Notes under the pieces: model-generated
Told to the model about the DNA's origin: nothing
What the model saw: the letters and a program-made list of their open reading frames with translations, nothing else
The model's database searches: none
Virus record (IMG/VR): IMGVR_UViG_3300042520_002382
Span: 1-61,688 of that record
DNA: 61,688 nucleotides
Source: a virus
Reading direction: 5' to 3' (one strand)
Translations under genes and position numbers: made by a program
Shown: positions 1 to 61,688 of the stretch, one piece after another
How positions within the stretch are numbered: the first letter of the stretch is position 1
How the letters are laid out: every line of letters begins with the position of its first letter

Positions 1-549
1 AGACGGGCCAACCTCAGCGGGGCCGACCTCAGACGGGCCAACCTCAGCGGGGCCAACCTCAGCGAAGCCAACCTCAGCTGGGCCGACCTCAGCGGGGCCA
101 ACCTCAGCGGGGCCGACCTCAGCGGGGCCAACCTCAGCGGGGCCAACCTCAGCGGGGCCGACCTCAGACGGGCCAACCTCAGCGGGGCCGACCTCAGACG
201 GGCCAACCTCAGCTGGGCCGACCTCAGCGGGGCCAACCTCAGCGGGGCCGTTGGCATCCCCATCGCAGCCGACGCGCCCCAACGACTCAGGGCTGCCGCC
301 GCCGCGGCGCTTGCTGATGGCGCGCTAGAGATGCGCAACTGGCATACCTGTGACACCACTCATTGCCTTGGTGGCTGGTTGATTCATCAGGCCGGAGAGG
401 TAGGCCGCCTGCTGGAGGCTACGGCTGGCCCAGAGGTCGCCGGGCTGATGCTGGGGGGCACCGAGGCGCACGCCCATTTGTACGACACAAATGAAGCCGC
501 TACCGAGTGGCTGCAGTCGGTTCTGGCGCGACCTGAGGTGCAGGCATGA
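1..549 (+). CDS. Pentapeptide-repeat protein, C-terminal part (continues from the right end of the window)
   Basis: The frame is open from base 1. About 80 residues of A(D/N)Lxx pentapeptide repeats, expected to form a right-handed quadrilateral beta helix, are followed by a non-repeat tail from about residue 83. The tail contains the motif [10 protein letters not shown] and an acidic C-terminus; similar Trp/His/Cys tails follow pentapeptide repeats in other phage proteins as I recall them. The N-terminus is at 61377-61688 in the same frame. Joining the ends with removal of a 9-base overlap (AGACGGGCC) restores the five-residue period, so this is one gene cut by the contig break. Its stop overlaps the next start (ATGA). 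The role in the phage is unknown. Confidence 0.85.
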
Positions 550-905
550 TTAAGCCATTGCCCCCCAAAACCCTGGCCTGGATGCGCCAGGCCGCCGCCC
601 TTGATGGCGACGCCTACTCCCAGTTGATTTTGCACATTCTGGAGCGCCTGGAGGCGCTGGAAAAGCACCCGATCCCCACCCCCGAGGCCGCCCCGACGGC
701 CGCGACTGACGGAGGGTTGGTGGAGCGGGTGACGAACGTGCTTGGGCATTACGGGGATGGGGCTGCCCGCGCCGTGATCCGCGAGGTGGCGGCGTGGTTG
801 AACGAGCGCGATACCAGTATCCAAAACGACCCGGGCTCCGCCGGCATGGAAGCGCCGTCTACTGACGACGCCATCCGGTGGCTGCGTGAGGAGGCCGACC
901 GATGA
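546..905 (+). CDS. Hypothetical protein with [12 protein letters not shown] motif
   Basis: 119 residues, start overlapping the previous stop (ATGA). The N-terminus ([17 protein letters not shown]) and the segment [20 protein letters not shown] are nearly repeated in the protein starting at 60662, so the two are paralogues. The N-terminal half looks like a short helix pair, followed by a Pro/Ala linker and a C-terminal helical part ([14 protein letters not shown]). Not recognised; it belongs to a run of small co-translated accessory genes. Confidence 0.6.
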
Positions 906-1207
906 AAACCCACACCCTCTACACCGGCACCGCCGGCACCGGCCGCCTGGTGATCACCGCAAGACCCACCGCTGCGGGCACGCCCCAGGCGCAGTGGCTG
1001 GTGCAGTTCATTCGCTGGGGCAAGAACGGAAAGATGTTGGACCAGTGCGCGGCCTGGATGCCCACGCTGGAGGCCTGGGAGCGAACCCGCTGGCACCCGA
1101 TCGGCAGCCGCCTAGTCCCGCCGGCCGTGCTGGCCGATGTTGTGGCCTGGCTGCGGGGCAGGCCAGTTGGCGAAGCTGAAGCAACCACTACCACGGAGGC
1201 ACCATGA
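902..1207 (+). CDS. Hypothetical protein
   Basis: 101 residues; the start overlaps the previous stop (ATGA) and the end overlaps the next gene by four bases. The Trp-rich central part (AWMPTLEAWERTRWHP) is followed by LVPPAVLADVVAWLRG. A similar LVPPAVLA segment occurs in the next protein, so the C-terminal halves share a module. Function unknown. Confidence 0.6.
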   Translation: MKTHTLYTGTAGTGRLVITARPTAAGTPQAQWLVQFIRWGKNGKMLDQCAAWMPTLEAWERTRWHPIGSRLVPPAVLADVVAWLRGRPVGEAEATTTTEAP

Positions 1208-1668
1208 TCGTTCCAACTGCCAACTACCCAACCTCACGCGATTATCGCCAGCTTTGGGAACTGGCCCATACTGCAGCAGTCGTCTGCATTGTTGACATGG
1301 ACCATGGCAAGCCCGACACTTGCCGAGACATAGCCAGGACGGTTCATTCCCCCGAATGGTCTCCCGAGCTTGTGCAGGTTGGATCACGCGGGATCGGTCA
1401 CGTCTGGGCTGAATCGCTGGAAGCATTTATCGCCGGATGCGAGCAGTGCAACCTGGAGTGGCTGGTGCCGCCCGCTGTTTTGGCCCAGCCGGAGGCGGTG
1501 GGGGAGGGGCCAACACCAGCCGAGATTGACGAGCTGACGCAGCAACACACCAGCGATCTAGGCGACCTTCGGATAGGAGTTGCGCCCGAGGATGTGCCCG
1601 CCCTGGTTTACGCCGCCCTCGCCCGCTGGAACCGACGCGCCGCCCCGCCAGCGCCGGAGGGGCCATGA
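1204..1668 (+). CDS. Hypothetical protein
   Basis: 154 residues, overlapping the upstream stop (ATGA). It contains the LVPPAVLA segment of its upstream neighbour, then a Pro/Glu linker and a C-terminal helix (PALVYAALARWNRR). The end PPAPEGP resembles the repeated PPAPEVGE linkers of the gene at 2072, another sign of shuffled modules here. No known fold recognised. Confidence 0.6.
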   Translation: MIVPTANYPTSRDYRQLWELAHTAAVVCIVDMDHGKPDTCRDIARTVHSPEWSPELVQVGSRGIGHVWAESLEAFIAGCEQCNLEWLVPPAVLAQPEAVGEGPTPAEIDELTQQHTSDLGDLRIGVAPEDVPALVYAALARWNRRAAPPAPEGP

Positions 1669-2075
1669 GCTGCGATTGTGACTGCGAGCAGCCTGCTGTT
1701 TACCGATCGAAGATCCAGCGTGCCAGAAAGAGCCACGCCTGCTGCGAGTGCGGCGGCCCCATCGCTCCCGGCGACTCTCACGAGTACGTCTTCGCCATCT
1801 GGGACGGCGATCCCAGCGGGGTCAGGACCTGCAGCCCTTGCCTGCAGCTGCGTGCCTGGGTCGCTGAGGTGGCCGACTGCCAGCCCTGCCACGGCGAGCT
1901 GGTTGACAGCGCCGCCGAAGAGTTGCGCAACATGACCGGCCCCCGGACCCCCGAGGTGCGCCAGCTGTGGTGGCGAGGCGCACGGTTCTATGCCCTGGCA
2001 TCCCGCCGCGTGCTGGCCGCTAAAGAGGCTAGGCGACTGCGGAAGGCCGCAACATCCCCCATACCCCAACCATGA
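1665..2075 (+). CDS. Cys-rich, probably zinc-binding small protein
   Basis: 136 residues, start overlapping the previous stop. Cysteines occur as CDCDC near the N-terminus, then CCECGGP, then CSPC and CQPC. The spacing suggests a treble-clef or zinc-ribbon fold, and the phrase HACCECGGPI followed by a second CxxC resembles small phage zinc-finger proteins. The C-terminus is basic and helical. Nucleic-acid binding is an inference only. Confidence 0.6.
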   Translation: MSCDCDCEQPAVYRSKIQRARKSHACCECGGPIAPGDSHEYVFAIWDGDPSGVRTCSPCLQLRAWVAEVADCQPCHGELVDSAAEELRNMTGPRTPEVRQLWWRGARFYALASRRVLAAKEARRLRKAATSPIPQP

Positions 2076-2812
2076 CATCCCCCTCAGTGCGCCCCGCCGC
2101 CCCACCGACCCTGCCCGCCAACTACATCGACCCTGAACACCAAGGGGAGACTCTGGAGCTGCTGCAGACTTTCTACCAGGCCTGCAACGCTGAGGGCGGG
2201 ACAGCTGATGAGATTTATCTTCGGGGCATTCGAGCGGTGCTGGCTGCTCGCCCCGCCACCCCGCCAGCGCCGGAGGTGGGGGAGCAGCAGCGCAACGCGG
2301 TGATTGAAGCCGTTACCGAGGCACTGGGTAATGCGTACGACTGCTTGCGCGTATGGGAGGCCTGGGGCGTCGGGACAATGGGCGAGGATGATTTTGAGCT
2401 GGTAGCAGAAAACGGCGAGCGCGTGGTAGAGATTGCCGATGCGGCCATTGAGGCGATGCGCCCCACCACCCCACCAGCGCCGGAGGTGGGGGAGGTTGGG
2501 GAGGTGGGGGAGGTGGGGAAGGTGGGGGAGTTGGTGGCGTGGCTGCGCAGCATTAAGAGCCTGCAGGCTCAAAGAGCCGCCACCCGGCTCTCGCAGTTCT
2601 CCGCGCCCGCCCCGGCGGTGGTGGCGGTGAGTGAGCGGCTGCCGGGGGGAGGGGATTGCGATGCGGAGGGGAGGTGTTGGGCCTTCATGCCACTGTCGGC
2701 CACGCCATTCCCGAATTGGACTCTGATCTGGAGGGGCCACATAAAGCCTTACCACAGCCACTGGCTCCCCGCCCACGCCATCCCGATGCCCCAGGCCGGG
2801 GAGGTGGAGTAA
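2072..2812 (+). CDS. Hypothetical protein with repetitive Pro/Glu/Val linker
   Basis: 246 residues, overlapping the previous stop. It has helical segments separated by two PATPPAPEVGE-type linkers, the second expanded into a GEVGEVGEVGKVGE run by a short tandem DNA repeat near 2485-2530. The C-terminal 60 residues contain a Cys/Trp motif (GDCDAEGRCWAFMP) and a Trp-rich end. The run may vary between phage isolates by slippage. Function unknown. Confidence 0.55.
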   Translation: MTSPSVRPAAPPTLPANYIDPEHQGETLELLQTFYQACNAEGGTADEIYLRGIRAVLAARPATPPAPEVGEQQRNAVIEAVTEALGNAYDCLRVWEAWGVGTMGEDDFELVAENGERVVEIADAAIEAMRPTTPPAPEVGEVGEVGEVGKVGELVAWLRSIKSLQAQRAATRLSQFSAPAPAVVAVSERLPGGGDCDAEGRCWAFMPLSATPFPNWTLIWRGHIKPYHSHWLPAHAIPMPQAGEVE

Positions 2813-3060
2813 TGTTTAGCGTTCAACAAAAGCGACAGATTGCGGATGCCGTTCAGCGCATTTTGCGTGAAACCTGCCATCCTGAACTGCCGACTGGAGA
2901 GATTAGTTTCCATTTGCATGTTGACGGCGCCGCAAACTGGTCATGGGCTGACATTCGCAACAACGGGGCGATCAGTGTTCCCACTGTCAACCCATGGAAT
3001 GAGGAGCAGGCACAGCGCTGCCCACTTTTGCCCCAGGCCGCGGAGGTGCCCCATGCCTGA
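2812..3060 (+). CDS. Hypothetical protein
   Basis: 82 residues. The ATG overlaps the previous TAA by one base (TAATG), which is why it is preferred over an in-frame start further upstream. It contains MFSVQQKRQIADAVQRIL and a predicted beta segment (EISFHLHVDGA). The end (PQAAEVPHA) overlaps the next start. Not recognised. Confidence 0.5.
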   Translation: MFSVQQKRQIADAVQRILRETCHPELPTGEISFHLHVDGAANWSWADIRNNGAISVPTVNPWNEEQAQRCPLLPQAAEVPHA

Positions 3061-3223
3061 ATGCCTCCCCTTGAGCCCCGCTGCGCAGAAGGTGCTGACC
3101 GCCGCATTCATCTACCAACCTACCCCGGCGTCAACCCCGATCCAGTTGCCGCGCTGGATATGGATTCCAGCTCGATCTGGATCTCTCCCCGGCTACTGGG
3201 CACCCTGCGCTTACACCCGATGA
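3053..3223 (+). CDS. Small hypothetical protein
   Basis: 56 residues; the start lies inside the end of the previous gene. Its first residues, MPECLP, and the segment LSPAAQKVL are shared with the next gene (MPECLP... LSPAAQAVL). It looks like a shortened relative of that gene whose middle has been lost. It may be a decaying duplicate. Confidence 0.35.
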   Translation: MPECLPLSPAAQKVLTAAFIYQPTPASTPIQLPRWIWIPARSGSLPGYWAPCAYTR

Positions 3224-3253
3224 GCACCCTCACCCCACCCCTTGAGAAATCCC

Positions 3254-3664
3254 ATGCCTGAATGCCTCCCCGACCGCCCCCTCTACATCCGCCAGCAAGG
3301 CTATCAATGGCTCGGCGCCGACCACCAGAACGGCCCCTGGCGACCGATCCCGGCGCCGCAGGCTGGGTTGCCATGGGCGACAGATGAATCGGCTGTGCAG
3401 AGCAGGGAACCGGCCTCCGTCGCTACTGAGGCTAGGCCCCTGAGCCCAGCCGCGCAGGCGGTGCTGGATGCGTTCCGCCCCACCAGTCACCACCGAAGGG
3501 CCATTGCCGCCGCCTTACGCGCTGCTGCGGATCAGGTGGTGCCGACAGAAATGGATCTGACTCCCAATTGGCCTGACCCTGGGCACTATCGACAACAGGA
3601 GCGACGGCTAACCCGCCAGCGCTTCCTCGCCCTCGCCGCCGAGCTGGAGGGATCCAATGGCTGA
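3254..3664 (+). CDS. Hypothetical protein, MPECLPDRPLYIRQ family
   Basis: 136 residues. The ATG was chosen over an in-frame TTG twelve bases upstream because the leader AAATCCCATGCCTGAAT is also found at the start at 60907. The N-terminal YIRQQGYQW motif is repeated in the frameshifted gene at 3657. The C-terminal half is helical and basic. Function unknown. Confidence 0.5.
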   Translation: MPECLPDRPLYIRQQGYQWLGADHQNGPWRPIPAPQAGLPWATDESAVQSREPASVATEARPLSPAAQAVLDAFRPTSHHRRAIAAALRAAADQVVPTEMDLTPNWPDPGHYRQQERRLTRQRFLALAAELEGSNG

Positions 3665-4149
3665 ACGCCTCCCCGACCCCCCCCTACATCCGCCAGCGCG
3701 GCGATCAATGGCAGGGTGCCGGCCACTTCTGCGCTGGCACCACCCCGGCGGCGGTCACCCATCCCCGGCTTCCGATGAACACTCACCAACCCACCGAACC
3801 CATGAACACCACCCCACCACGCGACCCGCGCCCAGCTGAATGTGCGCCGGACATAAAGGATCTGGCCTTGCGACTCGAAAGCCCATCCAACCATCAAAGG
3901 CTGTGCGCTGATGCGCGGCTGGCCGCCACTTTTCTTAGGCAGCAGCAGCACCTAATGGGGCTATGCGCTAAGGAACTGGAATTACTGGAGCAGCCCACCG
4001 AACCCATGGACAAGCCTCCAGTCACCCTTGAAAGTCTCGCCAAAGAGGTGGAAGCGCTCAAGGCGCGATATCGCAAGAATATCAATATCGCAGCAGTTGA
4101 ATCACTTGTGATTTGGCTGATAATTCTGTATCTCTTTTTGCTGCCATGA
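3657..4149 (+). pseudogene. Frameshifted gene: MAERLPD... N-terminus joined to a small membrane protein
   Basis: From the ATG at 3657 the frame reads MAERLPDPPL and then becomes nonsense. In the +1 frame the sequence continues as PYIRQRGDQWQGAGH, matching the neighbour's YIRQQGYQW, and runs on without a stop to 4149. The break is at a run of eight C (3679-3686). The rest, which alone could start at 3775, has a helix with QQQHLMGLCAKELELLEQ, a coiled-coil stretch and a C-terminal hydrophobic segment (LVIWLIILYLFLLP) likely to span the membrane. It may be a sequencing or assembly error, a real pseudogene, or frameshifting on the C run. Confidence 0.55.
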
Positions 4150-4289
4150 CTTCCGCTCCCGCATCACACCACACTGAACCCATGGACACCACCCCCCGCG
4201 ACCCGCACCTTCCGCCGCCTGAGGTTGTCGATTGGCTGCTGGAGCAGGACTGGAGCGAACGGATTTCGTCTAGGGGGCGAAACCCATAA
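4146..4289 (+). CDS. Small hypothetical protein
   Basis: 47 residues with an ATGA overlap to the preceding stop. The N-terminus (HHTEPMDTTPRDP) repeats the TEPMNTTPPRDP / TEPMDKPP phrases of the gene before it. A short helix (EVVDWLLEQDWSERI) follows. Function unknown; supported by the overlap and shared module. Confidence 0.4.
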   Translation: MTSAPASHHTEPMDTTPRDPHLPPPEVVDWLLEQDWSERISSRGRNP

Positions 4290-4331
4290 TCCCTGTCACG
4301 ATTGCCACAGCCCCCACGACCCCGAAGCTCT

Positions 4332-4694
4332 ATGACCGCCACCATCGCCCGCAACGGCCCTGATCTGATCATCACTGACCCGCCCCTGCGCCAGCCCTCC
4401 AGCAGCCGATGGGGAGTGTTCCTGTGGGTCGATCCTCTGCGCGCTCGATTTCGGTTGCTGCAGGCCGAGCCCGACGGCACGCCCGTGGTGGCCGTGGAAG
4501 CTGACGCCTCCTTGGTGGGCGGTGAATGGAGCCCCCGGCTTCCGCTCACGATCCCCACAGCCCTGGCCGCCAAGGCGTTCCAGCAGCTCCTGCAGCTCCA
4601 AGGCAGCGCCGAGGCCACCCCGCGCCAGCGCCTGGCTGCTGCCCGTGGCCGCATCAACCGCAACCGCAAGCCCCTCTACCTTCGCCGGCCATGA
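4332..4694 (+). CDS. Hypothetical protein
   Basis: 120 residues from the ATG at 4332; an in-frame TTG at 4302 is possible. Beta-rich N-terminal half (WGVFLWVDPLRARFRLLQ) and a basic helical C-terminus. Its stop overlaps the start of the dCTP deaminase gene (ATGA), so the two are probably co-translated. Not recognised. Confidence 0.5.
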   Translation: MTATIARNGPDLIITDPPLRQPSSSRWGVFLWVDPLRARFRLLQAEPDGTPVVAVEADASLVGGEWSPRLPLTIPTALAAKAFQQLLQLQGSAEATPRQRLAAARGRINRNRKPLYLRRP

Positions 4695-5341
4695 CCACGC
4701 ACAGCCTTGCCCCCGCCGGCCCCATCCCTGACTGGCGGATCAGGGCCCTTGCCATGAGGGCGGGCATGATCAGCCCATTTAAGCCGGGGAAGGTGCGCTC
4801 AGTTGCGGAGCAAGAACTGGATGTGCCCGAAACCAATCGCTACAGCACCTTCCAGCGCCCAGCAATCAGCTACGGCACCAGCTCCTACGGGTATGACCTC
4901 ACCCTTTCGCCTAATGAATTTAGGATCTTTTGCCACGTCCCTGGCCTGATTGTCAACCCCAAACGGTTCGATGATCGCTGCCTGGTTCCGGCAGAGCTGC
5001 ACCACGATCGAGACGGATCCTATTTCATCCTCCCCGCTCACACTTATGCTCTAGGGGTAGTGATCGAGCGCCTCAAACTTCCGCCCAACGTCACCGCGCA
5101 ATTCATCGGCAAAAGCACCTACGCCCGCTGTGGCGTCATCGTCAACCTCACCCCCGGTGAAGCTGGCTGGGAGGGATACCTGACCTTAGAGATGAGCAAC
5201 AGCAGCGGCGCCGACTGCCGCATCTACGCCAATGAGGGCATCTGTCAGGCCCTGTTTTACGAAGGGGTGCCCTGTGATCGGCCCTATGGGGATGGGAAAT
5301 ATCAGGGGCAGGCGGCAGGGATGGCATTGGCGAGAGTTTGA
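4691..5341 (+). CDS. dcd: dCTP deaminase
   Basis: 216 residues, the usual size for Dcd, with the start overlapping the upstream stop. It converts dCTP to dUTP in the cytosol, feeding dTTP synthesis. The diagnostic block GKSTYARCGVIVNLTPGEAG, followed by WEGYLTLEMSN, contains the Ser/Arg nucleotide-binding residues and the catalytic Glu of the dCTP deaminase/dUTPase trimer family. The N-terminal block SYGYDLTL and the C-terminal QALFYEG also match. A phage copy presumably helps nucleotide supply during replication. No thymidylate synthase is seen nearby. Confidence 0.9.
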   Translation: MTTHSLAPAGPIPDWRIRALAMRAGMISPFKPGKVRSVAEQELDVPETNRYSTFQRPAISYGTSSYGYDLTLSPNEFRIFCHVPGLIVNPKRFDDRCLVPAELHHDRDGSYFILPAHTYALGVVIERLKLPPNVTAQFIGKSTYARCGVIVNLTPGEAGWEGYLTLEMSNSSGADCRIYANEGICQALFYEGVPCDRPYGDGKYQGQAAGMALARV

Positions 5342-5397
5342 TCATACTGATACTTAATGCTCTGCCCCTTTATCACCACCACCACCGATGACCGACC

Positions 5398-5802
5398 ATG
5401 CTTGACGCCAACACCCCCGCCTTCCGCCAGCAGTACCCCAACGGCGCCACTGTCTACGACCGCACGGGCCGCAGGATCAGCGGCGTGGTGGCCTGCAACC
5501 CAGAGACGGGGGAGGTGATCCGCCACGGCAAGAGCCGCATCGTGGGCGCAATCTTGCGAATGGCCAGGGGCCGCCAGCAGCGCTGGGACCTTCCGGCTGA
5601 GTTCTGGCGCCACGGCTTCTGGCCCGCGCCGCTGACGATCAGGGCGAACACGCCACCTCCACCTAAGCACCCGATGTGCCGGTGCGTCCTGGAAGTGCTA
5701 CCAGATGATACCATCACAGTGATAGGAATTAACGGCCCCAATGAACACCTCAACGGCTCCTATACGGTGACTTCAGTGAGCCACAACACTATCACCCCCT
5801 AG
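5398..5802 (+). CDS. Hypothetical protein
   Basis: 134 residues, starting 56 bases after dcd. The middle is basic (GRQQRWDLPAEFWRHGFW). The C-terminal beta segment (NGSYTVTSVSHNTIT) resembles the NG(T/S)F(T/V) and S-TTFT strands of the small beta domain found in the tail tube (22168) and the protein at 40888. Function unknown; the position before terminase could suggest a virion or packaging role. Confidence 0.5.
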   Translation: MLDANTPAFRQQYPNGATVYDRTGRRISGVVACNPETGEVIRHGKSRIVGAILRMARGRQQRWDLPAEFWRHGFWPAPLTIRANTPPPPKHPMCRCVLEVLPDDTITVIGINGPNEHLNGSYTVTSVSHNTITP

Positions 5803-5812
5803 CTGCTGAACC

Positions 5813-5977
5813 ATGACCGAAACAATGACAACAGCACTCCTCTGGGCGATGGCTGTTTTAGGGGCCTGGAATGGGATTAACATGATCGGGCGCATCTATT
5901 ACAGAGCCCCGTGGTGGCCGTATTCGTGGCATGTTTTCAGCGGGGCATGGGCCGCGTTGATTCTGTTAACACGCTGA
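5813..5977 (+). CDS. Small membrane protein
   Basis: 54 residues: two hydrophobic stretches (TALLWAMAVLGAWNGI and HVFSGAWAALILL) flank a Tyr/Arg/Trp-rich middle. It begins 11 bases after the previous stop and ends 27 bases before terminase. Probably a small inner-membrane protein; no function can be assigned. Confidence 0.45.
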   Translation: MTETMTTALLWAMAVLGAWNGINMIGRIYYRAPWWPYSWHVFSGAWAALILLTR

Positions 5978-6004
5978 AGCTAACCCTCCGCCCATCACCC
6001 CCTG

Positions 6005-7552
6005 ATGCCCCTGAACCTCCTCCACCACGGCGCCGCGCACGCCTACCGGGGCTTCCCCGCCTGGCAGGAGGTGCAGTCGGCACGGGCGGCAGAGGGGGCC
6101 ATCCCGGCGGCAGTGGAGCCCTACACCAAGAGCTTTCGCGAGTACATCGCCGACGCCTACCCGCGGTTTCCCTTCACGCGCCACACCCTGCGGCTGATTG
6201 ATCTGGCGCAGCGGGTGGCCGATGGCGACCTGAGGCGCCTGATGGTAGAGCTGCCCCCCAGGCACTGGAAATCCACGATCTTCAGCCGATTCCTGCCGGG
6301 CTACTGCCTGCGGCGGTTCCCCGATCGCTCCGGCGGTATCTGCTGCCAGTCTCAAGACCTGGCGGTGGGCTTCAGCGAGGCCGCCCGCGATTACTTCGCC
6401 ACCAGCGGTGGCGTACTGAGCGCCAGCAAGGCCGGCAAGGAGGAGTGGGCCACGGCCGATGGGATCGGCTCGATCTGGACCGCAGGCATCGGCAAGGGCA
6501 CCGGCAAGCCCGGCCACTGGTTGTTCATTGATGACCCGATCAAGGGCCGCGAAGAGGCCGAGAGCGCCGCGTTCCGCCGGCAGGTTCACAACTGGTGGGA
6601 TTCGGTGCTCTCCACCCGTGAGGAGCCCAACAACAGCGTGGTGGTGGTTCACACGCGCTGGCACGAGGCCGACCTGATCGGCTACCTGCTCAGCAAGAAC
6701 CTGGAGCTGGAGAAGGAGGGCCTGGAGGACGACTGCGAGCGCTGGCACGTGGTCAGCCTCCCGATCGAGGCGGTGCCGGCCAACGACATCAAGCCTTTGC
6801 CGGCCACAGTCACCCGCGAGGCCGATAACCGGCAGCCGGGGGAGGCGCTGGATCCTGAGCGCTTCAACGAGCGGTGGATCAAGCGCAAGCGGGCCAACAT
6901 CCCCGACCGGGACTGGGAATCGATCTACCAGCAGCGCCCGAGCGCTGGCAAGGGCACGGTGTTTTTCTTGGATCGGATGCGGTTCTACGGCTGCCCGGCT
7001 TGGCCAGGCCAGGCAGGCGATCCCGATCTGCCTGCAGGCTTCATCCGCAAGATCCTGTCAGTAGATGCCACTTTTGACGACACCGCCGGCAGTGACATGG
7101 TGGCGATGACGCTATGGGGCCAAAGCCCGCAAGGTGCCTGGCTCTTGGACTTGGTGGATGAACGCCTCGACTTCCCGGCCACCGTGAGCATGATCCGCTC
7201 CATGCACCTACGGCACAGGTTTGGGCAGTTGGTGATCGAGAAAAAGGCCAACGGCGCTGCGGTGATCAAGACCCTCACGCAGGCCGCCCACGGCTATGAG
7301 GTGGTGGCCGCCGGAGTGGGTGACATGGGCGGCAAGGAATCCCGCGCCAATGCCGCCAGCGTGGAGTTCAACAACGGGAGAGTCTTCCTGCCTCGCTCTG
7401 CCCCCTGGAGCAACAAGGTCCGGGATCAGCTTGTGCAGTTCCCCGCGGCACCCTTCGATGACATCGTGGACAGCACGAGTCAGCTCCTGATCTTCCTCTC
7501 CGGCTCCGGCCCCATCAGCTTTGGCACCGTCAGCTATGGCCATGGCGCCTGA
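6005..7552 (+). CDS. terL: Terminase large subunit
   Basis: 515 residues. It is the ATPase and nuclease of the DNA-packaging motor, docking on the portal. The ATPase has a Walker A-like loop ELPPRHWKST at residues 82-91 and Walker B HWLFIDD at about 171-177. The C-terminal RNase-H-like nuclease starts near residue 350 with SVDATFDD, followed by a conserved Glu (VIEKKANG) and a final acidic pair (FDDIVDSTSQLL). Unlike typical phages, no small-subunit gene lies just before it; the likely partner is at 59485, about 8 kb upstream across the contig ends. It overlaps the sigma-like gene that follows. Confidence 0.92.
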   Translation: MPLNLLHHGAAHAYRGFPAWQEVQSARAAEGAIPAAVEPYTKSFREYIADAYPRFPFTRHTLRLIDLAQRVADGDLRRLMVELPPRHWKSTIFSRFLPGYCLRRFPDRSGGICCQSQDLAVGFSEAARDYFATSGGVLSASKAGKEEWATADGIGSIWTAGIGKGTGKPGHWLFIDDPIKGREEAESAAFRRQVHNWWDSVLSTREEPNNSVVVVHTRWHEADLIGYLLSKNLELEKEGLEDDCERWHVVSLPIEAVPANDIKPLPATVTREADNRQPGEALDPERFNERWIKRKRANIPDRDWESIYQQRPSAGKGTVFFLDRMRFYGCPAWPGQAGDPDLPAGFIRKILSVDATFDDTAGSDMVAMTLWGQSPQGAWLLDLVDERLDFPATVSMIRSMHLRHRFGQLVIEKKANGAAVIKTLTQAAHGYEVVAAGVGDMGGKESRANAASVEFNNGRVFLPRSAPWSNKVRDQLVQFPAAPFDDIVDSTSQLLIFLSGSGPISFGTVSYGHGA

Positions 7553-8555
7553 CCACCCGGCCAAGGCCCCAGGCGGCGCCAAGAACGGGGGTGGCGGATG
7601 GGGCGATAATGGCAGCGAAAGCGGGCCTATCTTGCCGGTGATGGCTACCACACCTCGGGCCCGCCAAAAGGTCGGCCGCCTGAGCAACAGCGAATATCGC
7701 GCCGAGGCCGGCCCGTGTCCTGATCTGGATCGGCTGGGGAGCTTTCCGCCGCCTACGGCAACGTCCGAGCAGTTGGCCATTGACAACCTGAAGCTCGCCA
7801 CGGCCATGGCCAACCGGCTGGCGCGGCGAACGCAGATGCCGTTTGACGACCTGCACATGGTCGCGGTCCGGGGGCTGCTAAACGGCTGCCGCCGGTACGA
7901 CCCCTCCACGGGCAACAAGCTCTCAACCTGCGTGGTGCCCTTCATCCGCGGCGCCATGGCCCAGTGGCTGCGGGACAAGGGCCACAGCAGCGGCGTGAAG
8001 TTCCCCGATCGCTGGCGCGACAAGGCCCCGGTGGTGCGGCGCATGGTGGCCGATGGCGCCACCCTCTCGGCCGTGGTGGAGGCCACCGGGCTGGAGGCGG
8101 CAGAGGTTGGGGAGATCCTGGAGGCCCAAGGCGCCACCCGCAGCCTGGATCACGAGAGCTATCAGGCTGAGCGCGAGGGCCGCCACGACTACGAACCCGA
8201 CCCATGGGATGAAATCGAGGCCTGCGACGAGTTGAATGACGCCCTGCGGGTCGCCGACGAGGCCCATGCCGCCCTGCGGTGGGCGGATCGGCTGATGCTG
8301 GAGCGGGCCTGGGAGATAATGCCCCGGCGGCAGTTGGCCCGGATGCCCCATGGGCAGTTCCTGCGGCATGCCGAGGGCATCCTCCGCGGGGAACGCCTGA
8401 GGCCTCACGAGGAGCGGGAGCCGCCGTCCCTGATGGTGCCCGTGGCCGGCGCCACGGACGGGGCCCGCAGGCGCGTCACGGAGCCTCGGGAGATCCTGCA
8501 GGCGGCGGAGCAGTTGGGGTTGTTCGATGCCTGTCGTGATGGGGGCCAGCCGTGA
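7536..8555 (+). CDS. Sigma-70-family-like transcription factor
   Basis: 339 residues from the ATG at 7536, overlapping the terminase end; starts at 7542 or 7641 are also possible. Residues about 80-150 match sigma region 2: NLKLATAMANRLARR, then FDDLHMVAVRGLLNGCRRYD, then STCVVPFIRGAMAQWLRDKG, which corresponds to the core-binding and -10 recognition helices. The following segment (VADGATLSAVVEATGLEAAE) looks like region 3. A normal region 4 (-35 recognition) is not recognisable; the C-terminal 120 residues are divergent. I infer that it directs host RNA polymerase to the GGGAAAACT sites, the first of which lies 226 bases after its stop. Confidence 0.72.
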   Translation: MAMAPDHPAKAPGGAKNGGGGWGDNGSESGPILPVMATTPRARQKVGRLSNSEYRAEAGPCPDLDRLGSFPPPTATSEQLAIDNLKLATAMANRLARRTQMPFDDLHMVAVRGLLNGCRRYDPSTGNKLSTCVVPFIRGAMAQWLRDKGHSSGVKFPDRWRDKAPVVRRMVADGATLSAVVEATGLEAAEVGEILEAQGATRSLDHESYQAEREGRHDYEPDPWDEIEACDELNDALRVADEAHAALRWADRLMLERAWEIMPRRQLARMPHGQFLRHAEGILRGERLRPHEEREPPSLMVPVAGATDGARRRVTEPREILQAAEQLGLFDACRDGGQP

Positions 8556-8767
8556 CCACCCTCCCGGCACACATTCGCCGCTGCCCTGGAGACGGCAGCC
8601 TTGAGGATGGCGAATGGCACTGGCGCGATGGGTGCGACGACTGCCTGCGACGAACCGCTCCAGGTGGCCGGCGAGGGATGGAGCCGCCGCCGATCATCGC
8701 TTTCGAGTGTGAGTACCGCATTGGGCCGGGTGACGAGCGCTTGCCCCTGCACCCGCCCCAACCCTGA
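8552..8767 (+). CDS. Small Cys-containing protein, paralogue of 24831-25040
   Basis: 71 residues, GTG start overlapping the sigma-like stop (GTGA). It shares RCPGDGSLEDGEWHWRDGCD and the following DC-RRT-PG and PPPI-FECE-R blocks with the minus-strand gene at 24831. Three or four conserved cysteines suggest metal binding. Two copies, one per transcription unit, hint at a useful but unknown role. Confidence 0.6.
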   Translation: MTTLPAHIRRCPGDGSLEDGEWHWRDGCDDCLRRTAPGGRRGMEPPPIIAFECEYRIGPGDERLPLHPPQP

Positions 8768-8780
8768 CCCCAGCCAGAGC

Positions 8781-8789
8781 GGGAAAACT
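8781..8789 (+). promoter_or_regulatory. Late-promoter-like motif GGGAAAACT (copy 1)
   Basis: Exact GGGAAAACT, followed by GCTCCCAG; 23 nt before the GTG of the portal gene. First of 16 identical plus-strand copies. Confidence 0.7.
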
Positions 8790-8812
8790 GCTCCCAGAAG
8801 GCATAGGCAGCG

Positions 8813-10351
8813 GTGCAGCAGCAGCAGATCAGCCATCCGACGACCAAGGGCGATCTGCCTTCGTTCCATCACCCCAGCCTGCGCGAGGTGCTGGGCGACC
8901 TTGATCTGGTTGCTGACTGCTGGGATTTGCTGCGGGGTGAGGCGAAAAAGCGGCACCTCCTGAAGGAGGCCGGCGAGCCCATGGCGGCCTACAAGGCCCG
9001 CGTGCAGCGCAGCTCCTACCCATCCTTCTTCCGTGATGGTGTCTCCGCCTTCGCTGGGGTGCTCAGCCGCTACGAGCTTCGCGGCGTGCAGCGGGGTCTC
9101 CTGGACGCTCGGGGGGACGTGGACGGCGAAGGCAACAGCCTCAAGGCATGGGGTTTATCAACCGATGCCATTGCGCTCCGTGATGGCGGCTGCCTACTGA
9201 TGGCCGACATGCCGCCGGACGCCGCCGATAGCCGCGCCGCCGAGCGAGCCCAGGGCCGCCGGCCCACGTTCTCCATGGCCGAGCGCCGCAACGTCCTCAA
9301 CTGGAGGCTCGCCAAGATTGGGGGCCGCCGCGTGCCGATTGCGGTCACGGTTTTGGAGTGGCACGAGGTTGAAGACGGGGACTACGGCCTCAAGATGGAG
9401 CCCCGTTACCGGGTGATGCAGGGCGGCCAGTGGCGGCTGCTAAAGATCACGGGTGACAGCGGCAAGGGCGCCACAGCCCGATTCAACCTGGAGGTGGCCA
9501 CCGATGAAGACGGGCGCCCGCAGAAGGGCACATTCCGGGGCCCCCGCGGCGAGCCGCTGGAGCGCCCCCCGGTGGTCTGGTACGGCCCCACCGCTCGCAG
9601 CGGCTTTGGGCAGGGCGGGCTGCCGCTGCTGAGCCTGGCGAACCTCACCCTCGATTGGTTCCGCGAATACTCCGACCTGAAGGAGCTGCTCCATCGCTGC
9701 GCCCTGCCGGTGGCCGTGGTGAAGGGCCGCCGGATGACCGGGCCCAACGGTGAGGTGCTGCCGCTGATGCTGGGGCCCAACTCCGTGGTGGAGTTCCCGG
9801 ATGGCACGGGCGATCTGGGCTTCGCCGAGCCAACCGGCAGCAGCCTGGACAAGCATTTGCAGCACCTGGAGGGGATCGAGAAGCTGATCGATCGCAGCAC
9901 CCTGTCGTTCCTGTTCTCCGGTGGTGGTGAGCGCACCGCCACGCAAGCCGAGCTGGAGAGCGCCCAACTGCAGGCCAGCATCACGGCCATGGCCGAGGCC
10001 AAAAGCTCCGCATGGGAGAGCCTGTTCCAAATCTGGGGCGCGTTCACCGGGGAGTTCCCCGAGCGTGACGCCGGTATCGATCTACTGCCAGGGGTCACCG
10101 ACAAGCCCGTGGACGATGCCCTGATCACCCTCGCCGGCAACCTTTACGACAAGGGCCTCCTCCTGCGCGAGACCGTCACGCACCTGGCCCAGAAGCGGGG
10201 CATGCTCCGGCCTGGCGCCGATGCCGACAAAGAGGCCGAGCTGCTGGCCGCCGAGGATGCCCGGCAGCAGGAGCTGATGAACCCGCCGGCGCCGGGGGTG
10301 AACGACCTGGCTGGAGGCGGCGTGGATGCGCAGGGGCTGCCCCTGATCTGA
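8813..10351 (+). CDS. Portal protein (DUF4055-like)
   Basis: 512 residues, GTG start 23 nt after motif copy 1. It forms the dodecameric ring at the capsid vertex to which terminase and the neck attach. The N-terminal pattern (Y..R..R..YPSFFRDGVSAFAGVLSR) and a long helical C-terminal region with AELESAQLQASITAMAEAKS look like the DUF4055 portal family as I remember it. Size and position between terminase and the MuF-type head gene fit. The C-terminal 40 residues are acidic and then Gly/Pro-rich. Confidence 0.78.
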   Translation: MQQQQISHPTTKGDLPSFHHPSLREVLGDLDLVADCWDLLRGEAKKRHLLKEAGEPMAAYKARVQRSSYPSFFRDGVSAFAGVLSRYELRGVQRGLLDARGDVDGEGNSLKAWGLSTDAIALRDGGCLLMADMPPDAADSRAAERAQGRRPTFSMAERRNVLNWRLAKIGGRRVPIAVTVLEWHEVEDGDYGLKMEPRYRVMQGGQWRLLKITGDSGKGATARFNLEVATDEDGRPQKGTFRGPRGEPLERPPVVWYGPTARSGFGQGGLPLLSLANLTLDWFREYSDLKELLHRCALPVAVVKGRRMTGPNGEVLPLMLGPNSVVEFPDGTGDLGFAEPTGSSLDKHLQHLEGIEKLIDRSTLSFLFSGGGERTATQAELESAQLQASITAMAEAKSSAWESLFQIWGAFTGEFPERDAGIDLLPGVTDKPVDDALITLAGNLYDKGLLLRETVTHLAQKRGMLRPGADADKEAELLAAEDARQQELMNPPAPGVNDLAGGGVDAQGLPLI

Positions 10352-10352
10352 C

Positions 10353-10361
10353 GGGAAAACT
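10353..10361 (+). promoter_or_regulatory. Late-promoter-like motif GGGAAAACT (copy 2)
   Basis: Exact motif two bases after the portal stop, followed by GCTGCAG; 21 nt before the ATG at 10383. No Shine-Dalgarno sequence lies between. Confidence 0.75.
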
Positions 10362-10382
10362 GCTGCAGAGACTGCCGTAGCC

Positions 10383-12008
10383 ATGCCCCGAGGAACCCGC
10401 CGAACGTCCTACGTGCGGGACAACCGCGGACGTTTCGCGAGCACCCCAGGCGGCGGTGCCCCGAAGCGGCCACCAGCCAAGCGGGTCAGCCGCGGCACCA
10501 ATCGCCTGACGCGGGACAACTCGGGCCGCATCACCAGTGTGGGCGGCAATGGCGCCACAGCCCGCGGGGGACGGCTGCGCACCGGGGCGGGGAACCTCAG
10601 GGCCAGGCAGACCATGGCGGTTCTATCCAATGGCCGCATGGCCAGTGTGCCCAAAGGCACCATCGGCCGCACCAGGAAGCAGCGGGAGATCACCATGATC
10701 GATCGCCCTACGAGCCAGCGGCAGGCCTACAACGAGGGCCGGGCCAAGCAGATGGCCGCGATAGCAGCACGCAAGGCGCCCAAGGCTTCGGCGCCGGGCC
10801 GGATTAAGGCAGGCAGGCAGGAAAGTGCCATCCGCAATACGACTGGCCAGAGCAAGACGCTCAACAAGTTCAATAGCAGGCCGGTTGGGACAAAGGTTAT
10901 AGGGCGCGGCGGTAAGTTAGTGCCAAGCCCTACCCGTGTTCCCCTTAGGGTTGCCGGCCCTGGCTCCAAAGGTAGCGACCGGGCTTTTGGGCGAACGGTC
11001 ACCAAGGCGGCGCGGGTTCGGGCCGCTTCGGCGGGGCGGAAGGCGGGGGCGACCGCGGCTAAGAAGCCTGTCGGGTGGATGCAATCACCAGAGGCACGGA
11101 AGGATCGGGTGCAGCAGGCGGCAGATCGAAAGGGCTACGCCAAAAAGTTACGCACACTACCTAAAGATGCCAGGCGAGCCATGCAAGTTGAGCGACTGGC
11201 GCGTAGGCAAAAAGGTATTGTCGTTGCGGGAAGCACGGCAAGTCAACTAACCAATATCGCAGAAGCCAGGGTGCGGCTTATTGGCAATGTAGGCAAGCGC
11301 AAGGACAAATTAACGCCCGGTCAAATTGGCGCGATGGCTCGCACGATGAGCGAATCGGCAAGGCGCTTGAAGGTCGGCATGGCCACGGGCCGCAGGGGGC
11401 GGATGAGGTACAACCCCAACGCCTTGCAGATCGCAACTGGCACCGCCGCCAGAAAGATCCGCGGGGCTCGCATTGGAGGGGTGGCGCGGAAGGGCAAGGC
11501 CACGCCGTCCAAGCCCGCCGCGCCAAAGCGCGTCACGGCGGCTCGCCCTGCCGGCGCCATCGCAAAAACAACTCGTGCAGGGCTGAAACTTGGCAAAAAT
11601 GCTGATGGCAAGTTTGCATGGTTCTCTCGTGATGGCAAGCAGCGAACCGGCGCATATAAGACAAAAAGGGAAGCGCAAAAAAGTCCAGAGATTGAAGGAA
11701 AAGAGCAGGCTGCAAGGTTCAAGGTACGAGCCAAAAGCAGCACAAAAGCTAAAATGGACCAGAAAGACTATCAAAATGCGGACAGCAAATGGGGGAAGCT
11801 TAGCGTTAGCCAGATAGAAAAAATGATTCAACGCGACACGGCGGCGGCAAGGTCGTTACAGAATAATCGCGAGTTTACGGGTAACAACACAAGAAGGTAT
11901 GGGCCCGCAATGGCCAATCAAGGCGCCAGGGAGGCGCTTGAGTCCGCAAGGCAGGCTGGCCGATACCTCTCAGAGCGCAGGGTGCGCAAACCCCGCCGCA
12001 AGCCCTGA
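10383..12008 (+). CDS. Basic GRFAS-family protein 1
   Basis: 541 residues, extremely rich in Arg, Lys, Ala and Gly. Box 1 near the N-terminus is RRTSYVRDNRGRFASTPGGG; box 2 (about residues 40-65) is NRLTRDNSGRITSVG plus GATARGGRLRT. Both recur in the genes at 13170, 14241 and 27069, and box 1 also at 18366. After about residue 380 comes the family's ARPAGAIAK-type spacer, then a distinct C-terminal part (DGKFAWFSRDGKQ) with lower GC. It ends KPRRKP like the protein at 18366. Located between portal and MuF-type head protein. It could be a packaged DNA-binding protein or an injected effector; this is inference. Confidence 0.7.
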   Translation: MPRGTRRTSYVRDNRGRFASTPGGGAPKRPPAKRVSRGTNRLTRDNSGRITSVGGNGATARGGRLRTGAGNLRARQTMAVLSNGRMASVPKGTIGRTRKQREITMIDRPTSQRQAYNEGRAKQMAAIAARKAPKASAPGRIKAGRQESAIRNTTGQSKTLNKFNSRPVGTKVIGRGGKLVPSPTRVPLRVAGPGSKGSDRAFGRTVTKAARVRAASAGRKAGATAAKKPVGWMQSPEARKDRVQQAADRKGYAKKLRTLPKDARRAMQVERLARRQKGIVVAGSTASQLTNIAEARVRLIGNVGKRKDKLTPGQIGAMARTMSESARRLKVGMATGRRGRMRYNPNALQIATGTAARKIRGARIGGVARKGKATPSKPAAPKRVTAARPAGAIAKTTRAGLKLGKNADGKFAWFSRDGKQRTGAYKTKREAQKSPEIEGKEQAARFKVRAKSSTKAKMDQKDYQNADSKWGKLSVSQIEKMIQRDTAAARSLQNNREFTGNNTRRYGPAMANQGAREALESARQAGRYLSERRVRKPRRKP

Positions 12009-12010
12009 CC

Positions 12011-13102
12011 ATGCCCCCCCCCGTCACCATCGGCGACCAACAGCTCCAGCTCGCAGACGACTACGCCGCCGCCCTGGACACCCTGGCCGATCGCTCGGTC
12101 AGCAACACGCAGGCGGCCCTGCGCCGGTCTCTGGCCCGCACCCTGCGGGATCTGCGCCGGTACTACGGGCAGTTCGTGGACCCCAGCCTTCCTGACCAGC
12201 AGAGCGCCGATGGCGTGACGCGCCGGCCGGGGTCGTACTCGATCGCCGATGGCTCCGCCAAATTCCGCAAGCTCCTGGAGCTCGCCCAAGCCTTCGCGTC
12301 GGATCGGGAGCTCCAGTGGCTGCAGAACCGCTACCGCGAGGACTTCGCCGAAGCGGTGGCCCTCGGCGGCGACCTGGGGCAGCAGCTCGCGCAGACCGCC
12401 AACCCTGACGCCACGGCGCAGAGCACGTTCGTGGGCGCCAGCAGGGCCGCAGTGGAGGCCGCCGCCAACACCGCCAGCGCCTACATCCGAGGCGAGGTGG
12501 AGAGCTTCCGCGACAACATCGCCCGGATCGTCACCGATGGCATCGGCCGCGGGAAGGGGCCCCGCGTGCTGGAGCGGGAGATCAGGACGGCGCTGCAGGG
12601 GGCCCGCGATCCGCAGGGGCTGAACAATCGGCTGGGCCTGGAGCAGCGGGCTGAGCTGATCGCCCGCAGTGAGCTGGCCAACGCCTATGTGGGGGCCCAG
12701 AAGGCAGCAGCCGCCCGCAACGGGTTCGGCTATGCCCGGTGGATCGCCACCAAGGACGAGCGGACGTGCGCCGTTTGCGCCTCGCGCCATGGCCGGATCT
12801 ACCGGCTTGATGAGATCGTGGCGCCGGGGCATCCTCGCTGCCGATGCAGCCTTTCCCCCGTGGCCACCGAAGCCGTGGAAGAGGCCGATCCCGCCCTCAG
12901 GGCCACCCTGTTGCGGGAAGATTACTGGGAGCGCTCGCGCAAGGCCGTGGCCGAGGAGTTTGCCGCCGCCAAGGGTGGAGCCGATAAGGGCTGGCCCTTC
13001 GCCCGTGCCTCCCAGGTGCTGGAGGAGGCCGTGCGCAAGCCCTCCCCCAGCGAGCGGCGGCAGTATCCCGACATTGAACGGGCGCCGGTGCCGGTGGCCT
13101 AA
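12011..13102 (+). CDS. MuF-like minor head protein
   Basis: 363 residues, starting two bases after the previous stop. The Phage Mu F-like domain is seen at about residues 215-285: RAELIARSELANAYVGAQ, then the metal-binding block DERTCAVCASRHG (first Cys at 253) and APGHPRCRCSLSPV. Such proteins sit beside the portal and aid head assembly, and often carry or travel with effector domains. Here it is embedded among the basic GRFAS proteins, which supports a head-associated role for them. Confidence 0.85.
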   Translation: MPPPVTIGDQQLQLADDYAAALDTLADRSVSNTQAALRRSLARTLRDLRRYYGQFVDPSLPDQQSADGVTRRPGSYSIADGSAKFRKLLELAQAFASDRELQWLQNRYREDFAEAVALGGDLGQQLAQTANPDATAQSTFVGASRAAVEAAANTASAYIRGEVESFRDNIARIVTDGIGRGKGPRVLEREIRTALQGARDPQGLNNRLGLEQRAELIARSELANAYVGAQKAAAARNGFGYARWIATKDERTCAVCASRHGRIYRLDEIVAPGHPRCRCSLSPVATEAVEEADPALRATLLREDYWERSRKAVAEEFAAAKGGADKGWPFARASQVLEEAVRKPSPSERRQYPDIERAPVPVA

Positions 13103-13139
13103 GGCGTCTCGCCCGTCCCGTTACTGGGATCCCGGCTAC

Positions 13140-13148
13140 GGGAAAACT
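13140..13148 (+). promoter_or_regulatory. Late-promoter-like motif GGGAAAACT (copy 3)
   Basis: Exact motif followed by GCAGCAGTAG; 21 nt before the GTG at 13170. The spacing decides the start of the next gene, whose frame is open much further upstream. Confidence 0.72.
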
Positions 13149-13169
13149 GCAGCAGTAGCAGCGGTTCCA

Positions 13170-14210
13170 GTGGCGGGCGGTAGCAGGGGCAGGCGGACCT
13201 ACGCCAGGGACGACCGGGGGCGCTTCGCGAGCACCGGCACCGCTCGATCCCGTCCCGCCCCCAAGAAGGCGGCCACCAGTGGCCCGAACCGCCTCACCCG
13301 CGGCAACTCCGGCCGGATCGTTGGCGTCGGCAAGAACGGGGCGACCGCACGAGGGGGGAGGCTCCGCACTGCAGCGGGGAATCAGCGGGCAACGCAGACC
13401 GCCCGGCTTGCCCGTATGGGCGGCACCATCGCCAAGCCGAAGGGCCTCAAGCCCGGCACCCTCACGGCCAAGGCCAAGGCCAAGCCCACCAAGCCCGCCA
13501 CCCCTCGGGGCCCCGCCAGCAGCCGCCTCATGCCTGGGGAGTTGATGAACGCGGTGGCGCGGCCGGTGAACACGATGGCGAAGCCGAGGAAAGGGCGGAA
13601 TCCGTATCAGGCTGGCATTGCAAACATGGAGTACCAAGTATCAGCCACGAATGACGACAAAAAGGCTCGACTCGCCAACGCGCAAGCGACTAAGGCAATG
13701 TTTGAAGGTCAAGGGCTATCCGTGAAATACAACAGCGGTCGCGGCAGTAGTACGGTTGCGAGTTACAACCCTGCCACAAAGCAAATGACCATCAATAGGT
13801 CGCATACCAGTTGGGTAAATCCTGCTGCGGCTGCAATTAAAGAGCGCAGGAGAGGGGCGAAATCAAGCTCTGCGCCTATGCACACCTTTTTCCATGAAAT
13901 GGGCCACGCAAGGGACAAGAATCTTTTGTCTCGATCTACGCCGTTTGGTCAGTTCTGGGTGCTGGCCACGCAGAAAGGGCCAAGCCAAGAAGCCAGGGCG
14001 GCAAGGGGCAATCAGATGGAACGGCTTGCCCGTCGCGTCAGCCGCTACGCCACTACCAACCCCTCCGAGTTCATCGCCGAAACCTACGCCGGCCTCAAAA
14101 CCGGCCGCCGCTACGACTTCCAGGTGATGCGTGCCTACCGCGAGGCCATGGGCCTCTCGCCGACCCCTGCCGCCCGCCGCCGCAGCCGCCTCAGAAGATC
14201 CAAGCCCTGA
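13170..14210 (+). CDS. Basic GRFAS-family protein 2 with HExxH metalloprotease motif
   Basis: 346 residues. The GTG start was chosen because it lies 21 nt after motif copy 3 and yields box 1 (RRTYARDDRGRFASTG) at the usual N-terminal place; box 2 and a TIAKPKGLKPGTL spacer follow by residue 97. The C-terminal half is less basic and has FFHEMGHARDK (His at 242, 246; catalytic Glu 243) and, about 60 residues on, NPSEFIAE (Glu 300/304), the layout of a zinc peptidase of the gluzincin type. A secreted or virion-delivered protease is plausible. GC drops over 13610-13900, suggesting an acquired domain. Confidence 0.72.
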   Translation: MAGGSRGRRTYARDDRGRFASTGTARSRPAPKKAATSGPNRLTRGNSGRIVGVGKNGATARGGRLRTAAGNQRATQTARLARMGGTIAKPKGLKPGTLTAKAKAKPTKPATPRGPASSRLMPGELMNAVARPVNTMAKPRKGRNPYQAGIANMEYQVSATNDDKKARLANAQATKAMFEGQGLSVKYNSGRGSSTVASYNPATKQMTINRSHTSWVNPAAAAIKERRRGAKSSSAPMHTFFHEMGHARDKNLLSRSTPFGQFWVLATQKGPSQEARAARGNQMERLARRVSRYATTNPSEFIAETYAGLKTGRRYDFQVMRAYREAMGLSPTPAARRRSRLRRSKP

Positions 14211-14211
14211 C

Positions 14212-14220
14212 GGGAAAACT
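14212..14220 (+). promoter_or_regulatory. Late-promoter-like motif GGGAAAACT (copy 4)
   Basis: Exact motif one base after the previous stop; 20 nt before the ATG at 14241. The downstream GCAG element is degenerate here (GGGATAGCA). Confidence 0.72.
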
Positions 14221-14240
14221 GGGATAGCACCGTCAGCGCC

Positions 14241-15542
14241 ATGGCCCGAAGATCCGCCCGCCGCACCTATGTCCGTGATGGCCGGGGCCGCTTTGCCTCA
14301 ACTGGCACCACCACCGCCAAGGCCAAGCCCGCCGCCAGGCGAGCGCAGCGGGGCACGAACCGGATCACCAGGGACAACAGCGGCAAGATCACCGGCGTGG
14401 GCAAGAGCGGCGCCACAGCGAGGGGCGGTCGCATCAGGACCGCCGCCGGGAATCAGCGGGGGGCGGTGCTGGAGCGAGTGAAGAAGCGGCAGTCTCCTTC
14501 CGGGGCGATTAGGCGAACCGACATAAACAAGGCAAGGATTCACAACACGGTCAGCAAAATGGCTGAAAAGCGCAATAAGTCAGGCCTAAATAATCCTGTT
14601 CGCAAGATTGAAGATAATGCGGCGCGATTGAAGGCAGCGAGCAAGCGGATTGCAGGGCAGAATCGGGCCAAGCCAGCCGCTCCGGTCAAGCCAGCCAAGG
14701 CGCCACGGGCAGGCAAGGTGAAGGGCCCAAGCAAGGGCGAGCGAGTGTTGGCGCGGATTGCTCAAAACTTTGCCAGAGCATCCGCTGAGAGCCGCAGCAA
14801 GAAAGAGGAGCGCAAATTGGCGAGAACTGCCGCAGTCGCTGAGATGGCGCAAGGACGTGTTTCGCGACTGGCAGTAGGGAAGCGAGATCCAGCGCAGCAA
14901 TACACAAGGGCGGAGCTTTTGCCACAACTCAACAAGTCTCTCAAGCGGCCAATACCTAAGCGAGAAAGGAAGTCAACCCTTAATCCGGACTTCACGCGTG
15001 GACTCAGAGGTATTGCGCAAGGTGGAATGACGAAACTCAGGGCCGCTGCCAGAAAGCAGGGCAAGCTCACGGGTTCGCGGGCGCCCAAGCAACTTCGATC
15101 AGCCCGCACTGCCGGAACCGTCCGCAAACCCAAGGGCTACGCCCCTCCGAAGGCGGCACAGGCGAAAGTGCAGCCCCCAAAGCCCACGAGCAGGCGCATG
15201 CTCCGCATCAAAGCCTCTGGGCCGGCTGGCAAGTACAAGGGCGCATGGAACATGCCCGATTTCGCCAAGGGGCCCCGCTCCGCTGGCACCGTGCGGAGAC
15301 CCAAGGGCTACAGCCCTCCAAAACCTCAGGCGACAAGCATCAGCAGTTCGGTTCGCAATCGAGCAGCCTCAGCGCAGCGCCGCCGCCGCAACTCCATCCT
15401 TGACAGGACCAGGGGCACGATCGGCCGCAGGGGCCGCAACAGCAAGGAGAACCCCCGCATCCGAGCCGTAGACACCGGCATGCGGCAACTTGCCTTGGTC
15501 GGCAAGCCCAAGAAGCTCAAGCGCTACAAGCCCGTCAAGTAG
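14241..15542 (+). CDS. Basic GRFAS-family protein 3
   Basis: 433 residues. Box 1 RRTYVRDGRGRFASTG and box 2 NRITRDNSGKITGVG plus GATARGGRIRT lie within the first 75 residues. The middle (about 85-280) is a Lys/Arg/Ala-rich, probably helical stretch with lower GC. Two copies of the family spacer, AGTVRKPKGYAPPK near 290 and AGTVRRPKGYSPPK near 347, follow. No enzymatic motif seen. Strong positive charge suggests nucleic-acid binding. Confidence 0.65.
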   Translation: MARRSARRTYVRDGRGRFASTGTTTAKAKPAARRAQRGTNRITRDNSGKITGVGKSGATARGGRIRTAAGNQRGAVLERVKKRQSPSGAIRRTDINKARIHNTVSKMAEKRNKSGLNNPVRKIEDNAARLKAASKRIAGQNRAKPAAPVKPAKAPRAGKVKGPSKGERVLARIAQNFARASAESRSKKEERKLARTAAVAEMAQGRVSRLAVGKRDPAQQYTRAELLPQLNKSLKRPIPKRERKSTLNPDFTRGLRGIAQGGMTKLRAAARKQGKLTGSRAPKQLRSARTAGTVRKPKGYAPPKAAQAKVQPPKPTSRRMLRIKASGPAGKYKGAWNMPDFAKGPRSAGTVRRPKGYSPPKPQATSISSSVRNRAASAQRRRRNSILDRTRGTIGRRGRNSKENPRIRAVDTGMRQLALVGKPKKLKRYKPVK

Positions 15543-15582
15543 GCGCCAGGCACTGCCCCCCCCGCCCTGACGCCTTCCCGAG

Positions 15583-15651
15583 GTAACGCCTGCGTTACAG
15601 CTTGTGAAGTGGCCTGTCCAGACACGGGCGAGGAGTAACGGTTGCGTTACT
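15583..15651. promoter_or_regulatory. Two operator-like palindromes, GTAACGC-N2-GCGTTAC and AGTAACG-N4-CGTTACT
   Basis: Perfect inverted repeats at 15583-15598 and 15634-15651, centres 52 bp apart (about five helical turns). They lie in the 166-bp gap between a basic-protein gene and the small gene at 15709, the only such gap in this stretch without a GGGAAAACT motif. Two close copies with five-turn phasing suggest a dimeric regulator or looping. They could also be weak RNA hairpins. Confidence 0.5.
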
Positions 15652-15708
15652 GTGAGGTTTCAGGGGAGGGATCAGCTTCCCCGCCTCTCAACCAGCGAAC
15701 CCCCTTCC

Positions 15709-16038
15709 ATGTCCAAGATCCAATACGCCAAGACCCCAGCGACCGCCGCCGACTTCCACCAAGGCCCGCGGCCCGAATGGATGACCGCTCCATGGGCCGG
15801 GCGCCCACCGATCGAGCTTCACATCTGGCGCCCTGTGCCCCCGAGCCCCGCAACCCTCTACGAAACCCGCGCCTTCGCCCGCGACACGATCAAGGCCGCC
15901 CATGACGCGGGCTGGCACCGTGAGGCGTTTGCCTTGGGTGACCGCCTCTATGAGATCGGCTACCAGCCCACCCCCGAGGCCGCTGCCGCTGTTCAGAGCG
16001 CCGCCGAGTTCCTGGCGGATCGCTTGGCTAGAGCCTGA
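15709..16038 (+). CDS. Hypothetical protein
   Basis: 109 residues from the ATG at 15709; an in-frame upstream extension to 15604 would read through the palindromes and is rejected. It has MTAPWAGRPPIELHIWRP and a helical C-terminus. First of a set of small genes separated by hairpin repeats. Not recognised. Confidence 0.55.
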   Translation: MSKIQYAKTPATAADFHQGPRPEWMTAPWAGRPPIELHIWRPVPPSPATLYETRAFARDTIKAAHDAGWHREAFALGDRLYEIGYQPTPEAAAAVQSAAEFLADRLARA

Positions 16039-16039
16039 T

Positions 16040-16069
16040 CCCCACGGCCCGCCGGGAGCCCATCCCGGC
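16040..16069 (+). repeat. Intergenic hairpin repeat, copy 1
   Basis: CCCCACGGCCC followed by the perfect hairpin GCCGGGA-GCCCA-TCCCGGC (arms 16051-16057 and 16063-16069). Starts at the stop of the upstream gene. No U-tract, so it is not an obvious terminator. Confidence 0.7.
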
Positions 16070-16092
16070 CCCTCCCCTTCGCACCTCCTCCC

Positions 16093-16284
16093 ATGAAAGC
16101 CCGCGCCTACATCACAAAATCGAAGGCCGGCCACTACACCCTCACGGTCCGCGCCGCCTGCTACCGGGGCCTGTCCGTCCGGCGTGGCCTGATCGAATCC
16201 CTGGAGCAGGCCCGCGCCGCCTTACCTGCCCTGCTGCAAGAACTGGAGGCCGAGGCCACCCGCCTGGGCCTGACCCATGCCTGA
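16093..16284 (+). CDS. Small hypothetical protein
   Basis: 63 residues. Beta segment (YTLTVRAACYRGLSVRRG) and an amphipathic helix (SLEQARAALPALLQELEAEA). Flanked on both sides by copies of the hairpin repeat. Function unknown. Confidence 0.5.
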   Translation: MKARAYITKSKAGHYTLTVRAACYRGLSVRRGLIESLEQARAALPALLQELEAEATRLGLTHA

Positions 16285-16285
16285 T

Positions 16286-16316
16286 CCCCCACGGCCCGCC
16301 GGGAGCCCATCCCGGC
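16286..16316 (+). repeat. Intergenic hairpin repeat, copy 2
   Basis: Same element: arms GCCGGGA (16298-16304) and TCCCGGC (16310-16316), loop GCCCA, with the CCCCCACGGCCC lead-in right after the stop codon. Confidence 0.7.
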
Positions 16317-16341
16317 AACCCATCCCACCGCATCGCCTCCA

Positions 16342-16497
16342 ATGACCGCCCCCACCCCCGCACATTTGCTCCAAATCGAAGCTCAGATCAAAGCCATGGT
16401 TCGGCGCAAGTCCCGCGAAATGGACGAGCGCCTCGCACGCTGCGCCGCTGAGCTGGGTTACACGGCAACCGGCAATCCTGATTGCCCTTACGCCTGA
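16342..16497 (+). CDS. Small hypothetical protein
   Basis: 51 residues, MTAPTPAHLLQIEAQIKAMV, then a basic helix (RRKSREMDERLARCAAEL). Supported by its position between two hairpin repeats in the same arrangement as its neighbours. Function unknown. Confidence 0.45.
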   Translation: MTAPTPAHLLQIEAQIKAMVRRKSREMDERLARCAAELGYTATGNPDCPYA

Positions 16498-16528
16498 CCC
16501 CCACGGCCCGCCGGGAGCCTATCCCGGC
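16498..16528 (+). repeat. Intergenic hairpin repeat, copy 3
   Basis: Arms GCCGGGA (16510-16516) and TCCCGGC (16522-16528), loop GCCTA. One base differs from copies 1 and 2, and it falls in the loop, so the stem is conserved. Confidence 0.7.
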
Positions 16529-16553
16529 AAACCATTCCATCGCATCAACAGCC

Positions 16554-16913
16554 ATGCCTGCCACTGCCGTCTACCCCTGCCTTCGCTGCTGCGGAAACGG
16601 CCGAATCTCCGTCTACAGCAATGTCCTGGGGGGCGTTTGCTTCAAGTGTGGCGGCAGCGGCCTTCAGGCTCGCAAGCCATCCCCTCCCACAATTCAATGG
16701 GCCGTGTTCTTTCTGGACATCAGCACCGGCAAGCCGGCCCATGCCTACAACCAGACCGGCAAGACCGAGAAGTCTGCAATCGAAAAGGCCAGGGCCACCT
16801 ACGCCAAGGCCTCCGAGGCCTTCCGCCAGCGGTTCGACCCTGAGCAAGCCACCGCTTGCCACGTCTCCGAGATCAGCATCTGCCCCGAGACCGGGAAGAT
16901 CGTCCGCGCATGA
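16554..16913 (+). CDS. Zinc-finger protein, DnaJ-like CxxCxGxG repeats
   Basis: 119 residues from the ATG at 16554. The N-terminal 45 residues contain CLRCCGNGRIS and, after a spacer, GVCFKCGGSG, the two halves of a DnaJ-type zinc finger. The remainder is a helical domain with a short C-terminal beta segment (SEISICPETGKIVRA). It is followed by an ATGA overlap. Role unknown; possibly RNA or protein binding. Confidence 0.6.
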   Translation: MPATAVYPCLRCCGNGRISVYSNVLGGVCFKCGGSGLQARKPSPPTIQWAVFFLDISTGKPAHAYNQTGKTEKSAIEKARATYAKASEAFRQRFDPEQATACHVSEISICPETGKIVRA

Positions 16914-17101
16914 TCGGCATTGCCCGCCACATGCAGATCGATGACCTGCGCGTCCTCTGCGGCCTGGCCGGAGTTCAGCTCAAGACAACCGACCCCAAGC
17001 TGGTCGACTGCCTCAACTGCCGAAGGTGCATCCGCGCCGATCGCAACCGACAACGGGCAGCAGCAGATATAACTCCGTCGCTCCCCCCTGCAGATGCCTG
17101 A
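16910..17101 (+). CDS. Small Cys-containing protein
   Basis: 63 residues, ATGA overlap with the previous gene. It contains CGLAG and CLNCRRCIRADRNRQR, a CxxC-x2-C cluster followed by a basic stretch, suggesting a small metal-binding nucleic-acid protein. Overlaps the next start by eight bases. Confidence 0.45.
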   Translation: MIGIARHMQIDDLRVLCGLAGVQLKTTDPKLVDCLNCRRCIRADRNRQRAAADITPSLPPADA

Positions 17102-17324
17102 CCCCACCGCCGCCGCCCGGCAGCGCCGCTTCAAGCTCCGCCAAGCCGGCCTCCTGCCCCCCGCAGAGAAGATCGCCTGCATCGGCCCCGACTGCACCAC
17201 CACGCACGACGGCCGCCACGGCCTCCACTGCTCCCGCTGCTGGGAGCGCTTCACGCCAAAAGGGCGAGCCGATCGAGCGGCGCGGGTCGCCCGGTTTAGA
17301 GCCAAGCAAGCGCCCCCTCAGTAG
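17094..17324 (+). CDS. Small zinc-binding-like protein
   Basis: 76 residues. A basic N-terminal helix (AARQRRFKLRQAG) precedes CIGPDC...HCSRCWERFTPKGRADR, a CxxxxC plus CxxC arrangement. It ends ten bases before motif copy 5-type sequence. Unrecognised. Confidence 0.5.
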   Translation: MPDPTAAARQRRFKLRQAGLLPPAEKIACIGPDCTTTHDGRHGLHCSRCWERFTPKGRADRAARVARFRAKQAPPQ

Positions 17325-17325
17325 C

Positions 17326-17334
17326 GGGAAAACT
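17326..17334 (+). promoter_or_regulatory. Late-promoter-like motif GGGAAAACT (copy 5)
   Basis: Exact motif one base after the preceding stop, followed by CAGGTACGG; 22 nt before the ATG at 17357. Confidence 0.7.
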
Positions 17335-17356
17335 CAGGTACGGCTTGAATGCCCCC

Positions 17357-17620
17357 ATGCCCGACCGCTCCCCCACGCTTCGCCTGTTCCAGGGCCTCAG
17401 TGTCGCTGTTCTCGGCCGCAATGCCCCGGCGGCACGGCAGGGCCTGCGGATGCTCACCACTCTCACCGACGACCCCGAGGGAGAGCAGATCCTGCGGCTG
17501 CTGAGCAACAACCTCGATCCCGCCGGCCGGTTCTGGCTGGGCACCCTGCATGGGGCCCGCGTGGGCCTGGAGGATCCGGCCCTGGAGGGCCCGGCTGCGG
17601 GAAAACTGCTGGCAGCCTGA
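17357..17620 (+). CDS. Hypothetical protein
   Basis: 87 residues; ATG chosen over an in-frame TTG at 17345 because it gives the usual 22-nt distance to motif copy 5. Helical (LFQGLSVAVLGRNAPAARQG). Its last codons (GKLLAA) are built from motif copy 6, so promoter and coding sequence overlap. Unknown function; its position suggests a head or neck protein. Confidence 0.5.
   Translation: MPDRSPTLRLFQGLSVAVLGRNAPAARQGLRMLTTLTDDPEGEQILRLLSNNLDPAGRFWLGTLHGARVGLEDPALEGPAAGKLLAA
17599..17607 (+). promoter_or_regulatory. Late-promoter-like motif GGGAAAACT (copy 6)
   Basis: Lies within the final codons of the upstream gene, followed by GCTGGCAG; 22 nt before the ATG at 17630. Confidence 0.72.
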
Positions 17621-17629
17621 TCTGTGCCG

Positions 17630-18133
17630 ATGCTTGCCCCTGATCCCCTGTGGCGCCCCACGGCCACCAGCGCCCGCAACGATCGCGACCTGATCCGCAC
17701 CTACATCGGCTGGCCCGCCACTGAGGGCAGCCTGGTGGAGCTCACACAGCAGATGAACGCGGTCGCCACGCACAGCCCCAGCACCGTGACCCAGATCCAA
17801 GGGTGGCTGGACGAGATCGTGACCCTGGAAGAGACCCAGGCCGATGAGGTTGACGCGGGCACCGCGCACCTTGGGAACGCCGAGGAGTACGAGGGGCCGA
17901 TCCCAGGCACCACGCCCACGCGGGAGCAGCAGCAGAGCCAGGTGGGCAAGCTGAGCTGGGACACCTCCCTCCTGAAGGCCCGCTACAAGTTCGGCAGTGG
18001 CGCCAGGGCCTCGGCGCAGGGGCAGCGGGATGAGCGGATCCAGCTCCTGATCGGCCGGATTGCCAGCGCCCTGAATGTGCCCCGGATCGCACCGCAGGCG
18101 GCGATGGGCGCCGGGATGCTGCTGCGGAGCTGA
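17630..18133 (+). CDS. Hypothetical protein, possible head-tail connector
   Basis: 167 residues from the ATG at 17630; an in-frame GTG lies six bases upstream. N-terminal helix (DRDLIRTYIGW), a long helical middle (VELTQQMNAVATHSPSTVTQ) and a C-terminal helix ending NVPRIAPQAAMGAG. The size and place after the head genes would fit a connector or completion protein, but no motif proves it. Confidence 0.5.
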   Translation: MLAPDPLWRPTATSARNDRDLIRTYIGWPATEGSLVELTQQMNAVATHSPSTVTQIQGWLDEIVTLEETQADEVDAGTAHLGNAEEYEGPIPGTTPTREQQQSQVGKLSWDTSLLKARYKFGSGARASAQGQRDERIQLLIGRIASALNVPRIAPQAAMGAGMLLRS

Positions 18134-18162
18134 GGCCATGCACTGCGGCAAAAAGGGCGAGC

Positions 18163-18171
18163 GGGAAAACT
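18163..18171 (+). promoter_or_regulatory. Late-promoter-like motif GGGAAAACT (copy 7)
   Basis: Exact motif followed by GCGGGCAGT; 25 nt before the ATG of a 41-residue Lys-rich gene. Confidence 0.72.
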
Positions 18172-18196
18172 GCGGGCAGTCACCCCAGAGAAGCCA

Positions 18197-18322
18197 ATGC
18201 CAGCAGGCGGGAAGCCCTACAGCGGCAGCATGTTCGGCGGAATGCCCGCCAAGCCCGCCAAGAAGGCGGCCAAACCCAAGCCCAAGGGCAAGGCCAAAGG
18301 GAAGGCCAAGCCGATGAAGTGA
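18197..18322 (+). CDS. 41-residue Lys/Pro-rich peptide
   Basis: MPAGGKPYSGSMFGGM followed by a C-terminal half that is almost entirely Lys, Pro, Ala and Gly (AKKAAKPKPKGKAKGKAK). It has its own GGGAAAACT motif upstream and another just after, so it is an independently promoted late gene. The tail resembles a histone H1-type DNA-binding tail. It may be a packaged DNA-condensing peptide or a small head protein. Confidence 0.55.
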   Translation: MPAGGKPYSGSMFGGMPAKPAKKAAKPKPKGKAKGKAKPMK

Positions 18323-18335
18323 GCCCCAGGGCCAC

Positions 18336-18344
18336 GGGAAAACT
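18336..18344 (+). promoter_or_regulatory. Late-promoter-like motif GGGAAAACT (copy 8)
   Basis: Followed by GAGGCAGTAG, the best match to the bipartite consensus; 21 nt before the ATG at 18366. Confidence 0.78.
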
Positions 18345-18365
18345 GAGGCAGTAGACCCCGATCCC

Positions 18366-19943
18366 ATGGCCCGCGGCGGCGGCAGAGGCAGACGCACCAG
18401 CTACGTGCGCGACAACAGCGGGCGCTTTGCCTCGACTCCCGGCGGCGGACCGCCCAAGCGCAGCACGCCGGCCACCAGGCGGGCGGCGATGCGCAAGGCC
18501 CTGCCCAAGGTCACCGGCGGCACCCTCGGGGCCCGCGGGAGCCTTCGCCGCAGCCGCGCCAAGCTCGCTGGCAAGAACCCGGCTGATCGCAGCCTGCGGG
18601 GGTCGCTCAGCCTGCGGGCGCAGAAGGGGGCCGTAACCAGGGGCGCCAACCGCCTTGGGAAGGTGCGAGCGGCCTCCACGGTGCGGATGGCTGGCAAGGG
18701 GCCGGCAGGGGTGATCCGGGGAGGGCGGAAGGTTGCGGCCAAGCCGGTGGTGGCGCCCAGGTCATCAGTGCGGGTGATCCGCCCCAACCGCCCGGCAATG
18801 CGGCCAGGGCCGGCGCCTGACCGCGGCAAGATCAGCGAGTACGTGGGCGCGGTGAGAGGGGCCCGGCGACGGCTCAGCAGCGCCAAGCCAGGAAGCGCCA
18901 ACGCAGCCGAGGCAAAGCAAGGCCTCAAGGACAGCCGGCGGGCCCTCAGTCGCCGCATCCAACGGGAGCGGGGTGCTCGCCGTGGCCTGAAGCCAGCCAC
19001 CTCCCAGCAGGTTCTCACCGGCACGGTCCCGGCGCCTCCTGCCAGGCGTGCGAAGGCAGCCCGCCCCTCCGGCACCCTCGCCAAGCCCCGCAATCTCAAG
19101 CCCGGCGCCATCGCCGCACGGAAGGCCAAGGCAGCCGCCTCAGGCGCACGGGCCGCCAGGGCAACCACCAACTACAACCGGGCCCAGAAGGCGGCCCTAG
19201 AGGCGCAGCAGCGCCTCAACCGGCGGCGCTCGCCTAAGAATCAAGCCGCCGCCGACAAGGCGCAGAAGACCCTTCAGACCGCCGCCCGCGCCTACCGGAT
19301 CCTCGTGGGCCTTGGGGGCGAGAAAATGGCCGTCGCTCGCAAGCCAAGCCCCAAGGGCGCCGGGTCCCGGATGAAGGCCGCACGGCCGGCGGGGACGGTG
19401 GCGAAGCCAAAGGGGTTGAAGCCAGATCGCTGGATCAAAAAAGAGCGCGTGATCGGCAAGGGGGAGGTATGGATGGGCAAGTGGACACCCCCTAGCGGCG
19501 GCAAGGTGAAGGCAGGTAATCCGCCCAAACAAAAGCGCTCCGCACCGCGTCTATCGTTCTCCGATGCCGCAACAAAGCGTAGGTTTAACAGGTCTGGAGA
19601 CTTTGCGCTTTATCGCTATCGAGAGAACCAAGCTGCCGTTATGTCTGGCGACAAAACAGCTCAACTCAAGGCAGGTCGAAATCAATTTATAAGATTTTTG
19701 GCATCAAACCTCAACAGACAGGCACTAAAGGCTACTGCCACACAAAGGAAGAAAGCGTATCAGTCAATTAAAAGGTTTTCAACAATCAGCAATCCGCAGC
19801 CAGGCGGCGATTGGAAGCGCAATCGGGATCGGGCAGCAATGGATGAGATCAAGCGGCTAAAGGAAACCGCACGGCAAGACGGAATTGGCGGCAAATGGGA
19901 TCCGCGAAACCGCACGAAACGCAAGCCCCGCCGCAAGCCCTAA
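18366..19943 (+). CDS. Basic GRFAS-family protein 4
   Basis: 525 residues. Box 1 RRTSYVRDNSGRFASTPGGG is present, but box 2 is absent or very degenerate (a TRGANRLGKVRAAS segment stands near residue 95). Two spacers, ARPSGTLAKPRNLKPG near 232 and ARPAGTVAKPKGLKPD near 339, divide the chain. The C-terminal part from about 345 is unique, with lower GC (19540-19800) and aromatic residues (FALYRYRENQAAVMSG), suggesting a folded cargo domain. It ends KRKPRRKP. No catalytic motif recognised. Confidence 0.65.
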   Translation: MARGGGRGRRTSYVRDNSGRFASTPGGGPPKRSTPATRRAAMRKALPKVTGGTLGARGSLRRSRAKLAGKNPADRSLRGSLSLRAQKGAVTRGANRLGKVRAASTVRMAGKGPAGVIRGGRKVAAKPVVAPRSSVRVIRPNRPAMRPGPAPDRGKISEYVGAVRGARRRLSSAKPGSANAAEAKQGLKDSRRALSRRIQRERGARRGLKPATSQQVLTGTVPAPPARRAKAARPSGTLAKPRNLKPGAIAARKAKAAASGARAARATTNYNRAQKAALEAQQRLNRRRSPKNQAAADKAQKTLQTAARAYRILVGLGGEKMAVARKPSPKGAGSRMKAARPAGTVAKPKGLKPDRWIKKERVIGKGEVWMGKWTPPSGGKVKAGNPPKQKRSAPRLSFSDAATKRRFNRSGDFALYRYRENQAAVMSGDKTAQLKAGRNQFIRFLASNLNRQALKATATQRKKAYQSIKRFSTISNPQPGGDWKRNRDRAAMDEIKRLKETARQDGIGGKWDPRNRTKRKPRRKP

Positions 19944-19946
19944 CCC

Positions 19947-20417
19947 ATGCCCACCCCCTACGCCCCCTATGCCAGCCTCCGCCTCCTCTGGCGGCGCCCC
20001 ACCGCAGCGGCCACCAGTCTGCGGGAGGGGCTGCAGCGGGCCACTGATCTGGTGGTGATCGAGGCCTTCGCGGAGGTGTCGGGCCCTGGAGGGGAGCAGG
20101 AAAGCGGCGGGCGCTCCATCGGCTCGGGCAGCATTGAGGGCAACCTGACCCGCTGGGCCGTGGTGCCGTCCGGCGCCAACTGGCTGGACGCGGGGGCTGC
20201 CTGGAGCTGGACTGATACCGGCCTGCGGCCCACGGGCCTACCCCGCGGCGAGAAGCTGGAGGCCTTCATGGGCAACCTTGGCAGCCTGCCGACCACGGCC
20301 GAGGGAGAGCGCGGCTGGGTCACGATCGCCACCCTCTCGGGCACCGGCGGGATTGATGCGATCGTGCGGGCCGCCGCTGGCGATGAGTTCACCGGCACCT
20401 TTGCGGCAGGGCGATGA
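19947..20417 (+). CDS. Hypothetical neck/connector-region protein
   Basis: 156 residues, ATG three bases after the previous stop, within a block (CGCAAGCCCTAACCCATGCC) repeated at 28572. The fold looks beta-rich with a central WAVVPSGANWLD and a Gly-rich C-terminus. It lies directly before the HK97 gp10-like gene and overlaps it (ATGA), so head-tail joining is likely but unproven. Confidence 0.5.
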   Translation: MPTPYAPYASLRLLWRRPTAAATSLREGLQRATDLVVIEAFAEVSGPGGEQESGGRSIGSGSIEGNLTRWAVVPSGANWLDAGAAWSWTDTGLRPTGLPRGEKLEAFMGNLGSLPTTAEGERGWVTIATLSGTGGIDAIVRAAAGDEFTGTFAAGR

Positions 20418-20914
20418 GGCTGGCCACCAGGGCAACGGTGCGCGTCAACCCGGCCACCCTGACCCGTGCGCAGCGAGCCTCTGAAGCAGCGGCGCGAATC
20501 GTGTTCCCAGAGCTGAACAGCGCCTTTCAGGATGCCCTGGGCACCAAGGTGTGGGAGTGGCCTCGGGTGACGATGCGCGGCGGCACCTACCGGCGCGACG
20601 GCAGCCGCACCAAGGGGATCGCAGTCACCAGCCCCCGCAACATCGTGGACCTAGGCACCCTGCGGGCTTCCAACAGCTTTGAGGTCTCGGGCAACCTCTG
20701 CACCTTCCGGTGGGCCGTGGGCTATGCCACAGCGGTGCACTACGGCGCCAACATCCACCCATGGGGCGACAAGACCCGGCCCCTCGTCAACCTGCCCGCC
20801 AGGCCCTGGACTTCGGCGGTGCTGGGGACGGTTCTGATCCCCGGCATTGAGCCCTATGACTATCGCGAGCAATATCGGGCATCATTCATCCAAGCCTGGC
20901 GCAACCTCAAATGA
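20414..20914 (+). CDS. HK97 gp10-like head-tail/tail completion protein
   Basis: 166 residues. The block RNIVDLGTLRASNSFEVSGN, followed by YATAVHYGANIHPWG and LPARPWTSAVL, is the pattern of the HK97 gp10 / virion morphogenesis family (IVDTGxLR..., YAxxxexG, PARPF). These proteins finish the head-tail interface or terminate the tail tube. Overlaps its neighbours on both sides by four bases. Confidence 0.7.
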   Translation: MRLATRATVRVNPATLTRAQRASEAAARIVFPELNSAFQDALGTKVWEWPRVTMRGGTYRRDGSRTKGIAVTSPRNIVDLGTLRASNSFEVSGNLCTFRWAVGYATAVHYGANIHPWGDKTRPLVNLPARPWTSAVLGTVLIPGIEPYDYREQYRASFIQAWRNLK

Positions 20915-21693
20915 GCTTTGACCTTCTGCCGTGGGAGACCACTCCCGAGGCCCCGGAGCACGCCACCGAAACGATCGCCTGGAACGGCGGCGAGCTGGTG
21001 CTCCCCCGGCTGGGCTACCTCACCGTGACCGAGCTGCAGGGGATCCGGGCGGTCGATCCGCAGAACGCCCTCTACCGCCTGATCACCGCTGCTGCTGTGG
21101 AGCTTTGCCAGGCGGTGCAGTCCAAGGAGTTCACCGCTCACCGCTGCTACGGCCTGCTCACCCGCCTGCTGGCCCAAGAGCAGGGCGCCAGCATCGGCCG
21201 CCTGAGCCCCGAGGACCAGGCTGTGCAAGTGCTCCACGCCAGGATCATCGGCCCCTTCTTGGAGCAAGCCAGGGCCATCACCAACCGTGTCGTGATTCGG
21301 TCCGTGTCCATGATCCTGAACCGGATCAAGCCGGCCTGGACCGATGAGCAGACCCTTCGCCTCCCGGCCCCCCTGCTGAGCACCCTCTACGCCTTTGAGC
21401 AGGAAGAGGAGCTGGCCGGCGCCGGGCAGCAACAGGATCCCGCGGCGCTGATGCGAGCGCTGGAGGAAGCATTGGGAAAGTTGCAGGAGGTCAGCAACTC
21501 GACTGCGACCGACCCGACTGGGCCCGAGCCTTCTGGGATTGCCGCAGGCTCTGGCCCGGAGCCCCCGAGTTCACCCGTGAGCGCTTCGGGGAGCTCCCCG
21601 GCGGCTACGTCCTCCAGGCGCTCCAGGAAGGGCACCGCGCCGAACGGGACCGCCTCCACAGGGAAGAGAAGGGCATCGCCCAAGTTGCCCTGA
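20911..21693 (+). CDS. Tail assembly chaperone, short form (G-like)
   Basis: 260 residues if read without frameshift. The first 190 residues form a helical domain (VLPRLGYLTVTELQGIRAVD). From about residue 190 the in-frame translation turns into low-complexity Ser/Pro/Arg text, while the -1 frame carries protein-like sequence. The lambda slippery heptamer GGGAAAG occurs in the correct phase at 21474-21480. It is expected to coat the tape measure before tube polymerisation, as lambda gpG does. Confidence 0.72.
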   Translation: MSFDLLPWETTPEAPEHATETIAWNGGELVLPRLGYLTVTELQGIRAVDPQNALYRLITAAAVELCQAVQSKEFTAHRCYGLLTRLLAQEQGASIGRLSPEDQAVQVLHARIIGPFLEQARAITNRVVIRSVSMILNRIKPAWTDEQTLRLPAPLLSTLYAFEQEEELAGAGQQQDPAALMRALEEALGKLQEVSNSTATDPTGPEPSGIAAGSGPEPPSSPVSASGSSPAATSSRRSRKGTAPNGTASTGKRRASPKLP

Positions 21694-22148
21694 TCCTCGC
21701 CGAGGCCAACCGCAACCGCGAGGCCCGGCCCGAGCCCTACAGCCTGCGGGAGTTCTGCTTCTGGGCAGACGTGGCCGAGAAGCCGCGCCCCCCCAGCGAG
21801 GCCGGTGCCGCCCTGCTGGAGCTGCTGGAGCGCAACCTGCTGCCGGGGTTCGTGCTTGACGGCCCATGGCTGGCCGATCTGGAGGCCCAGGGCCGTGGTG
21901 TCACCCCACCGCCGCGGCTGTGCTGGGCGGCTGAAGATGCGATCCTGCTGGCCCCCTACCGGGTGGATGCAGGCCACTGGGGCGGGTTCCTCGTGGCGCA
22001 GGTCAGCGCCGCGGGGCAAGCGCGGGAGTTCGCATCAGAGGCCGGCGAGGTGGTGGCCCTGCGGGTGCCGGCCGATGCGGTGCAGGGGCGAGCGTTCGCC
22101 GCGGCGCAGGCCGGCGCAGTGCTGGCCATGAGCAGCCGGGAAAACTGA
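20911..22148 (+). CDS. Tail assembly chaperone, -1 frameshift product (GT-like)
   Basis: Reading 20911-21480, then slipping back one base at G-GGA-AAG and continuing from 21480 to 22148, gives about 412 residues with no stop. The extension contains DWARAFWDCRRLWPGAPEF, then RERFGELPGGYVLQALQEGH and SLREFCFWADVAEKPRPPSE, and ends MSSREN. The part from 21771 could be read alone but has no start signal. Its last codons overlap motif copy 9. The pair sits before the tail tube gene rather than between tube and tape measure, which is unusual. Confidence 0.72.
21474..21480 (+). other. Programmed -1 frameshift site GGGAAAG
   Basis: Heptamer X-XXY-YYZ in phase with the upstream frame (codons GGA at 21475, AAG at 21478). 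It is identical to the slippery sequence of the lambda G/GT genes. Downstream sequence is GC-rich and could provide a stimulatory structure. Confidence 0.75.
22138..22146 (+). promoter_or_regulatory. Late-promoter-like motif GGGAAAACT (copy 9)
   Basis: Overlaps the last codons (Arg-Glu-Asn-stop) of the GT-like product, followed by GACGGCAG; 21 nt before the tail tube ATG. Confidence 0.75.
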
Positions 22149-22167
22149 CGGCAGAAACCCCCCTGCC

Positions 22168-23022
22168 ATGACCACCACAAACATCAGCTACGCCGCCGCG
22201 CTCGACATTGCGCACTACATCGTGCCGATGCGAATGGACTCCATCACCCTGGAGGATGCCGCCGCGGCAGCGGCGAACAATGGGGCGCAGCTCAGCGCCT
22301 GGCTGAATGCCGCCAACGCGATCTCCGGCCCCGCCACCGTGACCGCCAGCGGCACAGGGTCCACCTTTGAAATCCTGATCAACTCCGCCACCCGGACCAT
22401 CACCAACGTGGCGCTCGCCAGCAACGTGGTGACGATCACCACCAGCGCCGCCCATGGACTAGCCACTGGCGATCAGGCAAAGGTGGCCGCCACCACTGCC
22501 ACCGCCGTGAATGGCACCTTCACCGTGGCAACGGCGCCCAGCACAACCACCTTCACCTACGCCTTGACCGCCAGCAACATCACCAGCGCGGTTGATACCG
22601 GCACCGTCACCACTGGTGTTTACAATCTGAACGGCACCGGCAAGCCGATCCAGCTCCTCAACGTCACCGGCGCTCCCCTCTCGACGCAGACTGCTGATGA
22701 GAGCGTGATCACACACGATCAGGTTACCCGTGGATCCTCAATTTCGATCGGGATCACTGATACCCACAGCATCGCCTTTAAGGGTATGACGGTGCATCGT
22801 GCGGTAGATCACAAAATCATGGAACTGCTGCGGGCCCATAGCGTGGCTGAGAAGCTGGCGGTGAAGTACCTGCGTGTCGGCCCCGGCGGCACTGTTGAGA
22901 AGAAGCTCTGCTATGGCCGGATCTCCTCCAAGCAGGAAGAGGGCGACGCAGGGGCCCTGGTGAAGTACGGCGCCAGCCTCAACGTGCTGGGCAGCGTCTA
23001 CACCATCTTCGACAACACCTGA
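22168..23022 (+). CDS. Tail tube protein with inserted beta domain
   Basis: 284 residues. N- and C-terminal parts are consistent with a tail tube: YAAALDIAHYIVPMRMD at the start, and GVGITD-type then SKQEEGDAGALVKYGASLNV near the end. Between about residues 68 and 150 lies a Thr/Val/Ala-rich insert: VTITTSAAHGLATGDQAKV, then NGTFTVATAPSTTTFTY. The same insert type occurs in the protein at 40888. It has its own promoter motif, as expected for a high-copy structural protein. Confidence 0.65.
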   Translation: MTTTNISYAAALDIAHYIVPMRMDSITLEDAAAAAANNGAQLSAWLNAANAISGPATVTASGTGSTFEILINSATRTITNVALASNVVTITTSAAHGLATGDQAKVAATTATAVNGTFTVATAPSTTTFTYALTASNITSAVDTGTVTTGVYNLNGTGKPIQLLNVTGAPLSTQTADESVITHDQVTRGSSISIGITDTHSIAFKGMTVHRAVDHKIMELLRAHSVAEKLAVKYLRVGPGGTVEKKLCYGRISSKQEEGDAGALVKYGASLNVLGSVYTIFDNT

Positions 23023-23026
23023 TCTG

Positions 23027-23200
23027 GTGGTGGATGTTGACGGCCTGCTTCATGTCGTGACCGCAGACAGCCGACCGGGCCAGCGCCTATGGCGCATCTG
23101 CTCCGGCGGCTCCTGCCTGGTGCATCGCAACCTGCAGCGGTTGATGGAGTCCTACCGGGCGCTGCTGATCAGCCAGGGCCAGCCGGTGGGGGATGAGTGA
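23027..23200 (+). CDS. Small hypothetical protein
   Basis: 57 residues, GTG start four bases after the tail tube stop (a second GTG follows at 23030). It reads VDVDGLLHVVTADSRPGQRL, then a C..C pair (ICSGGSCL) and a helix. Ends just before the terminator hairpin. Function unknown. Confidence 0.45.
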   Translation: MVDVDGLLHVVTADSRPGQRLWRICSGGSCLVHRNLQRLMESYRALLISQGQPVGDE

Positions 23201-23205
23201 GCACG

Positions 23206-23234
23206 AAAAAGCCCAGGGAGTCCAACCCCTGGGC
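23206..23234 (-). terminator. Rho-independent terminator for the minus-strand gene at 23307
   Basis: On the minus strand, GCCCAGGG...CCCTGGGC (8-bp stem, 8-nt loop; arms 23211-23218 and 23227-23234) is followed by five T. A short T-run (TTT) a few bases past the stem on the plus strand might make it partly bidirectional. Confidence 0.75.
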
Positions 23235-23306
23235 ATCGCTTTGAAGTTCTCCCGGCAGCAGTGTAGATCAGGATAGGGACGCTGCCCAGGGCTTCGACTG
23301 TGATGA

Positions 23307-23702
23307 TCAGAGTTCGGCGAACTCGGCATCGGGCGCTGCCGCCTCAGGCTCGGGCTCAGAGGCAGGCGCCTCGGGCTCGGCTGGTGCTTCGGGCGCAGGC
23401 TCGATCACCTCGGGCTCGGGGATTGCCACGGAATCCAGGATCGCCGTGATGGCGGCGTCCTCGGCGGCATCCTCGGCGGCCAGGCCTTGCAGCTCGACCA
23501 CCTGGGCGGCGGCAGCGTCGGCGGCTTCGCGGGCAGCGGTGGCGTCGGCCTGGGCTGCGGCGATGGCTTCATCATCGGCAGAGTCGTCAGCGAGGGCAGC
23601 GGCCAGAGCCTCCTTGGTGGCGGCCAGCTCGGCCTTCAGCCTGGCCTGCTCGGACTGCAGGAACTGGACAACTGCAGCTACGCGATTGGCAAGAGTTGAC
23701 AT
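23307..23702 (-). CDS. Acidic coiled-coil protein
   Basis: 131 residues from MSTLANRVAAVVQF; an upstream in-frame ATG at 23768 is less likely. Residues 10-80 are a long Ala/Glu/Asp heptad-like helix; the C-terminal 45 are Pro/Glu/Ala repeats (EAPAEPEAPASEPEPE), an extended acidic linker. It is a monocistronic minus-strand gene with its own terminator inside plus-strand late genes, resembling a moron (an independently expressed insert). It could be a fibre or a lysogenic-conversion protein; unknown. Confidence 0.6.
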   Translation of the reverse strand: MSTLANRVAAVVQFLQSEQARLKAELAATKEALAAALADDSADDEAIAAAQADATAAREAADAAAAQVVELQGLAAEDAAEDAAITAILDSVAIPEPEVIEPAPEAPAEPEAPASEPEPEAAAPDAEFAEL

Positions 23703-24150
23703 TTTTCTGAGAAGAAGGTGGATTTTGCGGTCCATACGAGTGATGAACCGGAAAAAGGCAAAGTCCATGTTGGGACCGAAGGCAGCGCGGATTGCAATGC
23801 CACACCTACCCTAGCCACCGTGTCTGGATACGGACAAGGGCTAGGGTTAAGAATGGTTTTCAGGGGGCATGCGTTTTGGTCAAGACAAGCACGCTGCGCC
23901 ATCACAGCATCAGGCTTCGCACCGGCCCGGCTGGGGTAACCTCCAAGGGTCCGGGTCGGCCTGAATACAACACCAGTCCCTGACTGGGAATTAGGGCAGG
24001 GGTGGGGGGTTCGCTAGGGCCCTCCTGAAACCCCATGCAACGGCCCGGCGTAAACATTGCTTGACAAAACGCAGGCAGATAGTCCTACGCTTTGTGCACC
24101 TTGGCAGGCATGTCAGGGCCCCTAGCTGCCCGCCCCGAGCGGGACAACCC
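23703..24150. other. Intergenic region between divergent genes
   Basis: About 450 bases with no convincing gene. It must hold the promoter of the minus-strand coiled-coil gene (not clearly seen) and the plus-strand promoter at 24061. A perfect small inverted repeat, CCAGTC-CCT-GACTGG, lies at 23973-23987. No GGGAAAACT motif is present. Confidence 0.5.
24061..24091 (+). promoter_or_regulatory. Host-type sigma-70 promoter candidate
   Basis: A perfect -35 box TTGACA at 24061-24066, then TACGCT at 24086-24091 as a weak -10 (19-bp spacer). It lies 60 bases upstream of the KilA-N start, suggesting that gene is transcribed by unmodified host polymerase, unlike the surrounding late genes. Confidence 0.4.
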
Positions 24151-24786
24151 ATGAAGAACGCGAACTGCGGCCCAGCTCTGCTGTCGGTCGGCATCGAGGC
24201 CCGCGAGTGGAACGGCTGCGCAATTCAACGCCGCCAGGCGGATGGCTTTGTGAACGCCACGGCCATGTGCCGGGCGGGCGGGAAGCGGTGGAACCACTAC
24301 GCCAGCAACGAGCGCACCTTTGAGTATCTGCAAGCCCTTTCGGGGTCTGCCGGGATTCCGGCCGACCTGTTGGTGACCTCCATCGCCACCGGCCCGAACC
24401 ACCTCCGGGGCACCTGGATCCATCACCGCCTGGCGGTGGACCTGGCCCGTTGGATCTCCCCCGCCTTTGCGGTATGGATGGATGGCTGGTTTCTGGAGGC
24501 CATGGGCGTGGCGATCCCTGCTCCTGCTCCCCAGCCGCCCGCGCCGCGACGGGCCCCAGCGCCTCGCGGTCCCAACCAGGATCCGCTCCAGCTCGCGGCC
24601 AGCATGCTCCCGGCCCTGATCGCTCAGCGGTGGATCGGCGACCCCGAGGCCAACGATCTGATTCGGGGCATCGCTCAGCACCTCCTCCTGTCCTGCGACC
24701 CCCTGCCGGCCGTGGCCAAAGTGGAAGGGGAGGCGCTGGCCTGGCGTCGGGCCCTGATGGCACGGACGGGGCAGCCAACCTGGTGA
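24151..24786 (+). CDS. KilA-N domain protein
   Basis: 211 residues from the ATG at 24151. The KilA-N/APSES-related domain spans residues about 15-120: WNGCAIQRRQADGFVNATAM, RWNHYASNERTFEYLQALS, HHRLAVDLARWISPAFAVWM. Such domains are found in phage and viral DNA-binding regulators and anti-repressors. A Pro/Ala linker and a C-terminal helical domain follow. Its host-type promoter suggests expression early or in the lysogen. Confidence 0.8.
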   Translation: MKNANCGPALLSVGIEAREWNGCAIQRRQADGFVNATAMCRAGGKRWNHYASNERTFEYLQALSGSAGIPADLLVTSIATGPNHLRGTWIHHRLAVDLARWISPAFAVWMDGWFLEAMGVAIPAPAPQPPAPRRAPAPRGPNQDPLQLAASMLPALIAQRWIGDPEANDLIRGIAQHLLLSCDPLPAVAKVEGEALAWRRALMARTGQPTW

Positions 24787-24830
24787 CCGCGGGGGAGGGC
24801 TGGGGTGTGCCGATGGGCGCCCCAGTCCGC

Positions 24831-25040
24831 CTATCCCTTGCGGCCCTGCCAGATCAGCCGGGCATCGGCCGCCGTCAGCCGCGCCTCGCACTCAAAGACC
24901 ACGATCGGCGGCGGGGTGAGCGTACGCGGGCCTGGCGAGGTGCGCCGGGCGCAGTCGTCGCAGCCCTCGCGCCAGTACCACTCGCCGTCTTCCTGCTCAC
25001 CCACGCCGGGGCAGCGGGGAATGTCGGGCGGAAGGCTCAC
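24831..25040 (-). CDS. Small Cys-containing protein, paralogue of 8552-8767
   Basis: 69 residues; the GTG at 25040 (overlapping the upstream stop as GTGA) aligns with the paralogue's start. Shared blocks: RCPG-G--EDGEW-WR-GCDDC, RRT-PG and PPPI--FECE-R. Last gene of the minus-strand lysis cassette; converges on the KilA-N gene, leaving 44 bases between. Confidence 0.6.
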   Translation of the reverse strand: MSLPPDIPRCPGVGEQEDGEWYWREGCDDCARRTSPGPRTLTPPPIVVFECEARLTAADARLIWQGRKG

Positions 25041-25216
25041 GAACCGCCCTCCCCCGTGGCCCGGCAGCCCCGGTGCTGGTCGCCGAACCGCCGCCCGCGA
25101 GCATCCAGGCCCCGCAGCGGCACCGGCATGGGGAGGATCTCCGTGGCTCCGCAGTGCTCGCACCGGAACACCGGCGGCTGGGCGATCAGATCCACAACGA
25201 CGTGATCAAGCGGCAT
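25037..25216 (-). CDS. Small zinc-ribbon-like protein
   Basis: 59 residues: a leading helix, then VFRCEHCGATEILPMPVPLR and QHRGCRAT. CxxC followed about 28 residues later by a His/Cys pair suggests a short zinc ribbon. Both ends overlap neighbouring genes. Function unknown. Confidence 0.5.
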   Translation of the reverse strand: MPLDHVVVDLIAQPPVFRCEHCGATEILPMPVPLRGLDARGRRFGDQHRGCRATGEGGS

Positions 25217-25523
25217 CGGGATCCCCCACGATCATCCGGCGGAGCGTGGCCAAGGCGATGGCGTTGCTGCCGCCTTCCTTGACGCCTTCGCTCACCAGCG
25301 AAATCAGCAGCAGGGTTCGCTGTCGCTCCAGCTCCCTGCCCTGCCTGATCGCCTCCTCTCGATCGGCCTCGCTGCGCCGTGCTGCATCGCCGTAGGCCGT
25401 TTCCATGGCCTCAGCGCAGCTCTGCCTGATCGCTGCCACTTCGGCCGCCTCGGCAGTCATGGCCTCCATCTCCTGCTGCAGGGCGTCAAGCTGCTGACGC
25501 ACGAGATCCAGGACCGCGCTCAT
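25206..25523 (-). CDS. Coiled-coil protein downstream of endolysin
   Basis: 105 residues, overlapping the endolysin stop (ATGA). Residues 1-75 form a strongly predicted coiled coil (LVRQQLDALQQEMEAMTAEA), followed by LLLISLVSEGVKEGG. There is no clear membrane segment or lipobox, so calling it a spanin is not justified, although the position would suit one. Confidence 0.5.
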   Translation of the reverse strand: MSAVLDLVRQQLDALQQEMEAMTAEAAEVAAIRQSCAEAMETAYGDAARRSEADREEAIRQGRELERQRTLLLISLVSEGVKEGGSNAIALATLRRMIVGDPDAA

Positions 25524-26587
25524 GCGGCCTCCTGCAGCACGCTGATCCAGACCGTTCCCAGACCCAGCAGGGGCAGGATCCGATCGCGCAGATCCTGGTT
25601 GTGGAGGCGGATGCAGCCCCGTGTCGGGTGGAGCGCCTGCCGTGGACTCCAGGCCCCCGGCCAGCCGCAGGCCGATCCGCCGCCATGAACCATGATCCCG
25701 TCCCGGTACGGCTTGCTGGTGGGCCCCTCCTGCCCCTCCAGCCCCTCCAGGTCAAACGAATACCAGCCGTAGGCCCGGCGGTCGGGGGTGAAGTTCGCGG
25801 CCCGATCCTGCTCATAGTCCCGGTGGACCTTGCCGATCCGGTAGAGCCCCGGTGGGGTGTCGGTGCCGGTGCGGTTCCACTCGGCCTCCCTGCCCTGCCC
25901 CCGGCAGAGGCAGGGGATCCGCCACACCCGGCGCCCATCGTGAGTCCAGGCCGTGAGGGTCTCGTTCACGTCGTTGGCGATCAGGTGGTGATCACCGGGC
26001 TTGAGGGTGGGGCGGAGCTTGGGGCCCACCATCCCCGGCGGCCAGGTCGGCGGGCCCTCGGGGGCAGGGCCGCCAGGCGGGCGTGGTGGCGTGGCTGTCG
26101 TGACAGGGGCGGGAGCACCCGCACCGAACAGGGCCACCTCTGCGGCACGACGCCGGGACAGGCCTTCCATCACCTCGTCGCCGGCCTTGTTCCAGCGGGG
26201 CAGCTCCGCTTTCACCACTACCGCCGGATCCTCGCCGGCCAGCAACCGCCGCCGCAGGGTGGAGCGCTCCAAGGCGCCGGCCCCCACGTTGAACACAAAC
26301 GAGATCAGGGCCGCCTGCCGCTTCGGGGTCCAACCTGCGGCCATCGGCAACAGCCGGAACACATCCGACGCAGCGCGGTTCAAGTCGGTCCGCAGGAGGT
26401 GGTCGGCGTGAGCCTGGCCGATCGTGCAGCCGGGGGTCACATCGGGCCCGGTGTGGCCGTAGCCAACCGTCCAGGGATCGCCGCCGCTGCCGGGGTCGGG
26501 GTAGGCGGTGAGCCGGCAGCCTTCAAATTCGGCAACGATCCGCCGGGCCGGGGCCAGCCACTGGGGATCGGATGGGTTGGTGCTCAT
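25520..26587 (-). CDS. Endolysin: GH24-type lysozyme fused to an L,D-transpeptidase-like domain
   Basis: 355 residues; start at 26587 fixed by a TGATG overlap with the upstream gene. N-terminal lysozyme (about 10-165): EFEGCRLTAYPDPGSGG then WTVGYGHTG, with the E/T catalytic layout of phage T4-like muramidases, and WTPKRQAALISFVFNVGAGA. A Pro-rich linker follows (about 165-200). The C-terminal domain (205-350) resembles YkuD: TPPGLYRIG, then MVHGGGSACG with His near 301, and PTRGCIRLHN with Cys near 325. It would cleave glycan strands and possibly act on cross-link peptides. No signal peptide seen, so a holin is expected. Confidence 0.8.
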   Translation of the reverse strand: MSTNPSDPQWLAPARRIVAEFEGCRLTAYPDPGSGGDPWTVGYGHTGPDVTPGCTIGQAHADHLLRTDLNRAASDVFRLLPMAAGWTPKRQAALISFVFNVGAGALERSTLRRRLLAGEDPAVVVKAELPRWNKAGDEVMEGLSRRRAAEVALFGAGAPAPVTTATPPRPPGGPAPEGPPTWPPGMVGPKLRPTLKPGDHHLIANDVNETLTAWTHDGRRVWRIPCLCRGQGREAEWNRTGTDTPPGLYRIGKVHRDYEQDRAANFTPDRRAYGWYSFDLEGLEGQEGPTSKPYRDGIMVHGGGSACGWPGAWSPRQALHPTRGCIRLHNQDLRDRILPLLGLGTVWISVLQEAA

Positions 26588-26745
26588 CAGAGGGGCCATC
26601 GGGAAACAACACGCCAGCCCCTGATCCACAGCAGCGCCACCGTGATGGCCACGCGCCATGGAGGCACGTCAACGACCAGCGGGCGCCCGTCTTGACCCTG
26701 CGGGGTGGGCCCCTCACAGATCAGGCGCACGAGCCCGCAGGTCAT
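26587..26745 (-). CDS. Small possible membrane protein upstream of endolysin
   Basis: 52 residues ending VPPWRVAITVALLWIRGWRV. The short hydrophobic segment is flanked by Trp and Arg. Its stop overlaps the endolysin start. Its place just before endolysin would suit a holin or holin partner, but at 52 residues with a weak hydrophobic segment this is uncertain. Confidence 0.45.
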   Translation of the reverse strand: MTCGLVRLICEGPTPQGQDGRPLVVDVPPWRVAITVALLWIRGWRVVSRWPL

Positions 26746-26960
26746 TGCCGCAGCCCTTGGCGCATCGCCCAGGCCGTGGCCGCCTTCTGGGCGTACCAGG
26801 ACTGCAGCAGGAGCTTCGCGAAGTTGCGGAGGGTCTGCACGTCGCTGATCTCGTCCAGCAGGCGGCTATGGCGCTCCACCTCGAAGGCCTGCGCGGCGCT
26901 GAGCTCCATCCCTGCGGGGTCCGCAGGGAGGAAGCCGGCAGCAGGGTCAGGGGCTGGCAT
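26742..26960 (-). CDS. Small helical protein, possible NblA-like
   Basis: 72 residues. From residue 18 the sequence MELSAAQAFEVERHSRLLDE, followed by FAKLLLQSWYAQKAATA, resembles the ELSxEQxF...FLxxLYxQM helix-turn-helix layout of NblA, the small adaptor that triggers phycobilisome degradation in cyanobacteria and is known from some cyanophages. Similarity is limited to a few positions, so this is a hypothesis. First gene of the minus-strand cassette. Its promoter should lie in 26961-27068 but no clear box was seen. Confidence 0.5.
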   Translation of the reverse strand: MPAPDPAAGFLPADPAGMELSAAQAFEVERHSRLLDEISDVQTLRNFAKLLLQSWYAQKAATAWAMRQGLRQ

Positions 26961-27031
26961 GGCCTGAGGATAGCCATCCCAATCCAGACGGGCACCAAGG
27001 CGGTGGTGCTGATCTGACCGTGGGCCGTGAC

Positions 27032-27040
27032 GGGAAAACT
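27032..27040 (+). promoter_or_regulatory. Late-promoter-like motif GGGAAAACT (copy 10)
   Basis: Exact motif in the divergent gap, followed by GCCGTAGAGG; 28 nt before the ATG at 27069. Confidence 0.72.
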
Positions 27041-27068
27041 GCCGTAGAGGATCCACCGCCGTTCTGCC

Positions 27069-28571
27069 ATGCCCCGAGGTCGCCGCACCAGCTACGTCCG
27101 CGACAACCGCGGCCGGTTCGCCAGTTCGCCCGGTGGTGGGGGTCCCAAGCGGAGCACCCCAGCAACCCGGCGGGCGGCCACCAGGGCGGGGAACCGGTTG
27201 AACCGGGACAACAGCGGGCGGATCAGCGGGATCGGCCGGAACGGGGCCATGGTGCGCGGTGGGCGGCTGAAGACGGCCAAGGGGAACAAGCGTGCAACGC
27301 AGATCGCTTCCATGCGGCCGGCTGGGTTCAGGGCCAGCACGATCGCCAAGGGTGGCCGGGGCGTGCGCGGCAGCGTGGCGCGGAGTCTGGCGGCGGTGAG
27401 GAAGGAGCGGATGGCGGCGGCTAAGCCGGTGGCGGCCAAGCAGCAACCGCAGAAGCCATCCAAGAAGCCCGCAAACAAGGCGCAGCGGGCCTACCTCGCA
27501 GCCAGAAGCAACGCCCGCGCCCGCGGCGGTGATCTCCGGGGGACTGACGCAGGCTCAAGGCGCATGGCCAACTCGGCGGCAGCCGTGCTGAGGAACATGG
27601 AGCGCAGGCGCTCCGCCGCAGTGCCCAAGGCCCCTGCCGATTCGCCTCGCGCCAGGCAGCAGCAGATGCAGGTCGCCAGGGCGCAACGGGCAATCCGCAA
27701 TCAACGGGCCGCGATGGCTCGGGAGGCGGATGGCCCCGGCAGCAAGGCCAGCCGCAGCGCTTCCGTTGCCAGGCGTGCCCAGCAAATCTATGCCGGCAAG
27801 GTTGACCCCAAGGTCAAGACGAAATCGAGGCTGACCAAAACCCGCGACCCCGAGGTGCTTCGCAAGCGGATCGCCAAGATCAAGGACAACACGGCGAGGG
27901 CTGCGGCGAAGGCAGCGGCCAAGGAGGCCAAGGCTTCCGCCAAGCCCGCCAAGACCGCAACTCGCGCAAGGCCAGCGACAGGCAACAGACCCAAAAGATC
28001 ATTAGCCGTAAGAGCCGCAAAAGCTGATAAAGCAGACAGAAAGCTCAAGGCTCAACTTAAGCAAGCAATCGCAAGTGGGAACGAGAAAAAGATAATAGAG
28101 CTAAACTTTAGAAGGCGGCGGATTGATCGGTTCAATGAGACATACAACTTCGCAGACATAAAAGCATCTAGGAAGGCGCTGACACCCGCCAAACCCACCG
28201 CCCCCAAGCGCACCCGCTCCGCCCGCCCCGCCGGGACCGTGGCCAAGCCGCGGGGGATGAAGTCGGGGGTGTTGGCGGCGCGGAGGAACAGGAAAGCGGC
28301 GCCTACCGCAGCGCAATTCTCTCTACTTTCCGCCCGTGCAAAAGAAAAAGCCGCAAGAATAAGGCGTAGAGCCGGATCACGGTTTGCGCAAGCAAATGAG
28401 CAAGACCGGGCAGCAATCAAGAAAGCAACAAGCACAAAAACGGCCGGCAGCAGAAACAAAGCGAACAAGGCGCTTAGGTCGGCAATGGTTATGCAAAACG
28501 CCGTCCGCATGCTCACGGGGCAGATCACGCCAAGCGCCACGCGGCGCCCTCTCGCCACGCGCCTTTACTGA
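27069..28571 (+). CDS. Basic GRFAS-family protein 5
   Basis: 500 residues. Box 1 RRTSYVRDNRGRFASSPGGG and box 2 NRLNRDNSGRISGIG plus GAMVRGGRLKT in the first 80 residues. A long Lys/Arg/Ala-rich central region and the spacer ARPAGTVAKPRGMKSG near 385 follow. The last 100 residues and 27990-28160 have lower GC. The stop at 28569-28571 comes just before a stretch (from 28572) that encodes the common RKP-stop tail of proteins 1 and 4, indicating the original 3' end was displaced by recombination or a frameshift. Confidence 0.65.
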   Translation: MPRGRRTSYVRDNRGRFASSPGGGGPKRSTPATRRAATRAGNRLNRDNSGRISGIGRNGAMVRGGRLKTAKGNKRATQIASMRPAGFRASTIAKGGRGVRGSVARSLAAVRKERMAAAKPVAAKQQPQKPSKKPANKAQRAYLAARSNARARGGDLRGTDAGSRRMANSAAAVLRNMERRRSAAVPKAPADSPRARQQQMQVARAQRAIRNQRAAMAREADGPGSKASRSASVARRAQQIYAGKVDPKVKTKSRLTKTRDPEVLRKRIAKIKDNTARAAAKAAAKEAKASAKPAKTATRARPATGNRPKRSLAVRAAKADKADRKLKAQLKQAIASGNEKKIIELNFRRRRIDRFNETYNFADIKASRKALTPAKPTAPKRTRSARPAGTVAKPRGMKSGVLAARRNRKAAPTAAQFSLLSARAKEKAARIRRRAGSRFAQANEQDRAAIKKATSTKTAGSRNKANKALRSAMVMQNAVRMLTGQITPSATRRPLATRLY

Positions 28572-28586
28572 CGCAAGCCCTAACCC

Positions 28587-29027
28587 ATGCCCCTCCCCAC
28601 CACCACCCTGGCCCTGTTCGACCTGCTGGCGGCCGATGCGGTGCTCACCCCCCTCCTAGGGGTCCACGTGCTGGCCGGTGGCACCACCCGCCGCGCACTG
28701 GCCCACTTCTGGCCGAAGGAGGCCGTGGAGCCCACCACGCAGCCTGCAGGGGTGGAGATCGTGGTCTGGCGCTCGCCCATGGGCACCGCAGCCACGCCAA
28801 CCCAGACCGGGGAGGTGGACGTGCGGCCGACCTTCCGCCTATCCGTGACCCAGTGGGAGCCTCCCACCGCCGGGGGCGCCTGCAATCAGCTCGCGGTGAT
28901 CAACCGCCTCCTGCAGCTCCTGCCGGGGGCCAATGCCTCGGATGTGACCATCGATGGCCTGACCTCGGGCCTGCAGCAGCATTCGGTTACGTGGGCGTGT
29001 CCGGTGGCGGTGCTGCAGCGCCCCTGA
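28587..29027 (+). CDS. Probable tail terminator/completion protein
   Basis: 146 residues: helical start (LALFDLLAADAVLTPLLGVH), central beta strands with VDVRPTFRLSVTQWEP, a helix (NQLAVINRLLQLLPG) and a final strand. The alpha-beta layout, length and place just before the tape measure fit the lambda U / minor tail protein group. No specific motif confirms it. Confidence 0.5.
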   Translation: MPLPTTTLALFDLLAADAVLTPLLGVHVLAGGTTRRALAHFWPKEAVEPTTQPAGVEIVVWRSPMGTAATPTQTGEVDVRPTFRLSVTQWEPPTAGGACNQLAVINRLLQLLPGANASDVTIDGLTSGLQQHSVTWACPVAVLQRP

Positions 29028-29031
29028 TGGC

Positions 29032-29040
29032 GGGAAAACT
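29032..29040 (+). promoter_or_regulatory. Late-promoter-like motif GGGAAAACT (copy 11)
   Basis: Exact motif followed by GCATCAGTAG; 25 nt before the GTG of the tape-measure gene. Confidence 0.75.
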
Positions 29041-29065
29041 GCATCAGTAGCGCGGTGCGGCTCGG

Positions 29066-32000
29066 GTGGCTGATCTCCAGGTATCGCTGGCCCTCTTGCT
29101 GGAGAACCAGGCGGAGATCGCCCGCGAGCTGGAGCGGGCCGGTGGGCAGGCGGGGGCAGGCTTCGGCCGGGGGCTGAGCGCAGAGGCGCAGAAAGCGTTC
29201 AACGACCTTGTGAGCCAGGCGGAGCGGGCCGCCAAGGAGGCCGGGCTTCGCTTCAACAAGGTCAAGCTCCAGTTTGAGACGGTCAGCGGGGATGTGATCC
29301 CTCAGAAGACCCTTGACCAGATCGGCCGGGTCAACAAGGGCTTTGCTGAGGCGACGCAGGCCGTCAATGCCTTCAAGTCCGCGACCACCGCCGCAACGCG
29401 GGAATCGGCTGCGGGGATGAACCTGCTGGAGGCCGCCATTACCGGTGTGGCCGTCAGCCTCACAAGCAAGCTCACCGACGCCGCCGGCAGTGCCTTGGGC
29501 AGCGTGCGGGGACTGGTTCAGGGGTTCCTGGAGCTTGATGGGGAGCTGCGCCTCGCCTCCGCCGCAGCAGGGGAGACGGGCGGCTACCAGCGTCTCAGCC
29601 AGATCGTGGATCAGGTGGGCATCGATGCGGCCGGCACCACGAAACAGGTGGCGGAGCTCGCCACGTCCCTCGTGCGGGCCGGTTTCAGCATCTCCGAGGT
29701 GGAGGGGGCCCTCGCGGGCGTGGTCCGCGGCGCCGAGGCCACCGGGACCGGCTTTCAGGCGTTTGGGGACATCGTGGGCAACACCCTGCGGGGGTTTGGG
29801 CTGGAGGTTGACCAGACCGCCCGCGTGGTGGACGTGCTCACCAACACGGCCAACAGCAGCAACGCCAGCATCGAGGGCCTGGGTTACACCTTCGAGTACA
29901 CCGCGCCGATCGCCAAAGCCCTCGGGGTGAGCCTGGAGGATGTGGCCGCTGCTGCGGGCCTGATGGCCAATGCAGGCATTCAAGGCAGCGTGGCGGGCAC
30001 CGGCCTGCGGACGGGCCTGCAGAAGCTGCAGGAGGCGGCCGGCGGCGCATCGCCCGAGGTGCTGGGCCTCGTGCGCGGCCAAGAGCGGCTGCAGCTCGTA
30101 ATGAGCAAGCTCGGGGCCACCGTGACCGATGCCAGCGGGAAGCTCCTGCCCCTGGAACAGGTGTTCCTGCGCCTGAAGGGCGGCCTAGAGAAGCTGAACC
30201 AGGCCGATCAGGTGCAACTGGCGAACATCCTCTTCGGAGATGACGCCGGATCCAAGTTCCTGTCCATCACGAACCAGAGCAACTCGGCCATCGTCAAGAT
30301 GTTCAGCGACCTCCGCAACAGCAAGGGGGCCACCGACGCCGCCCGCAATGCGATGGTCGGCATGGGCCTGGAGCTGCAGCAGCTCACCGGCACCATGGAC
30401 AGCCTCCGCAACAACATCGGCGGAGTGATGGCGGCAGGTCTTCGGCCACTGGTGCAGGCGGCCAACCTTGCCGTGGGGGCGATCTCAGGCCTGCCCAAGC
30501 CGGTGAAGGACACCGGGGCGGCATTGGTGGCCCTCGGGATCGCCTCCACCGGGGCGGCGATCAGCATCGCAGCGCTCAATCTCGTGCTGGCCCAAACGGG
30601 CGGCCTCGCCGGGCTGGCCATTGCGGCAAGGGCCGCCGGTGTGGCCGTCGCCGGGATCGGGGGCAGTCTGGCGATCGTCTTGGCCGCTGCCGCTGGCATC
30701 GCCCTACTGACCGGCCGCTTTGCCGAGATGGATGCCACCACCAAGACGCTGGTGCAAACCACCATCGCCCTCGGCACTGGTGTTCTGGTGTTCCGGGGCA
30801 TCGCCGCCGCTGCTGGAATCGCTGCGACCGGCTTGGGCATCTTGAACATTCAGCTCGGCAGGACGGCTGTGCTCACCGCTCTGGCGTCTGGGGCCGCCAA
30901 AGGTGGCTGGCTCGTGGGGCTGGTTGGCGCCGCCGCCGCCGCCGCAACGGTCTACGGGGTGCTGAACAACAACATCAAAACCACCGGCGAGGAAACCGAA
31001 GCCCTGTCCAGCAAAGCCCGCGAGCTGAAAGATCAGATCGCCCAGCTACAAAAGGAGATCGCAGACGGAAAGAAGCTGGGAATTGATACCACGGACGCCC
31101 AGCAGCGGGTGAATGAGCTTTACATGAAGCTCAGAGAGATCGAAAGGCCGCTTGAATTGAAGCTGAGCATTGAGAAGGCCAAGAGCGAAGCCAAAACCCT
31201 CAAGGATGAACTGAGCAAGCTCAGTGAAGGCGACAGCGGCAGGCCCGGCCTACAGGCCAAGGTGGACGGAGCTGAGCGCTACCTGAAGCTCCTGCAGCAG
31301 ATCGATCGCGCCCAGGCCGTCACCGACGCCTCACCTGTTGCTCAGCAGGGCGCCAAGGATCTGGCTGAGCTTGAGAAGCGGGTGAATCGGCTCCTGGCAA
31401 GGAAGCTTACGCTGCCGGTCAAGGCGCCAGAGCAAAAGGATATTGATAAAGAGCTAGACGTTTATCAGCGGCAGATTGATCTACGGAAGGTTGGGATTCG
31501 CGTAGCGATCGACCGTGAGGAGGCCGTGCAGCAGCTTGGCGAGCTGCAGGGCGATATTGCTGTAGCGCTGTCCAAGGGCGTTGACCCCACAAAACTGCGC
31601 AGCCAACTTCTACCGCTTCAGATTCAAGTCAGAAACCTTGATCTTGAGCGGGATAAGATCAACAAAGACCTAACGGCAACGCTGAATCAACAGGTTGCGG
31701 CAGACGGCAAGCGGGTGCTCACGGCAAAGGAGCAACTGGAGGCGGCAAGGGGTCAGCTCACTGTTGAGCAGGCCCGCGCCAGCCTGGCCGACAAGATCGC
31801 GGGGCAGGACACCGCTCGACTGCGGGCAGTCCAACAGGTGGCCGATGCCTACGTGAACCTGGCCAACGCCCAGGCGGCCCTCGCGCAATCAGGCTTTGAC
31901 GTGGAGCGAAGCCGCAACAGCAGCCGCCTGAACCTGGCCGAGAGGGAGCTGCAGTTCCTGCGCGAGCGCGGGGCCAGTGCCGGGGCGATCCAGGCGGCAG

Positions 32001-33091
32001 AGCAGCGGATCGCGGCAATCAAGCGCGATGGGGAAGGGATTGAGTACCGCAGTATGCAGGCCAGCATCGAGGCCACGGCGCAGCGCTTTGAGATGGAGCG
32101 CAAGGTGCTTGCGTTGAAGCAAGCCATGCAGGTACTGGAGCAGCAAGGCGCCATCCGCGCCGCCGAGCGGGCGGTGCTGCAAGAGCGTTCTCAGTTGCAG
32201 GAGCTGAAGGGCAAGCTGCTTGATCCAAGCACTACCCCCTTGCAAAGAGGGTCAATCAATGAGCAGATCAAGATCCAAAACGAATCCATCAAAATCACAC
32301 AGCAGCAGCTTGAGTTTGAGCGTCAACGGATGGCCGGGCTAGGAATGATTCTCGGGCTGGAGCGCCAGACGCAGGAGGCGCAGCAGGGGACCGTCGCCAA
32401 CCAGCAGCGTGCCGCCGCCGCGGGCAAGGGCTGGGAGGAAAGCCTGGAGGGAGCGCTGGCCAAGGTGGACATGGCCGCCGCTGGGGTTGACCGACTGCAG
32501 AAGGTGCTTGTCGGCACGATCCAGGGCGGCAACGGCCCGGTGGAGCAGATTTACGCCACTGCAGCAGGCCTACCCGAGCCCCTGCGGAACGCGACCGACG
32601 CAGCCGGAAACCTGGCCAGAGGGTTTGCGGCGGCCAATGAGCAAGCCGCTGTCCTGCTCCAAACCGTCTCCAAACTGGCCAGCGCCCCCTCCGCCCGCTG
32701 GGCCGGCGGCGGGGTGGATCCCGGCGGCCGGTATCAGGTCAACGAGTTGGGCACCGAGAGCTTCCTCAGCCGATCGGGCGCCCTGTCACTGATCCATGCC
32801 CCGGCCTACGGCTCCTGGAGCCCCCCATCGCCCGGCATGGTGCTGCCGGCGGGCCTCACCGCTCGCCTGGACGCCATGGGCGCCTTCTCTGGCGGGGCCC
32901 CTGCTCCCGTGCTCGCGGGCATCGCCCCGGCCATGGGCAGCGGCGGCAGCAGCCAGCAGGTTGCGGCCCTGGGCCGCTTGCAGCGCTCCATCGATGCCCT
33001 GGAGAACACGATGCGCAGCTACGACCCCGCGCTCACCATCAACCTGCCGGGCAACGCCGGGCTCCTCCACACCCTGCAGGGCTTCCGATGA
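29066..33091 (+). CDS. Tape measure protein
   Basis: 1341 residues, by far the longest gene, GTG start 25 nt after a motif copy. It sets tail length and helps DNA cross the envelope. N-terminal helices (LALLLENQAEIARELERAGG) lead into a TP901-type domain with NTANSSNASIEGLGYTFEYT and AAAGLMANAGIQGSVAGTGL. Hydrophobic Ala/Gly segments at about 490-620 (GGSLAIVLAAAAGIALLTG and GWLVGLVGAAAAAATV) are likely membrane-active. A long coiled coil occupies 640-1150. The C-terminus is Gly/Pro-rich. Confidence 0.9.
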   Translation: MADLQVSLALLLENQAEIARELERAGGQAGAGFGRGLSAEAQKAFNDLVSQAERAAKEAGLRFNKVKLQFETVSGDVIPQKTLDQIGRVNKGFAEATQAVNAFKSATTAATRESAAGMNLLEAAITGVAVSLTSKLTDAAGSALGSVRGLVQGFLELDGELRLASAAAGETGGYQRLSQIVDQVGIDAAGTTKQVAELATSLVRAGFSISEVEGALAGVVRGAEATGTGFQAFGDIVGNTLRGFGLEVDQTARVVDVLTNTANSSNASIEGLGYTFEYTAPIAKALGVSLEDVAAAAGLMANAGIQGSVAGTGLRTGLQKLQEAAGGASPEVLGLVRGQERLQLVMSKLGATVTDASGKLLPLEQVFLRLKGGLEKLNQADQVQLANILFGDDAGSKFLSITNQSNSAIVKMFSDLRNSKGATDAARNAMVGMGLELQQLTGTMDSLRNNIGGVMAAGLRPLVQAANLAVGAISGLPKPVKDTGAALVALGIASTGAAISIAALNLVLAQTGGLAGLAIAARAAGVAVAGIGGSLAIVLAAAAGIALLTGRFAEMDATTKTLVQTTIALGTGVLVFRGIAAAAGIAATGLGILNIQLGRTAVLTALASGAAKGGWLVGLVGAAAAAATVYGVLNNNIKTTGEETEALSSKARELKDQIAQLQKEIADGKKLGIDTTDAQQRVNELYMKLREIERPLELKLSIEKAKSEAKTLKDELSKLSEGDSGRPGLQAKVDGAERYLKLLQQIDRAQAVTDASPVAQQGAKDLAELEKRVNRLLARKLTLPVKAPEQKDIDKELDVYQRQIDLRKVGIRVAIDREEAVQQLGELQGDIAVALSKGVDPTKLRSQLLPLQIQVRNLDLERDKINKDLTATLNQQVAADGKRVLTAKEQLEAARGQLTVEQARASLADKIAGQDTARLRAVQQVADAYVNLANAQAALAQSGFDVERSRNSSRLNLAERELQFLRERGASAGAIQAAEQRIAAIKRDGEGIEYRSMQASIEATAQRFEMERKVLALKQAMQVLEQQGAIRAAERAVLQERSQLQELKGKLLDPSTTPLQRGSINEQIKIQNESIKITQQQLEFERQRMAGLGMILGLERQTQEAQQGTVANQQRAAAAGKGWEESLEGALAKVDMAAAGVDRLQKVLVGTIQGGNGPVEQIYATAAGLPEPLRNATDAAGNLARGFAAANEQAAVLLQTVSKLASAPSARWAGGGVDPGGRYQVNELGTESFLSRSGALSLIHAPAYGSWSPPSPGMVLPAGLTARLDAMGAFSGGAPAPVLAGIAPAMGSGGSSQQVAALGRLQRSIDALENTMRSYDPALTINLPGNAGLLHTLQGFR

Positions 33092-33843
33092 TCACGATCT
33101 CCTACAGCGGCACCACCTACACCTTCCCGAACCTCACCAAGCATCCGTTCGGCTACGACGAGGTGGACGTGCGCCGGGGGCAGGCCGCCAGGCGGTGGGC
33201 CCTCTCGGGCATCGTGAGCCGCCAGGACGGGGCCACGATCGCGGGGCTCTATGCCGCCTGGAATGCGGTCAAGTTCCTGGAGGACGACCCGGTGCGCACC
33301 GGCGTGGTGGGCGCCACCGTGGGCCTCACCGGCGCGGCGCCGGGCTTCGCCTGGAACACCGCAGTGCCCTGCTGGTTCGCTTCGGCCCCCTCGATCGCCA
33401 TGGCCGGCATGTTCTGCCGGGTGAGCACCACCCTCGTGGACGCCGCCCAGTCGCTGGCGATCCTGCTGCGGCAGGGCGAGGAAGAAGCGGAGCAGGAGGC
33501 GCAGCTCAATCTGGGCACGATCACCTTTGGCTCGGCCGTGGTGAACCTCACCGCCCGCGCCGAAGGCTTCACCGATCTGCCGGCCTTGGCGCTGACGCCC
33601 GGCGGAAAGCACGTGATCACCGGCCCCATCTCCATCACCGAAACGCGCCGGGTGCAGGGCTGGGTCACGGCTGCGAACCTCGCCCTGCTCGAAACCTGGC
33701 TCACCACCACCACGGCGGCCAGCCCCTCCACCGGGGCATGGTTCCCCACTGAATGGAGCGAGCCCGTTGCCCGGCGCCGCGCTGACGGCGGCACGATCAG
33801 CGTTGATTACAAAGTGGCCTTCACGGTGGCGAAGATCAAATGA
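33088..33843 (+). CDS. Distal tail-like protein
   Basis: 251 residues, overlapping the tape measure stop by four bases. Beta-rich, with ITISYSGTTYTFPNLTKHPF, a central helix and a C-terminal strand-rich half ending DYKVAFTVAKIK. Position right after the tape measure and before the hub matches Dit (distal tail) proteins that cap the tube. Confidence 0.6.
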   Translation: MITISYSGTTYTFPNLTKHPFGYDEVDVRRGQAARRWALSGIVSRQDGATIAGLYAAWNAVKFLEDDPVRTGVVGATVGLTGAAPGFAWNTAVPCWFASAPSIAMAGMFCRVSTTLVDAAQSLAILLRQGEEEAEQEAQLNLGTITFGSAVVNLTARAEGFTDLPALALTPGGKHVITGPISITETRRVQGWVTAANLALLETWLTTTTAASPSTGAWFPTEWSEPVARRRADGGTISVDYKVAFTVAKIK

Positions 33844-36671
33844 GCATCGACGGACGCGCCTACGCCTGGTGCAACCTGGGACCGCTGGCCGAGGGGACTA
33901 GCTCGATTGCTGACAGCCACGTGCAGGGCAGCGGTGTGATCACCGTGAAAGGCACGATCAACCTGGCCGGCGTCTACCGGCCAGCGCCGGGCACGGTGGT
34001 GGAGCTGGCCTACAGCGATGGCCAGAATTGGATTGCCCGCATCCCCCGGCGGCTGCGGGTGCTCTCCAGTTTCGCCAATCCGCTCGGCGGGAAGCTCACG
34101 AGCGTAAGCGTTGGCTGCGATCTGGCGTACTACGACAACCGCAAGCAGCCGCCGAGCAGCCTCACCACCCGCCAGGCAAACCCCGACACCCCCGAGGCGG
34201 TCTGGCGGGCTGCGGCGCCATCGATCCCTGCGAGCTGGCTGGTGGGTCAGATCCTGAGTGCCCTAGGGCTTTCGGTCAGTGGATCTATCCCCCTGACCAA
34301 CCAGTACACGCGGCAGGAGTTCGACATGACCGCCGGGTACGTGGAGGAACTGGGCAAGTTGGCCGCCTCCGAGGGTTACGCGGTGCGGATGACCACGGCG
34401 GGACTGGTGGAGTTCATCGGCAAGGATCCGGGCCTTGGGACCAGTGTGCTGCTGAGCGAAGAAGACCTGATTGATCTTAACCCGATCAACACGGGTGATC
34501 TACCAGGTGATTCGGTATATGCAAAATATACCAGCCTGAAGTTAGTGGCTCCGAGCAACTTAAGCGAGGATGAATTGCAGAGGCGTAACTGGGAACTGGA
34601 AAAATCTGTCAGCGCTGCACAGCGGTACACGCATCAATGGACCGAATACCAAAAAACACCCGTCCTCAATGGAAGCGGCAGCCCAACTTATAAGCAGCGC
34701 AAGGACGCAAACGGCCGGCCGGTTTTTTACATTCAAAGTCAATCTATCGAAAATGGAACCGAAACGACAATTTTAGGCGACGCCGTGTTGGATCAGGTGT
34801 TTGAAGTTAAAGCCTATCAACTTAAAGAGGAAATAACTTACATCACGGTGGCAACCACCAGGACAAGATACGACAACAAGGACCGAGTGGTAAGCCGCAT
34901 AACAGAGTCGCAAGGTCAATGGTCCCTTGACTATACCGAAACATCTTACAGGTATAACAGTGATGGGGACGTGATTGAGGAAACAACCGTAGAGTTTAGC
35001 TCGCTGGGGCCAGTGAAAATGAGCATTGGCTTCCAAGCTAATTACGCAACCATTCGCGGTGGTGGCTTTGGGGCTCAGTATCAATCTGGCTATCGAGAAA
35101 TCAGGTACGACAAAGACAAAAACTCTGGGATAACCAAGACCTCTACAACGTCTTTGATGCCGTTTATTAACACGCCTGATGGATCAGAAGCAATTTCACG
35201 ATTGCGGGATGCTGGCAATCAACTGGACGCCAGCCGTTTGAACCAGATTCTTGGCATTGCTACGGGGCTTGTCAACGCCGGCACCGAAGTTCGCATCCGC
35301 ACCGAGCGTGAGTTTGGCGTGCAAAAGCGCCCCTCACAGGCCGAACTAAGCGCTGCCGCCAACCAGAAGGCCCCAACGGTTGAGACCACAACGCAAGCCA
35401 CATGGGCAGTTGGATCGGCCGCCAGCCAAACCCAGATTGAACTGAGCCCGCCCTATGTGCCAGATGATCGGATCGTGGCGTCTGGCAGCGTCTACGGCGT
35501 GATCAAGAGCGACGCGGATCAGAAGGCACTGAACTATGCCCGCATCGAAAACCGCCTCCTGCTGGGCCATCGCAACGGCGTGGGGATCCAAGTGTTGCCC
35601 GAGGTGCTACCCGCCGAACCCATGGGGCTGGTGTTCATCCGCCTCAATGGCTGCACCGCAGCCTTCAGGATCAACGGCACCACCTACAACATCGACCCCC
35701 AGGGGGTGGCGGCCACCACGGACTGCCTGTTCTGGGGTGCGATTGATGGCGCGGTGGCCGATGCGTGGTTCCCGCTGCCGCCTGGGGCCACGTCGCTGCC
35801 GTCCCCTGTCGCGGTCGCCACCAACGCCTCCCCGAGGCCCGCCAACGCGATCAGCATCCCCGGCGGATTCAGCTTCACCGCTCCGAACCTGTCGAGCTTG
35901 TTCGCATCTTTGCCCGCTGCGCAGGCCCCGGTGTTTGGCAAGACCGCAACCCCTGGGGTGCTGGTCAAGCCCTACCACGAAACGATCGAGCTTTGGGCCG
36001 GCGGCGGAGCGGGAGCGTTTGCGAACCCGTTGCCGTGGGCGCCGCAGACCGTTCCGTTGTTCGCTGGCGGTGGTGGCGGAGCGTTTGCCAGCATCTCACG
36101 GTTGCTGGTCGCTGGCGGTGGCGCTGGGGCGTTCACAGCCGCCCCGTCAAGCGCCCCCATGCTGGCGTTTACCGGTGGAACGTCGCTGGCGTGGAGCGAA
36201 AATCGAATATATGGATACAGCTTTACACTGTCGTCCGCTAAGCAAATCAAAGGTGTTGGTGTTTACGATGCTGGCGGAGATGGCCTGCAAGATGCAATTA
36301 GCGTATATGTAGGTATCAATTTTGGCGAGTATTTGCCATATGGAAATGATGTATTAGAAATAAACCCTGGCCAGTCTGGCTTTACTGGAAGATACATTGC
36401 AGTTGCGGCTGGTACCGCAGCGCCCCTGGATGGCACATGGCGGAGGGTTAGCTTTGAAGGCGTAACCTTGCAGCCTGGGACTTATGGGGTGTTTGCTTAC
36501 CTGACATCTGCAGCTACAAGCAGTTGTACCATGATCAAAAACGCTACCGGGCTGACAACACAAAGCGGCGTTACGATCAATGGCCCACTCGCATATGACA
36601 TATCATCGGAAGAAGCAGTCAGCACAACCGGCGACAACCCTGCCTACTTCGGTCCTGTTCTGTTCTTCTGA
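33840..36671 (+). CDS. Tail hub/tip protein with Gly-rich spacer and C-terminal jelly-roll-like domain
   Basis: 943 residues, overlapping the Dit-like gene. Residues 1-230 contain beta barrels and a helix (WRAAAPSIPASWLVGQILSA) typical of phage tail hub (gp27/Tal-like) proteins. The middle has lower GC (34500-35200). Three Gly-rich repeats (AGGGAGAFANP, AGGGGGAFASI, AGGGAGAFTAA) near 720-765 form a spacer. The C-terminal 170 residues look like an added beta sandwich (IKGVGVYDAGGDGLQDAISV, LQPGTYGVFAYLTS), possibly sugar binding. Confidence 0.65.
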   Translation: MSIDGRAYAWCNLGPLAEGTSSIADSHVQGSGVITVKGTINLAGVYRPAPGTVVELAYSDGQNWIARIPRRLRVLSSFANPLGGKLTSVSVGCDLAYYDNRKQPPSSLTTRQANPDTPEAVWRAAAPSIPASWLVGQILSALGLSVSGSIPLTNQYTRQEFDMTAGYVEELGKLAASEGYAVRMTTAGLVEFIGKDPGLGTSVLLSEEDLIDLNPINTGDLPGDSVYAKYTSLKLVAPSNLSEDELQRRNWELEKSVSAAQRYTHQWTEYQKTPVLNGSGSPTYKQRKDANGRPVFYIQSQSIENGTETTILGDAVLDQVFEVKAYQLKEEITYITVATTRTRYDNKDRVVSRITESQGQWSLDYTETSYRYNSDGDVIEETTVEFSSLGPVKMSIGFQANYATIRGGGFGAQYQSGYREIRYDKDKNSGITKTSTTSLMPFINTPDGSEAISRLRDAGNQLDASRLNQILGIATGLVNAGTEVRIRTEREFGVQKRPSQAELSAAANQKAPTVETTTQATWAVGSAASQTQIELSPPYVPDDRIVASGSVYGVIKSDADQKALNYARIENRLLLGHRNGVGIQVLPEVLPAEPMGLVFIRLNGCTAAFRINGTTYNIDPQGVAATTDCLFWGAIDGAVADAWFPLPPGATSLPSPVAVATNASPRPANAISIPGGFSFTAPNLSSLFASLPAAQAPVFGKTATPGVLVKPYHETIELWAGGGAGAFANPLPWAPQTVPLFAGGGGGAFASISRLLVAGGGAGAFTAAPSSAPMLAFTGGTSLAWSENRIYGYSFTLSSAKQIKGVGVYDAGGDGLQDAISVYVGINFGEYLPYGNDVLEINPGQSGFTGRYIAVAAGTAAPLDGTWRRVSFEGVTLQPGTYGVFAYLTSAATSSCTMIKNATGLTTQSGVTINGPLAYDISSEEAVSTTGDNPAYFGPVLFF

Positions 36672-36679
36672 GTCTGACC

Positions 36680-36688
36680 GGGAAAACT
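36680..36688 (+). promoter_or_regulatory. Late-promoter-like motif GGGAAAACT (copy 12)
   Basis: Followed by AAGGCAG; 21 nt before the GTG at 36710. The base after the motif is A rather than the common G. Confidence 0.75.
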
Positions 36689-36709
36689 AAGGCAGATTGA
36701 ACTTCTCCC

Positions 36710-37153
36710 GTGCCAGCACTGACGCAGACCCCCTTTGAAGCGGGGCGGATGTTCGCAAACGACTACGCCGGCAAGCGTGCCCGCCTGTGCCTGGCCAACA
36801 ACACCACGTCGCTAGGCCTGGCCAGCACCACGGCGCAGTGGGATGCGGCTGAGATCAGCGGCAACGGCTATGCACGGGTGGAATGGACGATCCCCTCGGG
36901 CAGCTACAACAGCACCACCGAGCGGTTTGAGGTGGCGGCACAGGCCGCTGCCTTCACCGCATCCTCCGGCGGTAGCGGGCTGAGCTGGAACACGGTCTAC
37001 CTGGTCCTCGGCACCATCTCCGGCGGCGTGACGACGTGGTTCACGGGCGTGAGCTACCTGCTCGTGGAATCGCCCACCGTTGCGCTGAGCCCTGGCGAAC
37101 CACGCACCTACAACGTGGTGCTGTTCACTGATGGGTTCGTGGTGACGAGCTGA
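36710..37153 (+). CDS. Beta-rich tail-tip-region protein
   Basis: 147 residues, GTG start 21 nt after motif copy 12. Strand-rich with YARVEWTIPSGSYNSTTERF and a short C-terminal strand (YNVVLFTDGFVVTS). Its stop overlaps the next gene (GATGG context). Probably a minor tail or fibre-attachment protein; no family recognised. Confidence 0.55.
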   Translation: MPALTQTPFEAGRMFANDYAGKRARLCLANNTTSLGLASTTAQWDAAEISGNGYARVEWTIPSGSYNSTTERFEVAAQAAAFTASSGGSGLSWNTVYLVLGTISGGVTTWFTGVSYLLVESPTVALSPGEPRTYNVVLFTDGFVVTS

Positions 37154-38670
37154 TGGCCGGCAGGGTCAATCTGAATGTGCCGCCGCGGCTAATTGAATCG
37201 GCCCGAGCGGCGCAGTACGCCAACCGCGAAGCGCAGGGGGCGCGGGAGCTGGCCCGCAGGATTGAGGGCAAGGTGCGGCAGCAACGCCAGGCAGCAAAGC
37301 GAGCGCAGCCCCAGGCGCAGACAATCGACGGGCAAGGCGCGGTTTTTGATGCGCCAGCATTGAAGCGCGTCCCGAGGATCTGGAGGAAGCGGAGGCCGTT
37401 GGGTGGTAATGGGTACGGAATAGGCTACATAGTTAACTACGATACCCCCTATGGAAACAACAAATTTCGCATCTATGCTCCAAATGGGACTGCATACGCA
37501 GAGATTGACGAGACCGCCGCAGGATTCATCCCAAACGCAAATCCCTTGGGTAGCTACGTCGGCGTAGTGTTTGAACAGGGTGCACTAGGACCCGGTGAGA
37601 ATGTCGTAGAGGTGGGAGGTGTGTTTTATTATCCCGCCTCCAACAGTGTTTATTCGATACATTCAACAAACTGGACGTTTCTTCCCGCAGGAAATGGCAG
37701 CGCTGTTTTTATTTTTTCTACTTATTACGCTTATGTAGATTTTTACTTAGCCAATATACTGGTCAACCCCGACGAACCTGACGGAGCATATACAGGTATA
37801 GCGCTAGGCAGTTATGTTGATGGCTTAAAACTGGTGCAAAAAGCATTTTTTGTATCCAATAATGCCGTTCAAGAAATAACCGTTGGAAGCGGTTTTAAGT
37901 CTTTTACGGAAGACTCTTTGCTGCCAATGGTGTGGACTAATGTAAGACTTGAGGAAGAGTTCACAAAACAGTTTATCGGCATGGTACGAATACCCAATAT
38001 GTTCGCATCTGCCCCAAGCCCAGGCTTCAAACCCTTTAGCACAGGCTCTAGAGGTTTTTCGCTAGACCCCTATGACCGATCGCTTGACTATTACAGCACT
38101 GTTAGGTTTGGCGATTTAGACTCGGGCGGAATTGCACCGTTACTAGGGTTCGGCCCTGGCATCTACAGCTACCTTGCAAACCCCGCTGCAGCCAATGCAG
38201 CCGTCAATGCGGCAGGCGATGGGCCATGGGCAAAGCAAACCGCAGCGGAGCAGTTTATTGGCGCCGACTTGCTACCCAGCGGCAGCCTTGCCGATTCGTC
38301 AATCAATCCTAAAAAATCCCTGCTTTACACTGGCACTTATCCACCAGCGAATCGGCCCTTTGGCACGATGTCTCAATTTAACGATCCCACCGGAGCTGGT
38401 ACCCTTAATAGAGCGCCTACCCTGCTTAGGTACAATTTAACCCCTACCGATGGGGTGGAAGACCCCCTGTGGGATACTCAGCCCGAAGAACTGGAAGATA
38501 GTGTTTTGTACCGCGAGCCTTTTGGTAGATTTGTGCAGCCAGGCCCTGAATCGCCCTTTGTCCCTAACACGTACACCACCCCCATTCTGTTCTGGGACTG
38601 GGACAACCCCGACTACTGCGAGCGCCAGCTCCTGAGGCTGGGCTTCAGTGAAGCCGATCTGACGCCATGA
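37153..38670 (+). CDS. Tail-associated protein of unknown fold
   Basis: 505 residues. A basic helical N-terminus (ESARAAQYANREAQGARELA) followed from about residue 80 by an aromatic, beta-rich region with many Tyr, Phe and Asn (YYAYVDFYLANILVNPDEPD). GC is clearly lower over 37400-38550 than in neighbours, suggesting acquisition. Could be a receptor-binding or fibre protein; not recognised. Confidence 0.55.
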   Translation: MAGRVNLNVPPRLIESARAAQYANREAQGARELARRIEGKVRQQRQAAKRAQPQAQTIDGQGAVFDAPALKRVPRIWRKRRPLGGNGYGIGYIVNYDTPYGNNKFRIYAPNGTAYAEIDETAAGFIPNANPLGSYVGVVFEQGALGPGENVVEVGGVFYYPASNSVYSIHSTNWTFLPAGNGSAVFIFSTYYAYVDFYLANILVNPDEPDGAYTGIALGSYVDGLKLVQKAFFVSNNAVQEITVGSGFKSFTEDSLLPMVWTNVRLEEEFTKQFIGMVRIPNMFASAPSPGFKPFSTGSRGFSLDPYDRSLDYYSTVRFGDLDSGGIAPLLGFGPGIYSYLANPAAANAAVNAAGDGPWAKQTAAEQFIGADLLPSGSLADSSINPKKSLLYTGTYPPANRPFGTMSQFNDPTGAGTLNRAPTLLRYNLTPTDGVEDPLWDTQPEELEDSVLYREPFGRFVQPGPESPFVPNTYTTPILFWDWDNPDYCERQLLRLGFSEADLTP

Positions 38671-38807
38671 CCCCCACCCACGCCCCCGCCTCACCCCTGA
38701 CCCAGACCGCTCAGCTTGTGGCCCTGGCAAACCGGCAACGGCTGCTGCAGCGCCAAGCGGAGGAACGGCTCATCGCCAAGGCTGTGGCGCAGGCTCTCAA
38801 GGGCTGA
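38667..38807 (+). CDS. Small helical protein
   Basis: 46 residues, ATGA overlap with the preceding stop. A Pro/Thr-rich start is followed by an amphipathic basic helix (LANRQRLLQRQAEERLIAKA). It ends 11 bases before motif copy 13. Unknown. Confidence 0.45.
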   Translation: MTPTHAPASPLTQTAQLVALANRQRLLQRQAEERLIAKAVAQALKG

Positions 38808-38818
38808 TCGATCGAACC

Positions 38819-38827
38819 GGGAAAACT
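38819..38827 (+). promoter_or_regulatory. Late-promoter-like motif GGGAAAACT (copy 13)
   Basis: Exact motif, 41 nt before the ATG of the scaffold-like gene. Followed by GAGCCGTACC. Confidence 0.7.
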
Positions 38828-38868
38828 GAGCCGTACCCTGCCCCGGCGGAGCGATTCCCCGGCAACGC

Positions 38869-39687
38869 ATGAAACGGACCCAGATTGATCAGCTCCTCGG
38901 AACTGCCGGCGGACGGCTGCGGCCATGGGCCACCGTGGACCCTGAACCCGTGGACTCGGGGGATGGCGGTGGAGGCGGAAGCGATGAAGGGGGCGACGGC
39001 GCCCCTCTAGGCCCCAACGGGGAGAAAGCCCTTCAAGATGAGCGAGTGCTACGGAAGACGCTGGCCAAGGAGCTTGAGGATCTGCGGGCGCAGATGGAGC
39101 AGATGAAGGGGCTCGTGGACCCCAAGGTTTACGCCCAGGCCCAGGCCCAAGCGGCGGCGCTCAGGCAGCAGCTTGACGACAAGGAGCGGCTGTCGGCCGA
39201 AGAGCGGCAGCGCCTGGAGGCCAAGGCCAACGATCGGGTCAGCAAGGCGGAAGCCCGCGCCACCAAGGCCGAGGCCGATCGCATCCAACTGCAGGTCAAG
39301 ACCTTTGCGCAGGGGCTGTTCCTGGCGACCGATGGCCGCGATGGTGGCGACGGAAGCGGAAAAACCTACTTTGACGCCTGGTTCGCCTTCCACGGCAGCC
39401 AGCACATCCGGGTGGACCCTGCCACAGGCAAAGAGTTCATCGTTGATGCCGATGGCGATCCTGTGAAGGAGGGTGACCAGAACGTTGATCCGGTGAAGTG
39501 GCTGAACGAGCAGGCGGACGGCTCGGCCGTGGTCGGGAGCTTCTTCAAACCCAAGGGCGGCAGCGGCGGCGGCGGCCTGGTCGGCGCTCGCGGGTTCCGC
39601 ACCACGCAGGGGCTCACCCCGGAACAGGTCAGGAGCCTTACCGCCAGCCAGAAAATGGCCATGCACCGGGAGGCAGCCGGCCGTTGA
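38869..39687 (+). CDS. Capsid scaffolding-like protein
   Basis: 272 residues. An acidic Gly-rich N-terminus is followed by a long coiled coil at about 60-145 (LAKELEDLRAQMEQMKGLVD, RLSAEERQRLEAKANDRVSK). A compact region with FDAWFAFHGSQHIRVDPATG and a C-terminal helix (EQVRSLTASQKMAMHREAAG) complete it. Coiled coil, charge and place directly before the major capsid gene fit a scaffold, released or degraded during maturation. Confidence 0.65.
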   Translation: MKRTQIDQLLGTAGGRLRPWATVDPEPVDSGDGGGGGSDEGGDGAPLGPNGEKALQDERVLRKTLAKELEDLRAQMEQMKGLVDPKVYAQAQAQAAALRQQLDDKERLSAEERQRLEAKANDRVSKAEARATKAEADRIQLQVKTFAQGLFLATDGRDGGDGSGKTYFDAWFAFHGSQHIRVDPATGKEFIVDADGDPVKEGDQNVDPVKWLNEQADGSAVVGSFFKPKGGSGGGGLVGARGFRTTQGLTPEQVRSLTASQKMAMHREAAGR

Positions 39688-39705
39688 GGGCATGCCCGGC
39701 GAACC

Positions 39706-39714
39706 GGGAAAACT
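39706..39714 (+). promoter_or_regulatory. Late-promoter-like motif GGGAAAACT (copy 14)
   Basis: Followed by GAGGCGA. Unlike the others it is 158 nt from the next start (major capsid), with a tandem repeat between. Confidence 0.68.
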
Positions 39715-39721
39715 GAGGCGA

Positions 39722-39771
39722 CCCTCAAGCGCGATGCGGCGGGGTCACCCCTCAAGCGCGATGCGGCGGGG
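39722..39771 (+). repeat. Two tandem copies of a 23-bp sequence, period 27
   Basis: CCCTCAAGCGCGATGCGGCG-type units at 39722-39744 and 39749-39771, in the leader between motif copy 14 and the major capsid start. A long structured 5' leader for the most abundant protein may affect message stability or translation. Confidence 0.65.
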
Positions 39772-39872
39772 GCAACTGAACCTCTGAGCCCGTGGCTTGT
39801 GCGGTGTGGCGCGATGCCTGTCCAGACAACCACTGAGCAAAGAACCCCGCCCACCTTCACACCTTCCTAATC

Positions 39873-40850
39873 GTGGCCGTCACCACCTACCACCAAGTTT
39901 TCGAGCAGAAGTCTTTCGAGGCCGATGCAAACATGCAGGAGCTTGCTGTTCTCCAGACCATGCTGGACAACGGCCCCCTGTTCGCCATGCTGCCCTTCAA
40001 GGACATCGTGGGCGCGTCTGAGGTGTTTTCCTTGGAAGATGAGCTGCCGTTCGTGGCTGCTCGCCTCCTTGACGAAAAGCCCCAGAACGGACGTGGGAGC
40101 TCAATCCCGCAGTCGGTTATCACTGCGATCTACACGGCCGACATCGAAACCGATGTTCAGCGGCTGGCTCGCGAAGGTCGCGGATCTCACGACACTGAGG
40201 TTCTGCGCAATGCACGCGCCATCCGCATGCAGTTGGAGACCGATTTCGTGCGCGGCAGCCTCAATGCCACCGGCGGCCGGTCGTTCAACGGCCTTGCCAA
40301 CCTGATCAAGGCTGAAACCACCAACAGCCAGTCTATCCGCAACGATGCAACCGGAGCTGCCCCCAAACTTGCGGCCCTGGACGACATGATGAACCAGGTG
40401 GACGCGGCCCCAAGCGAGAAGAAGCTGCTGATCCCCAAGGCCCTGCGGCCCGCTCTGCAGGCGCTGAAGCGTGATCAGGCCTTGACCGGGAACTTGGAGC
40501 TTGCCGAGAACTCTCTCGGGCAGCCAGCAATGTTCTACGACGAGGCCGAAATCATCCTCACGGATGTTGATCCCGCCAACGTCGCAATTCAGGGTTTCAC
40601 CGAAGGGAGCGGTAGCAATACCTGCTCCATCTATTGCGTTGCCCTTGGCGAGGATTCGGTCTACATGGCCCAAGGCCTAAGTATGGCCAACGGCGAGCTG
40701 CGGCCCGGCCTGGTGGTTTACGACGTGGGCGAGGCATACGCCACAACCCACTTCAAGACCCGGATCAATATCGACTGCGCAGCGGTGATCAAAAACCCCC
40801 GCAAGGCCGCCCGCCTTTACAACGTGACCAAGGCCAACTTTACGGCCTGA
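39873..40850 (+). CDS. Major capsid protein
   Basis: 325 residues, GTG start. The layout fits an HK97-fold capsid protein: an N-terminal arm, ELPFVAARLLDEKPQNGRGS, a long spine helix region with DTEVLRNARAIRMQLETDFV, then FNGLANLIKAETTNSQSI, and a C-terminal domain (YATTHFKTRINIDCAAVIKN). Scaffold upstream and a decoration-like gene downstream support it. It lies about 31 kb after terminase, downstream of the tail genes, which is unusual. Confidence 0.8.
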   Translation: MAVTTYHQVFEQKSFEADANMQELAVLQTMLDNGPLFAMLPFKDIVGASEVFSLEDELPFVAARLLDEKPQNGRGSSIPQSVITAIYTADIETDVQRLAREGRGSHDTEVLRNARAIRMQLETDFVRGSLNATGGRSFNGLANLIKAETTNSQSIRNDATGAAPKLAALDDMMNQVDAAPSEKKLLIPKALRPALQALKRDQALTGNLELAENSLGQPAMFYDEAEIILTDVDPANVAIQGFTEGSGSNTCSIYCVALGEDSVYMAQGLSMANGELRPGLVVYDVGEAYATTHFKTRINIDCAAVIKNPRKAARLYNVTKANFTA

Positions 40851-40887
40851 TTTAATCCTCTCCGCTCCTTTTACCCCCTGATTCATC

Positions 40888-41598
40888 ATGCCTGCTGCAG
40901 TTGGTTACACGTCTCAACGAGCCGCCCGGATCGACCGGGACAGCATCCTGCTGGGCTCTGTCAGAGCCGGCGTCCTTGGCAATGGCGACCTTGAGGTCGC
41001 CAGCACCCGCGACGGCTCCGCCCGCCTCCTGGAGGGCCGCATCAACCCCTACGACAACTGGAAGGTTGTCGCCGTTGGGGGCCAGTCCTCCTCGGCTGGC
41101 GGCTATCTGGTGCAGATGGCTCACGTTGCCCAGAACGGCCTCCTGGCCGATGCTTCAGCATGGGCCACCATCGGCGCCATCGCGTTCTCTGGGACCGCTG
41201 AGATCCCCCTGGGGTTCACCGGTGATCAGGTGGAAGCGTTGGTGGAAGCCGCTGCCGTTGCGGCCGGCGCTGCGATCACCGGCAAAACCCGAGTGACCGC
41301 GCTCCGGCTTCGCCCTGGCACCGGCAGCCTTTCCATCAGCAACATTGCGTTGACCACCAACGTGGCAACCATCACCCTGTCAGCGGCTCACACCATGCTG
41401 CCGGGTGAAGTTGTGACGGTGGTTTGCTCCAATACCGCGCTGAATGGCAGTTTTGTCATCAAAACGGTTGGCTCCACCACGTTCACTTTCGACTCAACCC
41501 AGAGCAACATCACCAGCGCTGCGGCGACTGGCACCGTGACGAACGGTGTTGCCGTTCCCGCCGGCACCGGAAACCGCATCCACCTCCAGCGGACCTGA
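40888..41598 (+). CDS. Probable head decoration-type protein with the same beta insert as the tail tube
   Basis: 236 residues. Residues 1-145 form a domain with RINPYDNWKVVAVGGQSSSA; a C-terminal domain of about 75 residues (ISNIALTTNVATITLSAAHT, NGSFVIKTVGSTTFTFDSTQ) closely resembles the insert of the tail tube at 22168. Position after the major capsid gene and before a strong terminator suggests an abundant surface protein. Decoration role is inferred. Confidence 0.6.
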   Translation: MPAAVGYTSQRAARIDRDSILLGSVRAGVLGNGDLEVASTRDGSARLLEGRINPYDNWKVVAVGGQSSSAGGYLVQMAHVAQNGLLADASAWATIGAIAFSGTAEIPLGFTGDQVEALVEAAAVAAGAAITGKTRVTALRLRPGTGSLSISNIALTTNVATITLSAAHTMLPGEVVTVVCSNTALNGSFVIKTVGSTTFTFDSTQSNITSAAATGTVTNGVAVPAGTGNRIHLQRT

Positions 41599-41619
41599 TC
41601 GCCAGGTCCATCCATCCAT

Positions 41620-41642
41620 GGGGAGGCTTCGGCCTCCCCTTT
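41620..41642 (+). terminator. Rho-independent terminator after the capsid genes
   Basis: GGGGAGGC-TTCG-GCCTCCCC (8-bp stem, UUCG tetraloop) followed by TTT. It should end or attenuate the capsid transcript, allowing higher capsid than fibre expression. Confidence 0.82.
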
Positions 41643-41660
41643 CCTGCAGGAGCAACCCTC

Positions 41661-41960
41661 GTGAGCATTCAATCAATCAGTGCCTGCCCTGGGATGGCCT
41701 GGAACCCAGGGTCTGGCTGGGCTGGACCGGCTGCTGCCTCAGGCGTGGCCGCTGAGCCTGCAGCGCCTGATCCCGAGCCCCGGCGCCCGGCGGGCAGGGC
41801 CCGCCTGCGGCGCCGCGCCCGCACCGAGCAAGGCACCTTCCAGCCCGACGACCCGGCAACACCTGACGTGGATGAGGCATTCGAGGAAGCGCCCGAAGCC
41901 GAGGCCGAAGCGCAACCCGATGCCGAGGCCCAGCCGGGAAAACTGGTGCAGAGGGACTGA
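41661..41960 (+). CDS. Hypothetical protein with acidic C-terminus
   Basis: 99 residues, GTG start preceded by AGGAG eight bases upstream, one of the few clear Shine-Dalgarno sites in the late region. It has an Ala/Pro/Gly-rich N-terminal part, a basic patch (RARLRRRARTEQGTF) and an acidic tail (DVDEAFEEAPEAEAEAQPDA). The last codons contain motif copy 15. Unknown; a head-tail joining or assembly factor is possible. Confidence 0.5.
   Translation: MSIQSISACPGMAWNPGSGWAGPAAASGVAAEPAAPDPEPRRPAGRARLRRRARTEQGTFQPDDPATPDVDEAFEEAPEAEAEAQPDAEAQPGKLVQRD
41936..41944 (+). promoter_or_regulatory. Late-promoter-like motif GGGAAAACT (copy 15)
   Basis: Inside the 3' end of the upstream gene, followed by GGTGCAG; 20 nt before the ATG at 41965. 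Confidence 0.75.
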
Positions 41961-41964
41961 TCGG

Positions 41965-42318
41965 ATGGCCTGGGACGAGGGCGAAGCGATCACATGGGAG
42001 CAGGGCCTTGATGGCGCCGTTCTGATTGAGTTGTTCAACGGCCAGCAGGCGTGGCCATTCCCTGGTTGGGATATAAATGCAGTCTTGTCTGACGAAAAAG
42101 GACGCGCCGTTTACAGTCTCACCACTATTGTAGATACTATTGCTGGAACAATCCGAGTCATTGCCCCTGAAGCCATAATCAATAGCCTCAAGGTTTCTAA
42201 GGCGTGGTTCCTTAATGTTTTGATGATTGCCCCCGGCAATATCCAGGCCGATGATCATCACCTGATATACCGGCCGGTAACGATTGCAGTTCGCCCCGCC
42301 AGGAGGGATCCAGCATGA
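41965..42318 (+). CDS. Hypothetical beta-rich protein
   Basis: 117 residues, chosen ATG 20 nt after motif copy 15. Strands such as VYSLTTIVDTIAGTIRVIAP and a C-terminal YRPVTIAVRPARR; lower GC than neighbours. Overlaps the next gene by four bases. The layout resembles small phage fibre-assembly proteins; not recognised. Confidence 0.5.
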   Translation: MAWDEGEAITWEQGLDGAVLIELFNGQQAWPFPGWDINAVLSDEKGRAVYSLTTIVDTIAGTIRVIAPEAIINSLKVSKAWFLNVLMIAPGNIQADDHHLIYRPVTIAVRPARRDPA

Positions 42319-42941
42319 GCTGCCCAACCGTTATCCGGGTCACAACCGGCACCGGGCCGCCTGGGATCGGCTTACCTGCGGGCACTGCCGATGCCGGGAA
42401 GTACGTGCGGAAGGCGGGCAGCACGGCCTACGCCTACGAACTGGTCACGCCTGATCAGGTGGGGCTGCCGCAGGGGCTGAGCAGCACCAGTTCGCCCACG
42501 TTTGCTGGGCTGACGCTTGGAGGCATGTCATCGGCTGTTGGCAGCCTGGTGCTGGTAGGGGCCAATGGACAGCTCACCACGGTGCTGCTGGGCACCAATC
42601 TGTCGCTAGTTGACGGGGCCCTGGTTGTAGCAGGCGGCAGCAGCGGCGGCGGTGGGTATCCGTTATACGCAATCACCAACACATATACCGCCAGCGGCGC
42701 AATATCCCCCACTGACCGCGTGGCGGTCATCAACTCCGCCAGCGCGGTCACAATGACCCTGGCGGCTGGGCCCAGCGATGGCCACTCCATGGTTATTAAG
42801 CGCTTCGGGGCTGGGGCCGTAACAGTTACTGCGGTCTTTGACGGCGCCAACTTCAGCATCGTGGCCGATTCAGCAACCATAAGAGAATCAGTGCAACTGA
42901 CCTGGGCACCCAGCCTCGCCACTTGGCTAATCCTTGGCTAA
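42315..42941 (+). CDS. Tail fibre/spike-like protein
   Basis: 208 residues. Pro/Gly-rich start, a repeat-like strand region (SSTSSPTFAGLTLGGMSSAV), a Gly-rich hinge (AGGSSGGGG) and a C-terminal beta domain (DRVAVINSASAVTMTLAAGP, VIKRFGAGAVTVTAVFDG) often seen in phage fibre tips. Sits next to the SGNH-hydrolase fibre. Confidence 0.6.
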   Translation: MSCPTVIRVTTGTGPPGIGLPAGTADAGKYVRKAGSTAYAYELVTPDQVGLPQGLSSTSSPTFAGLTLGGMSSAVGSLVLVGANGQLTTVLLGTNLSLVDGALVVAGGSSGGGGYPLYAITNTYTASGAISPTDRVAVINSASAVTMTLAAGPSDGHSMVIKRFGAGAVTVTAVFDGANFSIVADSATIRESVQLTWAPSLATWLILG

Positions 42942-42956
42942 TCCTGTGAGGTAACC

Positions 42957-45260
42957 ATGCCAACTCTTGACTATTTTGTTCGTGGTGCAGGCGAAACCAG
43001 TCCATTTAATCTGGTAAACCATACGCCTGATGCTGGCGGTTCGTGGTCCATTCACACCGGCGGAAACTTTATTGTTTCCCCTAATAACTACGCTAGACTT
43101 TCCAATAGCTCGACGTTATCCATAGCGCAATGGACCGGCGATACCGGAATCGATAATTACGAAGCCGCTGTCGAAGGATTTTGGAGAAGTGCCCCAGAAA
43201 GCTCTGTCATTGCCGTATGCACGCGACTTGAATCCGGCGCTGGCGTAATGCACCGGATGTATGTATCCGGTGCTAATTTTGCTTTGGATATTCTTGATGC
43301 GTTTGGCGGCTATACGGGCCGTGCTGCATTGCCAAACGCAGGCGCGGTTAAGACCGATAACCCCTATTTAGTAGTCGGAACCTGCAACGGCACTACTTTT
43401 ACAACATCAGTAAAGGATTTGGTTTCAAGTCTGTGGCTAACATCGGCTGGAACTTTTACGAGTAGCGCTCGCGTTGCCGCGCTAACCGCAACTATTACGC
43501 ATTCTTCTGCCCGGGGTAGAATTGGAATACACGATTATGCTGGCGCAACTGACACAACCGGCTCCAGCTTCGACGCAGTTTCCTACGGCGAAGTTGGCAC
43601 CCTCGGAGCCACCCTTCCGCCGACTGCCATCACACTCACCGGCCCAACATCGGGAACCGTTGGCCAGGCGTCAACCAACTTTACGATTGGGACTGACAAC
43701 CCTGTGCAATCGGGATCTGTTGTTGTAACCCCGTCTGATGGGGGCGACGGGGGTACTTTTACGCCAACGACTGTCACCCTGACATCTTCGACCGCCACAG
43801 CAACCTTCACTTATACGGCTGCCACATCTGGCACGAAAACCATTTCGGTCACAAACAATGCCAGTCTGACCAACCCATCCAGCATTTCGTACACGGCATC
43901 AGCGCCTGCGCCGGTAACGACCTACACGCTGACCGGACCATCTACCTGCACCGTCGGCCAAGCCTCTTCCAACTTCACCGCCACCCTTGGAACCGGCGTT
44001 CTCACTGGCACCGTTGTCATCACGCCTTCTGCTGGAGCTGGAGGCGGAACGTTCAGCCCTTCTTCCGTCTCACTGACAAATACCACCAGAAGCGCGACGT
44101 TCACTTACACCGCTGCAAGCGCTGGCAGCAAGACAATCGCCACGACCAACGACGGTGGCCTGACGAACCCAGCGTCTCTAAGCGTCACGGCATCAACCAA
44201 TCAGACGATCTATTGCGATAATGCTGCAATCGTTAAGTCACCTACCAACTGGGTGCTGAGCGGCAGCACAGGAGCACAAGCGGCCGAAACTGTTTGGCCC
44301 GGTAGCTACATGAGGCTGAGATTCGATGGAACCGCCATCAATATCAACGTCTCAACAGCAGGACTAAGCGCCTATCCGTGGGTGCTGTATCAAGTGGACA
44401 GCCTCAACCCTGTTATTGCAAAGTTGACCGCAGGGCAGACGGCAATCAGTATTACCGGCCTTTCCGCAGGGGCGCATGAGCTGAATGTGATCTATCAGGC
44501 CAGGGACGACTATAACCAGGCCGGCACATGGGGCGATGCCCAGAAGCTGCAAATCGTATCTTTCGTGCCAAGTGGCGGGACGGGACTGTTGGCGGCGCCT
44601 GCAGCACGACCAAAACGAGCGATCATCTATGGCGATTCAATCACAGCGGGCCTGGCCGTCACTGCGCCCCCCGGAGTCACGACGGCGGTTGGCGTCAACG
44701 CCGCAACGGCCTCCTACGCCAACCACATCGGCGTCGGATTGAATGCAGAGTTTGATCAAGCCGGATGTGGGGCAGACGGCTGGACGGTCGGCGGCGTTGG
44801 CGGGTTCCCCGCTCTCCCCAGCGGCTGGAACCTGAAGAAGCCCGGAGTCCCCAGAAGCCTTGCCGCCCATGATTACGTTGTCGTGATCCATGGCTACAAC
44901 GACGGGGCTACCGATATAGCGTCGTCGGTCGTCACCAACTGGATCACTGCGGTTCGAGCAACGACAGCAGCCTGGATTTTTATCTGCGTTCCATTTTCTG
45001 GACGGCAGCGCGGAGCAATCACAGCGGGAGTTGCGAGCTATATCGCCGCCAACCCAAGCGAGGCGAAAGTGAAGGTGATTGATCTGGGCTCGTTCTATCA
45101 ATCCGCCCAGTCTGGCTACTACACGACCGATGGCATTCATCCAAATAGCTGGCAAGGTGGTCGGCTGGCTGCCGCATACGTGGGAGGGATGGTGCAACAT
45201 ATCGGTACTGGTGCTGCGGTGGCAGCGCCGACCTATCGAGGGGGGTTCAGGAGGGTGTGA
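42957..45260 (+). CDS. Tail fibre with Ig-like repeats and SGNH/GDSL hydrolase domain
   Basis: 767 residues. Residues about 1-215 form a laminin-G/concanavalin-type beta domain. Two Ig-like repeats follow at about 220-415, each with TGP(T/S)-G-VGQAS-NFT and SKTI-type ends. A carbohydrate-binding-like segment leads to the SGNH esterase: GDSIT (Ser near 561), a Gly block (GWTVGGVGGFP), HGYND (Asn near 648) and DGIHPN (Asp/His near 725-728), the full catalytic set. It probably de-acetylates or cleaves surface polysaccharide during adsorption. Lower-GC stretches suggest mosaic origin. Confidence 0.85.
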   Translation: MPTLDYFVRGAGETSPFNLVNHTPDAGGSWSIHTGGNFIVSPNNYARLSNSSTLSIAQWTGDTGIDNYEAAVEGFWRSAPESSVIAVCTRLESGAGVMHRMYVSGANFALDILDAFGGYTGRAALPNAGAVKTDNPYLVVGTCNGTTFTTSVKDLVSSLWLTSAGTFTSSARVAALTATITHSSARGRIGIHDYAGATDTTGSSFDAVSYGEVGTLGATLPPTAITLTGPTSGTVGQASTNFTIGTDNPVQSGSVVVTPSDGGDGGTFTPTTVTLTSSTATATFTYTAATSGTKTISVTNNASLTNPSSISYTASAPAPVTTYTLTGPSTCTVGQASSNFTATLGTGVLTGTVVITPSAGAGGGTFSPSSVSLTNTTRSATFTYTAASAGSKTIATTNDGGLTNPASLSVTASTNQTIYCDNAAIVKSPTNWVLSGSTGAQAAETVWPGSYMRLRFDGTAININVSTAGLSAYPWVLYQVDSLNPVIAKLTAGQTAISITGLSAGAHELNVIYQARDDYNQAGTWGDAQKLQIVSFVPSGGTGLLAAPAARPKRAIIYGDSITAGLAVTAPPGVTTAVGVNAATASYANHIGVGLNAEFDQAGCGADGWTVGGVGGFPALPSGWNLKKPGVPRSLAAHDYVVVIHGYNDGATDIASSVVTNWITAVRATTAAWIFICVPFSGRQRGAITAGVASYIAANPSEAKVKVIDLGSFYQSAQSGYYTTDGIHPNSWQGGRLAAAYVGGMVQHIGTGAAVAAPTYRGGFRRV

Positions 45261-45364
45261 CTCAACGGTAGCCAGCCTGCTCAACTAAAGCCAGTTTTCG
45301 TAAACCTTGTGAACATGCCACCAACAACGCAATCGTCCCAGCCAATTCACCCGACCTTTGCGCC

Positions 45365-45460
45365 ATGACCGCCTGGCACCTGGCACTGTTCCCAGTCGCC
45401 TGGTACCTGGTGACAGCGGTGCCTGCCATGCCGCCTGAAGTGCTGCATCGGGAAAACTGA
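45365..45460 (+). CDS. Tiny membrane peptide (31 residues)
   Basis: MTAWHLALFPVAWYLVTAVP followed by a short tail ending HREN; the last codons lie in motif copy 16. One hydrophobic segment. Its start overlaps the stop of a 17-codon frame beginning at 45315. It may be part of the holin region; weak support. Confidence 0.35.
   Translation: MTAWHLALFPVAWYLVTAVPAMPPEVLHREN
45450..45458 (+). promoter_or_regulatory. Late-promoter-like motif GGGAAAACT (copy 16)
   Basis: Followed by GAGGCAGAG; 20 nt before the ATG at 45479. The last copy on the genome. Confidence 0.75.
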
Positions 45461-45478
45461 GGCAGAGCACAGCACCCC

Positions 45479-45736
45479 ATGACCAGCGGCAACCAACCCC
45501 CCGGCAAACCGCCGTTCTGGCTTGAGGTTGAGCAACAAGTGGCGGCGGGGTTGATTTTGCTTGCCGTGGCTGGCATTGGTTACATCGGCATAACCGTACC
45601 CAGGCAACTGGATTTAGTCCTTGAGAATCAGAAGGCCATCCTCGGTCGCCAGGTCGCCGCAGAGCAGCGGCTTGAGAAAGTGGAGGCTGCGCTTAACGGT
45701 ATTGATCGGCGTGTGACGCGATTGGAGGCCCAGTGA
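45479..45736 (+). CDS. Holin-like or XhlA-like protein: membrane segment plus coiled coil
   Basis: 85 residues: a Pro-rich N-terminus, one membrane segment (VAAGLILLAVAGIGYIGITV) and a C-terminal coiled coil (RQVAAEQRLEKVEAALNGID). This resembles haemolysin XhlA/holin-associated proteins. It has its own late motif and overlaps the next gene (GTGA). A role in lysis together with the next gene is inferred; the endolysin itself is about 19 kb away on the other strand. Confidence 0.55.
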   Translation: MTSGNQPPGKPPFWLEVEQQVAAGLILLAVAGIGYIGITVPRQLDLVLENQKAILGRQVAAEQRLEKVEAALNGIDRRVTRLEAQ

Positions 45737-45981
45737 ACTGCCGGGAGCTGATCAGCGGCACGGTGGCCCTGTGCCTGGGGCTGGCGGCTGCTGGCGGCTT
45801 CGGCGGAGCGATCTACTGCCAGAGCAAGGGGGGCGACTGCGAGGAGGCCTGGAAAGCGGCCATCGCCGGGGCCTTGGCGGCGGCCACCACCGGCGGAACC
45901 CTGCTGGCCCAACTGGATGGCCGGAGGCGCGACCCTGAGGGGCTGGAGGGGCCACCGCGGGGCGACGGGGGGAGAGGCTGA
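45733..45981 (+). CDS. Small holin-like membrane protein
   Basis: 82 residues, GTG start. Two hydrophobic segments (LISGTVALCLGLAAAGGFGG and AAIAGALAAATTGGTLLAQL) with a charged, Gly-rich C-terminus: a class II holin layout. Cysteines flank the loop. Translationally coupled to the preceding membrane/coiled-coil gene. Confidence 0.5.
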   Translation: MNCRELISGTVALCLGLAAAGGFGGAIYCQSKGGDCEEAWKAAIAGALAAATTGGTLLAQLDGRRRDPEGLEGPPRGDGGRG

Positions 45982-46264
45982 GGCTTGCCGCAAGGGCAAG
46001 TGATGCGCGGCCGATGCACCACCGCCAAGAAGTCAAGTGGTGACAGGCTTTGTACTACGACATCCGCGAGATTGACGAGGATTTGTATCTTGCCGTCCTG
46101 GCCTGCCGTTTGGCCCAAAATGCAAGCCCTGACAGCGGTTTGAGCGGTGCTGCGCCCTTGCCGACAGTGACAGGAAGGGACTGAAAGGGACTGGAAAGAC
46201 GTACCTTATGCACGGCCCGTGCATCGGCTGCAGGCCCGCTCCCCGTCCGCGTCGTATTCCGTCC
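45982..46264. other. Region upstream of integrase, possible attP
   Basis: Contains the hairpin CTTGCC-GCAAG-GGCAAG at 45984-46000 (no U-tract), a small possible gene (46050), and the direct repeat AGGGACTGAA/AGGGACTGGA near 46175-46196 that could be recombinase arm sites. attP often lies beside int, but I cannot identify a core or a tRNA remnant. Confidence 0.35.
46050..46184 (+). CDS. Possible small protein (44 residues, TTG start)
   Basis: A coherent acidic helical start (YYDIREIDEDLYLAVLACRL) in an otherwise non-coding gap; a stop lies just upstream in frame, so TTG is the only start. It may be a real small gene or a fragment of a host gene carried with the attachment site. Confidence 0.3.
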   Translation: MYYDIREIDEDLYLAVLACRLAQNASPDSGLSGAAPLPTVTGRD

Positions 46265-47275
46265 ATGGCCTCGATCAACGTCCAGCGCGGGCGGCTCTAC
46301 CTGCTGGCCAAGCTGCCGCGGCGTGATGGGGCCCCAGGGCTGCAGCAGGCCCGCATCGCTCTGCGGATGGACGACACCCCGATCAACCGCCGAGCAGCCG
46401 CGAAGCAGCTCCAGACTCTGGAGCGGCAGTTGGATGGCGGCACCTTTGAATGGGCCTACTGGCTTGATCAGGCAGCAGGGGCGATCACATGGCGCGAGGC
46501 CATCGCCAGGCTCTACCGGGCGCGGGTGGTGCTCGGGCGAACGGGGGAATCAACCTGGCAGGTGAACTACCTCGGGCGCCTGCGGCAGGTTCCACAGGGG
46601 AGCGCCTGCACGACCGCCAGCATGGCCAAGGCACTGGAGCGCTACGACCGGGCCACCTGCTCATACAAGGAGCTTTACTACCTGCTGCGGCATCTGGCCA
46701 AGTTGGTGGCGGTGCCGTTCCCGGAGGTGCCATTGCCCACCTACAGCCAAGCGGAGTTGGTGGCGGTGCCCACTGACGAGCAGATCATCGCGTGGGTCGG
46801 TGGGGCGCCGGATCCGGTGCGGTGGTACTGGGGAATGATGGCCACCTACGGCCTGCGGCCCCACGAGATCGAGGGGGCGGTGCTGATCGAGCGCGATCTG
46901 TGCCAGGTGGCAGACGCGACAAAAACGGGATTCAGGACTGTGGTGCCGTTACCCCGCGAGTGGGTCGAGCGGTTCGGGTTGCGTGATCGGCGCTTGCGGC
47001 CACGGCTGGGGGGCAGCGTTGATCGGCCGGATGCGGTGAGCAAGTGGCTCAGCAAAGAACTGCGGCGGCAGGGGCTGCCTTGGCGTCCCTACTCCCTGCG
47101 CCATGCTTTTGGCGGCAGGCTATGGCGGGAAGGTGGTAGTCGGCTGGATGTTTACACTGCGGCGAGATTGATGGGTCACACTCCGGCAGTTCACGCTCGC
47201 ACGTACCGCGCTCACATCCAGCCGCACCAGGTAGCGGAGGCGGCAGAGCGGGCGCTAGGGGGTGGGTTTTCGTGA
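46265..47275 (+). CDS. int: Tyrosine recombinase / phage integrase
   Basis: 336 residues from MASINVQRG. The catalytic domain shows the box I Arg (ATYGLRPHEIEG), PYSLRHAFGG (the usual HxxR reads YxxR, then the conserved RH), and LMGHTPAVHARTY with the nucleophile Tyr. It would integrate the genome into the host chromosome, so a temperate lifestyle is likely. An N-terminal arm-binding domain precedes. The next gene converges and overlaps by 21 bases. Confidence 0.88.
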   Translation: MASINVQRGRLYLLAKLPRRDGAPGLQQARIALRMDDTPINRRAAAKQLQTLERQLDGGTFEWAYWLDQAAGAITWREAIARLYRARVVLGRTGESTWQVNYLGRLRQVPQGSACTTASMAKALERYDRATCSYKELYYLLRHLAKLVAVPFPEVPLPTYSQAELVAVPTDEQIIAWVGGAPDPVRWYWGMMATYGLRPHEIEGAVLIERDLCQVADATKTGFRTVVPLPREWVERFGLRDRRLRPRLGGSVDRPDAVSKWLSKELRRQGLPWRPYSLRHAFGGRLWREGGSRLDVYTAARLMGHTPAVHARTYRAHIQPHQVAEAAERALGGGFS

Positions 47276-47563
47276 AAGCAATTTCCAACTCTTAAGACTG
47301 GGACTGTCCCACTTCATGGCAAACGTCATATCCTTTTTGATATGAACAAATGTAGCTATTCCATCAACAGTAACCTCTGTCACTTTCCACTTTGAAAAAC
47401 GTGGAGCCTGCCAAATATCGCCAACTCTAAACATTGATCTTTGGCAATCGCTTTTGTGATCTTCAAGGTCTTTAAGCGTTGCCTCGCTCTGACACTGTTT
47501 GTGTCTGTCAACAAGATAATTGTAATAGTCGACACACGGCAGCCCTAGTAGATTTTTATCCAT
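47255..47563 (-). CDS. Hypothetical AT-rich accessory protein
   Basis: 102 residues from MDKNLLGLPC. A small beta domain is suggested by FRVGDIWQAPRFSKWKVTEV and FVHIKKDMTFAMKW. Base composition is much more AT-rich than neighbours, pointing to recent transfer. Its 3' end overlaps the convergent int gene. No family recognised. Confidence 0.5.
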   Translation of the reverse strand: MDKNLLGLPCVDYYNYLVDRHKQCQSEATLKDLEDHKSDCQRSMFRVGDIWQAPRFSKWKVTEVTVDGIATFVHIKKDMTFAMKWDSPSLKSWKLLSRKPTP

Positions 47564-47575
47564 TGCCAATAATGA

Positions 47576-47794
47576 TTAAGTAACAGAAAGAGTCGGCGCC
47601 ACCGCCGCAACATTCACCCGCACGCAGCGCCTGGTGCTGCCCACGGGCGCCAAGTCGATCAGCTCCCTGCCCCAGCGCCAGCGGGATTTGCGGTTGGCGT
47701 CGGCTTCGTGGATGAGGCGTTTGATATGGCGATCGGAAACTGCCAGGGCCTCGGCAGCTTCGGCGATGGTCAGCAGCACGCGAGCGGCGGCCAT
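47576..47794 (-). CDS. HTH protein, excisionase-like
   Basis: 72 residues, start overlapping the upstream stop by one base (TGATG). LTIAEAAEALAVSDRHIKRL is a winged-helix/MerR-type HTH as in phage excisionases, followed by a basic wing (DANRKSRWRWGRE). Located 300 bases from int on the opposite strand, which fits a directionality factor. Confidence 0.55.
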   Translation of the reverse strand: MAAARVLLTIAEAAEALAVSDRHIKRLIHEADANRKSRWRWGRELIDLAPVGSTRRCVRVNVAAVAPTLSVT

Positions 47795-48204
47795 CAGCAA
47801 CGAGCCTCCTGGTCACCCTGCTGCTGCTCCCGCTTGGCCAGCCACTCCGGCAGCGGCAGCAACGGGCCTGCCATGCCGTCGCGGGTGGCCCAGAGGCAGT
47901 CCGTATGCCCAAAGCAGCGGTTCATCACCAGCAGCCGCACCCGAGCCGCGTCCCGCTCCACCCGCAGCTGCTCGGCCTCCTGCCGCAGCTCGCGCACGCA
48001 CTCGGGGCACCCCCAGGCGTTGGTTGGTTGCTGGCCGTGGGTTGGGCAGTTCTGAAGACGGAGGCGGGCAGCTTCGGCGCGCCCTGCATTTCTCCAATAA
48101 GCGGCCAAAAGCCTATTCGCTGCGTTCAATTCGTCTTCCAACCGCCGGATGGTGCGCCACGGGGCCAGCAGGCGGGCCAGGGTGCGGAGGGTGGGGTGGT
48201 TCAT
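47794..48204 (-). CDS. Hypothetical protein
   Basis: 136 residues from MNHPTLRTLARLL. Helical, with a Cys pair (NCPTHG...WGCPEC) suggesting a zinc site and a long basic/acidic helix (LRQEAEQLRVERDAARVRLL). Both ends overlap neighbours in the early operon. Unknown. Confidence 0.55.
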   Translation of the reverse strand: MNHPTLRTLARLLAPWRTIRRLEDELNAANRLLAAYWRNAGRAEAARLRLQNCPTHGQQPTNAWGCPECVRELRQEAEQLRVERDAARVRLLVMNRCFGHTDCLWATRDGMAGPLLPLPEWLAKREQQQGDQEARC

Positions 48205-48800
48205 GGCTGCACCCTCCGAAACTCCACAACCCAAACCCACGGGTTGGCGTCCCATGATCCGTGGCCGTTGATTGATTGCCAGAGCGTCCCAAAACTTTCT
48301 CGCGCCCACGGGCAACTGGGCTCTGATCTTAAATAGTCCCACCAAAAGCTTTGAGCCTTGGATGGCGACACGGCCCGCCAGGAGAGCCTGACCCCTTCGG
48401 CCCTTGCATCCGCTTCGCTGATGCTTTGCAGCAGCTCCACGCGAACGGCAGTGATCTCCAGGGTGATGCGGCTGGCCCAGCGGGGCATGAAAATTGAAGT
48501 GCGCCAGGGGGCGCCGTCCATATCGGGCTCTGTGGCTTGGTAGCAGATTCCAGTCTCGGCGCTGCCGTTCCATCTTTCCCAAACCCAAAGCCGGTCGCCA
48601 GGCTCGCCGTAGAAACATTTCCATGTGCGAGCATTGGTGTCATGCCATTCGCCCGTTGAGATGAGCTTGGCTAAGCCATCTTCATCCGGCTGTGGCTCCA
48701 CCACCCGCCGAGTCTGCGTTTTGCTGCCATTTAAGATGGCGCGGACCATCTCAGCTTTGAACAAGATTGGCTGCTCCTTTGTTGCTGTGGTGGTGCTCAT
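48201..48800 (-). CDS. ASCH-domain-like phage protein
   Basis: 199 residues. PILFKAEMVRAILNGSKTQT-RR, GDRLWVWERW, the signature MPRWASRITLEITAVRVELL and ING-GSWDANPWVWVVEF match a widespread phage family with an ASCH-type beta barrel thought to bind RNA or modified bases. Role in infection not established. Confidence 0.75.
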   Translation of the reverse strand: MSTTTATKEQPILFKAEMVRAILNGSKTQTRRVVEPQPDEDGLAKLISTGEWHDTNARTWKCFYGEPGDRLWVWERWNGSAETGICYQATEPDMDGAPWRTSIFMPRWASRITLEITAVRVELLQSISEADARAEGVRLSWRAVSPSKAQSFWWDYLRSEPSCPWARESFGTLWQSINGHGSWDANPWVWVVEFRRVQP

Positions 48801-49132
48801 GCCTGCACCCCCTCCCCCAGCGTCGCCAGGAAGTCGCGAACCACGTCCCTGCCCGCTGGCGTGTCTAGATCAGCCTCCCGAGCTTGAGCCAGGGTTGGCG
48901 GGAGCGGCGGGGGGCTGTGGAGGTTGTCGGCGATGGCAAGCAGGTTGTTCACGCAAAGAATGCACCCATGTTCCGTTGCCTGCACTATCGCTTCCCGCAG
49001 GAATGCGGCGAGATACCGGCGATCAGTGTTTGTTGGTAGGGTTGGAGAGAATGGACCCGCTTGGCAGCCAGCTCGATACGAGGCTTGGGTCTGTTGTGTC
49101 AGTTCTGGGAACTCTTCGTGATGGGTGCTCAT
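48797..49132 (-). CDS. Hypothetical protein
   Basis: 111 residues. Central helix with LAAFLREAIVQATEHGCILC and a Pro-rich loop, C-terminal AGRDVVRDFLATLG. Overlaps both neighbours by four bases (ATGA). Not recognised. Confidence 0.55.
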   Translation of the reverse strand: MSTHHEEFPELTQQTQASYRAGCQAGPFSPTLPTNTDRRYLAAFLREAIVQATEHGCILCVNNLLAIADNLHSPPPLPPTLAQAREADLDTPAGRDVVRDFLATLGEGVQA

Positions 49133-49425
49133 AGTTGATTCTCCGCTGCAGGCTCCGTCATCGCTTCAACCAAAGCCAAATCGTTTTCTCTGTTCTCTAA
49201 TGTTATCTTTGCGCCTTGGAGTGCCGTATTTGCCTGAATTAAAAGGAAGTTATGCGCTTCCTTCCATGTATCAAAGATAGTGTTTTCTTTGGATCTCCGT
49301 GAAACATCCTTGCGGCCCTTGTAGTCAGTGCGCTCGATCCACACCTGCTTTGGTGTTTCCTTAATGCACACTACTGCAGTGATCCTTGCCTTTCCCCATT
49401 TGTTAACTTCATATTTAGTACTCAC
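49129..49425 (-). CDS. Hypothetical protein
   Basis: 98 residues; GTG at 49425 overlaps the exonuclease stop. Beta strands (ARITAVVCIKETPKQVWIER) followed by a long helix with TWKEAHNFLLIQANTALQGA. AT-richer than neighbours. Unknown. Confidence 0.5.
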   Translation of the reverse strand: MSTKYEVNKWGKARITAVVCIKETPKQVWIERTDYKGRKDVSRRSKENTIFDTWKEAHNFLLIQANTALQGAKITLENRENDLALVEAMTEPAAENQL

Positions 49426-50561
49426 GCCTCCACCCCCGCCAGTCGCTCCATCCGTTGGTAGGCGTAGCCGGGAAGCTCCAGCACCGTGGCGGCACTGTCG
49501 TAGCCGGGCCACCAACCCGAGGCCTCGGCCTGCACCGCTGTCTCCAGCGCCCGGCGGGCCATGCGCCGGCCCAGCTCGGCCTGCTCGTCGCTGAGGATGT
49601 AACGGCCGATGAACTCGGGCCGCGGGTGGGCTTTCTCCACCGCGACGAACTCGAACTCGTAGCCGTTGGGGGCCAGGATCAGAGCCCCCTCGGGGAGCCC
49701 CAGCAGCTCCTCAATCCCTGCCCGGCAAACCTGAGCCGCATCGCGATACCAGGCAGCCGACAGGCAGTAGTCGAAGTTCGCAGCAGCGCGGCCGAAGTGA
49801 TCGGGGCCAGGGCCTGCGTCCATGGCGGATTTCAGGTCACCGATCCAGAGGCGATCCCCGAGGAAGCGCACCGCATCAAGGCGGGCCTTGCAGCGGGCAC
49901 CGGTGAGCGGATCAACCCATGTGAGGGTGAGCTCATTGCCGGCGCGGTTCTGGGGGGTGTCGTCAAAGCGGGGCCCCAGGACCGGGTGAGCAAGCACGGC
50001 GCCCGCGAGGGCATCGCCGAGGCCTAGATCCTTGTCGCTGACGTCCTGGGCGGTGCCGGCGCCGGGGTGCTCCGCCTCAAAGGCTCTCCACCAGGCCGCC
50101 CGCACCATGGCGTCCTGCCAGTTGGCGTAGGCGGTCGTCTCGGTGTTGTAGGTGCCGTCCTTCTTTGGCTTGGGCCCCTCCAGTTGCTTCACCGTGGGCC
50201 GCTTCGGGGCATCCGCGGGGAGCACCAGATAGCGCTGATCAAAGAGCTCGGGCTCCAACAGGCGGCAGTGGAACAGGTTGCCGATCAGGAATTGGCCGGC
50301 ATCCTCGGTGATTTCCCGATCGGGGTTGATGAACTCGCTCCAGGCGTGGGCCGGGCTCTTGGACAGGACGACTTTCAGCAGGCTGGCGTTCCAGCCGGGC
50401 AGGGCGTCGTAGGCCTCGCGGGGAAGCCCGCTGAACACCTGGGGCGCACCAGTGAGCTTGTGGCCCCAGGCCTCCTCCCAGGCAGTTTGAGGGCTCAGCA
50501 GAGCCTCGCCGATCGGGACGGGGCTGGGGGTCTGGACAGGGGCGGTGATGGTCGCAGTCAT
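49422..50561 (-). CDS. RecE-like exonuclease (PD-(D/E)XK)
   Basis: 379 residues. Motifs of the phage exodeoxyribonuclease VIII family: WNASLLKVVLSKSPAHAWSE, then IGNLFHCRLLEPELF, a metal-binding core CKARLDAVRFLGDRLWIGDLKS (Asp and Asp-x-Lys, i.e. ARLDAVR ... IGDLKSA), and FDYCLSAAWYRDAAQV. It chews duplex ends to give single strands for the RecT partner at 51893, from which it is separated by six small genes in the same operon. Confidence 0.82.
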   Translation of the reverse strand: MTATITAPVQTPSPVPIGEALLSPQTAWEEAWGHKLTGAPQVFSGLPREAYDALPGWNASLLKVVLSKSPAHAWSEFINPDREITEDAGQFLIGNLFHCRLLEPELFDQRYLVLPADAPKRPTVKQLEGPKPKKDGTYNTETTAYANWQDAMVRAAWWRAFEAEHPGAGTAQDVSDKDLGLGDALAGAVLAHPVLGPRFDDTPQNRAGNELTLTWVDPLTGARCKARLDAVRFLGDRLWIGDLKSAMDAGPGPDHFGRAAANFDYCLSAAWYRDAAQVCRAGIEELLGLPEGALILAPNGYEFEFVAVEKAHPRPEFIGRYILSDEQAELGRRMARRALETAVQAEASGWWPGYDSAATVLELPGYAYQRMERLAGVEA

Positions 50562-50692
50562 GGCAGCATCGATGGATTGCGTTCGGCAGCGGTAAGGCTG
50601 GGGTGGTCGTTGTCGTCGTCGGGTTCGCTTTCGGGGTCGTCGTGATCAGTGATGAACCAATCGTCCTCGTCGCGAATCAGCAGGTCGCTCAT
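50558..50692 (-). CDS. Small acidic protein
   Basis: 44 residues, MSDLLIRDEDDWFITDHDD then more Asp/Glu and HPSLTAAERNPSMLP. Overlaps the exonuclease start (ATGA). A DNA-mimic is conceivable given the charge, but there is no direct evidence. Confidence 0.5.
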   Translation of the reverse strand: MSDLLIRDEDDWFITDHDDPESEPDDDNDHPSLTAAERNPSMLP

Positions 50693-50967
50693 CCGAGCCC
50701 CCGAGCGGCTTCGGCTGCCGTCTCTAGGCGGCAGGTGATGCGCTGCGCCGTGGCCCCGGCGCCCGGCTGCAGCTCCTCCAGTACGGAGGGGCTCAGGGCA
50801 AGGCCACGCAGGGCGGTGGCCACCTCTTCGGCCTGGCTGCTGATCAGATCCAGCTCATCGAGGAGATCAAGCGCCATGGGGCGCGGTTGCGGCTGCGCCG
50901 CAGGGATGGTGAACGTCATGGGAAGTTTCGCTGGTTGTTTGTCCCGGTCAGGACATGGGTTGATCAT
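50689..50967 (-). CDS. Hypothetical helical protein
   Basis: 92 residues from the ATGA-coupled start at 50967; an internal ATG at 50919 would give 76. Helices with ALDLLDELDLISSQAEEVAT and AQRITCRLETAAEAARGLG. Unknown; member of the recombination operon. Confidence 0.5.
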   Translation of the reverse strand: MINPCPDRDKQPAKLPMTFTIPAAQPQPRPMALDLLDELDLISSQAEEVATALRGLALSPSVLEELQPGAGATAQRITCRLETAAEAARGLG

Positions 50968-51356
50968 AACGAAAGGCGCCGCTCCAAGCGCTTGATTGTG
51001 TCAATCGCCGCAACAGCTCTAGCCGCCAATTCGTTTGCCCTATAAGGGTCGTAAAGGTGCAGGGGCGTGGTGAGCTGATAGGACAGCGCTGCCATGGCCA
51101 GATCCAAGGCGTCGGCGTTGACTGCAGCAGAGCCAGTGGGCACCAGCACTGCCTCGGGAAAGAGCACCAGATGCTGATGCCCCCCGTCGTCCAGCTCGAT
51201 CGCCCCGGCCGACACCGCAGGCAGCGGGCCGAGGGCTGCATCAGGGAATCGATCCCCCAGCAGCACGGTCGTCGGCGCTCCGGTGGCGCCATGGTGAGGC
51301 CACTGGCTGAGCAGCTCCGCCAGCGAGGCCACGGTGATCGGGGTGGGGGCTGTCAT
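50964..51356 (-). CDS. Hypothetical protein
   Basis: 130 residues from MTAPTPITVASLAELL. Alpha/beta with strands HQHLVLFPEAVLVPTG and helices LDLAMAALSYQLTTPLHLYD. Starts inside the stop of the small gene upstream. Unknown. Confidence 0.5.
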   Translation of the reverse strand: MTAPTPITVASLAELLSQWPHHGATGAPTTVLLGDRFPDAALGPLPAVSAGAIELDDGGHQHLVLFPEAVLVPTGSAAVNADALDLAMAALSYQLTTPLHLYDPYRANELAARAVAAIDTIKRLERRLSL

Positions 51357-51493
51357 TGGCGCAGGGACTGCAAAGCAGCCTCGGGAACCAGCAGCAGCCG
51401 AGCAGCAGGGTTGACCGTCAGTTGGCCGTGCCAGATGCACGGCAAGGCAATCACAGGAGTCAGGAGCAGGCCCAGAAGGTGGAAGCGGGTCAT
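51353..51493 (-). CDS. Small secreted or membrane peptide
   Basis: 46 residues. MTRFHLLGLLLTPVIALPCI is a typical signal/anchor segment, with a Cys just after it, followed by a short polar part. Overlaps both neighbours. Possible lipoprotein-like peptide; no lipobox consensus. Confidence 0.4.
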   Translation of the reverse strand: MTRFHLLGLLLTPVIALPCIWHGQLTVNPAARLLLVPEAALQSLRQ

Positions 51494-51717
51494 TGTCCCC
51501 ACACCCCGCCGCGGGCAACGGGCAAGCGCCGGGCGTGAGCCTCCAGGTGGATCACCCGATGCTGCAGCGCCTTGATCTTCCGGGCCTGCTCATCCCGGCC
51601 CTTGTAGAGGCCTGCTTGGTGGGCATTGAGCAGGGCCCGCTGACTGGCCTTCAGGGCCCGTAGGCGGCCCACTACGGCGCCAGAGATGAAGGCCGTGATG
51701 GCGATCAGGGTGATCAT
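51490..51717 (-). CDS. Membrane-anchored coiled-coil protein
   Basis: 75 residues: N-terminal membrane segment MITLIAITAFISGAVVGRL, then a basic coiled coil (ALNAHQAGLYKGRD region, IKALQHRVIHLEAHARRL). This layout resembles an inner-membrane spanin, and the tiny signal-peptide gene right after it could be an outer partner, but both lie in the early operon, far from endolysin. Confidence 0.45.
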   Translation of the reverse strand: MITLIAITAFISGAVVGRLRALKASQRALLNAHQAGLYKGRDEQARKIKALQHRVIHLEAHARRLPVARGGVWGQ

Positions 51718-51896
51718 GGCGCGACCTCAGCGGGAGCGGCCGGAGCGTCAAGCGTGACGTGTTCCAGATCGCGGCAGGCCAGGAAGTAGCCGTAGGAAGC
51801 GGCTACCCGCAGCGCGTCGGGCACGGAACCGTTGGCCTGTTTGAGGATTTCGGCTTCGGGTAGGGCCAGTTCGATGGTGAGGATTGGGTTGGTCAC
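51714..51896 (-). CDS. Small hypothetical protein
   Basis: 60 residues, coupled to recT by an overlapping stop/start. MTNPILTIELALPEAEILKQ and a helix with AASYGYFLACRDLEHV. Unknown. Confidence 0.5.
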   Translation of the reverse strand: MTNPILTIELALPEAEILKQANGSVPDALRVAASYGYFLACRDLEHVTLDAPAAPAEVAP

Positions 51897-53164
51897 ATCA
51901 GCTCCTTTTGCAGGGCCTTGTCGTCGCTTTGGTCGTCGCCCTCTTCGGGCTCGGGTTGTGCCGGTGCTTCGGGGGCCGGTGCTGCGGCGCTTGCGACTGG
52001 CTTGGCGCGTGGCGTGGGTGCGGCTGGCTGGGCTGGCGCGGGCTCTGCTGCGTCCGGGGTGAGCTCCGCGATCTGCTCGGCGGTCAGCAGGGGCTCGCCG
52101 TCCACGTGCCCACAGCCGCGGTTCCAGCGTTCGCGGCTGCCTGCGTTGGCGAGCGACTGCATCAGTGCGCTGTGATGCTCCGCAGGGATCGCCGCCAGGG
52201 CCTCGGCACCGAAGGCGCGACAGGCATCGGCCAGATAGGCGGCGCGGCCGATCGGGGTCAACTGCCGCTCCAGGGCGGTCAGGATCTGCTGCTGCTGCTG
52301 TTCGGTCAGTGTCGCGACAGGGGCCGTTGCAGCCGCAATCGCCGGGGGCGCTTCGGGCGCTTCGGGCGCTTCGGCCGGGAGCAGGAGGTGATCAATGTCG
52401 GTTTCTTGCCGCTGGCCCCGATCGGCCCGTTCATCAAGGCTGGCCGCCTTGACCAGTTCGATCGAGACGGGCAGATACTTAAACATCCGGCGGATCACCG
52501 TTTTGCGGCACATTTCATCAAACGATGAAATCCAAGGGGTGTCCTTCTTGTTGTACTTGATTGCGGTTTGATACCCTTGGCTGCCGTCGCGGATCTCCTC
52601 CAGTTCGTAGCGGTCCATCACCTCGAATTGCTCGCCGCCATCAGCAAACCTTGCAACGGCGTAGACGTGGGTTAGCTCGCCGCGCTCACCTCTAGCTGGT
52701 TTATGCACAATGTCTTCGTGCAGACCATAGGTGTATTCAAAATGATCGTTTTCGTAAACACGGCGAGCCGACAAGGCTCGAATCTGACCCGAGCGCCGGG
52801 CCAATTCGATCATGCCTTTGTAGCCGATTTGGAATTGGCACTCATCTCGGTAGGGGATCAAAAAGCAGTGGCCGAGGGCGCCGCCGGGCTCCAGGCCAAG
52901 CTGGGCACACGTGAAGATGGCGCCAAGCAAGCTGGCCGCATTACATTGCGCCAGGCGTGGATTGCGGCGCACCTCGGAGAGGGCGATGCGAAGCAGTCTT
53001 TCAGGGGTGACGTGCTGCGGCAGGGCAAGGGCAATTTCAGGCCCGTGCTTTTTCAGCAGATCATCAATCGTGGTAATCTGATCGCTTGCAGGAGCTGGCC
53101 TGCCTGCGGATTGCTGGCGCTGCATCGGGCCGGTGCCATTGCGGCGCACCATGGAACTGGTCAT
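51893..53164 (-). CDS. recT: RecT-family single-strand annealing protein
   Basis: 423 residues. The RecT core spans about 30-250: PERLLRIALSEVRRNPRLAQ, then CNAASLLGAIFTCAQLGLEP, LIPYRDECQFQIGYKGMIEL, and SSFDEMCRKTVIRRMFKYLP. It anneals complementary single strands made by the RecE-like exonuclease. The C-terminal 170 residues are a long Ala/Pro/Glu extension, larger than usual for RecT, with a Cys/His motif (RGCGHVDGEP). First gene of the recombination operon. Confidence 0.9.
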   Translation of the reverse strand: MTSSMVRRNGTGPMQRQQSAGRPAPASDQITTIDDLLKKHGPEIALALPQHVTPERLLRIALSEVRRNPRLAQCNAASLLGAIFTCAQLGLEPGGALGHCFLIPYRDECQFQIGYKGMIELARRSGQIRALSARRVYENDHFEYTYGLHEDIVHKPARGERGELTHVYAVARFADGGEQFEVMDRYELEEIRDGSQGYQTAIKYNKKDTPWISSFDEMCRKTVIRRMFKYLPVSIELVKAASLDERADRGQRQETDIDHLLLPAEAPEAPEAPPAIAAATAPVATLTEQQQQQILTALERQLTPIGRAAYLADACRAFGAEALAAIPAEHHSALMQSLANAGSRERWNRGCGHVDGEPLLTAEQIAELTPDAAEPAPAQPAAPTPRAKPVASAAAPAPEAPAQPEPEEGDDQSDDKALQKELM

Positions 53165-53235
53165 AAGAACTCGCTGGTTGTGGGCCCTTTCGGGCTCGCC
53201 CAGCCTATCTGGATTTGGGCCGCAATGGGGTACCT

Positions 53236-53251
53236 ATTGCAACATTGCGAC
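53236..53251. promoter_or_regulatory. Tandem 8-mer ATTGCAAC/ATTGCGAC in the divergent recT region
   Basis: Two adjacent near-identical 8-mers lie in the 159-bp gap between recT (minus) and the small plus-strand gene. Such spacing suits an operator. No clear -35/-10 pair was seen for either gene. Confidence 0.35.
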
Positions 53252-53323
53252 ATATTGGTCTGCACTACCCTGATCTGGACAGGCTGCGGCCTGCTTTGAC
53301 CCACGGGCTTCAGGCATCTCCCC

Positions 53324-53548
53324 ATGCACATCCAGATCAGCAGCGAGTCTGAAGGCCGAATTGTGGAGGCCCGCCTTCGGGCGCTGGCTCATTGCCTTGG
53401 CCCCATGGTGGAGCTGGACGTGGCCCTGCCCGATGGCCGCGTGATCCATGCCCCCCGCGGGGGGCAGTCGGCGGCGGCACGGTGCGCCAGCCTCAACGAA
53501 CGGATGGAGGACTGGCTGGCCCGCTATCAGTCACGCGGGAGCCGATAA
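53324..53548 (+). CDS. Small hypothetical protein, early plus-strand gene
   Basis: 74 residues: MHIQISSESEGRIVEARLRA, a strand (MVELDVALPDGRVIHAP) and a C-terminal helix. Transcribed against most early genes and overlapping the end of the putative repressor gene by 22 bases. GATCTGGACAGGC lies 39 bases upstream and recurs before the other early plus-strand gene at 55505. Confidence 0.5.
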   Translation: MHIQISSESEGRIVEARLRALAHCLGPMVELDVALPDGRVIHAPRGGQSAAARCASLNERMEDWLARYQSRGSR

Positions 53549-54288
53549 AGGCGCTCACGCACGTCACCGACGCCGATGGGGTCGCTCTCATCCAAGGCGC
53601 CGAGCATCGCCCCCAGCGCCGGGAGCTCATCGCTCAGCTCTGCACCGGCGAACACCTCAAAGCCAACCACCACCGATCGCAGCCGCTGTCGCCTGGACTC
53701 GTCAACCACTCCGTAGGCAGTGAGGGCCTGCTCCAGCGCCTGGGCGATCGTCAACCGCCGATCCCTGGCCCATGCCTGAACGATGCGGCTGAGGTTTGCT
53801 GAAAGGCGCCTGGCCTCCATGTCGCTGATGTGGCCATCCCCCTCCAGCGACTCAGGCACGAGCCGACCGATCCACACCATGTAAAGGCCGCCTGCGTCAA
53901 GGGGATCGTGGCTGATCGGATGGCGCAGGTAGAAGGGTTCTTCGGGCAGTCCGAGATTTTGGGCGGGCATCGGACCAAAATCAGGCAGCTCATCGATCGC
54001 CGCGCTGCTGGCACCAGCGGCCTGGGCCACCCTCAGATTGACCTGCCCGAGGGCGTCCAAGGTTGCGGGGCCAGCTTTTTTCAGTGTGCCGGTGCGGAGG
54101 TACGAAATCTGGGACGTGCTTAGCCATGTCGTCCCCCACGGGTTGCACCACTGGCTCAATTTGACGAGTTGCTCATGGGTGAGGTTGTTCCGGGCAAGCA
54201 GCATCCGCATGGCCTTGGAGAAAACCTGCGTGCCACCCGCCAGCCTGTCAAGACCGTGTTCAGAACCAGCGTAATCAGAGCGAGCCAT
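53527..54288 (-). CDS. Putative XRE-like transcriptional regulator
   Basis: 253 residues. KAMRMLLARNNLTHEQLVKL plus STSQISYLRTGTLKKAGPAT forms an HTH in which the recognition helix is interrupted by a Trp-rich loop, unlike a standard Cro/CI HTH. The C-terminal 170 residues are a separate domain (IVQAWARDRRLTIAQALEQA). Position between replication and recombination genes in a temperate phage makes it a repressor candidate. Confidence 0.55.
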   Translation of the reverse strand: MARSDYAGSEHGLDRLAGGTQVFSKAMRMLLARNNLTHEQLVKLSQWCNPWGTTWLSTSQISYLRTGTLKKAGPATLDALGQVNLRVAQAAGASSAAIDELPDFGPMPAQNLGLPEEPFYLRHPISHDPLDAGGLYMVWIGRLVPESLEGDGHISDMEARRLSANLSRIVQAWARDRRLTIAQALEQALTAYGVVDESRRQRLRSVVVGFEVFAGAELSDELPALGAMLGALDESDPIGVGDVRERLYRLPRD

Positions 54289-54362
54289 GGGCCTTCTTTG
54301 TCCAGGTATGCACTATCAATCCCAGAAGGTTGGGTTGTTTGATTTTGCTGCAATTTGACAGC

Positions 54363-54406
54363 AGAAAGCCCCACGGACAACCAGCGAGGAAACCGTAGGG
54401 CTTTCT
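54363..54406 (-). terminator. Hairpin between minus-strand genes
   Basis: AGAAAGCCCCACGG pairs with CCGTAGGGCTTTCT (13 of 14 bp) around a 16-nt loop. Read on either strand it is a strong hairpin with AT at the base of the stem; it probably separates the cyAbrB transcript from the regulator gene. Confidence 0.55.
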
Positions 54407-54442
54407 GGGCGGCGAACCGCCAGGCACACCTTACAAGACTGG

Positions 54443-54470
54443 GCAAGAGGGGAGCAAAACCCCCTCTTGC
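54443..54470 (-). terminator. Hairpin just after the cyAbrB gene
   Basis: A perfect 10-bp stem GCAAGAGGGG/CCCCTCTTGC with an 8-nt loop begins 21 bases past the cyAbrB stop. No U-tract, but stem strength and position suggest a terminator or RNA-end stabiliser. Confidence 0.55.
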
Positions 54471-54490
54471 AGCCCTTGTCTCAACAGGGC

Positions 54491-54904
54491 TCAGTCGTCG
54501 GCTTCACCTGTGGCCTCAGCGGTTCCGGCCGGCACCAGCCGGATTCCCTTGCGGCTGAGCTTGATCTCAAACTCGTCGCCGGGCTTGAGGTCGAGCAGGG
54601 CGGTGTAGGCGTGGCCCACCATCAGGTTGCCATTGAACTGCACCTTGGTGTTGAAACTCAGCTTGCGGCCAGGCTTGCCCTTGCCGTCACTGCTGCCGCC
54701 GGCGCCGAAGGTGGTGCCCTTAGCCCCCAGCAGGGCCTCGTAGAAGGCGGTGAAGTTCAAGCGCTCCGTGCCGTCCTTCTTGGTGCTGACGTAGCCGCAG
54801 CCACGGACCAGATCGTTCTTGGAGGCATCGCCAAGCTCCTTCACCTTGGCCAGGAGATCGGCGCCGGCGAGAGGGGTGGCGGGCGCTGTTGAGGTTGCTG
54901 TCAT
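54491..54904 (-). CDS. Cyanobacterial AbrB-type regulator (cyAbrB)
   Basis: 137 residues from MTATSTAPATPL. It matches the cyAbrB layout: LLAKVKELGDASKNDLVRGC, then GYVSTKKDGTERLNFTAFYE, and the C-terminal DNA-binding swapped-hairpin domain KVQFNGNLMVGHAYTALLDL with KPGDEFEIKLSRKGIRLVP. Cellular cyAbrB proteins are abundant chromosome-binding regulators of carbon/nitrogen balance. A phage copy could reprogramme host transcription or act in lysogeny. Flanked by terminator hairpins, so probably its own unit. Confidence 0.88.
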   Translation of the reverse strand: MTATSTAPATPLAGADLLAKVKELGDASKNDLVRGCGYVSTKKDGTERLNFTAFYEALLGAKGTTFGAGGSSDGKGKPGRKLSFNTKVQFNGNLMVGHAYTALLDLKPGDEFEIKLSRKGIRLVPAGTAEATGEADD

Positions 54905-54936
54905 TGCGGAATCAGATTGCACAAGCAATACCAATC

Positions 54937-55080
54937 CTAGTCCGCACTGGGGTGATATGCAATCGCAGACGGGTCTTTGGGGTCGTCTTCGCCAGCCGCC
55001 ATGGCCTCAATCCGCTCCAGCTCTTCCAGCAACGGCACCAGGGGCGCCACGAGGGGCCATAGATCCAGTTCGATCTCCAC
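54937..55080 (-). CDS. Small acidic protein
   Basis: 47 residues from a GTG: EIELDLWPLVAPLVPLLEEL then RIEAMAAGEDDPKDPSAIAY. Frame is coherent and ends 33 bases before the cyAbrB start. The start codon is uncertain; no ATG exists in this frame. Confidence 0.4.
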   Translation of the reverse strand: MEIELDLWPLVAPLVPLLEELERIEAMAAGEDDPKDPSAIAYHPSAD

Positions 55081-55168
55081 CGGCGCATCCGCAAGCGATC
55101 CCGCAGTGTGCGGCCCCTGCTGGATGCGTGGAAGGGTTGCGGCGGATCAGCGACGGGATGGCGGAGCG

Positions 55169-55354
55169 CTAGGCCAGCAGCAGCCCCACCCGGTAGCGAG
55201 AACATCCCAGCCGCCTGGCGATGGCTCGCCGGGAAACCCCGGCGCGGTGCCACCGGCGAGCGCGATCACGCGGAGTCTCCAGGAGCCATGAGAGCAGGAG
55301 GACAGGGAGCAGCAGCAGGGCCAGGGCCCATGCCGCGAAACAGGCGGTCGTCAT
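55169..55354 (-). CDS. Membrane-anchored mini-HTH protein
   Basis: 61 residues: MTTACFAAWALALLLLPVLL forms a membrane segment, followed immediately by a basic HTH (RWHRAGVSRRAIARRLGCSR) of the resolvase/Hin type. A DNA-binding helix on a membrane anchor is unusual for so small a protein. It might tether DNA to the membrane or act as a regulator. Confidence 0.5.
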   Translation of the reverse strand: MTTACFAAWALALLLLPVLLLSWLLETPRDRARRWHRAGVSRRAIARRLGCSRYRVGLLLA

Positions 55355-55424
55355 GGTGGTTGAGGTGGTTGCGCTCCGGGGCCGTCTCAGGGCCCCGCCG
55401 GGGCGGGTTTGCTGTGCGGCTGAC

Positions 55425-55486
55425 CAATGGGCCATCACCACACAACAACATTAGGGCATGAATGGGCTGATTGGCAATGGCCCATT
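55425..55486. promoter_or_regulatory. Operator-like repeats AATGGGC / AATGGCCCATT
   Basis: CAATGGGCCAT at 55425-55435, AATGGGC at 55461-55467 and AATGGCCCATT at 55476-55486 (the reverse complement of the first site's core). They lie between the divergent genes at 55354 and 55505, a natural control region. Confidence 0.45.
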
Positions 55487-55504
55487 TGGATCTGGACAGG
55501 CATA

Positions 55505-55861
55505 ATGGAGCTGACCAGCATCCAAACCGTGACCATGTCCTGCGACCTGACCGCAAACCCTGATCAAGACGAGCTGGCCGAAGGCCCGTCTGAAAATATC
55601 GCCGCGATCTTGGCGGACGCCGCTGAGATGGGGTTCAGTTGTGCCGATTTCCTGGAGTTGGCCCTGTGTTGCATTGAGGAAATCGCCGCCGACCTCACCG
55701 ATGGGCTTGACACTGAAGAGATCGGCGGCGAACCGCTCATTGTGGCGGCCCTGGAACGCCTCAACTGCGGGGCTCAGATCATCGGCGCAATCGACCTCGG
55801 CGATGATGACGGCGAAGATGATGAAGAGGCCGGCGAGGGAGACCTCCCCATGGCGGCCTGA
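55505..55861 (+). CDS. Acidic hypothetical protein
   Basis: 118 residues from 55505, or 108 if the ATG at 55535 is used; the latter puts the start 33 bases after GATCTGGACAGGC, close to the spacing at 53324. Helices with ENIAAILADAAEMGFSCADF and FLELALCCIEEIAADL, and an Asp/Glu-rich tail (DLGDDDGEDDEEAGEGD). A clear terminator follows. An acidic DNA mimic or inhibitor is possible but unproven. Confidence 0.55.
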   Translation: MELTSIQTVTMSCDLTANPDQDELAEGPSENIAAILADAAEMGFSCADFLELALCCIEEIAADLTDGLDTEEIGGEPLIVAALERLNCGAQIIGAIDLGDDDGEDDEEAGEGDLPMAA

Positions 55862-55874
55862 TCGGCGCTGCCCT

Positions 55875-56069
55875 TCAGCGGTGCCAACCCTCCTGCCGGC
55901 CTTGCGCCGGCTTTTTTATGGGCTCGACCAGGGCTTGCTCCAAGAGGTACGCGCCCAGATTGCTGGTGCTGCGTCCCTCGTAATCGGCTCGATCGCGCAA
56001 AGCCGCGTAAACGTGAAACGGAACCGTGATGGTTACCCGTGTTGGAACGGGCTGATTGTGAATTGGCAT
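55875..56069 (-). CDS. Ribbon-helix-helix regulator
   Basis: 64 residues: TRVTITVPFHVYAALRDRAD then GRSTSNLGAYLLEQAL, the beta strand-helix-helix of CopG/Arc-type repressors. Its 3' end contains the terminator of the opposite gene. Likely represses a nearby promoter; the AATGGGC repeats are a candidate target. Confidence 0.7.
   Translation of the reverse strand: MPIHNQPVPTRVTITVPFHVYAALRDRADYEGRSTSNLGAYLLEQALVEPIKKPAQGRQEGWHR
55895..55917 (+). terminator. Rho-independent terminator for the gene at 55505
   Basis: GCCGGC-CTTGC-GCCGGC followed by six T, 34 bases after the stop. It lies inside the coding 3' end of the convergent RHH gene. Confidence 0.82.
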
Positions 56070-56093
56070 AGCCTCGCTGGTTGCTACTCCTCA

Positions 56094-56120
56094 GTTATAG
56101 AGGTAGCCATTCACGGGCAA
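56094..56120 (-). promoter_or_regulatory. Possible promoter of the RHH gene
   Basis: On the minus strand, TTGCCC and TATAAC are separated by 15 bp (short), about 25 bases before the start, with GAGG just upstream of the ATG. Confidence 0.3.
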
Positions 56121-56137
56121 GGGTGGGGAAACCGTGC

Positions 56138-56737
56138 TCAGGTGGGCGGGTTGTTGTACTTGCTTAACGGAATCACCGTGATCAGCGCCCCTGGTCGTTC
56201 ATCACCAACACACCAGCGCTTTTCGGGGTCGCCTCCAACAACCCTGGCGTCGTCTTCGTAGGCCAGGCGGCTCAGGGCATCCTGGGTTGAACGCAGGATC
56301 TTGTCTCGGTCTGGGGGGACGCAGTGATAGGCCGGGGCTTCGCGGCTGGTTGCGCTGGCCAGCGATGGATTCAGGGGCTTCAGGGTGCCGTCCCGGCGGT
56401 AGTGGTTGGCGGGTCGCTGGAACAGGAACACCACCGCCATGCGCACGGGGCCCTGGAACAAGGGCACCTTGGCGGCGATGGCGGCATGCGCCACGAGCAG
56501 GCGCCAGGGCTTGACGTTGACGCACGATTCCCGCATCCGACCGTTCCCGAAGGAGGTTTTCGACCCCTGCGGAGCCGGCGCCATCCCCTCCACCCGAAAG
56601 GTCACCGCCCCCAGAGCCGCTACAGGGGCCTCCTGCCCCTGTTCCGCGCCATCCACACCGGGGGAGACCTGGAAGCCCGCTGCAGCCGATCCAGCCCGCC
56701 GCAGATGGCGATCCTGATAGGGGCTAGGGGTTGACAT
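56138..56737 (-). CDS. rusA: RusA-like Holliday junction resolvase
   Basis: 199 residues from MSTPSPYQD. PAPQGSKTSFGNG, then the Lys-rich VKPWRLLVAHAAIAAKVPLF, the block PPDRDKILRSTQDALSRLAY, and EDDARVVG give the Asp cluster that binds metal in RusA. It resolves four-way junctions during replication or recombination. Longer than classical RusA (about 120) because of an N-terminal extension. Confidence 0.85.
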   Translation of the reverse strand: MSTPSPYQDRHLRRAGSAAAGFQVSPGVDGAEQGQEAPVAALGAVTFRVEGMAPAPQGSKTSFGNGRMRESCVNVKPWRLLVAHAAIAAKVPLFQGPVRMAVVFLFQRPANHYRRDGTLKPLNPSLASATSREAPAYHCVPPDRDKILRSTQDALSRLAYEDDARVVGGDPEKRWCVGDERPGALITVIPLSKYNNPPT

Positions 56738-57389
56738 TGGGAACCCCCGCTGAATATCCCCGCATGGCCCGCTCCAGGTCCACCGCGTCAACCCAGGCGC
56801 CCAGCGCGTCATCCGCCGGCTTGGCCTCCACCTTCACGGCGCCATCGCCGCCGACCCACACCACCACCGCCTTGGCCAGCGGAATCCCCGAATCCGCCAG
56901 CGCTGCCACCGCGGCCCCCAGCTCCGCCCATGGCGCCATCGGGTGGATCCGATCGTCCGGGCCGCTCCAGATCGCCAGCACGCCCAGACCGCCATCCTCG
57001 AACCGCACCGCAAGATCCACGGTGGTGGCCGCCTCCCGCCACAGCACCGCCAGGTGCAACAGGGAGCCCACCACCTCGATCCGCTGCCAGAAGGCGTGGC
57101 TCAGTAGGGCCTCCACCGCCGGGCGGGCCTGGTTGAAGCTCGTGGAGGTTGGCGCCCATGCCGTTCCGGTAGCAGCCGGGCCCCACAGGCTCCGGGCGTG
57201 GCTGGCAATCGCGGCCCGGCACAACCGGCACCGCTCCGGCGCCCCAGGCTTGGAGGGAAAGGCCGCCGCCACGATCCCGCGGGCAGGCATCAGCACCTTG
57301 GCGCCGCGGTCGGGGTGCCAATAGAGCCCATCGGCAGGCTCTGGCACCGCATCGCCCACCAGCCAGCCGTCTTGCGTGGTCACCGCCAT
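56724..57389 (-). CDS. Hypothetical protein in replication operon
   Basis: 221 residues. N-terminal GDAVPEPADGLYWHPDRGAK, a CRLC motif near residue 54, helices with FWQRIEVVGSLLHLAVLWRE, and TVDLAVRFEDGGLGVLAIWS followed by VWVGGDGAVKVEAKP. The strand-Glu-strand pattern hints at a PD-(D/E)XK nuclease fold, but the Lys is not where expected. Overlaps rusA and its upstream neighbour. Confidence 0.5.
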   Translation of the reverse strand: MAVTTQDGWLVGDAVPEPADGLYWHPDRGAKVLMPARGIVAAAFPSKPGAPERCRLCRAAIASHARSLWGPAATGTAWAPTSTSFNQARPAVEALLSHAFWQRIEVVGSLLHLAVLWREAATTVDLAVRFEDGGLGVLAIWSGPDDRIHPMAPWAELGAAVAALADSGIPLAKAVVVWVGGDGAVKVEAKPADDALGAWVDAVDLERAMRGYSAGVPNVNP

Positions 57390-58111
57390 GGATTCACCCC
57401 TTGGCCAGCCCGAAGACCCCGGACGACGGCGCCGATGGGCACCACGTCAACCGCCGGCGTGGCTTGCAGTAGACCCGCCCTGGCCTGCCCCAGCATCTCG
57501 GCAGCTTGCTTGGGGTTGCGCAAAATCCAGGCGCTGGCTGGGGTATCGGCTTTCAGCGGCCAGAATCCTTGCAGCGCTTTGCCAAACGAAAAGAAGCCCC
57601 ACGCCATCTCCCGCGGCCCCCAGGTGCGGCCATCCATGCCACCGGCCCAGATGCGCTGCATCTCTTCGGCGACCTGCTCAACGTGGGCCTGGGACTCCTC
57701 GGGGCTCAGCTTACTGGGGTGCCACGGCCGATCGCCACCCGGGAGCCTCAGCCGCCCTGGAGGCGGGACCTGTTCATGCCGCACCGGTGCCGGCTCGTGA
57801 AAGTGATCAGGTGCCGCCATGCGCTCGGCCAGATCAGCCCGCAACCGGCGCTCAGTCGCCGGCCGGTCGTTCTCCAGTGGGTAGGCGTAGCGCAGCAGGG
57901 CCAGGTGGGGCGCCAACTCCTTCGGCGGCGCCGGATCCATCAGCCGCTGACCCACGCAGAACCGCAGCACCTCGCCGGTGAGATCCCGCTTTGCGCTGGC
58001 CGGGAACGTGTCCCAGGCCAACACCAGGGCCGCCGGGGTCAGGGGCCGCTGCATCGGCAGGAGCTGCAGCAGGCTCGTGATGGCGGCTTGAAATTCTTCG
58101 AGAGTGATCAC
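57380..58111 (-). CDS. Hypothetical replication-associated protein
   Basis: 243 residues, overlapping the initiator gene by four bases. Helical N-terminus (ITSLLQLLPMQRPLTPAALV) and C-terminal AEEMQRIWAGGMDGRTW. In lambda-type order, the gene after the initiator often loads the helicase, so a loader role is possible, but no AAA+ motif is present. Confidence 0.5.
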   Translation of the reverse strand: MITLEEFQAAITSLLQLLPMQRPLTPAALVLAWDTFPASAKRDLTGEVLRFCVGQRLMDPAPPKELAPHLALLRYAYPLENDRPATERRLRADLAERMAAPDHFHEPAPVRHEQVPPPGRLRLPGGDRPWHPSKLSPEESQAHVEQVAEEMQRIWAGGMDGRTWGPREMAWGFFSFGKALQGFWPLKADTPASAWILRNPKQAAEMLGQARAGLLQATPAVDVVPIGAVVRGLRAGQGVNPWR

Positions 58112-59232
58112 GCGAGCACCTCCACCAGCACGGCCTGTTGCGTGGTGGTCGCTGCCGCGGCGGCGGCTGCCTTGGCATCACGGGCGCGGATGTAGGCAAT
58201 GGCCTCGGCCGCGGACTCCTCAGGCGTCAGGCGGCCTCGGAAGCCGCTGCCCATCACCGGCGTGGTGGCTTTGGTGCCGTACTGCTGCCAGCGGCCAAAG
58301 TCCAAGCCCAACCAGCCAGGGCCCGACACACGCGCCTCGGTTCCCTCCTCCAACTGCTGCCGCAGGATCTCAGTGCCGCCCTGCGGGTGGTCCTGGATCT
58401 TCCGGGCGTTGGCCAGCATCCGATCCCACGCCCCTTGCGTCCGCCTGCCCTTCGGGTTTCGCGCTGGCCAGAACGCCAGCAGTTCGCGAACCACCGGCAG
58501 CAGCGCCGCCGGAACATCCTCCTGGGCCGGCTTGAACCCAGCCTCCCGCTTCCGAGCCTGCGGCTTGACCGGGGGAACCGCCTCAGGATCTGGCGCCGGC
58601 TCGGGCAGTGGTTCGGGCAGCGGCTTGGGCTGTGGCCTCTGCTGCGGCTGCGGCTGCACGGCGACAAGGGGTTGCGGCTCGGGATCCAAAACCAGGAACC
58701 CATCCCGATCGCGACACGGGCGAGCGGCGACGGCCTCGGGCCGGCGCTCCCCCCGCGCAGTGGGGGGTAAGGGGGGTTCATAGGTTTTCTTCTTCTTGTT
58801 CTTCTTCTCTTGATCTTCTTTATGGGCACCTCCTGCCCTATCCCCATGCACCTCCTGCCCTATCCCTAGGGCACCTCCTGCCCTAGCTAGATAGGGCACC
58901 TCCTGCCCTAGGGCACCTCCTGCCCTATCAACAAGGGCCCACGAAACATCCCAGATCGTCAGCCGATACCGGTTTGCGGCCTTCCTTCCACCTTCCGCAA
59001 AGGCGTGCTCACGAACCAGCCAGCCCTTGCGCTCCATGCCCGCCAAGACACCGCTGACCGACCGCTTGGACATGCAAGCCTCTTGGGCCAGCAGGGTCAT
59101 TGATGGGTGGATGTTTGGCCAGTGGCTCTGAAGGCACCAGAGGATCGCCAGCTCCAGCGGCGTCGCCTGGCCCCTCAGCCAGTTGGGTAGCGCCGTAAAT
59201 GTCGGCTTCTGCCCGATGTACTCGGTTGTCAT
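58108..59232 (-). CDS. Replication initiator-like protein (lambda O-type organisation)
   Basis: 374 residues. N-terminal winged helix at about 15-90: LELAILWCLQSHWPNIHPSM, LAQEACMSKRSVSGVLAGME, KGWLVREHAFAEGGRKAANR. Then a repetitive Gly/Ala/Val stretch (about 101-136) encoded by five iterons, a Lys-rich run (EKKNKKKKTYEP), a Pro/Gln linker and a C-terminal helical domain. As in lambda O, origin repeats lie within the gene and the AT-rich (purine/pyrimidine-biased) stretch sits right beside them. Confidence 0.7.
   Translation of the reverse strand: MTTEYIGQKPTFTALPNWLRGQATPLELAILWCLQSHWPNIHPSMTLLAQEACMSKRSVSGVLAGMERKGWLVREHAFAEGGRKAANRYRLTIWDVSWALVDRAGGALGQEVPYLARAGGALGIGQEVHGDRAGGAHKEDQEKKNKKKKTYEPPLPPTARGERRPEAVAARPCRDRDGFLVLDPEPQPLVAVQPQPQQRPQPKPLPEPLPEPAPDPEAVPPVKPQARKREAGFKPAQEDVPAALLPVVRELLAFWPARNPKGRRTQGAWDRMLANARKIQDHPQGGTEILRQQLEEGTEARVSGPGWLGLDFGRWQQYGTKATTPVMGSGFRGRLTPEESAAEAIAYIRARDAKAAAAAAATTTQQAVLVEVLA
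58824..58927. repeat. Five 17-bp iterons, probable replication origin
   Basis: GGGCACCTCCTGCCCTA at 58824, 58869, 58894 and 58911, and a variant (ATGCACCTCC...) at 58846. Each unit is an interrupted palindrome GGGCA-N5-TGCCC. Start-to-start spacing is 22, 23, 25 and 17. An AT-richer tract of TTCTTC repeats (58786-58822) adjoins on the left. Located inside the initiator gene. Confidence 0.75.
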
Positions 59233-59413
59233 GTAGAATCATGGGGTAGAGATGACTGATCACCGTCCCTTCCGCCGGGCAAGCATCGGGGATGGTGGTC
59301 AAGGGAGGCTCGGCCGAAAGGTCGGGCCTTTCTGCTGCAGGGCCTCCGGTACGGAACACCCTACCTGCTCTCGCCTGGGTCTGGACACGGGCGAGAGGCC
59401 GGACTTGTTCTGA

Positions 59414-59447
59414 CCTTGTACCCCACCTTGTACCATCGCCTTGTAGG
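59414..59447. promoter_or_regulatory. Three CCTTGTA direct repeats
   Basis: CCTTGTACC at 59414 and 59426 and CCTTGTAGG at 59439, period 12-13 bp. They lie in the gap between the minus-strand initiator gene and the plus-strand gene at 59485, so they may be operators controlling either or both. Confidence 0.5.
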
Positions 59448-59484
59448 GGGCGCCTAGAATCAGGATCACGACAGGGGTTGTCCC

Positions 59485-60168
59485 TTGGCAGCAGCTTGGG
59501 ACCAAGGGCAGGGATGCAAGGGCGGAGCCGAAACCGCCGAGGCCTACGACAGGTTTGTGCAATACCTGGAGATGGGGGCCAACAGATCCGTCAAGGCCCT
59601 TGCAAAAATCCTTGGGGTTTCCCAGCAGGCGGTTCAGCAAACCGCCACCCGCTTCAACTGGAAAGCCCGTGCCCTGGCCTACGACCGCGCCAAGGGCAGG
59701 AAAGGCCCGCCAAGGCGGCAGGCACCAGAGACCCCGCCAGCCCCGCGGGCCCCAAAGGCAACACCGGTGGCAAGCACCGCCAGGGCCATCACCCCCGAGG
59801 TTCTGGGCGCTGAGGCCATCGCTGCCGAAGCCGACAGCCACTTGGCGGTGCTCAGCCGTTACCAGAAGGCCTATGACGCGATCGGCAGCGGCATGGCTGA
59901 GGAGGCCCAGGCGCTCCTGCCCCTGGTGCAGGCCTTCCGCACTGATCTGGAGCTGGCGCGGCAGGTCTGGCGCGAGCTGCTGGAGCAGCAGGAGATCGAG
60001 CGGGCCAACGTGATGGCGCGGATGCTGTGGGATCTGATCCCGGCGTACTACCGCATCTGCGAGGCGATGCACGGCCTCGCCAACGGCGGCCGAACCCACT
60101 GGGGTGATGCGATCGGGGTCCATCGAATCCTGGAGGAAGCCTTCGCGGTCAAGAAGGGCCAGCCGTGA
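59485..60168 (+). CDS. Terminase small subunit-like DNA-binding protein
   Basis: 227 residues; TTG start with GGGG six to nine bases before. An N-terminal HTH (EAYDRFVQYLEMGANRSVKA, LAKILGVSQQAVQQTATRFN, WKARALAYD) matches a common phage small-terminase type, followed by a Pro/Ala linker and a long helical part for oligomerisation. It would recognise the packaging site for TerL, whose gene is about 8 kb downstream across the contig ends. Confidence 0.65.
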   Translation: MAAAWDQGQGCKGGAETAEAYDRFVQYLEMGANRSVKALAKILGVSQQAVQQTATRFNWKARALAYDRAKGRKGPPRRQAPETPPAPRAPKATPVASTARAITPEVLGAEAIAAEADSHLAVLSRYQKAYDAIGSGMAEEAQALLPLVQAFRTDLELARQVWRELLEQQEIERANVMARMLWDLIPAYYRICEAMHGLANGGRTHWGDAIGVHRILEEAFAVKKGQP

Positions 60169-60338
60169 CCGCCCCCACGGCTGCCGAGATGGTGACCGCC
60201 ATCGCCCGCGAGCTTCCCGGTATGCACCCCTACACGCTCAGCCTGCTGTTGCAGGTCCGGTTTGGCCGGATGGTCTACGCCAGGGAGGTGGCGCGGATAT
60301 TGGCTGAGCGAACCCCTATCCAGACCCCCACCAGATAG
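60165..60338 (+). CDS. Small hypothetical protein
   Basis: 57 residues, GTG overlapping the previous stop (GTGA). Helical: AAEMVTAIARELPGMHPYTL, RFGRMVYAREVARILAER. Likely co-translated with the small terminase. Unknown. Confidence 0.5.
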   Translation: MTAPTAAEMVTAIARELPGMHPYTLSLLLQVRFGRMVYAREVARILAERTPIQTPTR

Positions 60339-60372
60339 GCTATCCTTATCCCATCCCACAACCAGCGACCCG

Positions 60373-60549
60373 ATGGCACCCGTAGCGTCACCACCCCCCA
60401 GACCTGAACCCAGGCCCATCCCTCGCCCCCTAGGTCATGCCGAGCAAGTGGCGGCCGAAGCGGCCGTCATGCTGCAGCGCTCCGGCCTGGCATGGAGCCA
60501 CCCCATCGCCGTGGAGCTGCGGCGCCTTTATCGCGAGGGGATTAAATGA
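60373..60549 (+). CDS. Small hypothetical protein
   Basis: 58 residues from MAPVASPPP. Pro-rich start, then a helix (AEQVAAEAAVMLQRSGLAWS and ELRRLYREGIK). Ends in an ATGA overlap. Unknown. Confidence 0.45.
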   Translation: MAPVASPPPRPEPRPIPRPLGHAEQVAAEAAVMLQRSGLAWSHPIAVELRRLYREGIK

Positions 60550-60617
60550 CTGTATTTCTGCTGTTATTGGCAGGCTGGTTGGCATTGGCGCTCGTACTTT
60601 TGCGGTTGCTTCCGTGA
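60546..60617 (+). CDS. Tiny membrane peptide (23 residues)
   Basis: MTVFLLLLAGWLALALVLLR then LLP: one hydrophobic helix with an Arg. The start is coupled to the previous stop (ATGA), which is the main support. Confidence 0.4.
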   Translation: MTVFLLLLAGWLALALVLLRLLP

Positions 60618-60661
60618 CTACCGAATCACCCCTTCGGCCCGCCGGAGCCTGAGGTGCAGCC

Positions 60662-61024
60662 ATGATCAAGCTATTGCCCCCCGAAACCCTGGCCTGGCTG
60701 CGCCTCGCCGCAAGCTGCGGCCAGCCTGACGCGCAGTTGACGTTGCACATCCTGGAGCGCCTGGAAGCGCTGGAGAAGCGCCCGATCCCCACCCCCGAGG
60801 CTCCCCCGGTGGCCACGGATGAGGTGCAGCCTTTACCCCCGCACATTGCCATCACCTACCAGCCAAAGTCGGTTTACCAACCACTCCGCCCCACCCCACA
60901 AATCCCATGCCTGAATCACCATCAACGTTCCAGGGAGCTAAAGCAAAAATTAAGGCTCTTAAGAAAGAACGTGAAACTCAGCTTTACCTGCAGATTGCCG
61001 GCGCAATTCTCTTCTTTGGTCTAG
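60662..61024 (+). CDS. Paralogue of the 546-905 protein with replaced C-terminus
   Basis: 120 residues. The first 50 ([40 protein letters not shown]) closely match the protein at 546. After about residue 80 the frame overlaps the leader and start of the next gene and reads as unstructured basic text. It is probably a truncated duplicate whose 3' half was replaced. Confidence 0.45.
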   Translation: MIKLLPPETLAWLRLAASCGQPDAQLTLHILERLEALEKRPIPTPEAPPVATDEVQPLPPHIAITYQPKSVYQPLRPTPQIPCLNHHQRSRELKQKLRLLRKNVKLSFTCRLPAQFSSLV

Positions 61025-61158
61025 CACTTACTTTCCCCGTCTTCATCGCCCACCAGGAAGCCGCGGCCTACAACCGAATCACCAACGGCCCCCACGTGAC
61101 CACGTGGGAAGCGCTGTTCCTGGAGCTTCGCGTAGAAGCCTGCAGCAGCCAGCCCTAA
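60907..61158 (+). CDS. Small membrane protein
   Basis: 83 residues: a basic helix (AKAKIKALKKERETQLYLQI), a membrane segment (AGAILFFGLALTFPVFIAHQ) and an acidic tail. Its leader CCACAAATCCCATGCCTGAA recurs, with small changes, at 3254 and 61377. It overlaps the previous frame. Confidence 0.5.
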   Translation: MPESPSTFQGAKAKIKALKKERETQLYLQIAGAILFFGLALTFPVFIAHQEAAAYNRITNGPHVTTWEALFLELRVEACSSQP

Positions 61159-61349
61159 CAACCACCCCCGGGACATGGCCGGCCCACTCTGGCCGATTAT
61201 CCGCGCTCCTAGGTGATGCCGACCACTGCCTGGCCCAGGCGGTGGGCTCCTACGGCCTCTCCCACGAACATGGACCCATCGAGGTCAGCTGCTGGTGCCA
61301 GGAGTCATCCCGAGGAGCAGCTGTAAGCGCGGCGCCTGCAAGTCCCTGA
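61104..61349 (+). CDS. Possible small protein, start uncertain
   Basis: The frame reads GDADHCLAQAVGSYGLSHEH, then VSCWCQESS, which looks protein-like, but the only starts (GTG at 61104) overlap the previous gene by 55 bases. It may be a fragment left after module exchange. Confidence 0.3.
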   Translation: MGSAVPGASRRSLQQPALTTTPGTWPAHSGRLSALLGDADHCLAQAVGSYGLSHEHGPIEVSCWCQESSRGAAVSAAPASP

Positions 61350-61376
61350 CCTTTTACCCCCACCCCCACAAATCTC

Positions 61377-61688
61377 ATGGCTGAATCCCCAACCCTCAAC
61401 CTGCCGGCCATCTTGGCCGCTCACGCCCAGTCGCTGGCTGATTCCGGCACCGGGCAACGCGCCAACCTCAGCTGGGCCGACCTCAGACGAGCCAACCTCA
61501 GCGAAGCCAACCTCAGCGGGGCCGACCTCAGCGGGGCCAACCTCAGCGAAGCCAACCTCAGCGGGGCCAACCTCAGCGGGGCCGACCTCAGACGGGCCAA
61601 CCTCAGCGGGGCCGACCTCAGACGGGCCAACCTCAGCTGGGCCGACCTCAGCGGGGCCAACCTCAGCGGGGCCGACCTCAGACGGGCC
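61377..61688 (+). CDS. Pentapeptide-repeat protein, N-terminal part (continues at position 1)
   Basis: [20 protein letters not shown], then from about residue 27 uninterrupted A(N/D)Lxx repeats to the end of the window. In frame with 1-549. The leader before the ATG is a variant of the one at 60907. The true number of repeats is uncertain because the contig breaks inside the repeat. Confidence 0.8.

Follow-up and report, generated by a model that had tools for sequence, protein, structure and literature searches.

Gene layout of the virus record

The stretch of DNA analysed here (‘the window’) is the virus record IMGVR_UViG_3300042520_002382, of 61,688 bp, from position 1 to position 61,688; the virus is a cyanobacterial one. 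Its left end and centre carry, on the plus strand, a dCTP deaminase, terL, a sigma factor-like ORF, the portal and a MuF-like head protein, followed further on by tail proteins, the tape measure, the major capsid protein and an integrase; the right arm is encoded on the minus strand and contains ExoVIII, RecT, RusA and an O-like replication initiator. The sigma ORF (7521..8555, plus strand) sits between terL (6005-7552) and the portal (8813-10351).

A search with the beta-clamp families returned no match in the window record, which is possibly incomplete, and a search for T7-type or single-subunit RNA polymerases, the positive control of which matched nothing anywhere, also gave none there. 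A record-wide sigma scan found no second sigma in the window or in two related records (G030 and G031), all three of which carry the promoter motif described below. Some relatives do have a second sigma region-2 gene, encoded on the other strand from their late genes (G006, 37129-37344; G010, 8060-8269; G034, 3435-3656).

A sigma factor gene between terminase and portal

Judged by its region 2, the ORF between terminase and portal is a sigma-70-family protein, with the following predicted features:

7641..8555, plus strand: late sigma CDS of 304 aa with ATG 7641 as its start (the open frame reaches back to TTG 7521)
7785..7982, plus strand: sigma region 2 (core binding, -10 recognition); Pfam PF04542, E 2.9e-5; record-wide scan 1.9e-7
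7998..8150, plus strand: sigma region 3-like helices (HTH-like, ending ...SLD), from profile-profile alignment, AF2 helices and weak Pfam region 3 matches in homologues
8202..8384, plus strand: C-terminal helical part at the expected place of region 4, which is undetectable; possibly a degenerate remnant
8385..8489, plus strand: variable-length sigma linker, from alignments
8511..8525, plus strand: QLGLF, predicted beta sliding-clamp binding motif (Q 24/24, L 23/24, L 19/24, F 20/24; consensus PMC11139829)

An earlier note on this DNA, made from the sequence alone, had begun the gene at 7536, about 105 nt too early: the 5' part of the ORF from that position overlaps terL, and the true CDS is probably 7641-8555, because homologues in the alignment begin at MATT, which corresponds to the ATG at 7641, 89 nt past the terL stop. 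The dN/dS values against homologues (0.13-0.39) indicate that the gene is under purifying selection. The alignment, built from 16 homologues at 56-94% identity and then more diverged ones down to 42%, shows regions 2 and 3 as conserved blocks; beyond them come a C-terminal part that is helical, a linker that varies and a short tail that is again conserved.

The same note had described a good region 2, a likely region 3 and no visible region 4, and the first and last of these descriptions hold. The Pfam family Sigma70_r2 matches residues 89-154 (E 2.9e-5), and two PHROG sigma families match the ORF (E 3e-18 and 1.3e-12), whereas Pfam region 4 was detected at E<=0.1 in none of 15 phage homologues. 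The signal for region 3 is weak: a profile-profile alignment against cyanobacterial group-3 sigmas (probability 99.2%) covers regions 2 and 3 and ends at about residue 213, while the best Pfam region 3 match (E 0.013) is below cut-off strength and confined to 3 of the 15 phage homologues. In a profile search of PDB sequences, SigB, SigF and FliA align across regions 2 and 3, and SigB reaches the start of region 4.1. A mixed scan in which region-4 families matched five and three members fits the six cyanobacterial group-3 sigma controls that it included.

AF2 modelling with 16 close homologues gave a pLDDT of 51, and with 31 sequences a pLDDT of 70.6 (moderate confidence); the latter model places helices at residues 228-251, 254-266 and 277-288, the expected place of region 4, and Foldseek aligns the complete chain with complete sigmas over their full length at low TM-score. 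Because the confidence of the model is moderate and the Foldseek alignments extend over whole sigmas, a degenerate region 4 fold is possible; such a domain would not read DNA and might still touch the flap, in a role comparable to that of T4 gp33. Taken as a whole, the protein looks like a group-3 sigma that has lost region 4 and has either gained or kept a ‘clamp tag’ of the bacterial kind.

A predicted promoter element ahead of the late genes

The sequence GGGAAAACT occurs in 16 exact copies in the window (0.31 expected from shuffles), all 16 on the plus (late) strand and all confined to 8.78-45.45 kb; the early arm on the opposite strand has none, and the window holds only three sites with one mismatch. 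Most copies are found 20-40 nt upstream of late-gene starts, and 14 of the 16 precede an ORF of at least 80 aa that begins 11-36 nt past the presumed transcription start. The exceptions to this spacing are the capsid gene, at 153 nt, and the copy at 18163, which precedes a short ORF only. A reading of GGGAAAACT as a Shine-Dalgarno-type sequence was rejected, since both its sequence and its spacing are wrong. The -10 consensus of B. subtilis SigF is GGNRANAMT, and we take GGGAAAACT to fit it. The following late promoters, all on the plus strand, are predicted from motif matches and their position relative to ORFs:

8780..8796, plus strand: late promoter 1 (portal, GTG 8813)
10352..10368, plus strand: late promoter 2 (gene 10383)
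13139..13155, plus strand: late promoter 3 (gene 13170)
14211..14227, plus strand: late promoter 4 (gene 14241)
17325..17341, plus strand: late promoter 5 (gene 17357)
17598..17614, plus strand: late promoter 6 (gene 17624)
18162..18178, plus strand: late promoter 7 (short ORF from about 18197)
18335..18351, plus strand: late promoter 8 (gene 18366)
22137..22153, plus strand: late promoter 9 (tail protein 22168)
27031..27047, plus strand: late promoter 10 (gene 27069)
29031..29047, plus strand: late promoter 11 (tape measure 29066)
36679..36695, plus strand: late promoter 12 (gene 36710)
38818..38834, plus strand: late promoter 13 (gene 38869)
39705..39721, plus strand: late promoter 14 (major capsid 39873, longer leader)
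41935..41951, plus strand: late promoter 15 (gene 41965)
45449..45465, plus strand: late promoter 16 (gene 45479)

Five late genes that each lie directly behind a promoter copy (10383, 13170, 14241, 18366 and 27069) share an N-terminal module, RRT-Y-[VA]RD-x-x-GRFAS, which precedes Lys/Ala-rich bodies, and promoter and N-terminus together look like a copied ‘cassette’. The leader of the capsid gene (39705-39873) is unusually long and contains CCCTCAAGCGCGATGCGGCGGGG repeated twice; a similar GCGATGCCGCGGGTCACCC stretch is found in one relative (L189).

Conservation of the element across related records

Twelve related records, some of them near-duplicates, together contain 136 copies of the motif, all on the strand of the sigma gene, against a single copy of the reversed-pattern control. 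From several lineages 82 non-redundant sites were collected, in which the core is invariant by selection of the sites. Upstream of the core, the sole notable information in these sites is a C at -1, and nothing resembling a -35 element appears; downstream, a ‘YAG’ initiator-like element, with its A at +14 or +15 (counted from the first G), is present in 51 of the 82, and start codons mostly follow that position by 15-24 nt. The motif is kept in every homologue locus with enough downstream sequence (down to 42% protein identity, and from 43 to 69% GC), often near the sigma stop, phages of 43-48% GC included. In a lineage at 45% sigma identity most sites read CGGGAAACCT (5/7 in the longest record), and CGGGAAAACT is retained at the end of the sigma gene.

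These observations bear on three statements of the earlier note. The gene was said to lie directly ahead of the first motif copy, and that copy, GGGAAAACT at 8781, is indeed found 226 nt beyond the sigma stop; the promoters were proposed to consist of a -10-type box only, in agreement with the lack of -35 information in the 82 sites; and the co-occurrence of gene and motif across phages, which the note had suggested as a check, was recovered, in that the motif accompanies every homologue with downstream sequence and no counter-example covers the sigma slot. Among the larger records inspected that cover this slot (small fragments being set aside), no motif array was found without a sigma gene. 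Several candidate counter-examples were discarded: in G013, G019 and G029 the sigma slot falls outside the coverage of the record; G020 starts in an apparent sigma 3' end (..VVQLSLRLP..), followed by a methyltransferase-like ORF and then the portal; and the one copy per strand in G021 is attributable to chance.

The sigma slot and the portal promoter are separated by a DNA methyltransferase-like ORF in one relative (L141, 63-1070) and by about 1 kb of extra DNA in another (L124, 1533-2547), and this position is possibly a ‘cargo’ slot.

Cultured cyanosiphoviruses as an independent test

Among sequenced phages, the terL proteins most closely related to that of the window belong to S-CRES1-3, S-CBS2 and P-SS2, of which S-CRES1 and S-CBS2 are cultured siphophages of Synechococcus, and in all those inspected (S-CRES1, S-CRES3, S-CBS2 and P-SS2) a sigma gene directly follows terL. 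Because of this position and the terL best matches, P-SS2 ORF003, S-CBS2 gp77 and S-CRES1 gp20 are taken to be orthologous to the window sigma; these isolate orthologues, like the C-terminal clamp motif, were absent from the earlier note. The likeness of the terL-linked sigmas of S-CRES1, S-CBS2 and P-SS2 to that of the window lies in their synteny behind terL and in a Pfam profile limited to region 2, and they are only about 30% identical to it.

Simple k-mer counting in S-CRES1 yielded an SD-like word only; a de novo, degeneracy-tolerant EM search upstream of its genes then recovered GGNANMCTA (LL 87.8, as compared with 27.1-31.0 for shuffled sequences). When the window element is read from the second of its Gs onwards (GG A A A A C T), it corresponds to this pattern, and so does CGGGAAACCT, except for the last A. 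S-CRES1 and S-CBS2 share a GGNANMCT element with the window; the isolates' GGNANMCTA is more degenerate. In S-CRES1, 18 of 23 copies are located 20-60 nt upstream of annotated starts (reversed pattern, 0/11), with targets that include terS, tape measure, scaffold and spike; the lysozyme copies lie at 17 and 28 nt and the portal copy at 79 nt. S-CBS2 has 31 copies on the plus and 2 on the minus strand, 23 of them near starts. When near-start sites of the two phages were pooled (n=47), the modal distance to the start was 28-33 nt, A and then G were enriched at +13/+14 from GG, which is the geometry of the window, and no -35 was seen. The signal in P-SS2 is weak (11 copies on plus versus 1 on minus, 6 near starts); the description of that phage predicted a regulon for its terL-linked sigma and left it unspecified (PMC2784084).

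The C-terminal tail

The window sigma terminates in a predicted flexible tail, the sequence of which fits the beta-clamp consensus Q-phi-x-[LM]-[FL] (PMC11139829). QLxLF is the consensus of the highest-affinity bacterial clamp binders (PMC11139829), and the window's version, QLGLF, is the clamp motif of E. coli Pol II (PMC3716654). Across the alignment Q331 is conserved in 24/24, L332 in 23/24, L334 in 19/24 and F335 in 20/24 homologues; substitutions are mostly clamp-compatible (QLALL, QLVLI, QLGIL), and the most diverged homologues end at ...HQLDLF, ...TQLDLF or ...SQLDLF. Among the 339 six-frame ORFs of the window (59,762 aa) QLxLF occurs twice, one occurrence being the sigma tail.

The S-CRES-type sigmas that can be read to their end all finish in Q[GP]SLF, as compared with QLGLF in the window. 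The deposited S-CBS2 gene (gp77; about 8500-8700 in L074) appears to belong with them, in that another frame restores the ...GRLQGSLF stop seen in S-CRES1, and it is probably truncated by a frameshift or a sequencing error. The clamp consensus has been lost in one lineage (L082, QAALL) and is missing from the end of the P-SS2 orthologue, both of which keep region 2; by sequence, therefore, the QLxLF tail is not universal among orthologues. A second conserved stretch in the linker of homologues, Q-x-x-L-x-[LI] (QIDLSI, QQALAL), is missing from the window protein, where it would fall at residues 299-304; it resembles a hexameric clamp motif and is possibly a second clamp contact.

Comparison with known phage and bacterial systems

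T4 gp55 is a region-2-only sigma that serves an 8-bp -10-like promoter and carries a clamp motif at its C-terminus beyond a variable linker, while the flap is taken up by gp33 and activation comes from gp45 (PMC2988020, PMC7892883). By sequence, the window sigma resembles gp55 on three points: region 2 as its one clear sigma region, a late promoter that has a -10 only, and a clamp motif placed at the C-terminus behind a linker of variable length. No sequence relation between the two is detectable: the PDB profile search lists SigB, SigF, FliA and SigA and, at E<=10, neither 7D7C nor 7D7D, the chains that served as the gp55 test and were assumed to be in the library. Their clamp motifs also differ in kind (bacterial QLxLF in the window, hydrophobic/acidic in T4), and T4 encodes its own clamp, gp45, whereas no phage clamp was found in the window record; T4 gp33 is too small and diverged for a family-based search, and none was recognised in that record. 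The window is, unlike T4, a siphophage-type genome with an integrase.

A -10-only phage promoter is already known from 7-11, phiEco32 and phage K: the 7-11 sigma uses a single -10-type element, and the late promoters of phage K lack a visible -35 (PMC4331800, PMC11598898). The motifs of these phages differ from that of the window, and the passages cited report no clamp tail for them. Of the group-3 sigmas SigF, SigB and FliA, SigB and SigF align with the window sigma in regions 2 and 3. Such sigmas use a GG-rich -10. They also possess a region 4 and a -35 element, both of which are missing from the window system.

A proposed mechanism and its alternatives

The in silico results (sigma homology, the absent region 4, the motif array, the co-conservation of motif and gene and the conserved clamp motif) can be brought together in one explanation, which we consider likely: the protein would be a phage late sigma that reads a -10-only element and is anchored via its clamp tail. 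With its region 2 it would bind the core of the host's RNA polymerase, and it would recognise the single -10-type element (C)GGGAAAACT, a -35 being neither needed nor contactable; transcription would start at the YAG about 6 nt downstream of the element's final T, so that the sigma, following terminase, would switch on the downstream structural genes. A -10 contact on its own is weak, and the missing anchoring therefore probably comes, as in T4, from the flexible C-terminal tail, which would dock through QLxLF on the replicative sliding clamp; the clamp in question would be the host DnaN, because no phage clamp was found. With the tail docked in this way, late transcription would increase as the phage DNA is replicated. 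The parts are not equally secure: that the terL-linked sigma reads the GGGAAAACT-type promoter is, on the sequence evidence, very likely, and we lean towards the view that the tail is a clamp binder and ties late transcription to replication.

A doubtful alternative, and the most serious one, accepts that the sigma reads a -10-only promoter and regards QLxLF as the end of a structural or core-binding helix unrelated to any clamp. The helix EILQAAEQ, which precedes QLxLF in the AF2 model, would suit it, as would L082 and P-SS2, in which region 2 is kept and the motif is gone. However, the positions of the clamp consensus are near-invariant inside an otherwise variable tail, the substitutions there mostly preserve clamp compatibility (QLALL, QLVLI, QLGIL), the most diverged chains stop at QLDLF with no fold beyond it, and a second family ends in Q[GP]SLF.

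It is improbable that the promoter is read by some other factor, be it a group-3 sigma of the host, an RNA polymerase of the phage or a further phage protein, and that the terL-linked sigma has another target. Cyanobacterial group-3 sigmas exist and some relatives have a second sigma, and co-conservation of motif and sigma would also be expected for another co-inherited late regulator; yet the terL-linked sigma is the only one in the window, G030 and G031 records, host group-3 sigmas, which possess a region 4, would presumably use a -35, the search for single-subunit RNAP (which had no matching positive control) found none, and the form of the motif tracks the sigma lineage. Mycobacteriophages are known to have ‘stoperators’ and start-associated elements, and a phage with an integrase and a one-directional motif close to gene starts could conceivably carry a repressor stoperator or a start-associated translation element; this reading is very improbable, given an early arm without the motif, its unlikeness to a Shine-Dalgarno sequence, its variable distance to the start (up to 153 nt at the capsid gene), the YAG at fixed spacing downstream and its covariation with the sigma gene. 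Reading of the promoter by the terL-linked sigma, anchored through its tail, is thus the explanation that we prefer.

Implications

The clamp-activated mechanism of late transcription has been described in review as unique to the T4 family, or as significantly different outside it (PMC2988020), and the literature searched gave no report of clamp-coupled late transcription outside T4; such coupling would be new. Whether there is a class of cyanosiphoviruses in which a one-piece, region-4-less sigma, with its tail on the host DnaN, reads a -10-only promoter, and thus replication-coupled late transcription outside T4-like phages, is a proposal that we regard as evenly poised. The system would be a minimal one of two parts, a single protein and a single 10-bp element, and is testable in vitro. 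The terL-linked cyanosiphovirus sigma, an ‘orphan’ until now, also gains a likely regulon, cultured isolates included. If the explanation is true, it would provide a second, apparently unrelated case of clamp-coupled late transcription, built on the host clamp, and the replication coupling of late transcription would be a general compensation for a missing region 4.

Follow-up and report, generated by a model that had tools for sequence, protein, structure and literature searches.

The sigma factor gp55 of bacteriophage T4 combines a region-2 domain with a C-terminal clamp-binding peptide and serves an 8-bp promoter that has no -35 box (PMC2988020, PMC7892883). Cellular sigma factors such as SigB, SigF and FliA possess region 4 and have promoters with a -35 box (GTTTAA for SigB), and the -10 box of SigB starts with GGG (PMC9847131). 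A group-3 sigma factor, expected to control a specific regulon, was noted in the siphophage PSS2 by Sullivan et al. in 2009; as far as the accessible part of that paper goes, promoters of PSS2 were predicted with BPROM, for sigma-70 only, and the motif GG.A..CTA described below is not reported (PMC2784084). In PSS2, as well as in S-CBS2 and S-CRES1-3, the terminase large subunit gene is followed by a gene for a group-3-like sigma factor and the portal protein is homologous to that of the virus analyzed here. In the open literature (subscription papers excluded) we found no prior report of the promoter or of the sigma clamp peptide that are the subject of this analysis.

The stretch of DNA under study (hereafter the window) comes from a virus; this contig of 61.7 kb has a GC content of 0.64 and encodes portal, head and tape-measure proteins as well as an integrase. 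It contains 16 exact copies of the nonamer GGGAAAACT on the plus strand and none on the minus strand. Although there are no transcript data, we consider it highly probable that GGGAAAACT is a -10-only late promoter, read by the host RNA polymerase core together with a phage-encoded sigma factor. The gene for this sigma factor, which lies between the terminase large subunit gene and the first copy of the motif, and its clamp-binding-type tail were both missed in the initial annotation. The features that concern us are the following:

6005..7552, plus strand: terminase large subunit (PHROG 38, E 6.6e-75), directly upstream of the sigma gene, no motif ahead
7641..8555, plus strand: phage sigma factor, 304 aa (PHROG 351 "RNA polymerase sigma factor", E 3e-18; Pfam Sigma70_r2 at cut-off)
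7785..7982, plus strand: part coding for sigma region 2 (core binding, -10 reading; Pfam PF04542)
8511..8525, plus strand: codons of QLGLF, pentapeptide of the beta-sliding-clamp-binding type near the sigma C-terminus (Q, L, L and F invariant in A1)
8781..8789, plus strand: copy 1, -10 element of putative late promoter, portal protein 8813-10351
10353..10361, plus strand: copy 2, gene 10383-12008
13140..13148, plus strand: copy 3, gene 13170-14210
14212..14220, plus strand: copy 4, gene 14241-15542
17326..17334, plus strand: copy 5, small gene from 17349
17599..17607, plus strand: copy 6, gene 17624-18133
18163..18171, plus strand: copy 7, small gene from about 18197
18336..18344, plus strand: copy 8, fullest form GGGAAAACTGAGGCAGTAG, gene 18366-19943
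22138..22146, plus strand: copy 9, tail protein 22168-23022 (34% identical to the S-CBS2 tail protein over 117 columns)
27032..27040, plus strand: copy 10, gene 27069-28571
29032..29040, plus strand: copy 11, tape measure protein 29066-33091
36680..36688, plus strand: copy 12, gene 36710-37153
38819..38827, plus strand: copy 13, 50 nt before the scaffold-like gene 38869-39687 (the same distance in S-CRES1)
39706..39714, plus strand: copy 14, major head protein 39873-40850, 167 nt ahead
41936..41944, plus strand: copy 15, gene 41965-42318
45450..45458, plus strand: copy 16, gene 45479-45736

Every coordinate given for these copies in the initial annotation, and the lack of copies on the minus strand, was borne out by exact search. 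In 100 dinucleotide-preserving shuffles of the window the mean number of copies over both strands was 0.31 and the maximum was 2, and no other 9-mer of the window is as strongly over-represented as GGGAAAACT (16 copies vs. 0.11 expected). It is also nearly invariant there, since just three one-mismatch copies occur, against an expected 8.8 matches with at most one mismatch. The preceding base is C in all 16 copies, which extends the motif to CGGGAAAACT, and the following base is G in 14 of them. No copy is found in the early minus-strand region or anywhere before position 8781. In 12 of the 16 cases an ORF of 60 aa or more has its start codon 27–36 nt past the first G (12.5% for random positions), i.e. 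about 19–28 nt from the last T of the motif. It had been claimed that 14 copies lie 20–28 nt before a start codon. Two copies call for a correction: the copy at 38819 has its start codon 50 nt away and the one at 39706 has none close by, being located 167 nt ahead of the GTG of the major head protein. The accompanying statement that all served genes are late ones (head, tail, lysis) is only partly supported: portal, tail protein, tape measure, scaffold and major head protein could be identified, but most of the remaining genes have no known function and no lysis gene was identified in the window.

Two further observations concern the layout of the contig. A KilA-N domain protein is encoded at 24061-24786, inside the late region, without a motif copy of its own. 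A 15-base repeat with ACCTCAGCGG, which codes for A-N-L-S-G in a pentapeptide-repeat protein, occurs in the same orientation at both ends of the contig (11-236 and 61510-61660). The assembly was therefore probably interrupted within one repeat gene, and the viral genome may be almost complete and either circular or permuted.

A megablast search of the window against INPHARED returned no matches, and relatives were therefore sought by protein searches. The sigma factor of the window is encoded at 31 viral-contig loci including the window itself, with 53–100% identity (one of them is a tail fragment). All of these loci except the short contig L031 carry GGGAAAACT, in 1–8 copies within the fetched DNA and always on the sigma strand. 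Scanning of 14 contigs revealed 2–16 copies on the sigma strand, with 11–16 in those longer than 30 kb; one additional copy on the opposite strand was seen in each of G006 and G007, and the reversed-pattern control yielded 0–1 matches per strand. A second, alignment-based search reached sigma factors at 23–48% identity, among which three contigs with a sigma factor 42–45% identical to ours have seven exact copies of GGGAAAACT each on the sigma strand (G020 has one more on the other strand). Loss of the motif from relatives with the same genes had been named in the initial annotation as an outcome that would refute the promoter; the motif passed this check, as it keeps to one strand and to one distance from the start codon down to 42% sigma identity.

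Sorted by sigma identity, the motif falls into three classes: CGGGAAAACTG (at least 53%), CGGGAnAncTA (42–45%) and GGnAnnCTA (at most 35%). Each of these classes (A, B and C) is confined to a single sigma clade, with one change per class on the sigma tree. This link between motif and sigma factor is a correlation, and the two are inherited together. Automatic searches of upstream regions proved too noisy on 20-kb loci, and whole contigs with mechanically called ORFs were used instead; a pattern of the GG.A..CTA family was then top or joint top upstream in most phages tested. It was not the top upstream pattern in the distant contigs G022, G024, G025 and G029, although in the first three of these the motif is present with strand bias. 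In the upstream regions of L086, L074 and L092 there is also a TGnTAnA-like pattern, perhaps representing host-type extended -10 promoters of earlier genes. In L144 and L155, from metagenome-assembled genomes of Cyanobium and Synechococcus, we found prophage-like pairs of terminase and short sigma factor, surrounded by ORFs at closely matching positions and without GG.A..CTA enrichment; these pairs are possibly domesticated elements.

The nearest named phages by terminase, portal and sigma factor are S-CBS2, S-CRES1-3 and PSS2, siphophages that infect Synechococcus and Prochlorococcus, from which we infer that the host of the window phage is probably a picocyanobacterium. In S-CBS2, S-CRES1 and PSS2 the sigma gene directly follows the terminase gene, as in the window, and the sigma factors of the cultured cyanosiphophages are 27% identical to that of the window. 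An unbiased search with gapped k-mers in the 60 nt ahead of annotated genes, with no prior motif, ranked GG.A..CTA first in S-CBS2, S-CRES1 and PSS2 (27, 23 and 16 genes, respectively, with less than 0.6 expected). A shift by one base brings GGnAnnCTA to the window motif, where it stands against GGAAAACTG and is register-matched to GGAAAACT, so the conservation postulated at the outset extends to the cultured phages in a diverged form; compared with theirs, the motif of the window has greater length and allows less variation. The cyanosiphophages S-CBS3 and S-CBS4 (first 45 kb), which served as controls, showed neither copies upstream of genes nor strand bias. The motif stands ahead of the portal and tape measure genes in each of the four annotated phages, and in both the window and S-CRES1 it precedes the start of the scaffold gene by 50 nt. 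The deposited sigma sequence of S-CBS2 (gp077, L040:20832-21500) ends early and lacks the tail; this record is probably frameshifted, since the +1 frame continues with a family tail, ...RLQGSLF.

With sites aligned within each genome, no conserved element was found upstream of the motif in any clade (mean 0.07–0.21 bits over -45 to -3), in agreement with the initial annotation, which had seen no conserved -35. The median distance from the first G to the start codon is 28–34 nt in every clade. If the T of the motif is set at -7, the positions invariant across clades are G-14, G-13, A-11, C-8 and T-7; in sigma-70 promoters it is the A at -11 and the T at -7 that sigma region 2 flips out. Downstream, a signal had been described as GCAG; such a signal is present, but its form is rather [C/T]AG, peaking 6–7 nt past the T of the motif. 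Among 36 non-redundant clade A sites, 47% have [C/T]AG with the A 6 nt after the T and another 17% have it at 7 nt, against a background of about 3%; in clade C the peak is weaker but in the same place (11% and 8% vs. 3%). The A or G of this trinucleotide is the start of the RNA that we infer, with predicted leaders mostly about 15–20 nt long and an unusually long one for the copy at 39706. The original interpretation as an extended -10 plus an initiation site giving a very short leader fits the register obtained from this comparison, which no transcript data yet support. The supposed absence of Shine-Dalgarno sequences is broadly true as a tendency, seen in two cultured relatives, where the Shine-Dalgarno core was found in 3 of 19 motif-driven vs. 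29 of 70 other genes (S-CBS2) and in 3 of 18 vs. 32 of 79 (S-CRES1); in PSS2 it is not rarer (3 of 14 vs. 15 of 77). Start-associated sequences of cluster K mycobacteriophages are short conserved oriented elements a few bases before the start codons of many genes; the window motif differs from them in its distance of about 30 nt from the start and in its -10 features. A sigma-54 reading, based on the GG-N10-GC spacing in some copies, was dropped, as it is the A-run that is conserved and the spacing varies; cyanobacteria, moreover, are not known to have sigma-54. In sequence form only, GGGAAAACT qualifies as a G-rich -10 box of the SigB kind, and a GGG-starting -10 box for the group-3 branch is supported by the GGGTAT of SigB (PMC9847131).

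The gene at 7641-8555 is the only sigma-70-type gene of the contig, with a single Sigma70_r2 match. Its mechanically called ORF opens at TTG 7521, but the relatives begin at the equivalent of ATG 7641. The protein matches PHROGs 351, 36098 and 21612 only and none of the gp55 family, its sole Pfam match is to region 2, and the nearest solved chains are SigB, SigF and FliA, which are also its best sequence matches. In the family of 40 phage sigma factors, region 2 (PF04542) was found in 37 members (24.6 bits for the window protein, cut-off 24) and weak matches to region 3 (PF04539) in six, while region 4 (PF04545, PF08281) was not detected by Pfam in any; the same kind of search found region 4 in all four cellular cyanobacterial sigma factors. 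By this measure the phage family fails the criterion of an ordinary group-3 sigma factor, which is a region 4 with a helix-turn-helix, and profile alignments of the phage sigma to SigB and SigA stop where region 4 begins. AlphaFold modeling gave a mean pLDDT of 50 with 12 sequences and 74 with 40 sequences. The latter model shows confident helices over region 2, then a region-3-like part (the helices predicted at residues 123-164 fall where region 3 would be), a linker of low confidence and another helical domain. As the model is only moderate (pLDDT 74) and Foldseek aligns it over almost the entire length of full sigma factors, it cannot be ruled out that the modeled helices of residues 188-248 represent a degenerate region 4 that has left no signal in the sequence. 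The best explanation is that the protein descends from the group-3 (SigB/SigF/FliA-like) branch, from which it retains region 2 and, weakly, region 3, and that it has lost a recognizable region 4. Additional sigma region-2 matches occur in G006 (C1:37129-37344, in a 306-aa frame) and G010 (C1:8060-8269, in a 325-aa frame), on the strand opposite to the terminase-linked sigma gene.

We propose that the host core RNA polymerase with the phage sigma factor would read the GGGAAAACT promoters, with recognition of G-14 G-13, A-11, C-8 and T-7 and, in the clade of the window, also of C-16, G-15 and the A-run. Without a recognizable region 4, the sigma factor would read no -35 box. RNA would start at the A or G of [C/T]AG, leaving leaders of about 15–20 nt with little use of Shine-Dalgarno sequences. 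The sigma factor would be made earlier, as its gene precedes the first copy and has no copy itself, and would then activate the genes for head and tail. What was observed directly is the motif with its strand, spacing and conservation, the way it covaries with the sigma clades, the lack of a detectable region 4 and the peptide QLGLF; binding of the sigma factor to the motif, the start base and the late timing are inferred.

It could be argued that the promoter is read by a host sigma factor, alone or redirected by a phage activator, and that the adjacent phage sigma serves some other role, as there are no binding data for the latter and a second sigma-like gene is present in clade C phages and in G006. 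However, the window encodes just one sigma factor, the motif class follows the clades of the phage sigma, there is no conserved second element for an activator or region 4 to read, and upstream copies are lacking in the cyanosiphophages S-CBS3 and S-CBS4; we regard this explanation as improbable, while leaving it a small chance. Oriented, near-invariant, intergenic copies are reminiscent of the stoperators of mycobacteriophages, and the phage has an integrase. That the motif is not a promoter but an operator or stoperator bound by a repressor or regulator of the phage is nonetheless very unlikely: no copy occurs in the early minus-strand region, the motif is not palindromic, its best-conserved positions correspond to -11 and -7 in a -10 box and an initiator-like [CT]AG is found at the predicted +1. 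We give hardly any credence to an RNA element in the 5' leader (a translation signal or protein-binding site), which would predict no link to a sigma factor; the short fixed distance to the start codon and the few Shine-Dalgarno sequences would agree with it, but the distance from the first G ranges over 23–50 nt, and is 167 nt at the head protein, with the motif kept. A promoter used by a single-subunit RNA polymerase of the phage, to which the 16 identical copies might point because many identical strand-specific promoters are typical of T7-like phages, can practically be dismissed, as a PHROG scan of 40 ORFs gave no match to an RNA polymerase and the motif lacks the T7-type 17-base upstream core. 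The reading of GGGAAAACT as a late promoter, already put forward in the initial annotation, is supported by conservation on one strand and covariation with the sigma clades, though by no experiment.

The C-terminal part of the sigma factor is variable except for EILxxAEQLxLF. In the window this tail reads QLGLF, and QxxLF occurs in 24 of the 40 family members: clade B sigma factors terminate exactly in QLDLF and the long ones of clade C in QGSLF, QASLF and similar. The members that lack it belong mainly to one nested subclade of short sigma factors. The clamp-binding peptide of E. coli Pol II likewise reads QLGLF, and the consensus for bacteria is QL[S/D]LF (PMC3716654). In 18 genomes, QLxLF was found within the last 60 residues of only 9 of 2,370 mechanically called ORFs, 8 of which are this sigma factor, and the window encodes no second credible protein with a C-terminal QLxLF. 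As a candidate for a gp33 analogue we considered the 71-aa ORF after the sigma gene (8552-8767) and rejected it, as it has no clamp peptide and no support. The nested subclade (L065, L066, L068, L070, L072, L077, L079, L080 and L090) has short sigma factors of 209–222 aa that have lost the clamp-binding tail, and G023, the contig of the tail-less member L068, still has GG.A..CTA promoters; in this subclade the clamp contact may be supplied by something else, or may be needed by none.

The likeness to the T4 late system (gp55, gp33, gp45) consists in a phage sigma factor with region 2 and no detectable region 4, a -10-type late promoter lacking a -35 box and a C-terminal peptide of the sliding-clamp-binding type. 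The differences are that the window sigma is SigB/SigF-like without a match to the gp55 family, that its promoter is GG.A..CT, and that no gp33 counterpart or phage clamp was identified in the window. In T4 the essential clamp-binding peptide is that of gp33, whose homologs are too variable to be found by sequence. Because the sigma tail parallels the clamp-binding peptide of T4 gp55, we suggest that late transcription may be coupled to replication via the host clamp, an inference for which there are no binding data; the partner would be host DnaN, since the peptide is of the bacterial beta-clamp type (QLxLF). A broader hypothesis, to which we would not quite give an even chance, is that this cyanobacterial siphophage family independently evolved a T4-style replication-coupled late switch, in which a SigF-like sigma factor without region 4 gained a beta-clamp peptide and host DnaN on replicating phage DNA activates -10-only GG.A..CT promoters.

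In a widespread group of siphophages that probably infect cyanobacteria, among them the cultured PSS2, S-CBS2 and S-CRES phages, the late genes hereby gain a predicted reader and a predicted address. This provides a predicted answer to a question open since 2009, namely what the regulon of the PSS2 group-3 sigma factor is, and the availability of cultured phages makes the promoter prediction testable now. The covariation of sigma factor and promoter over three clades constitutes a natural data set on how region 2 reads the -10 box. Should the clamp peptide prove functional, coupling of late transcription to replication would not be unique to T4 relatives and could be built with the host clamp.
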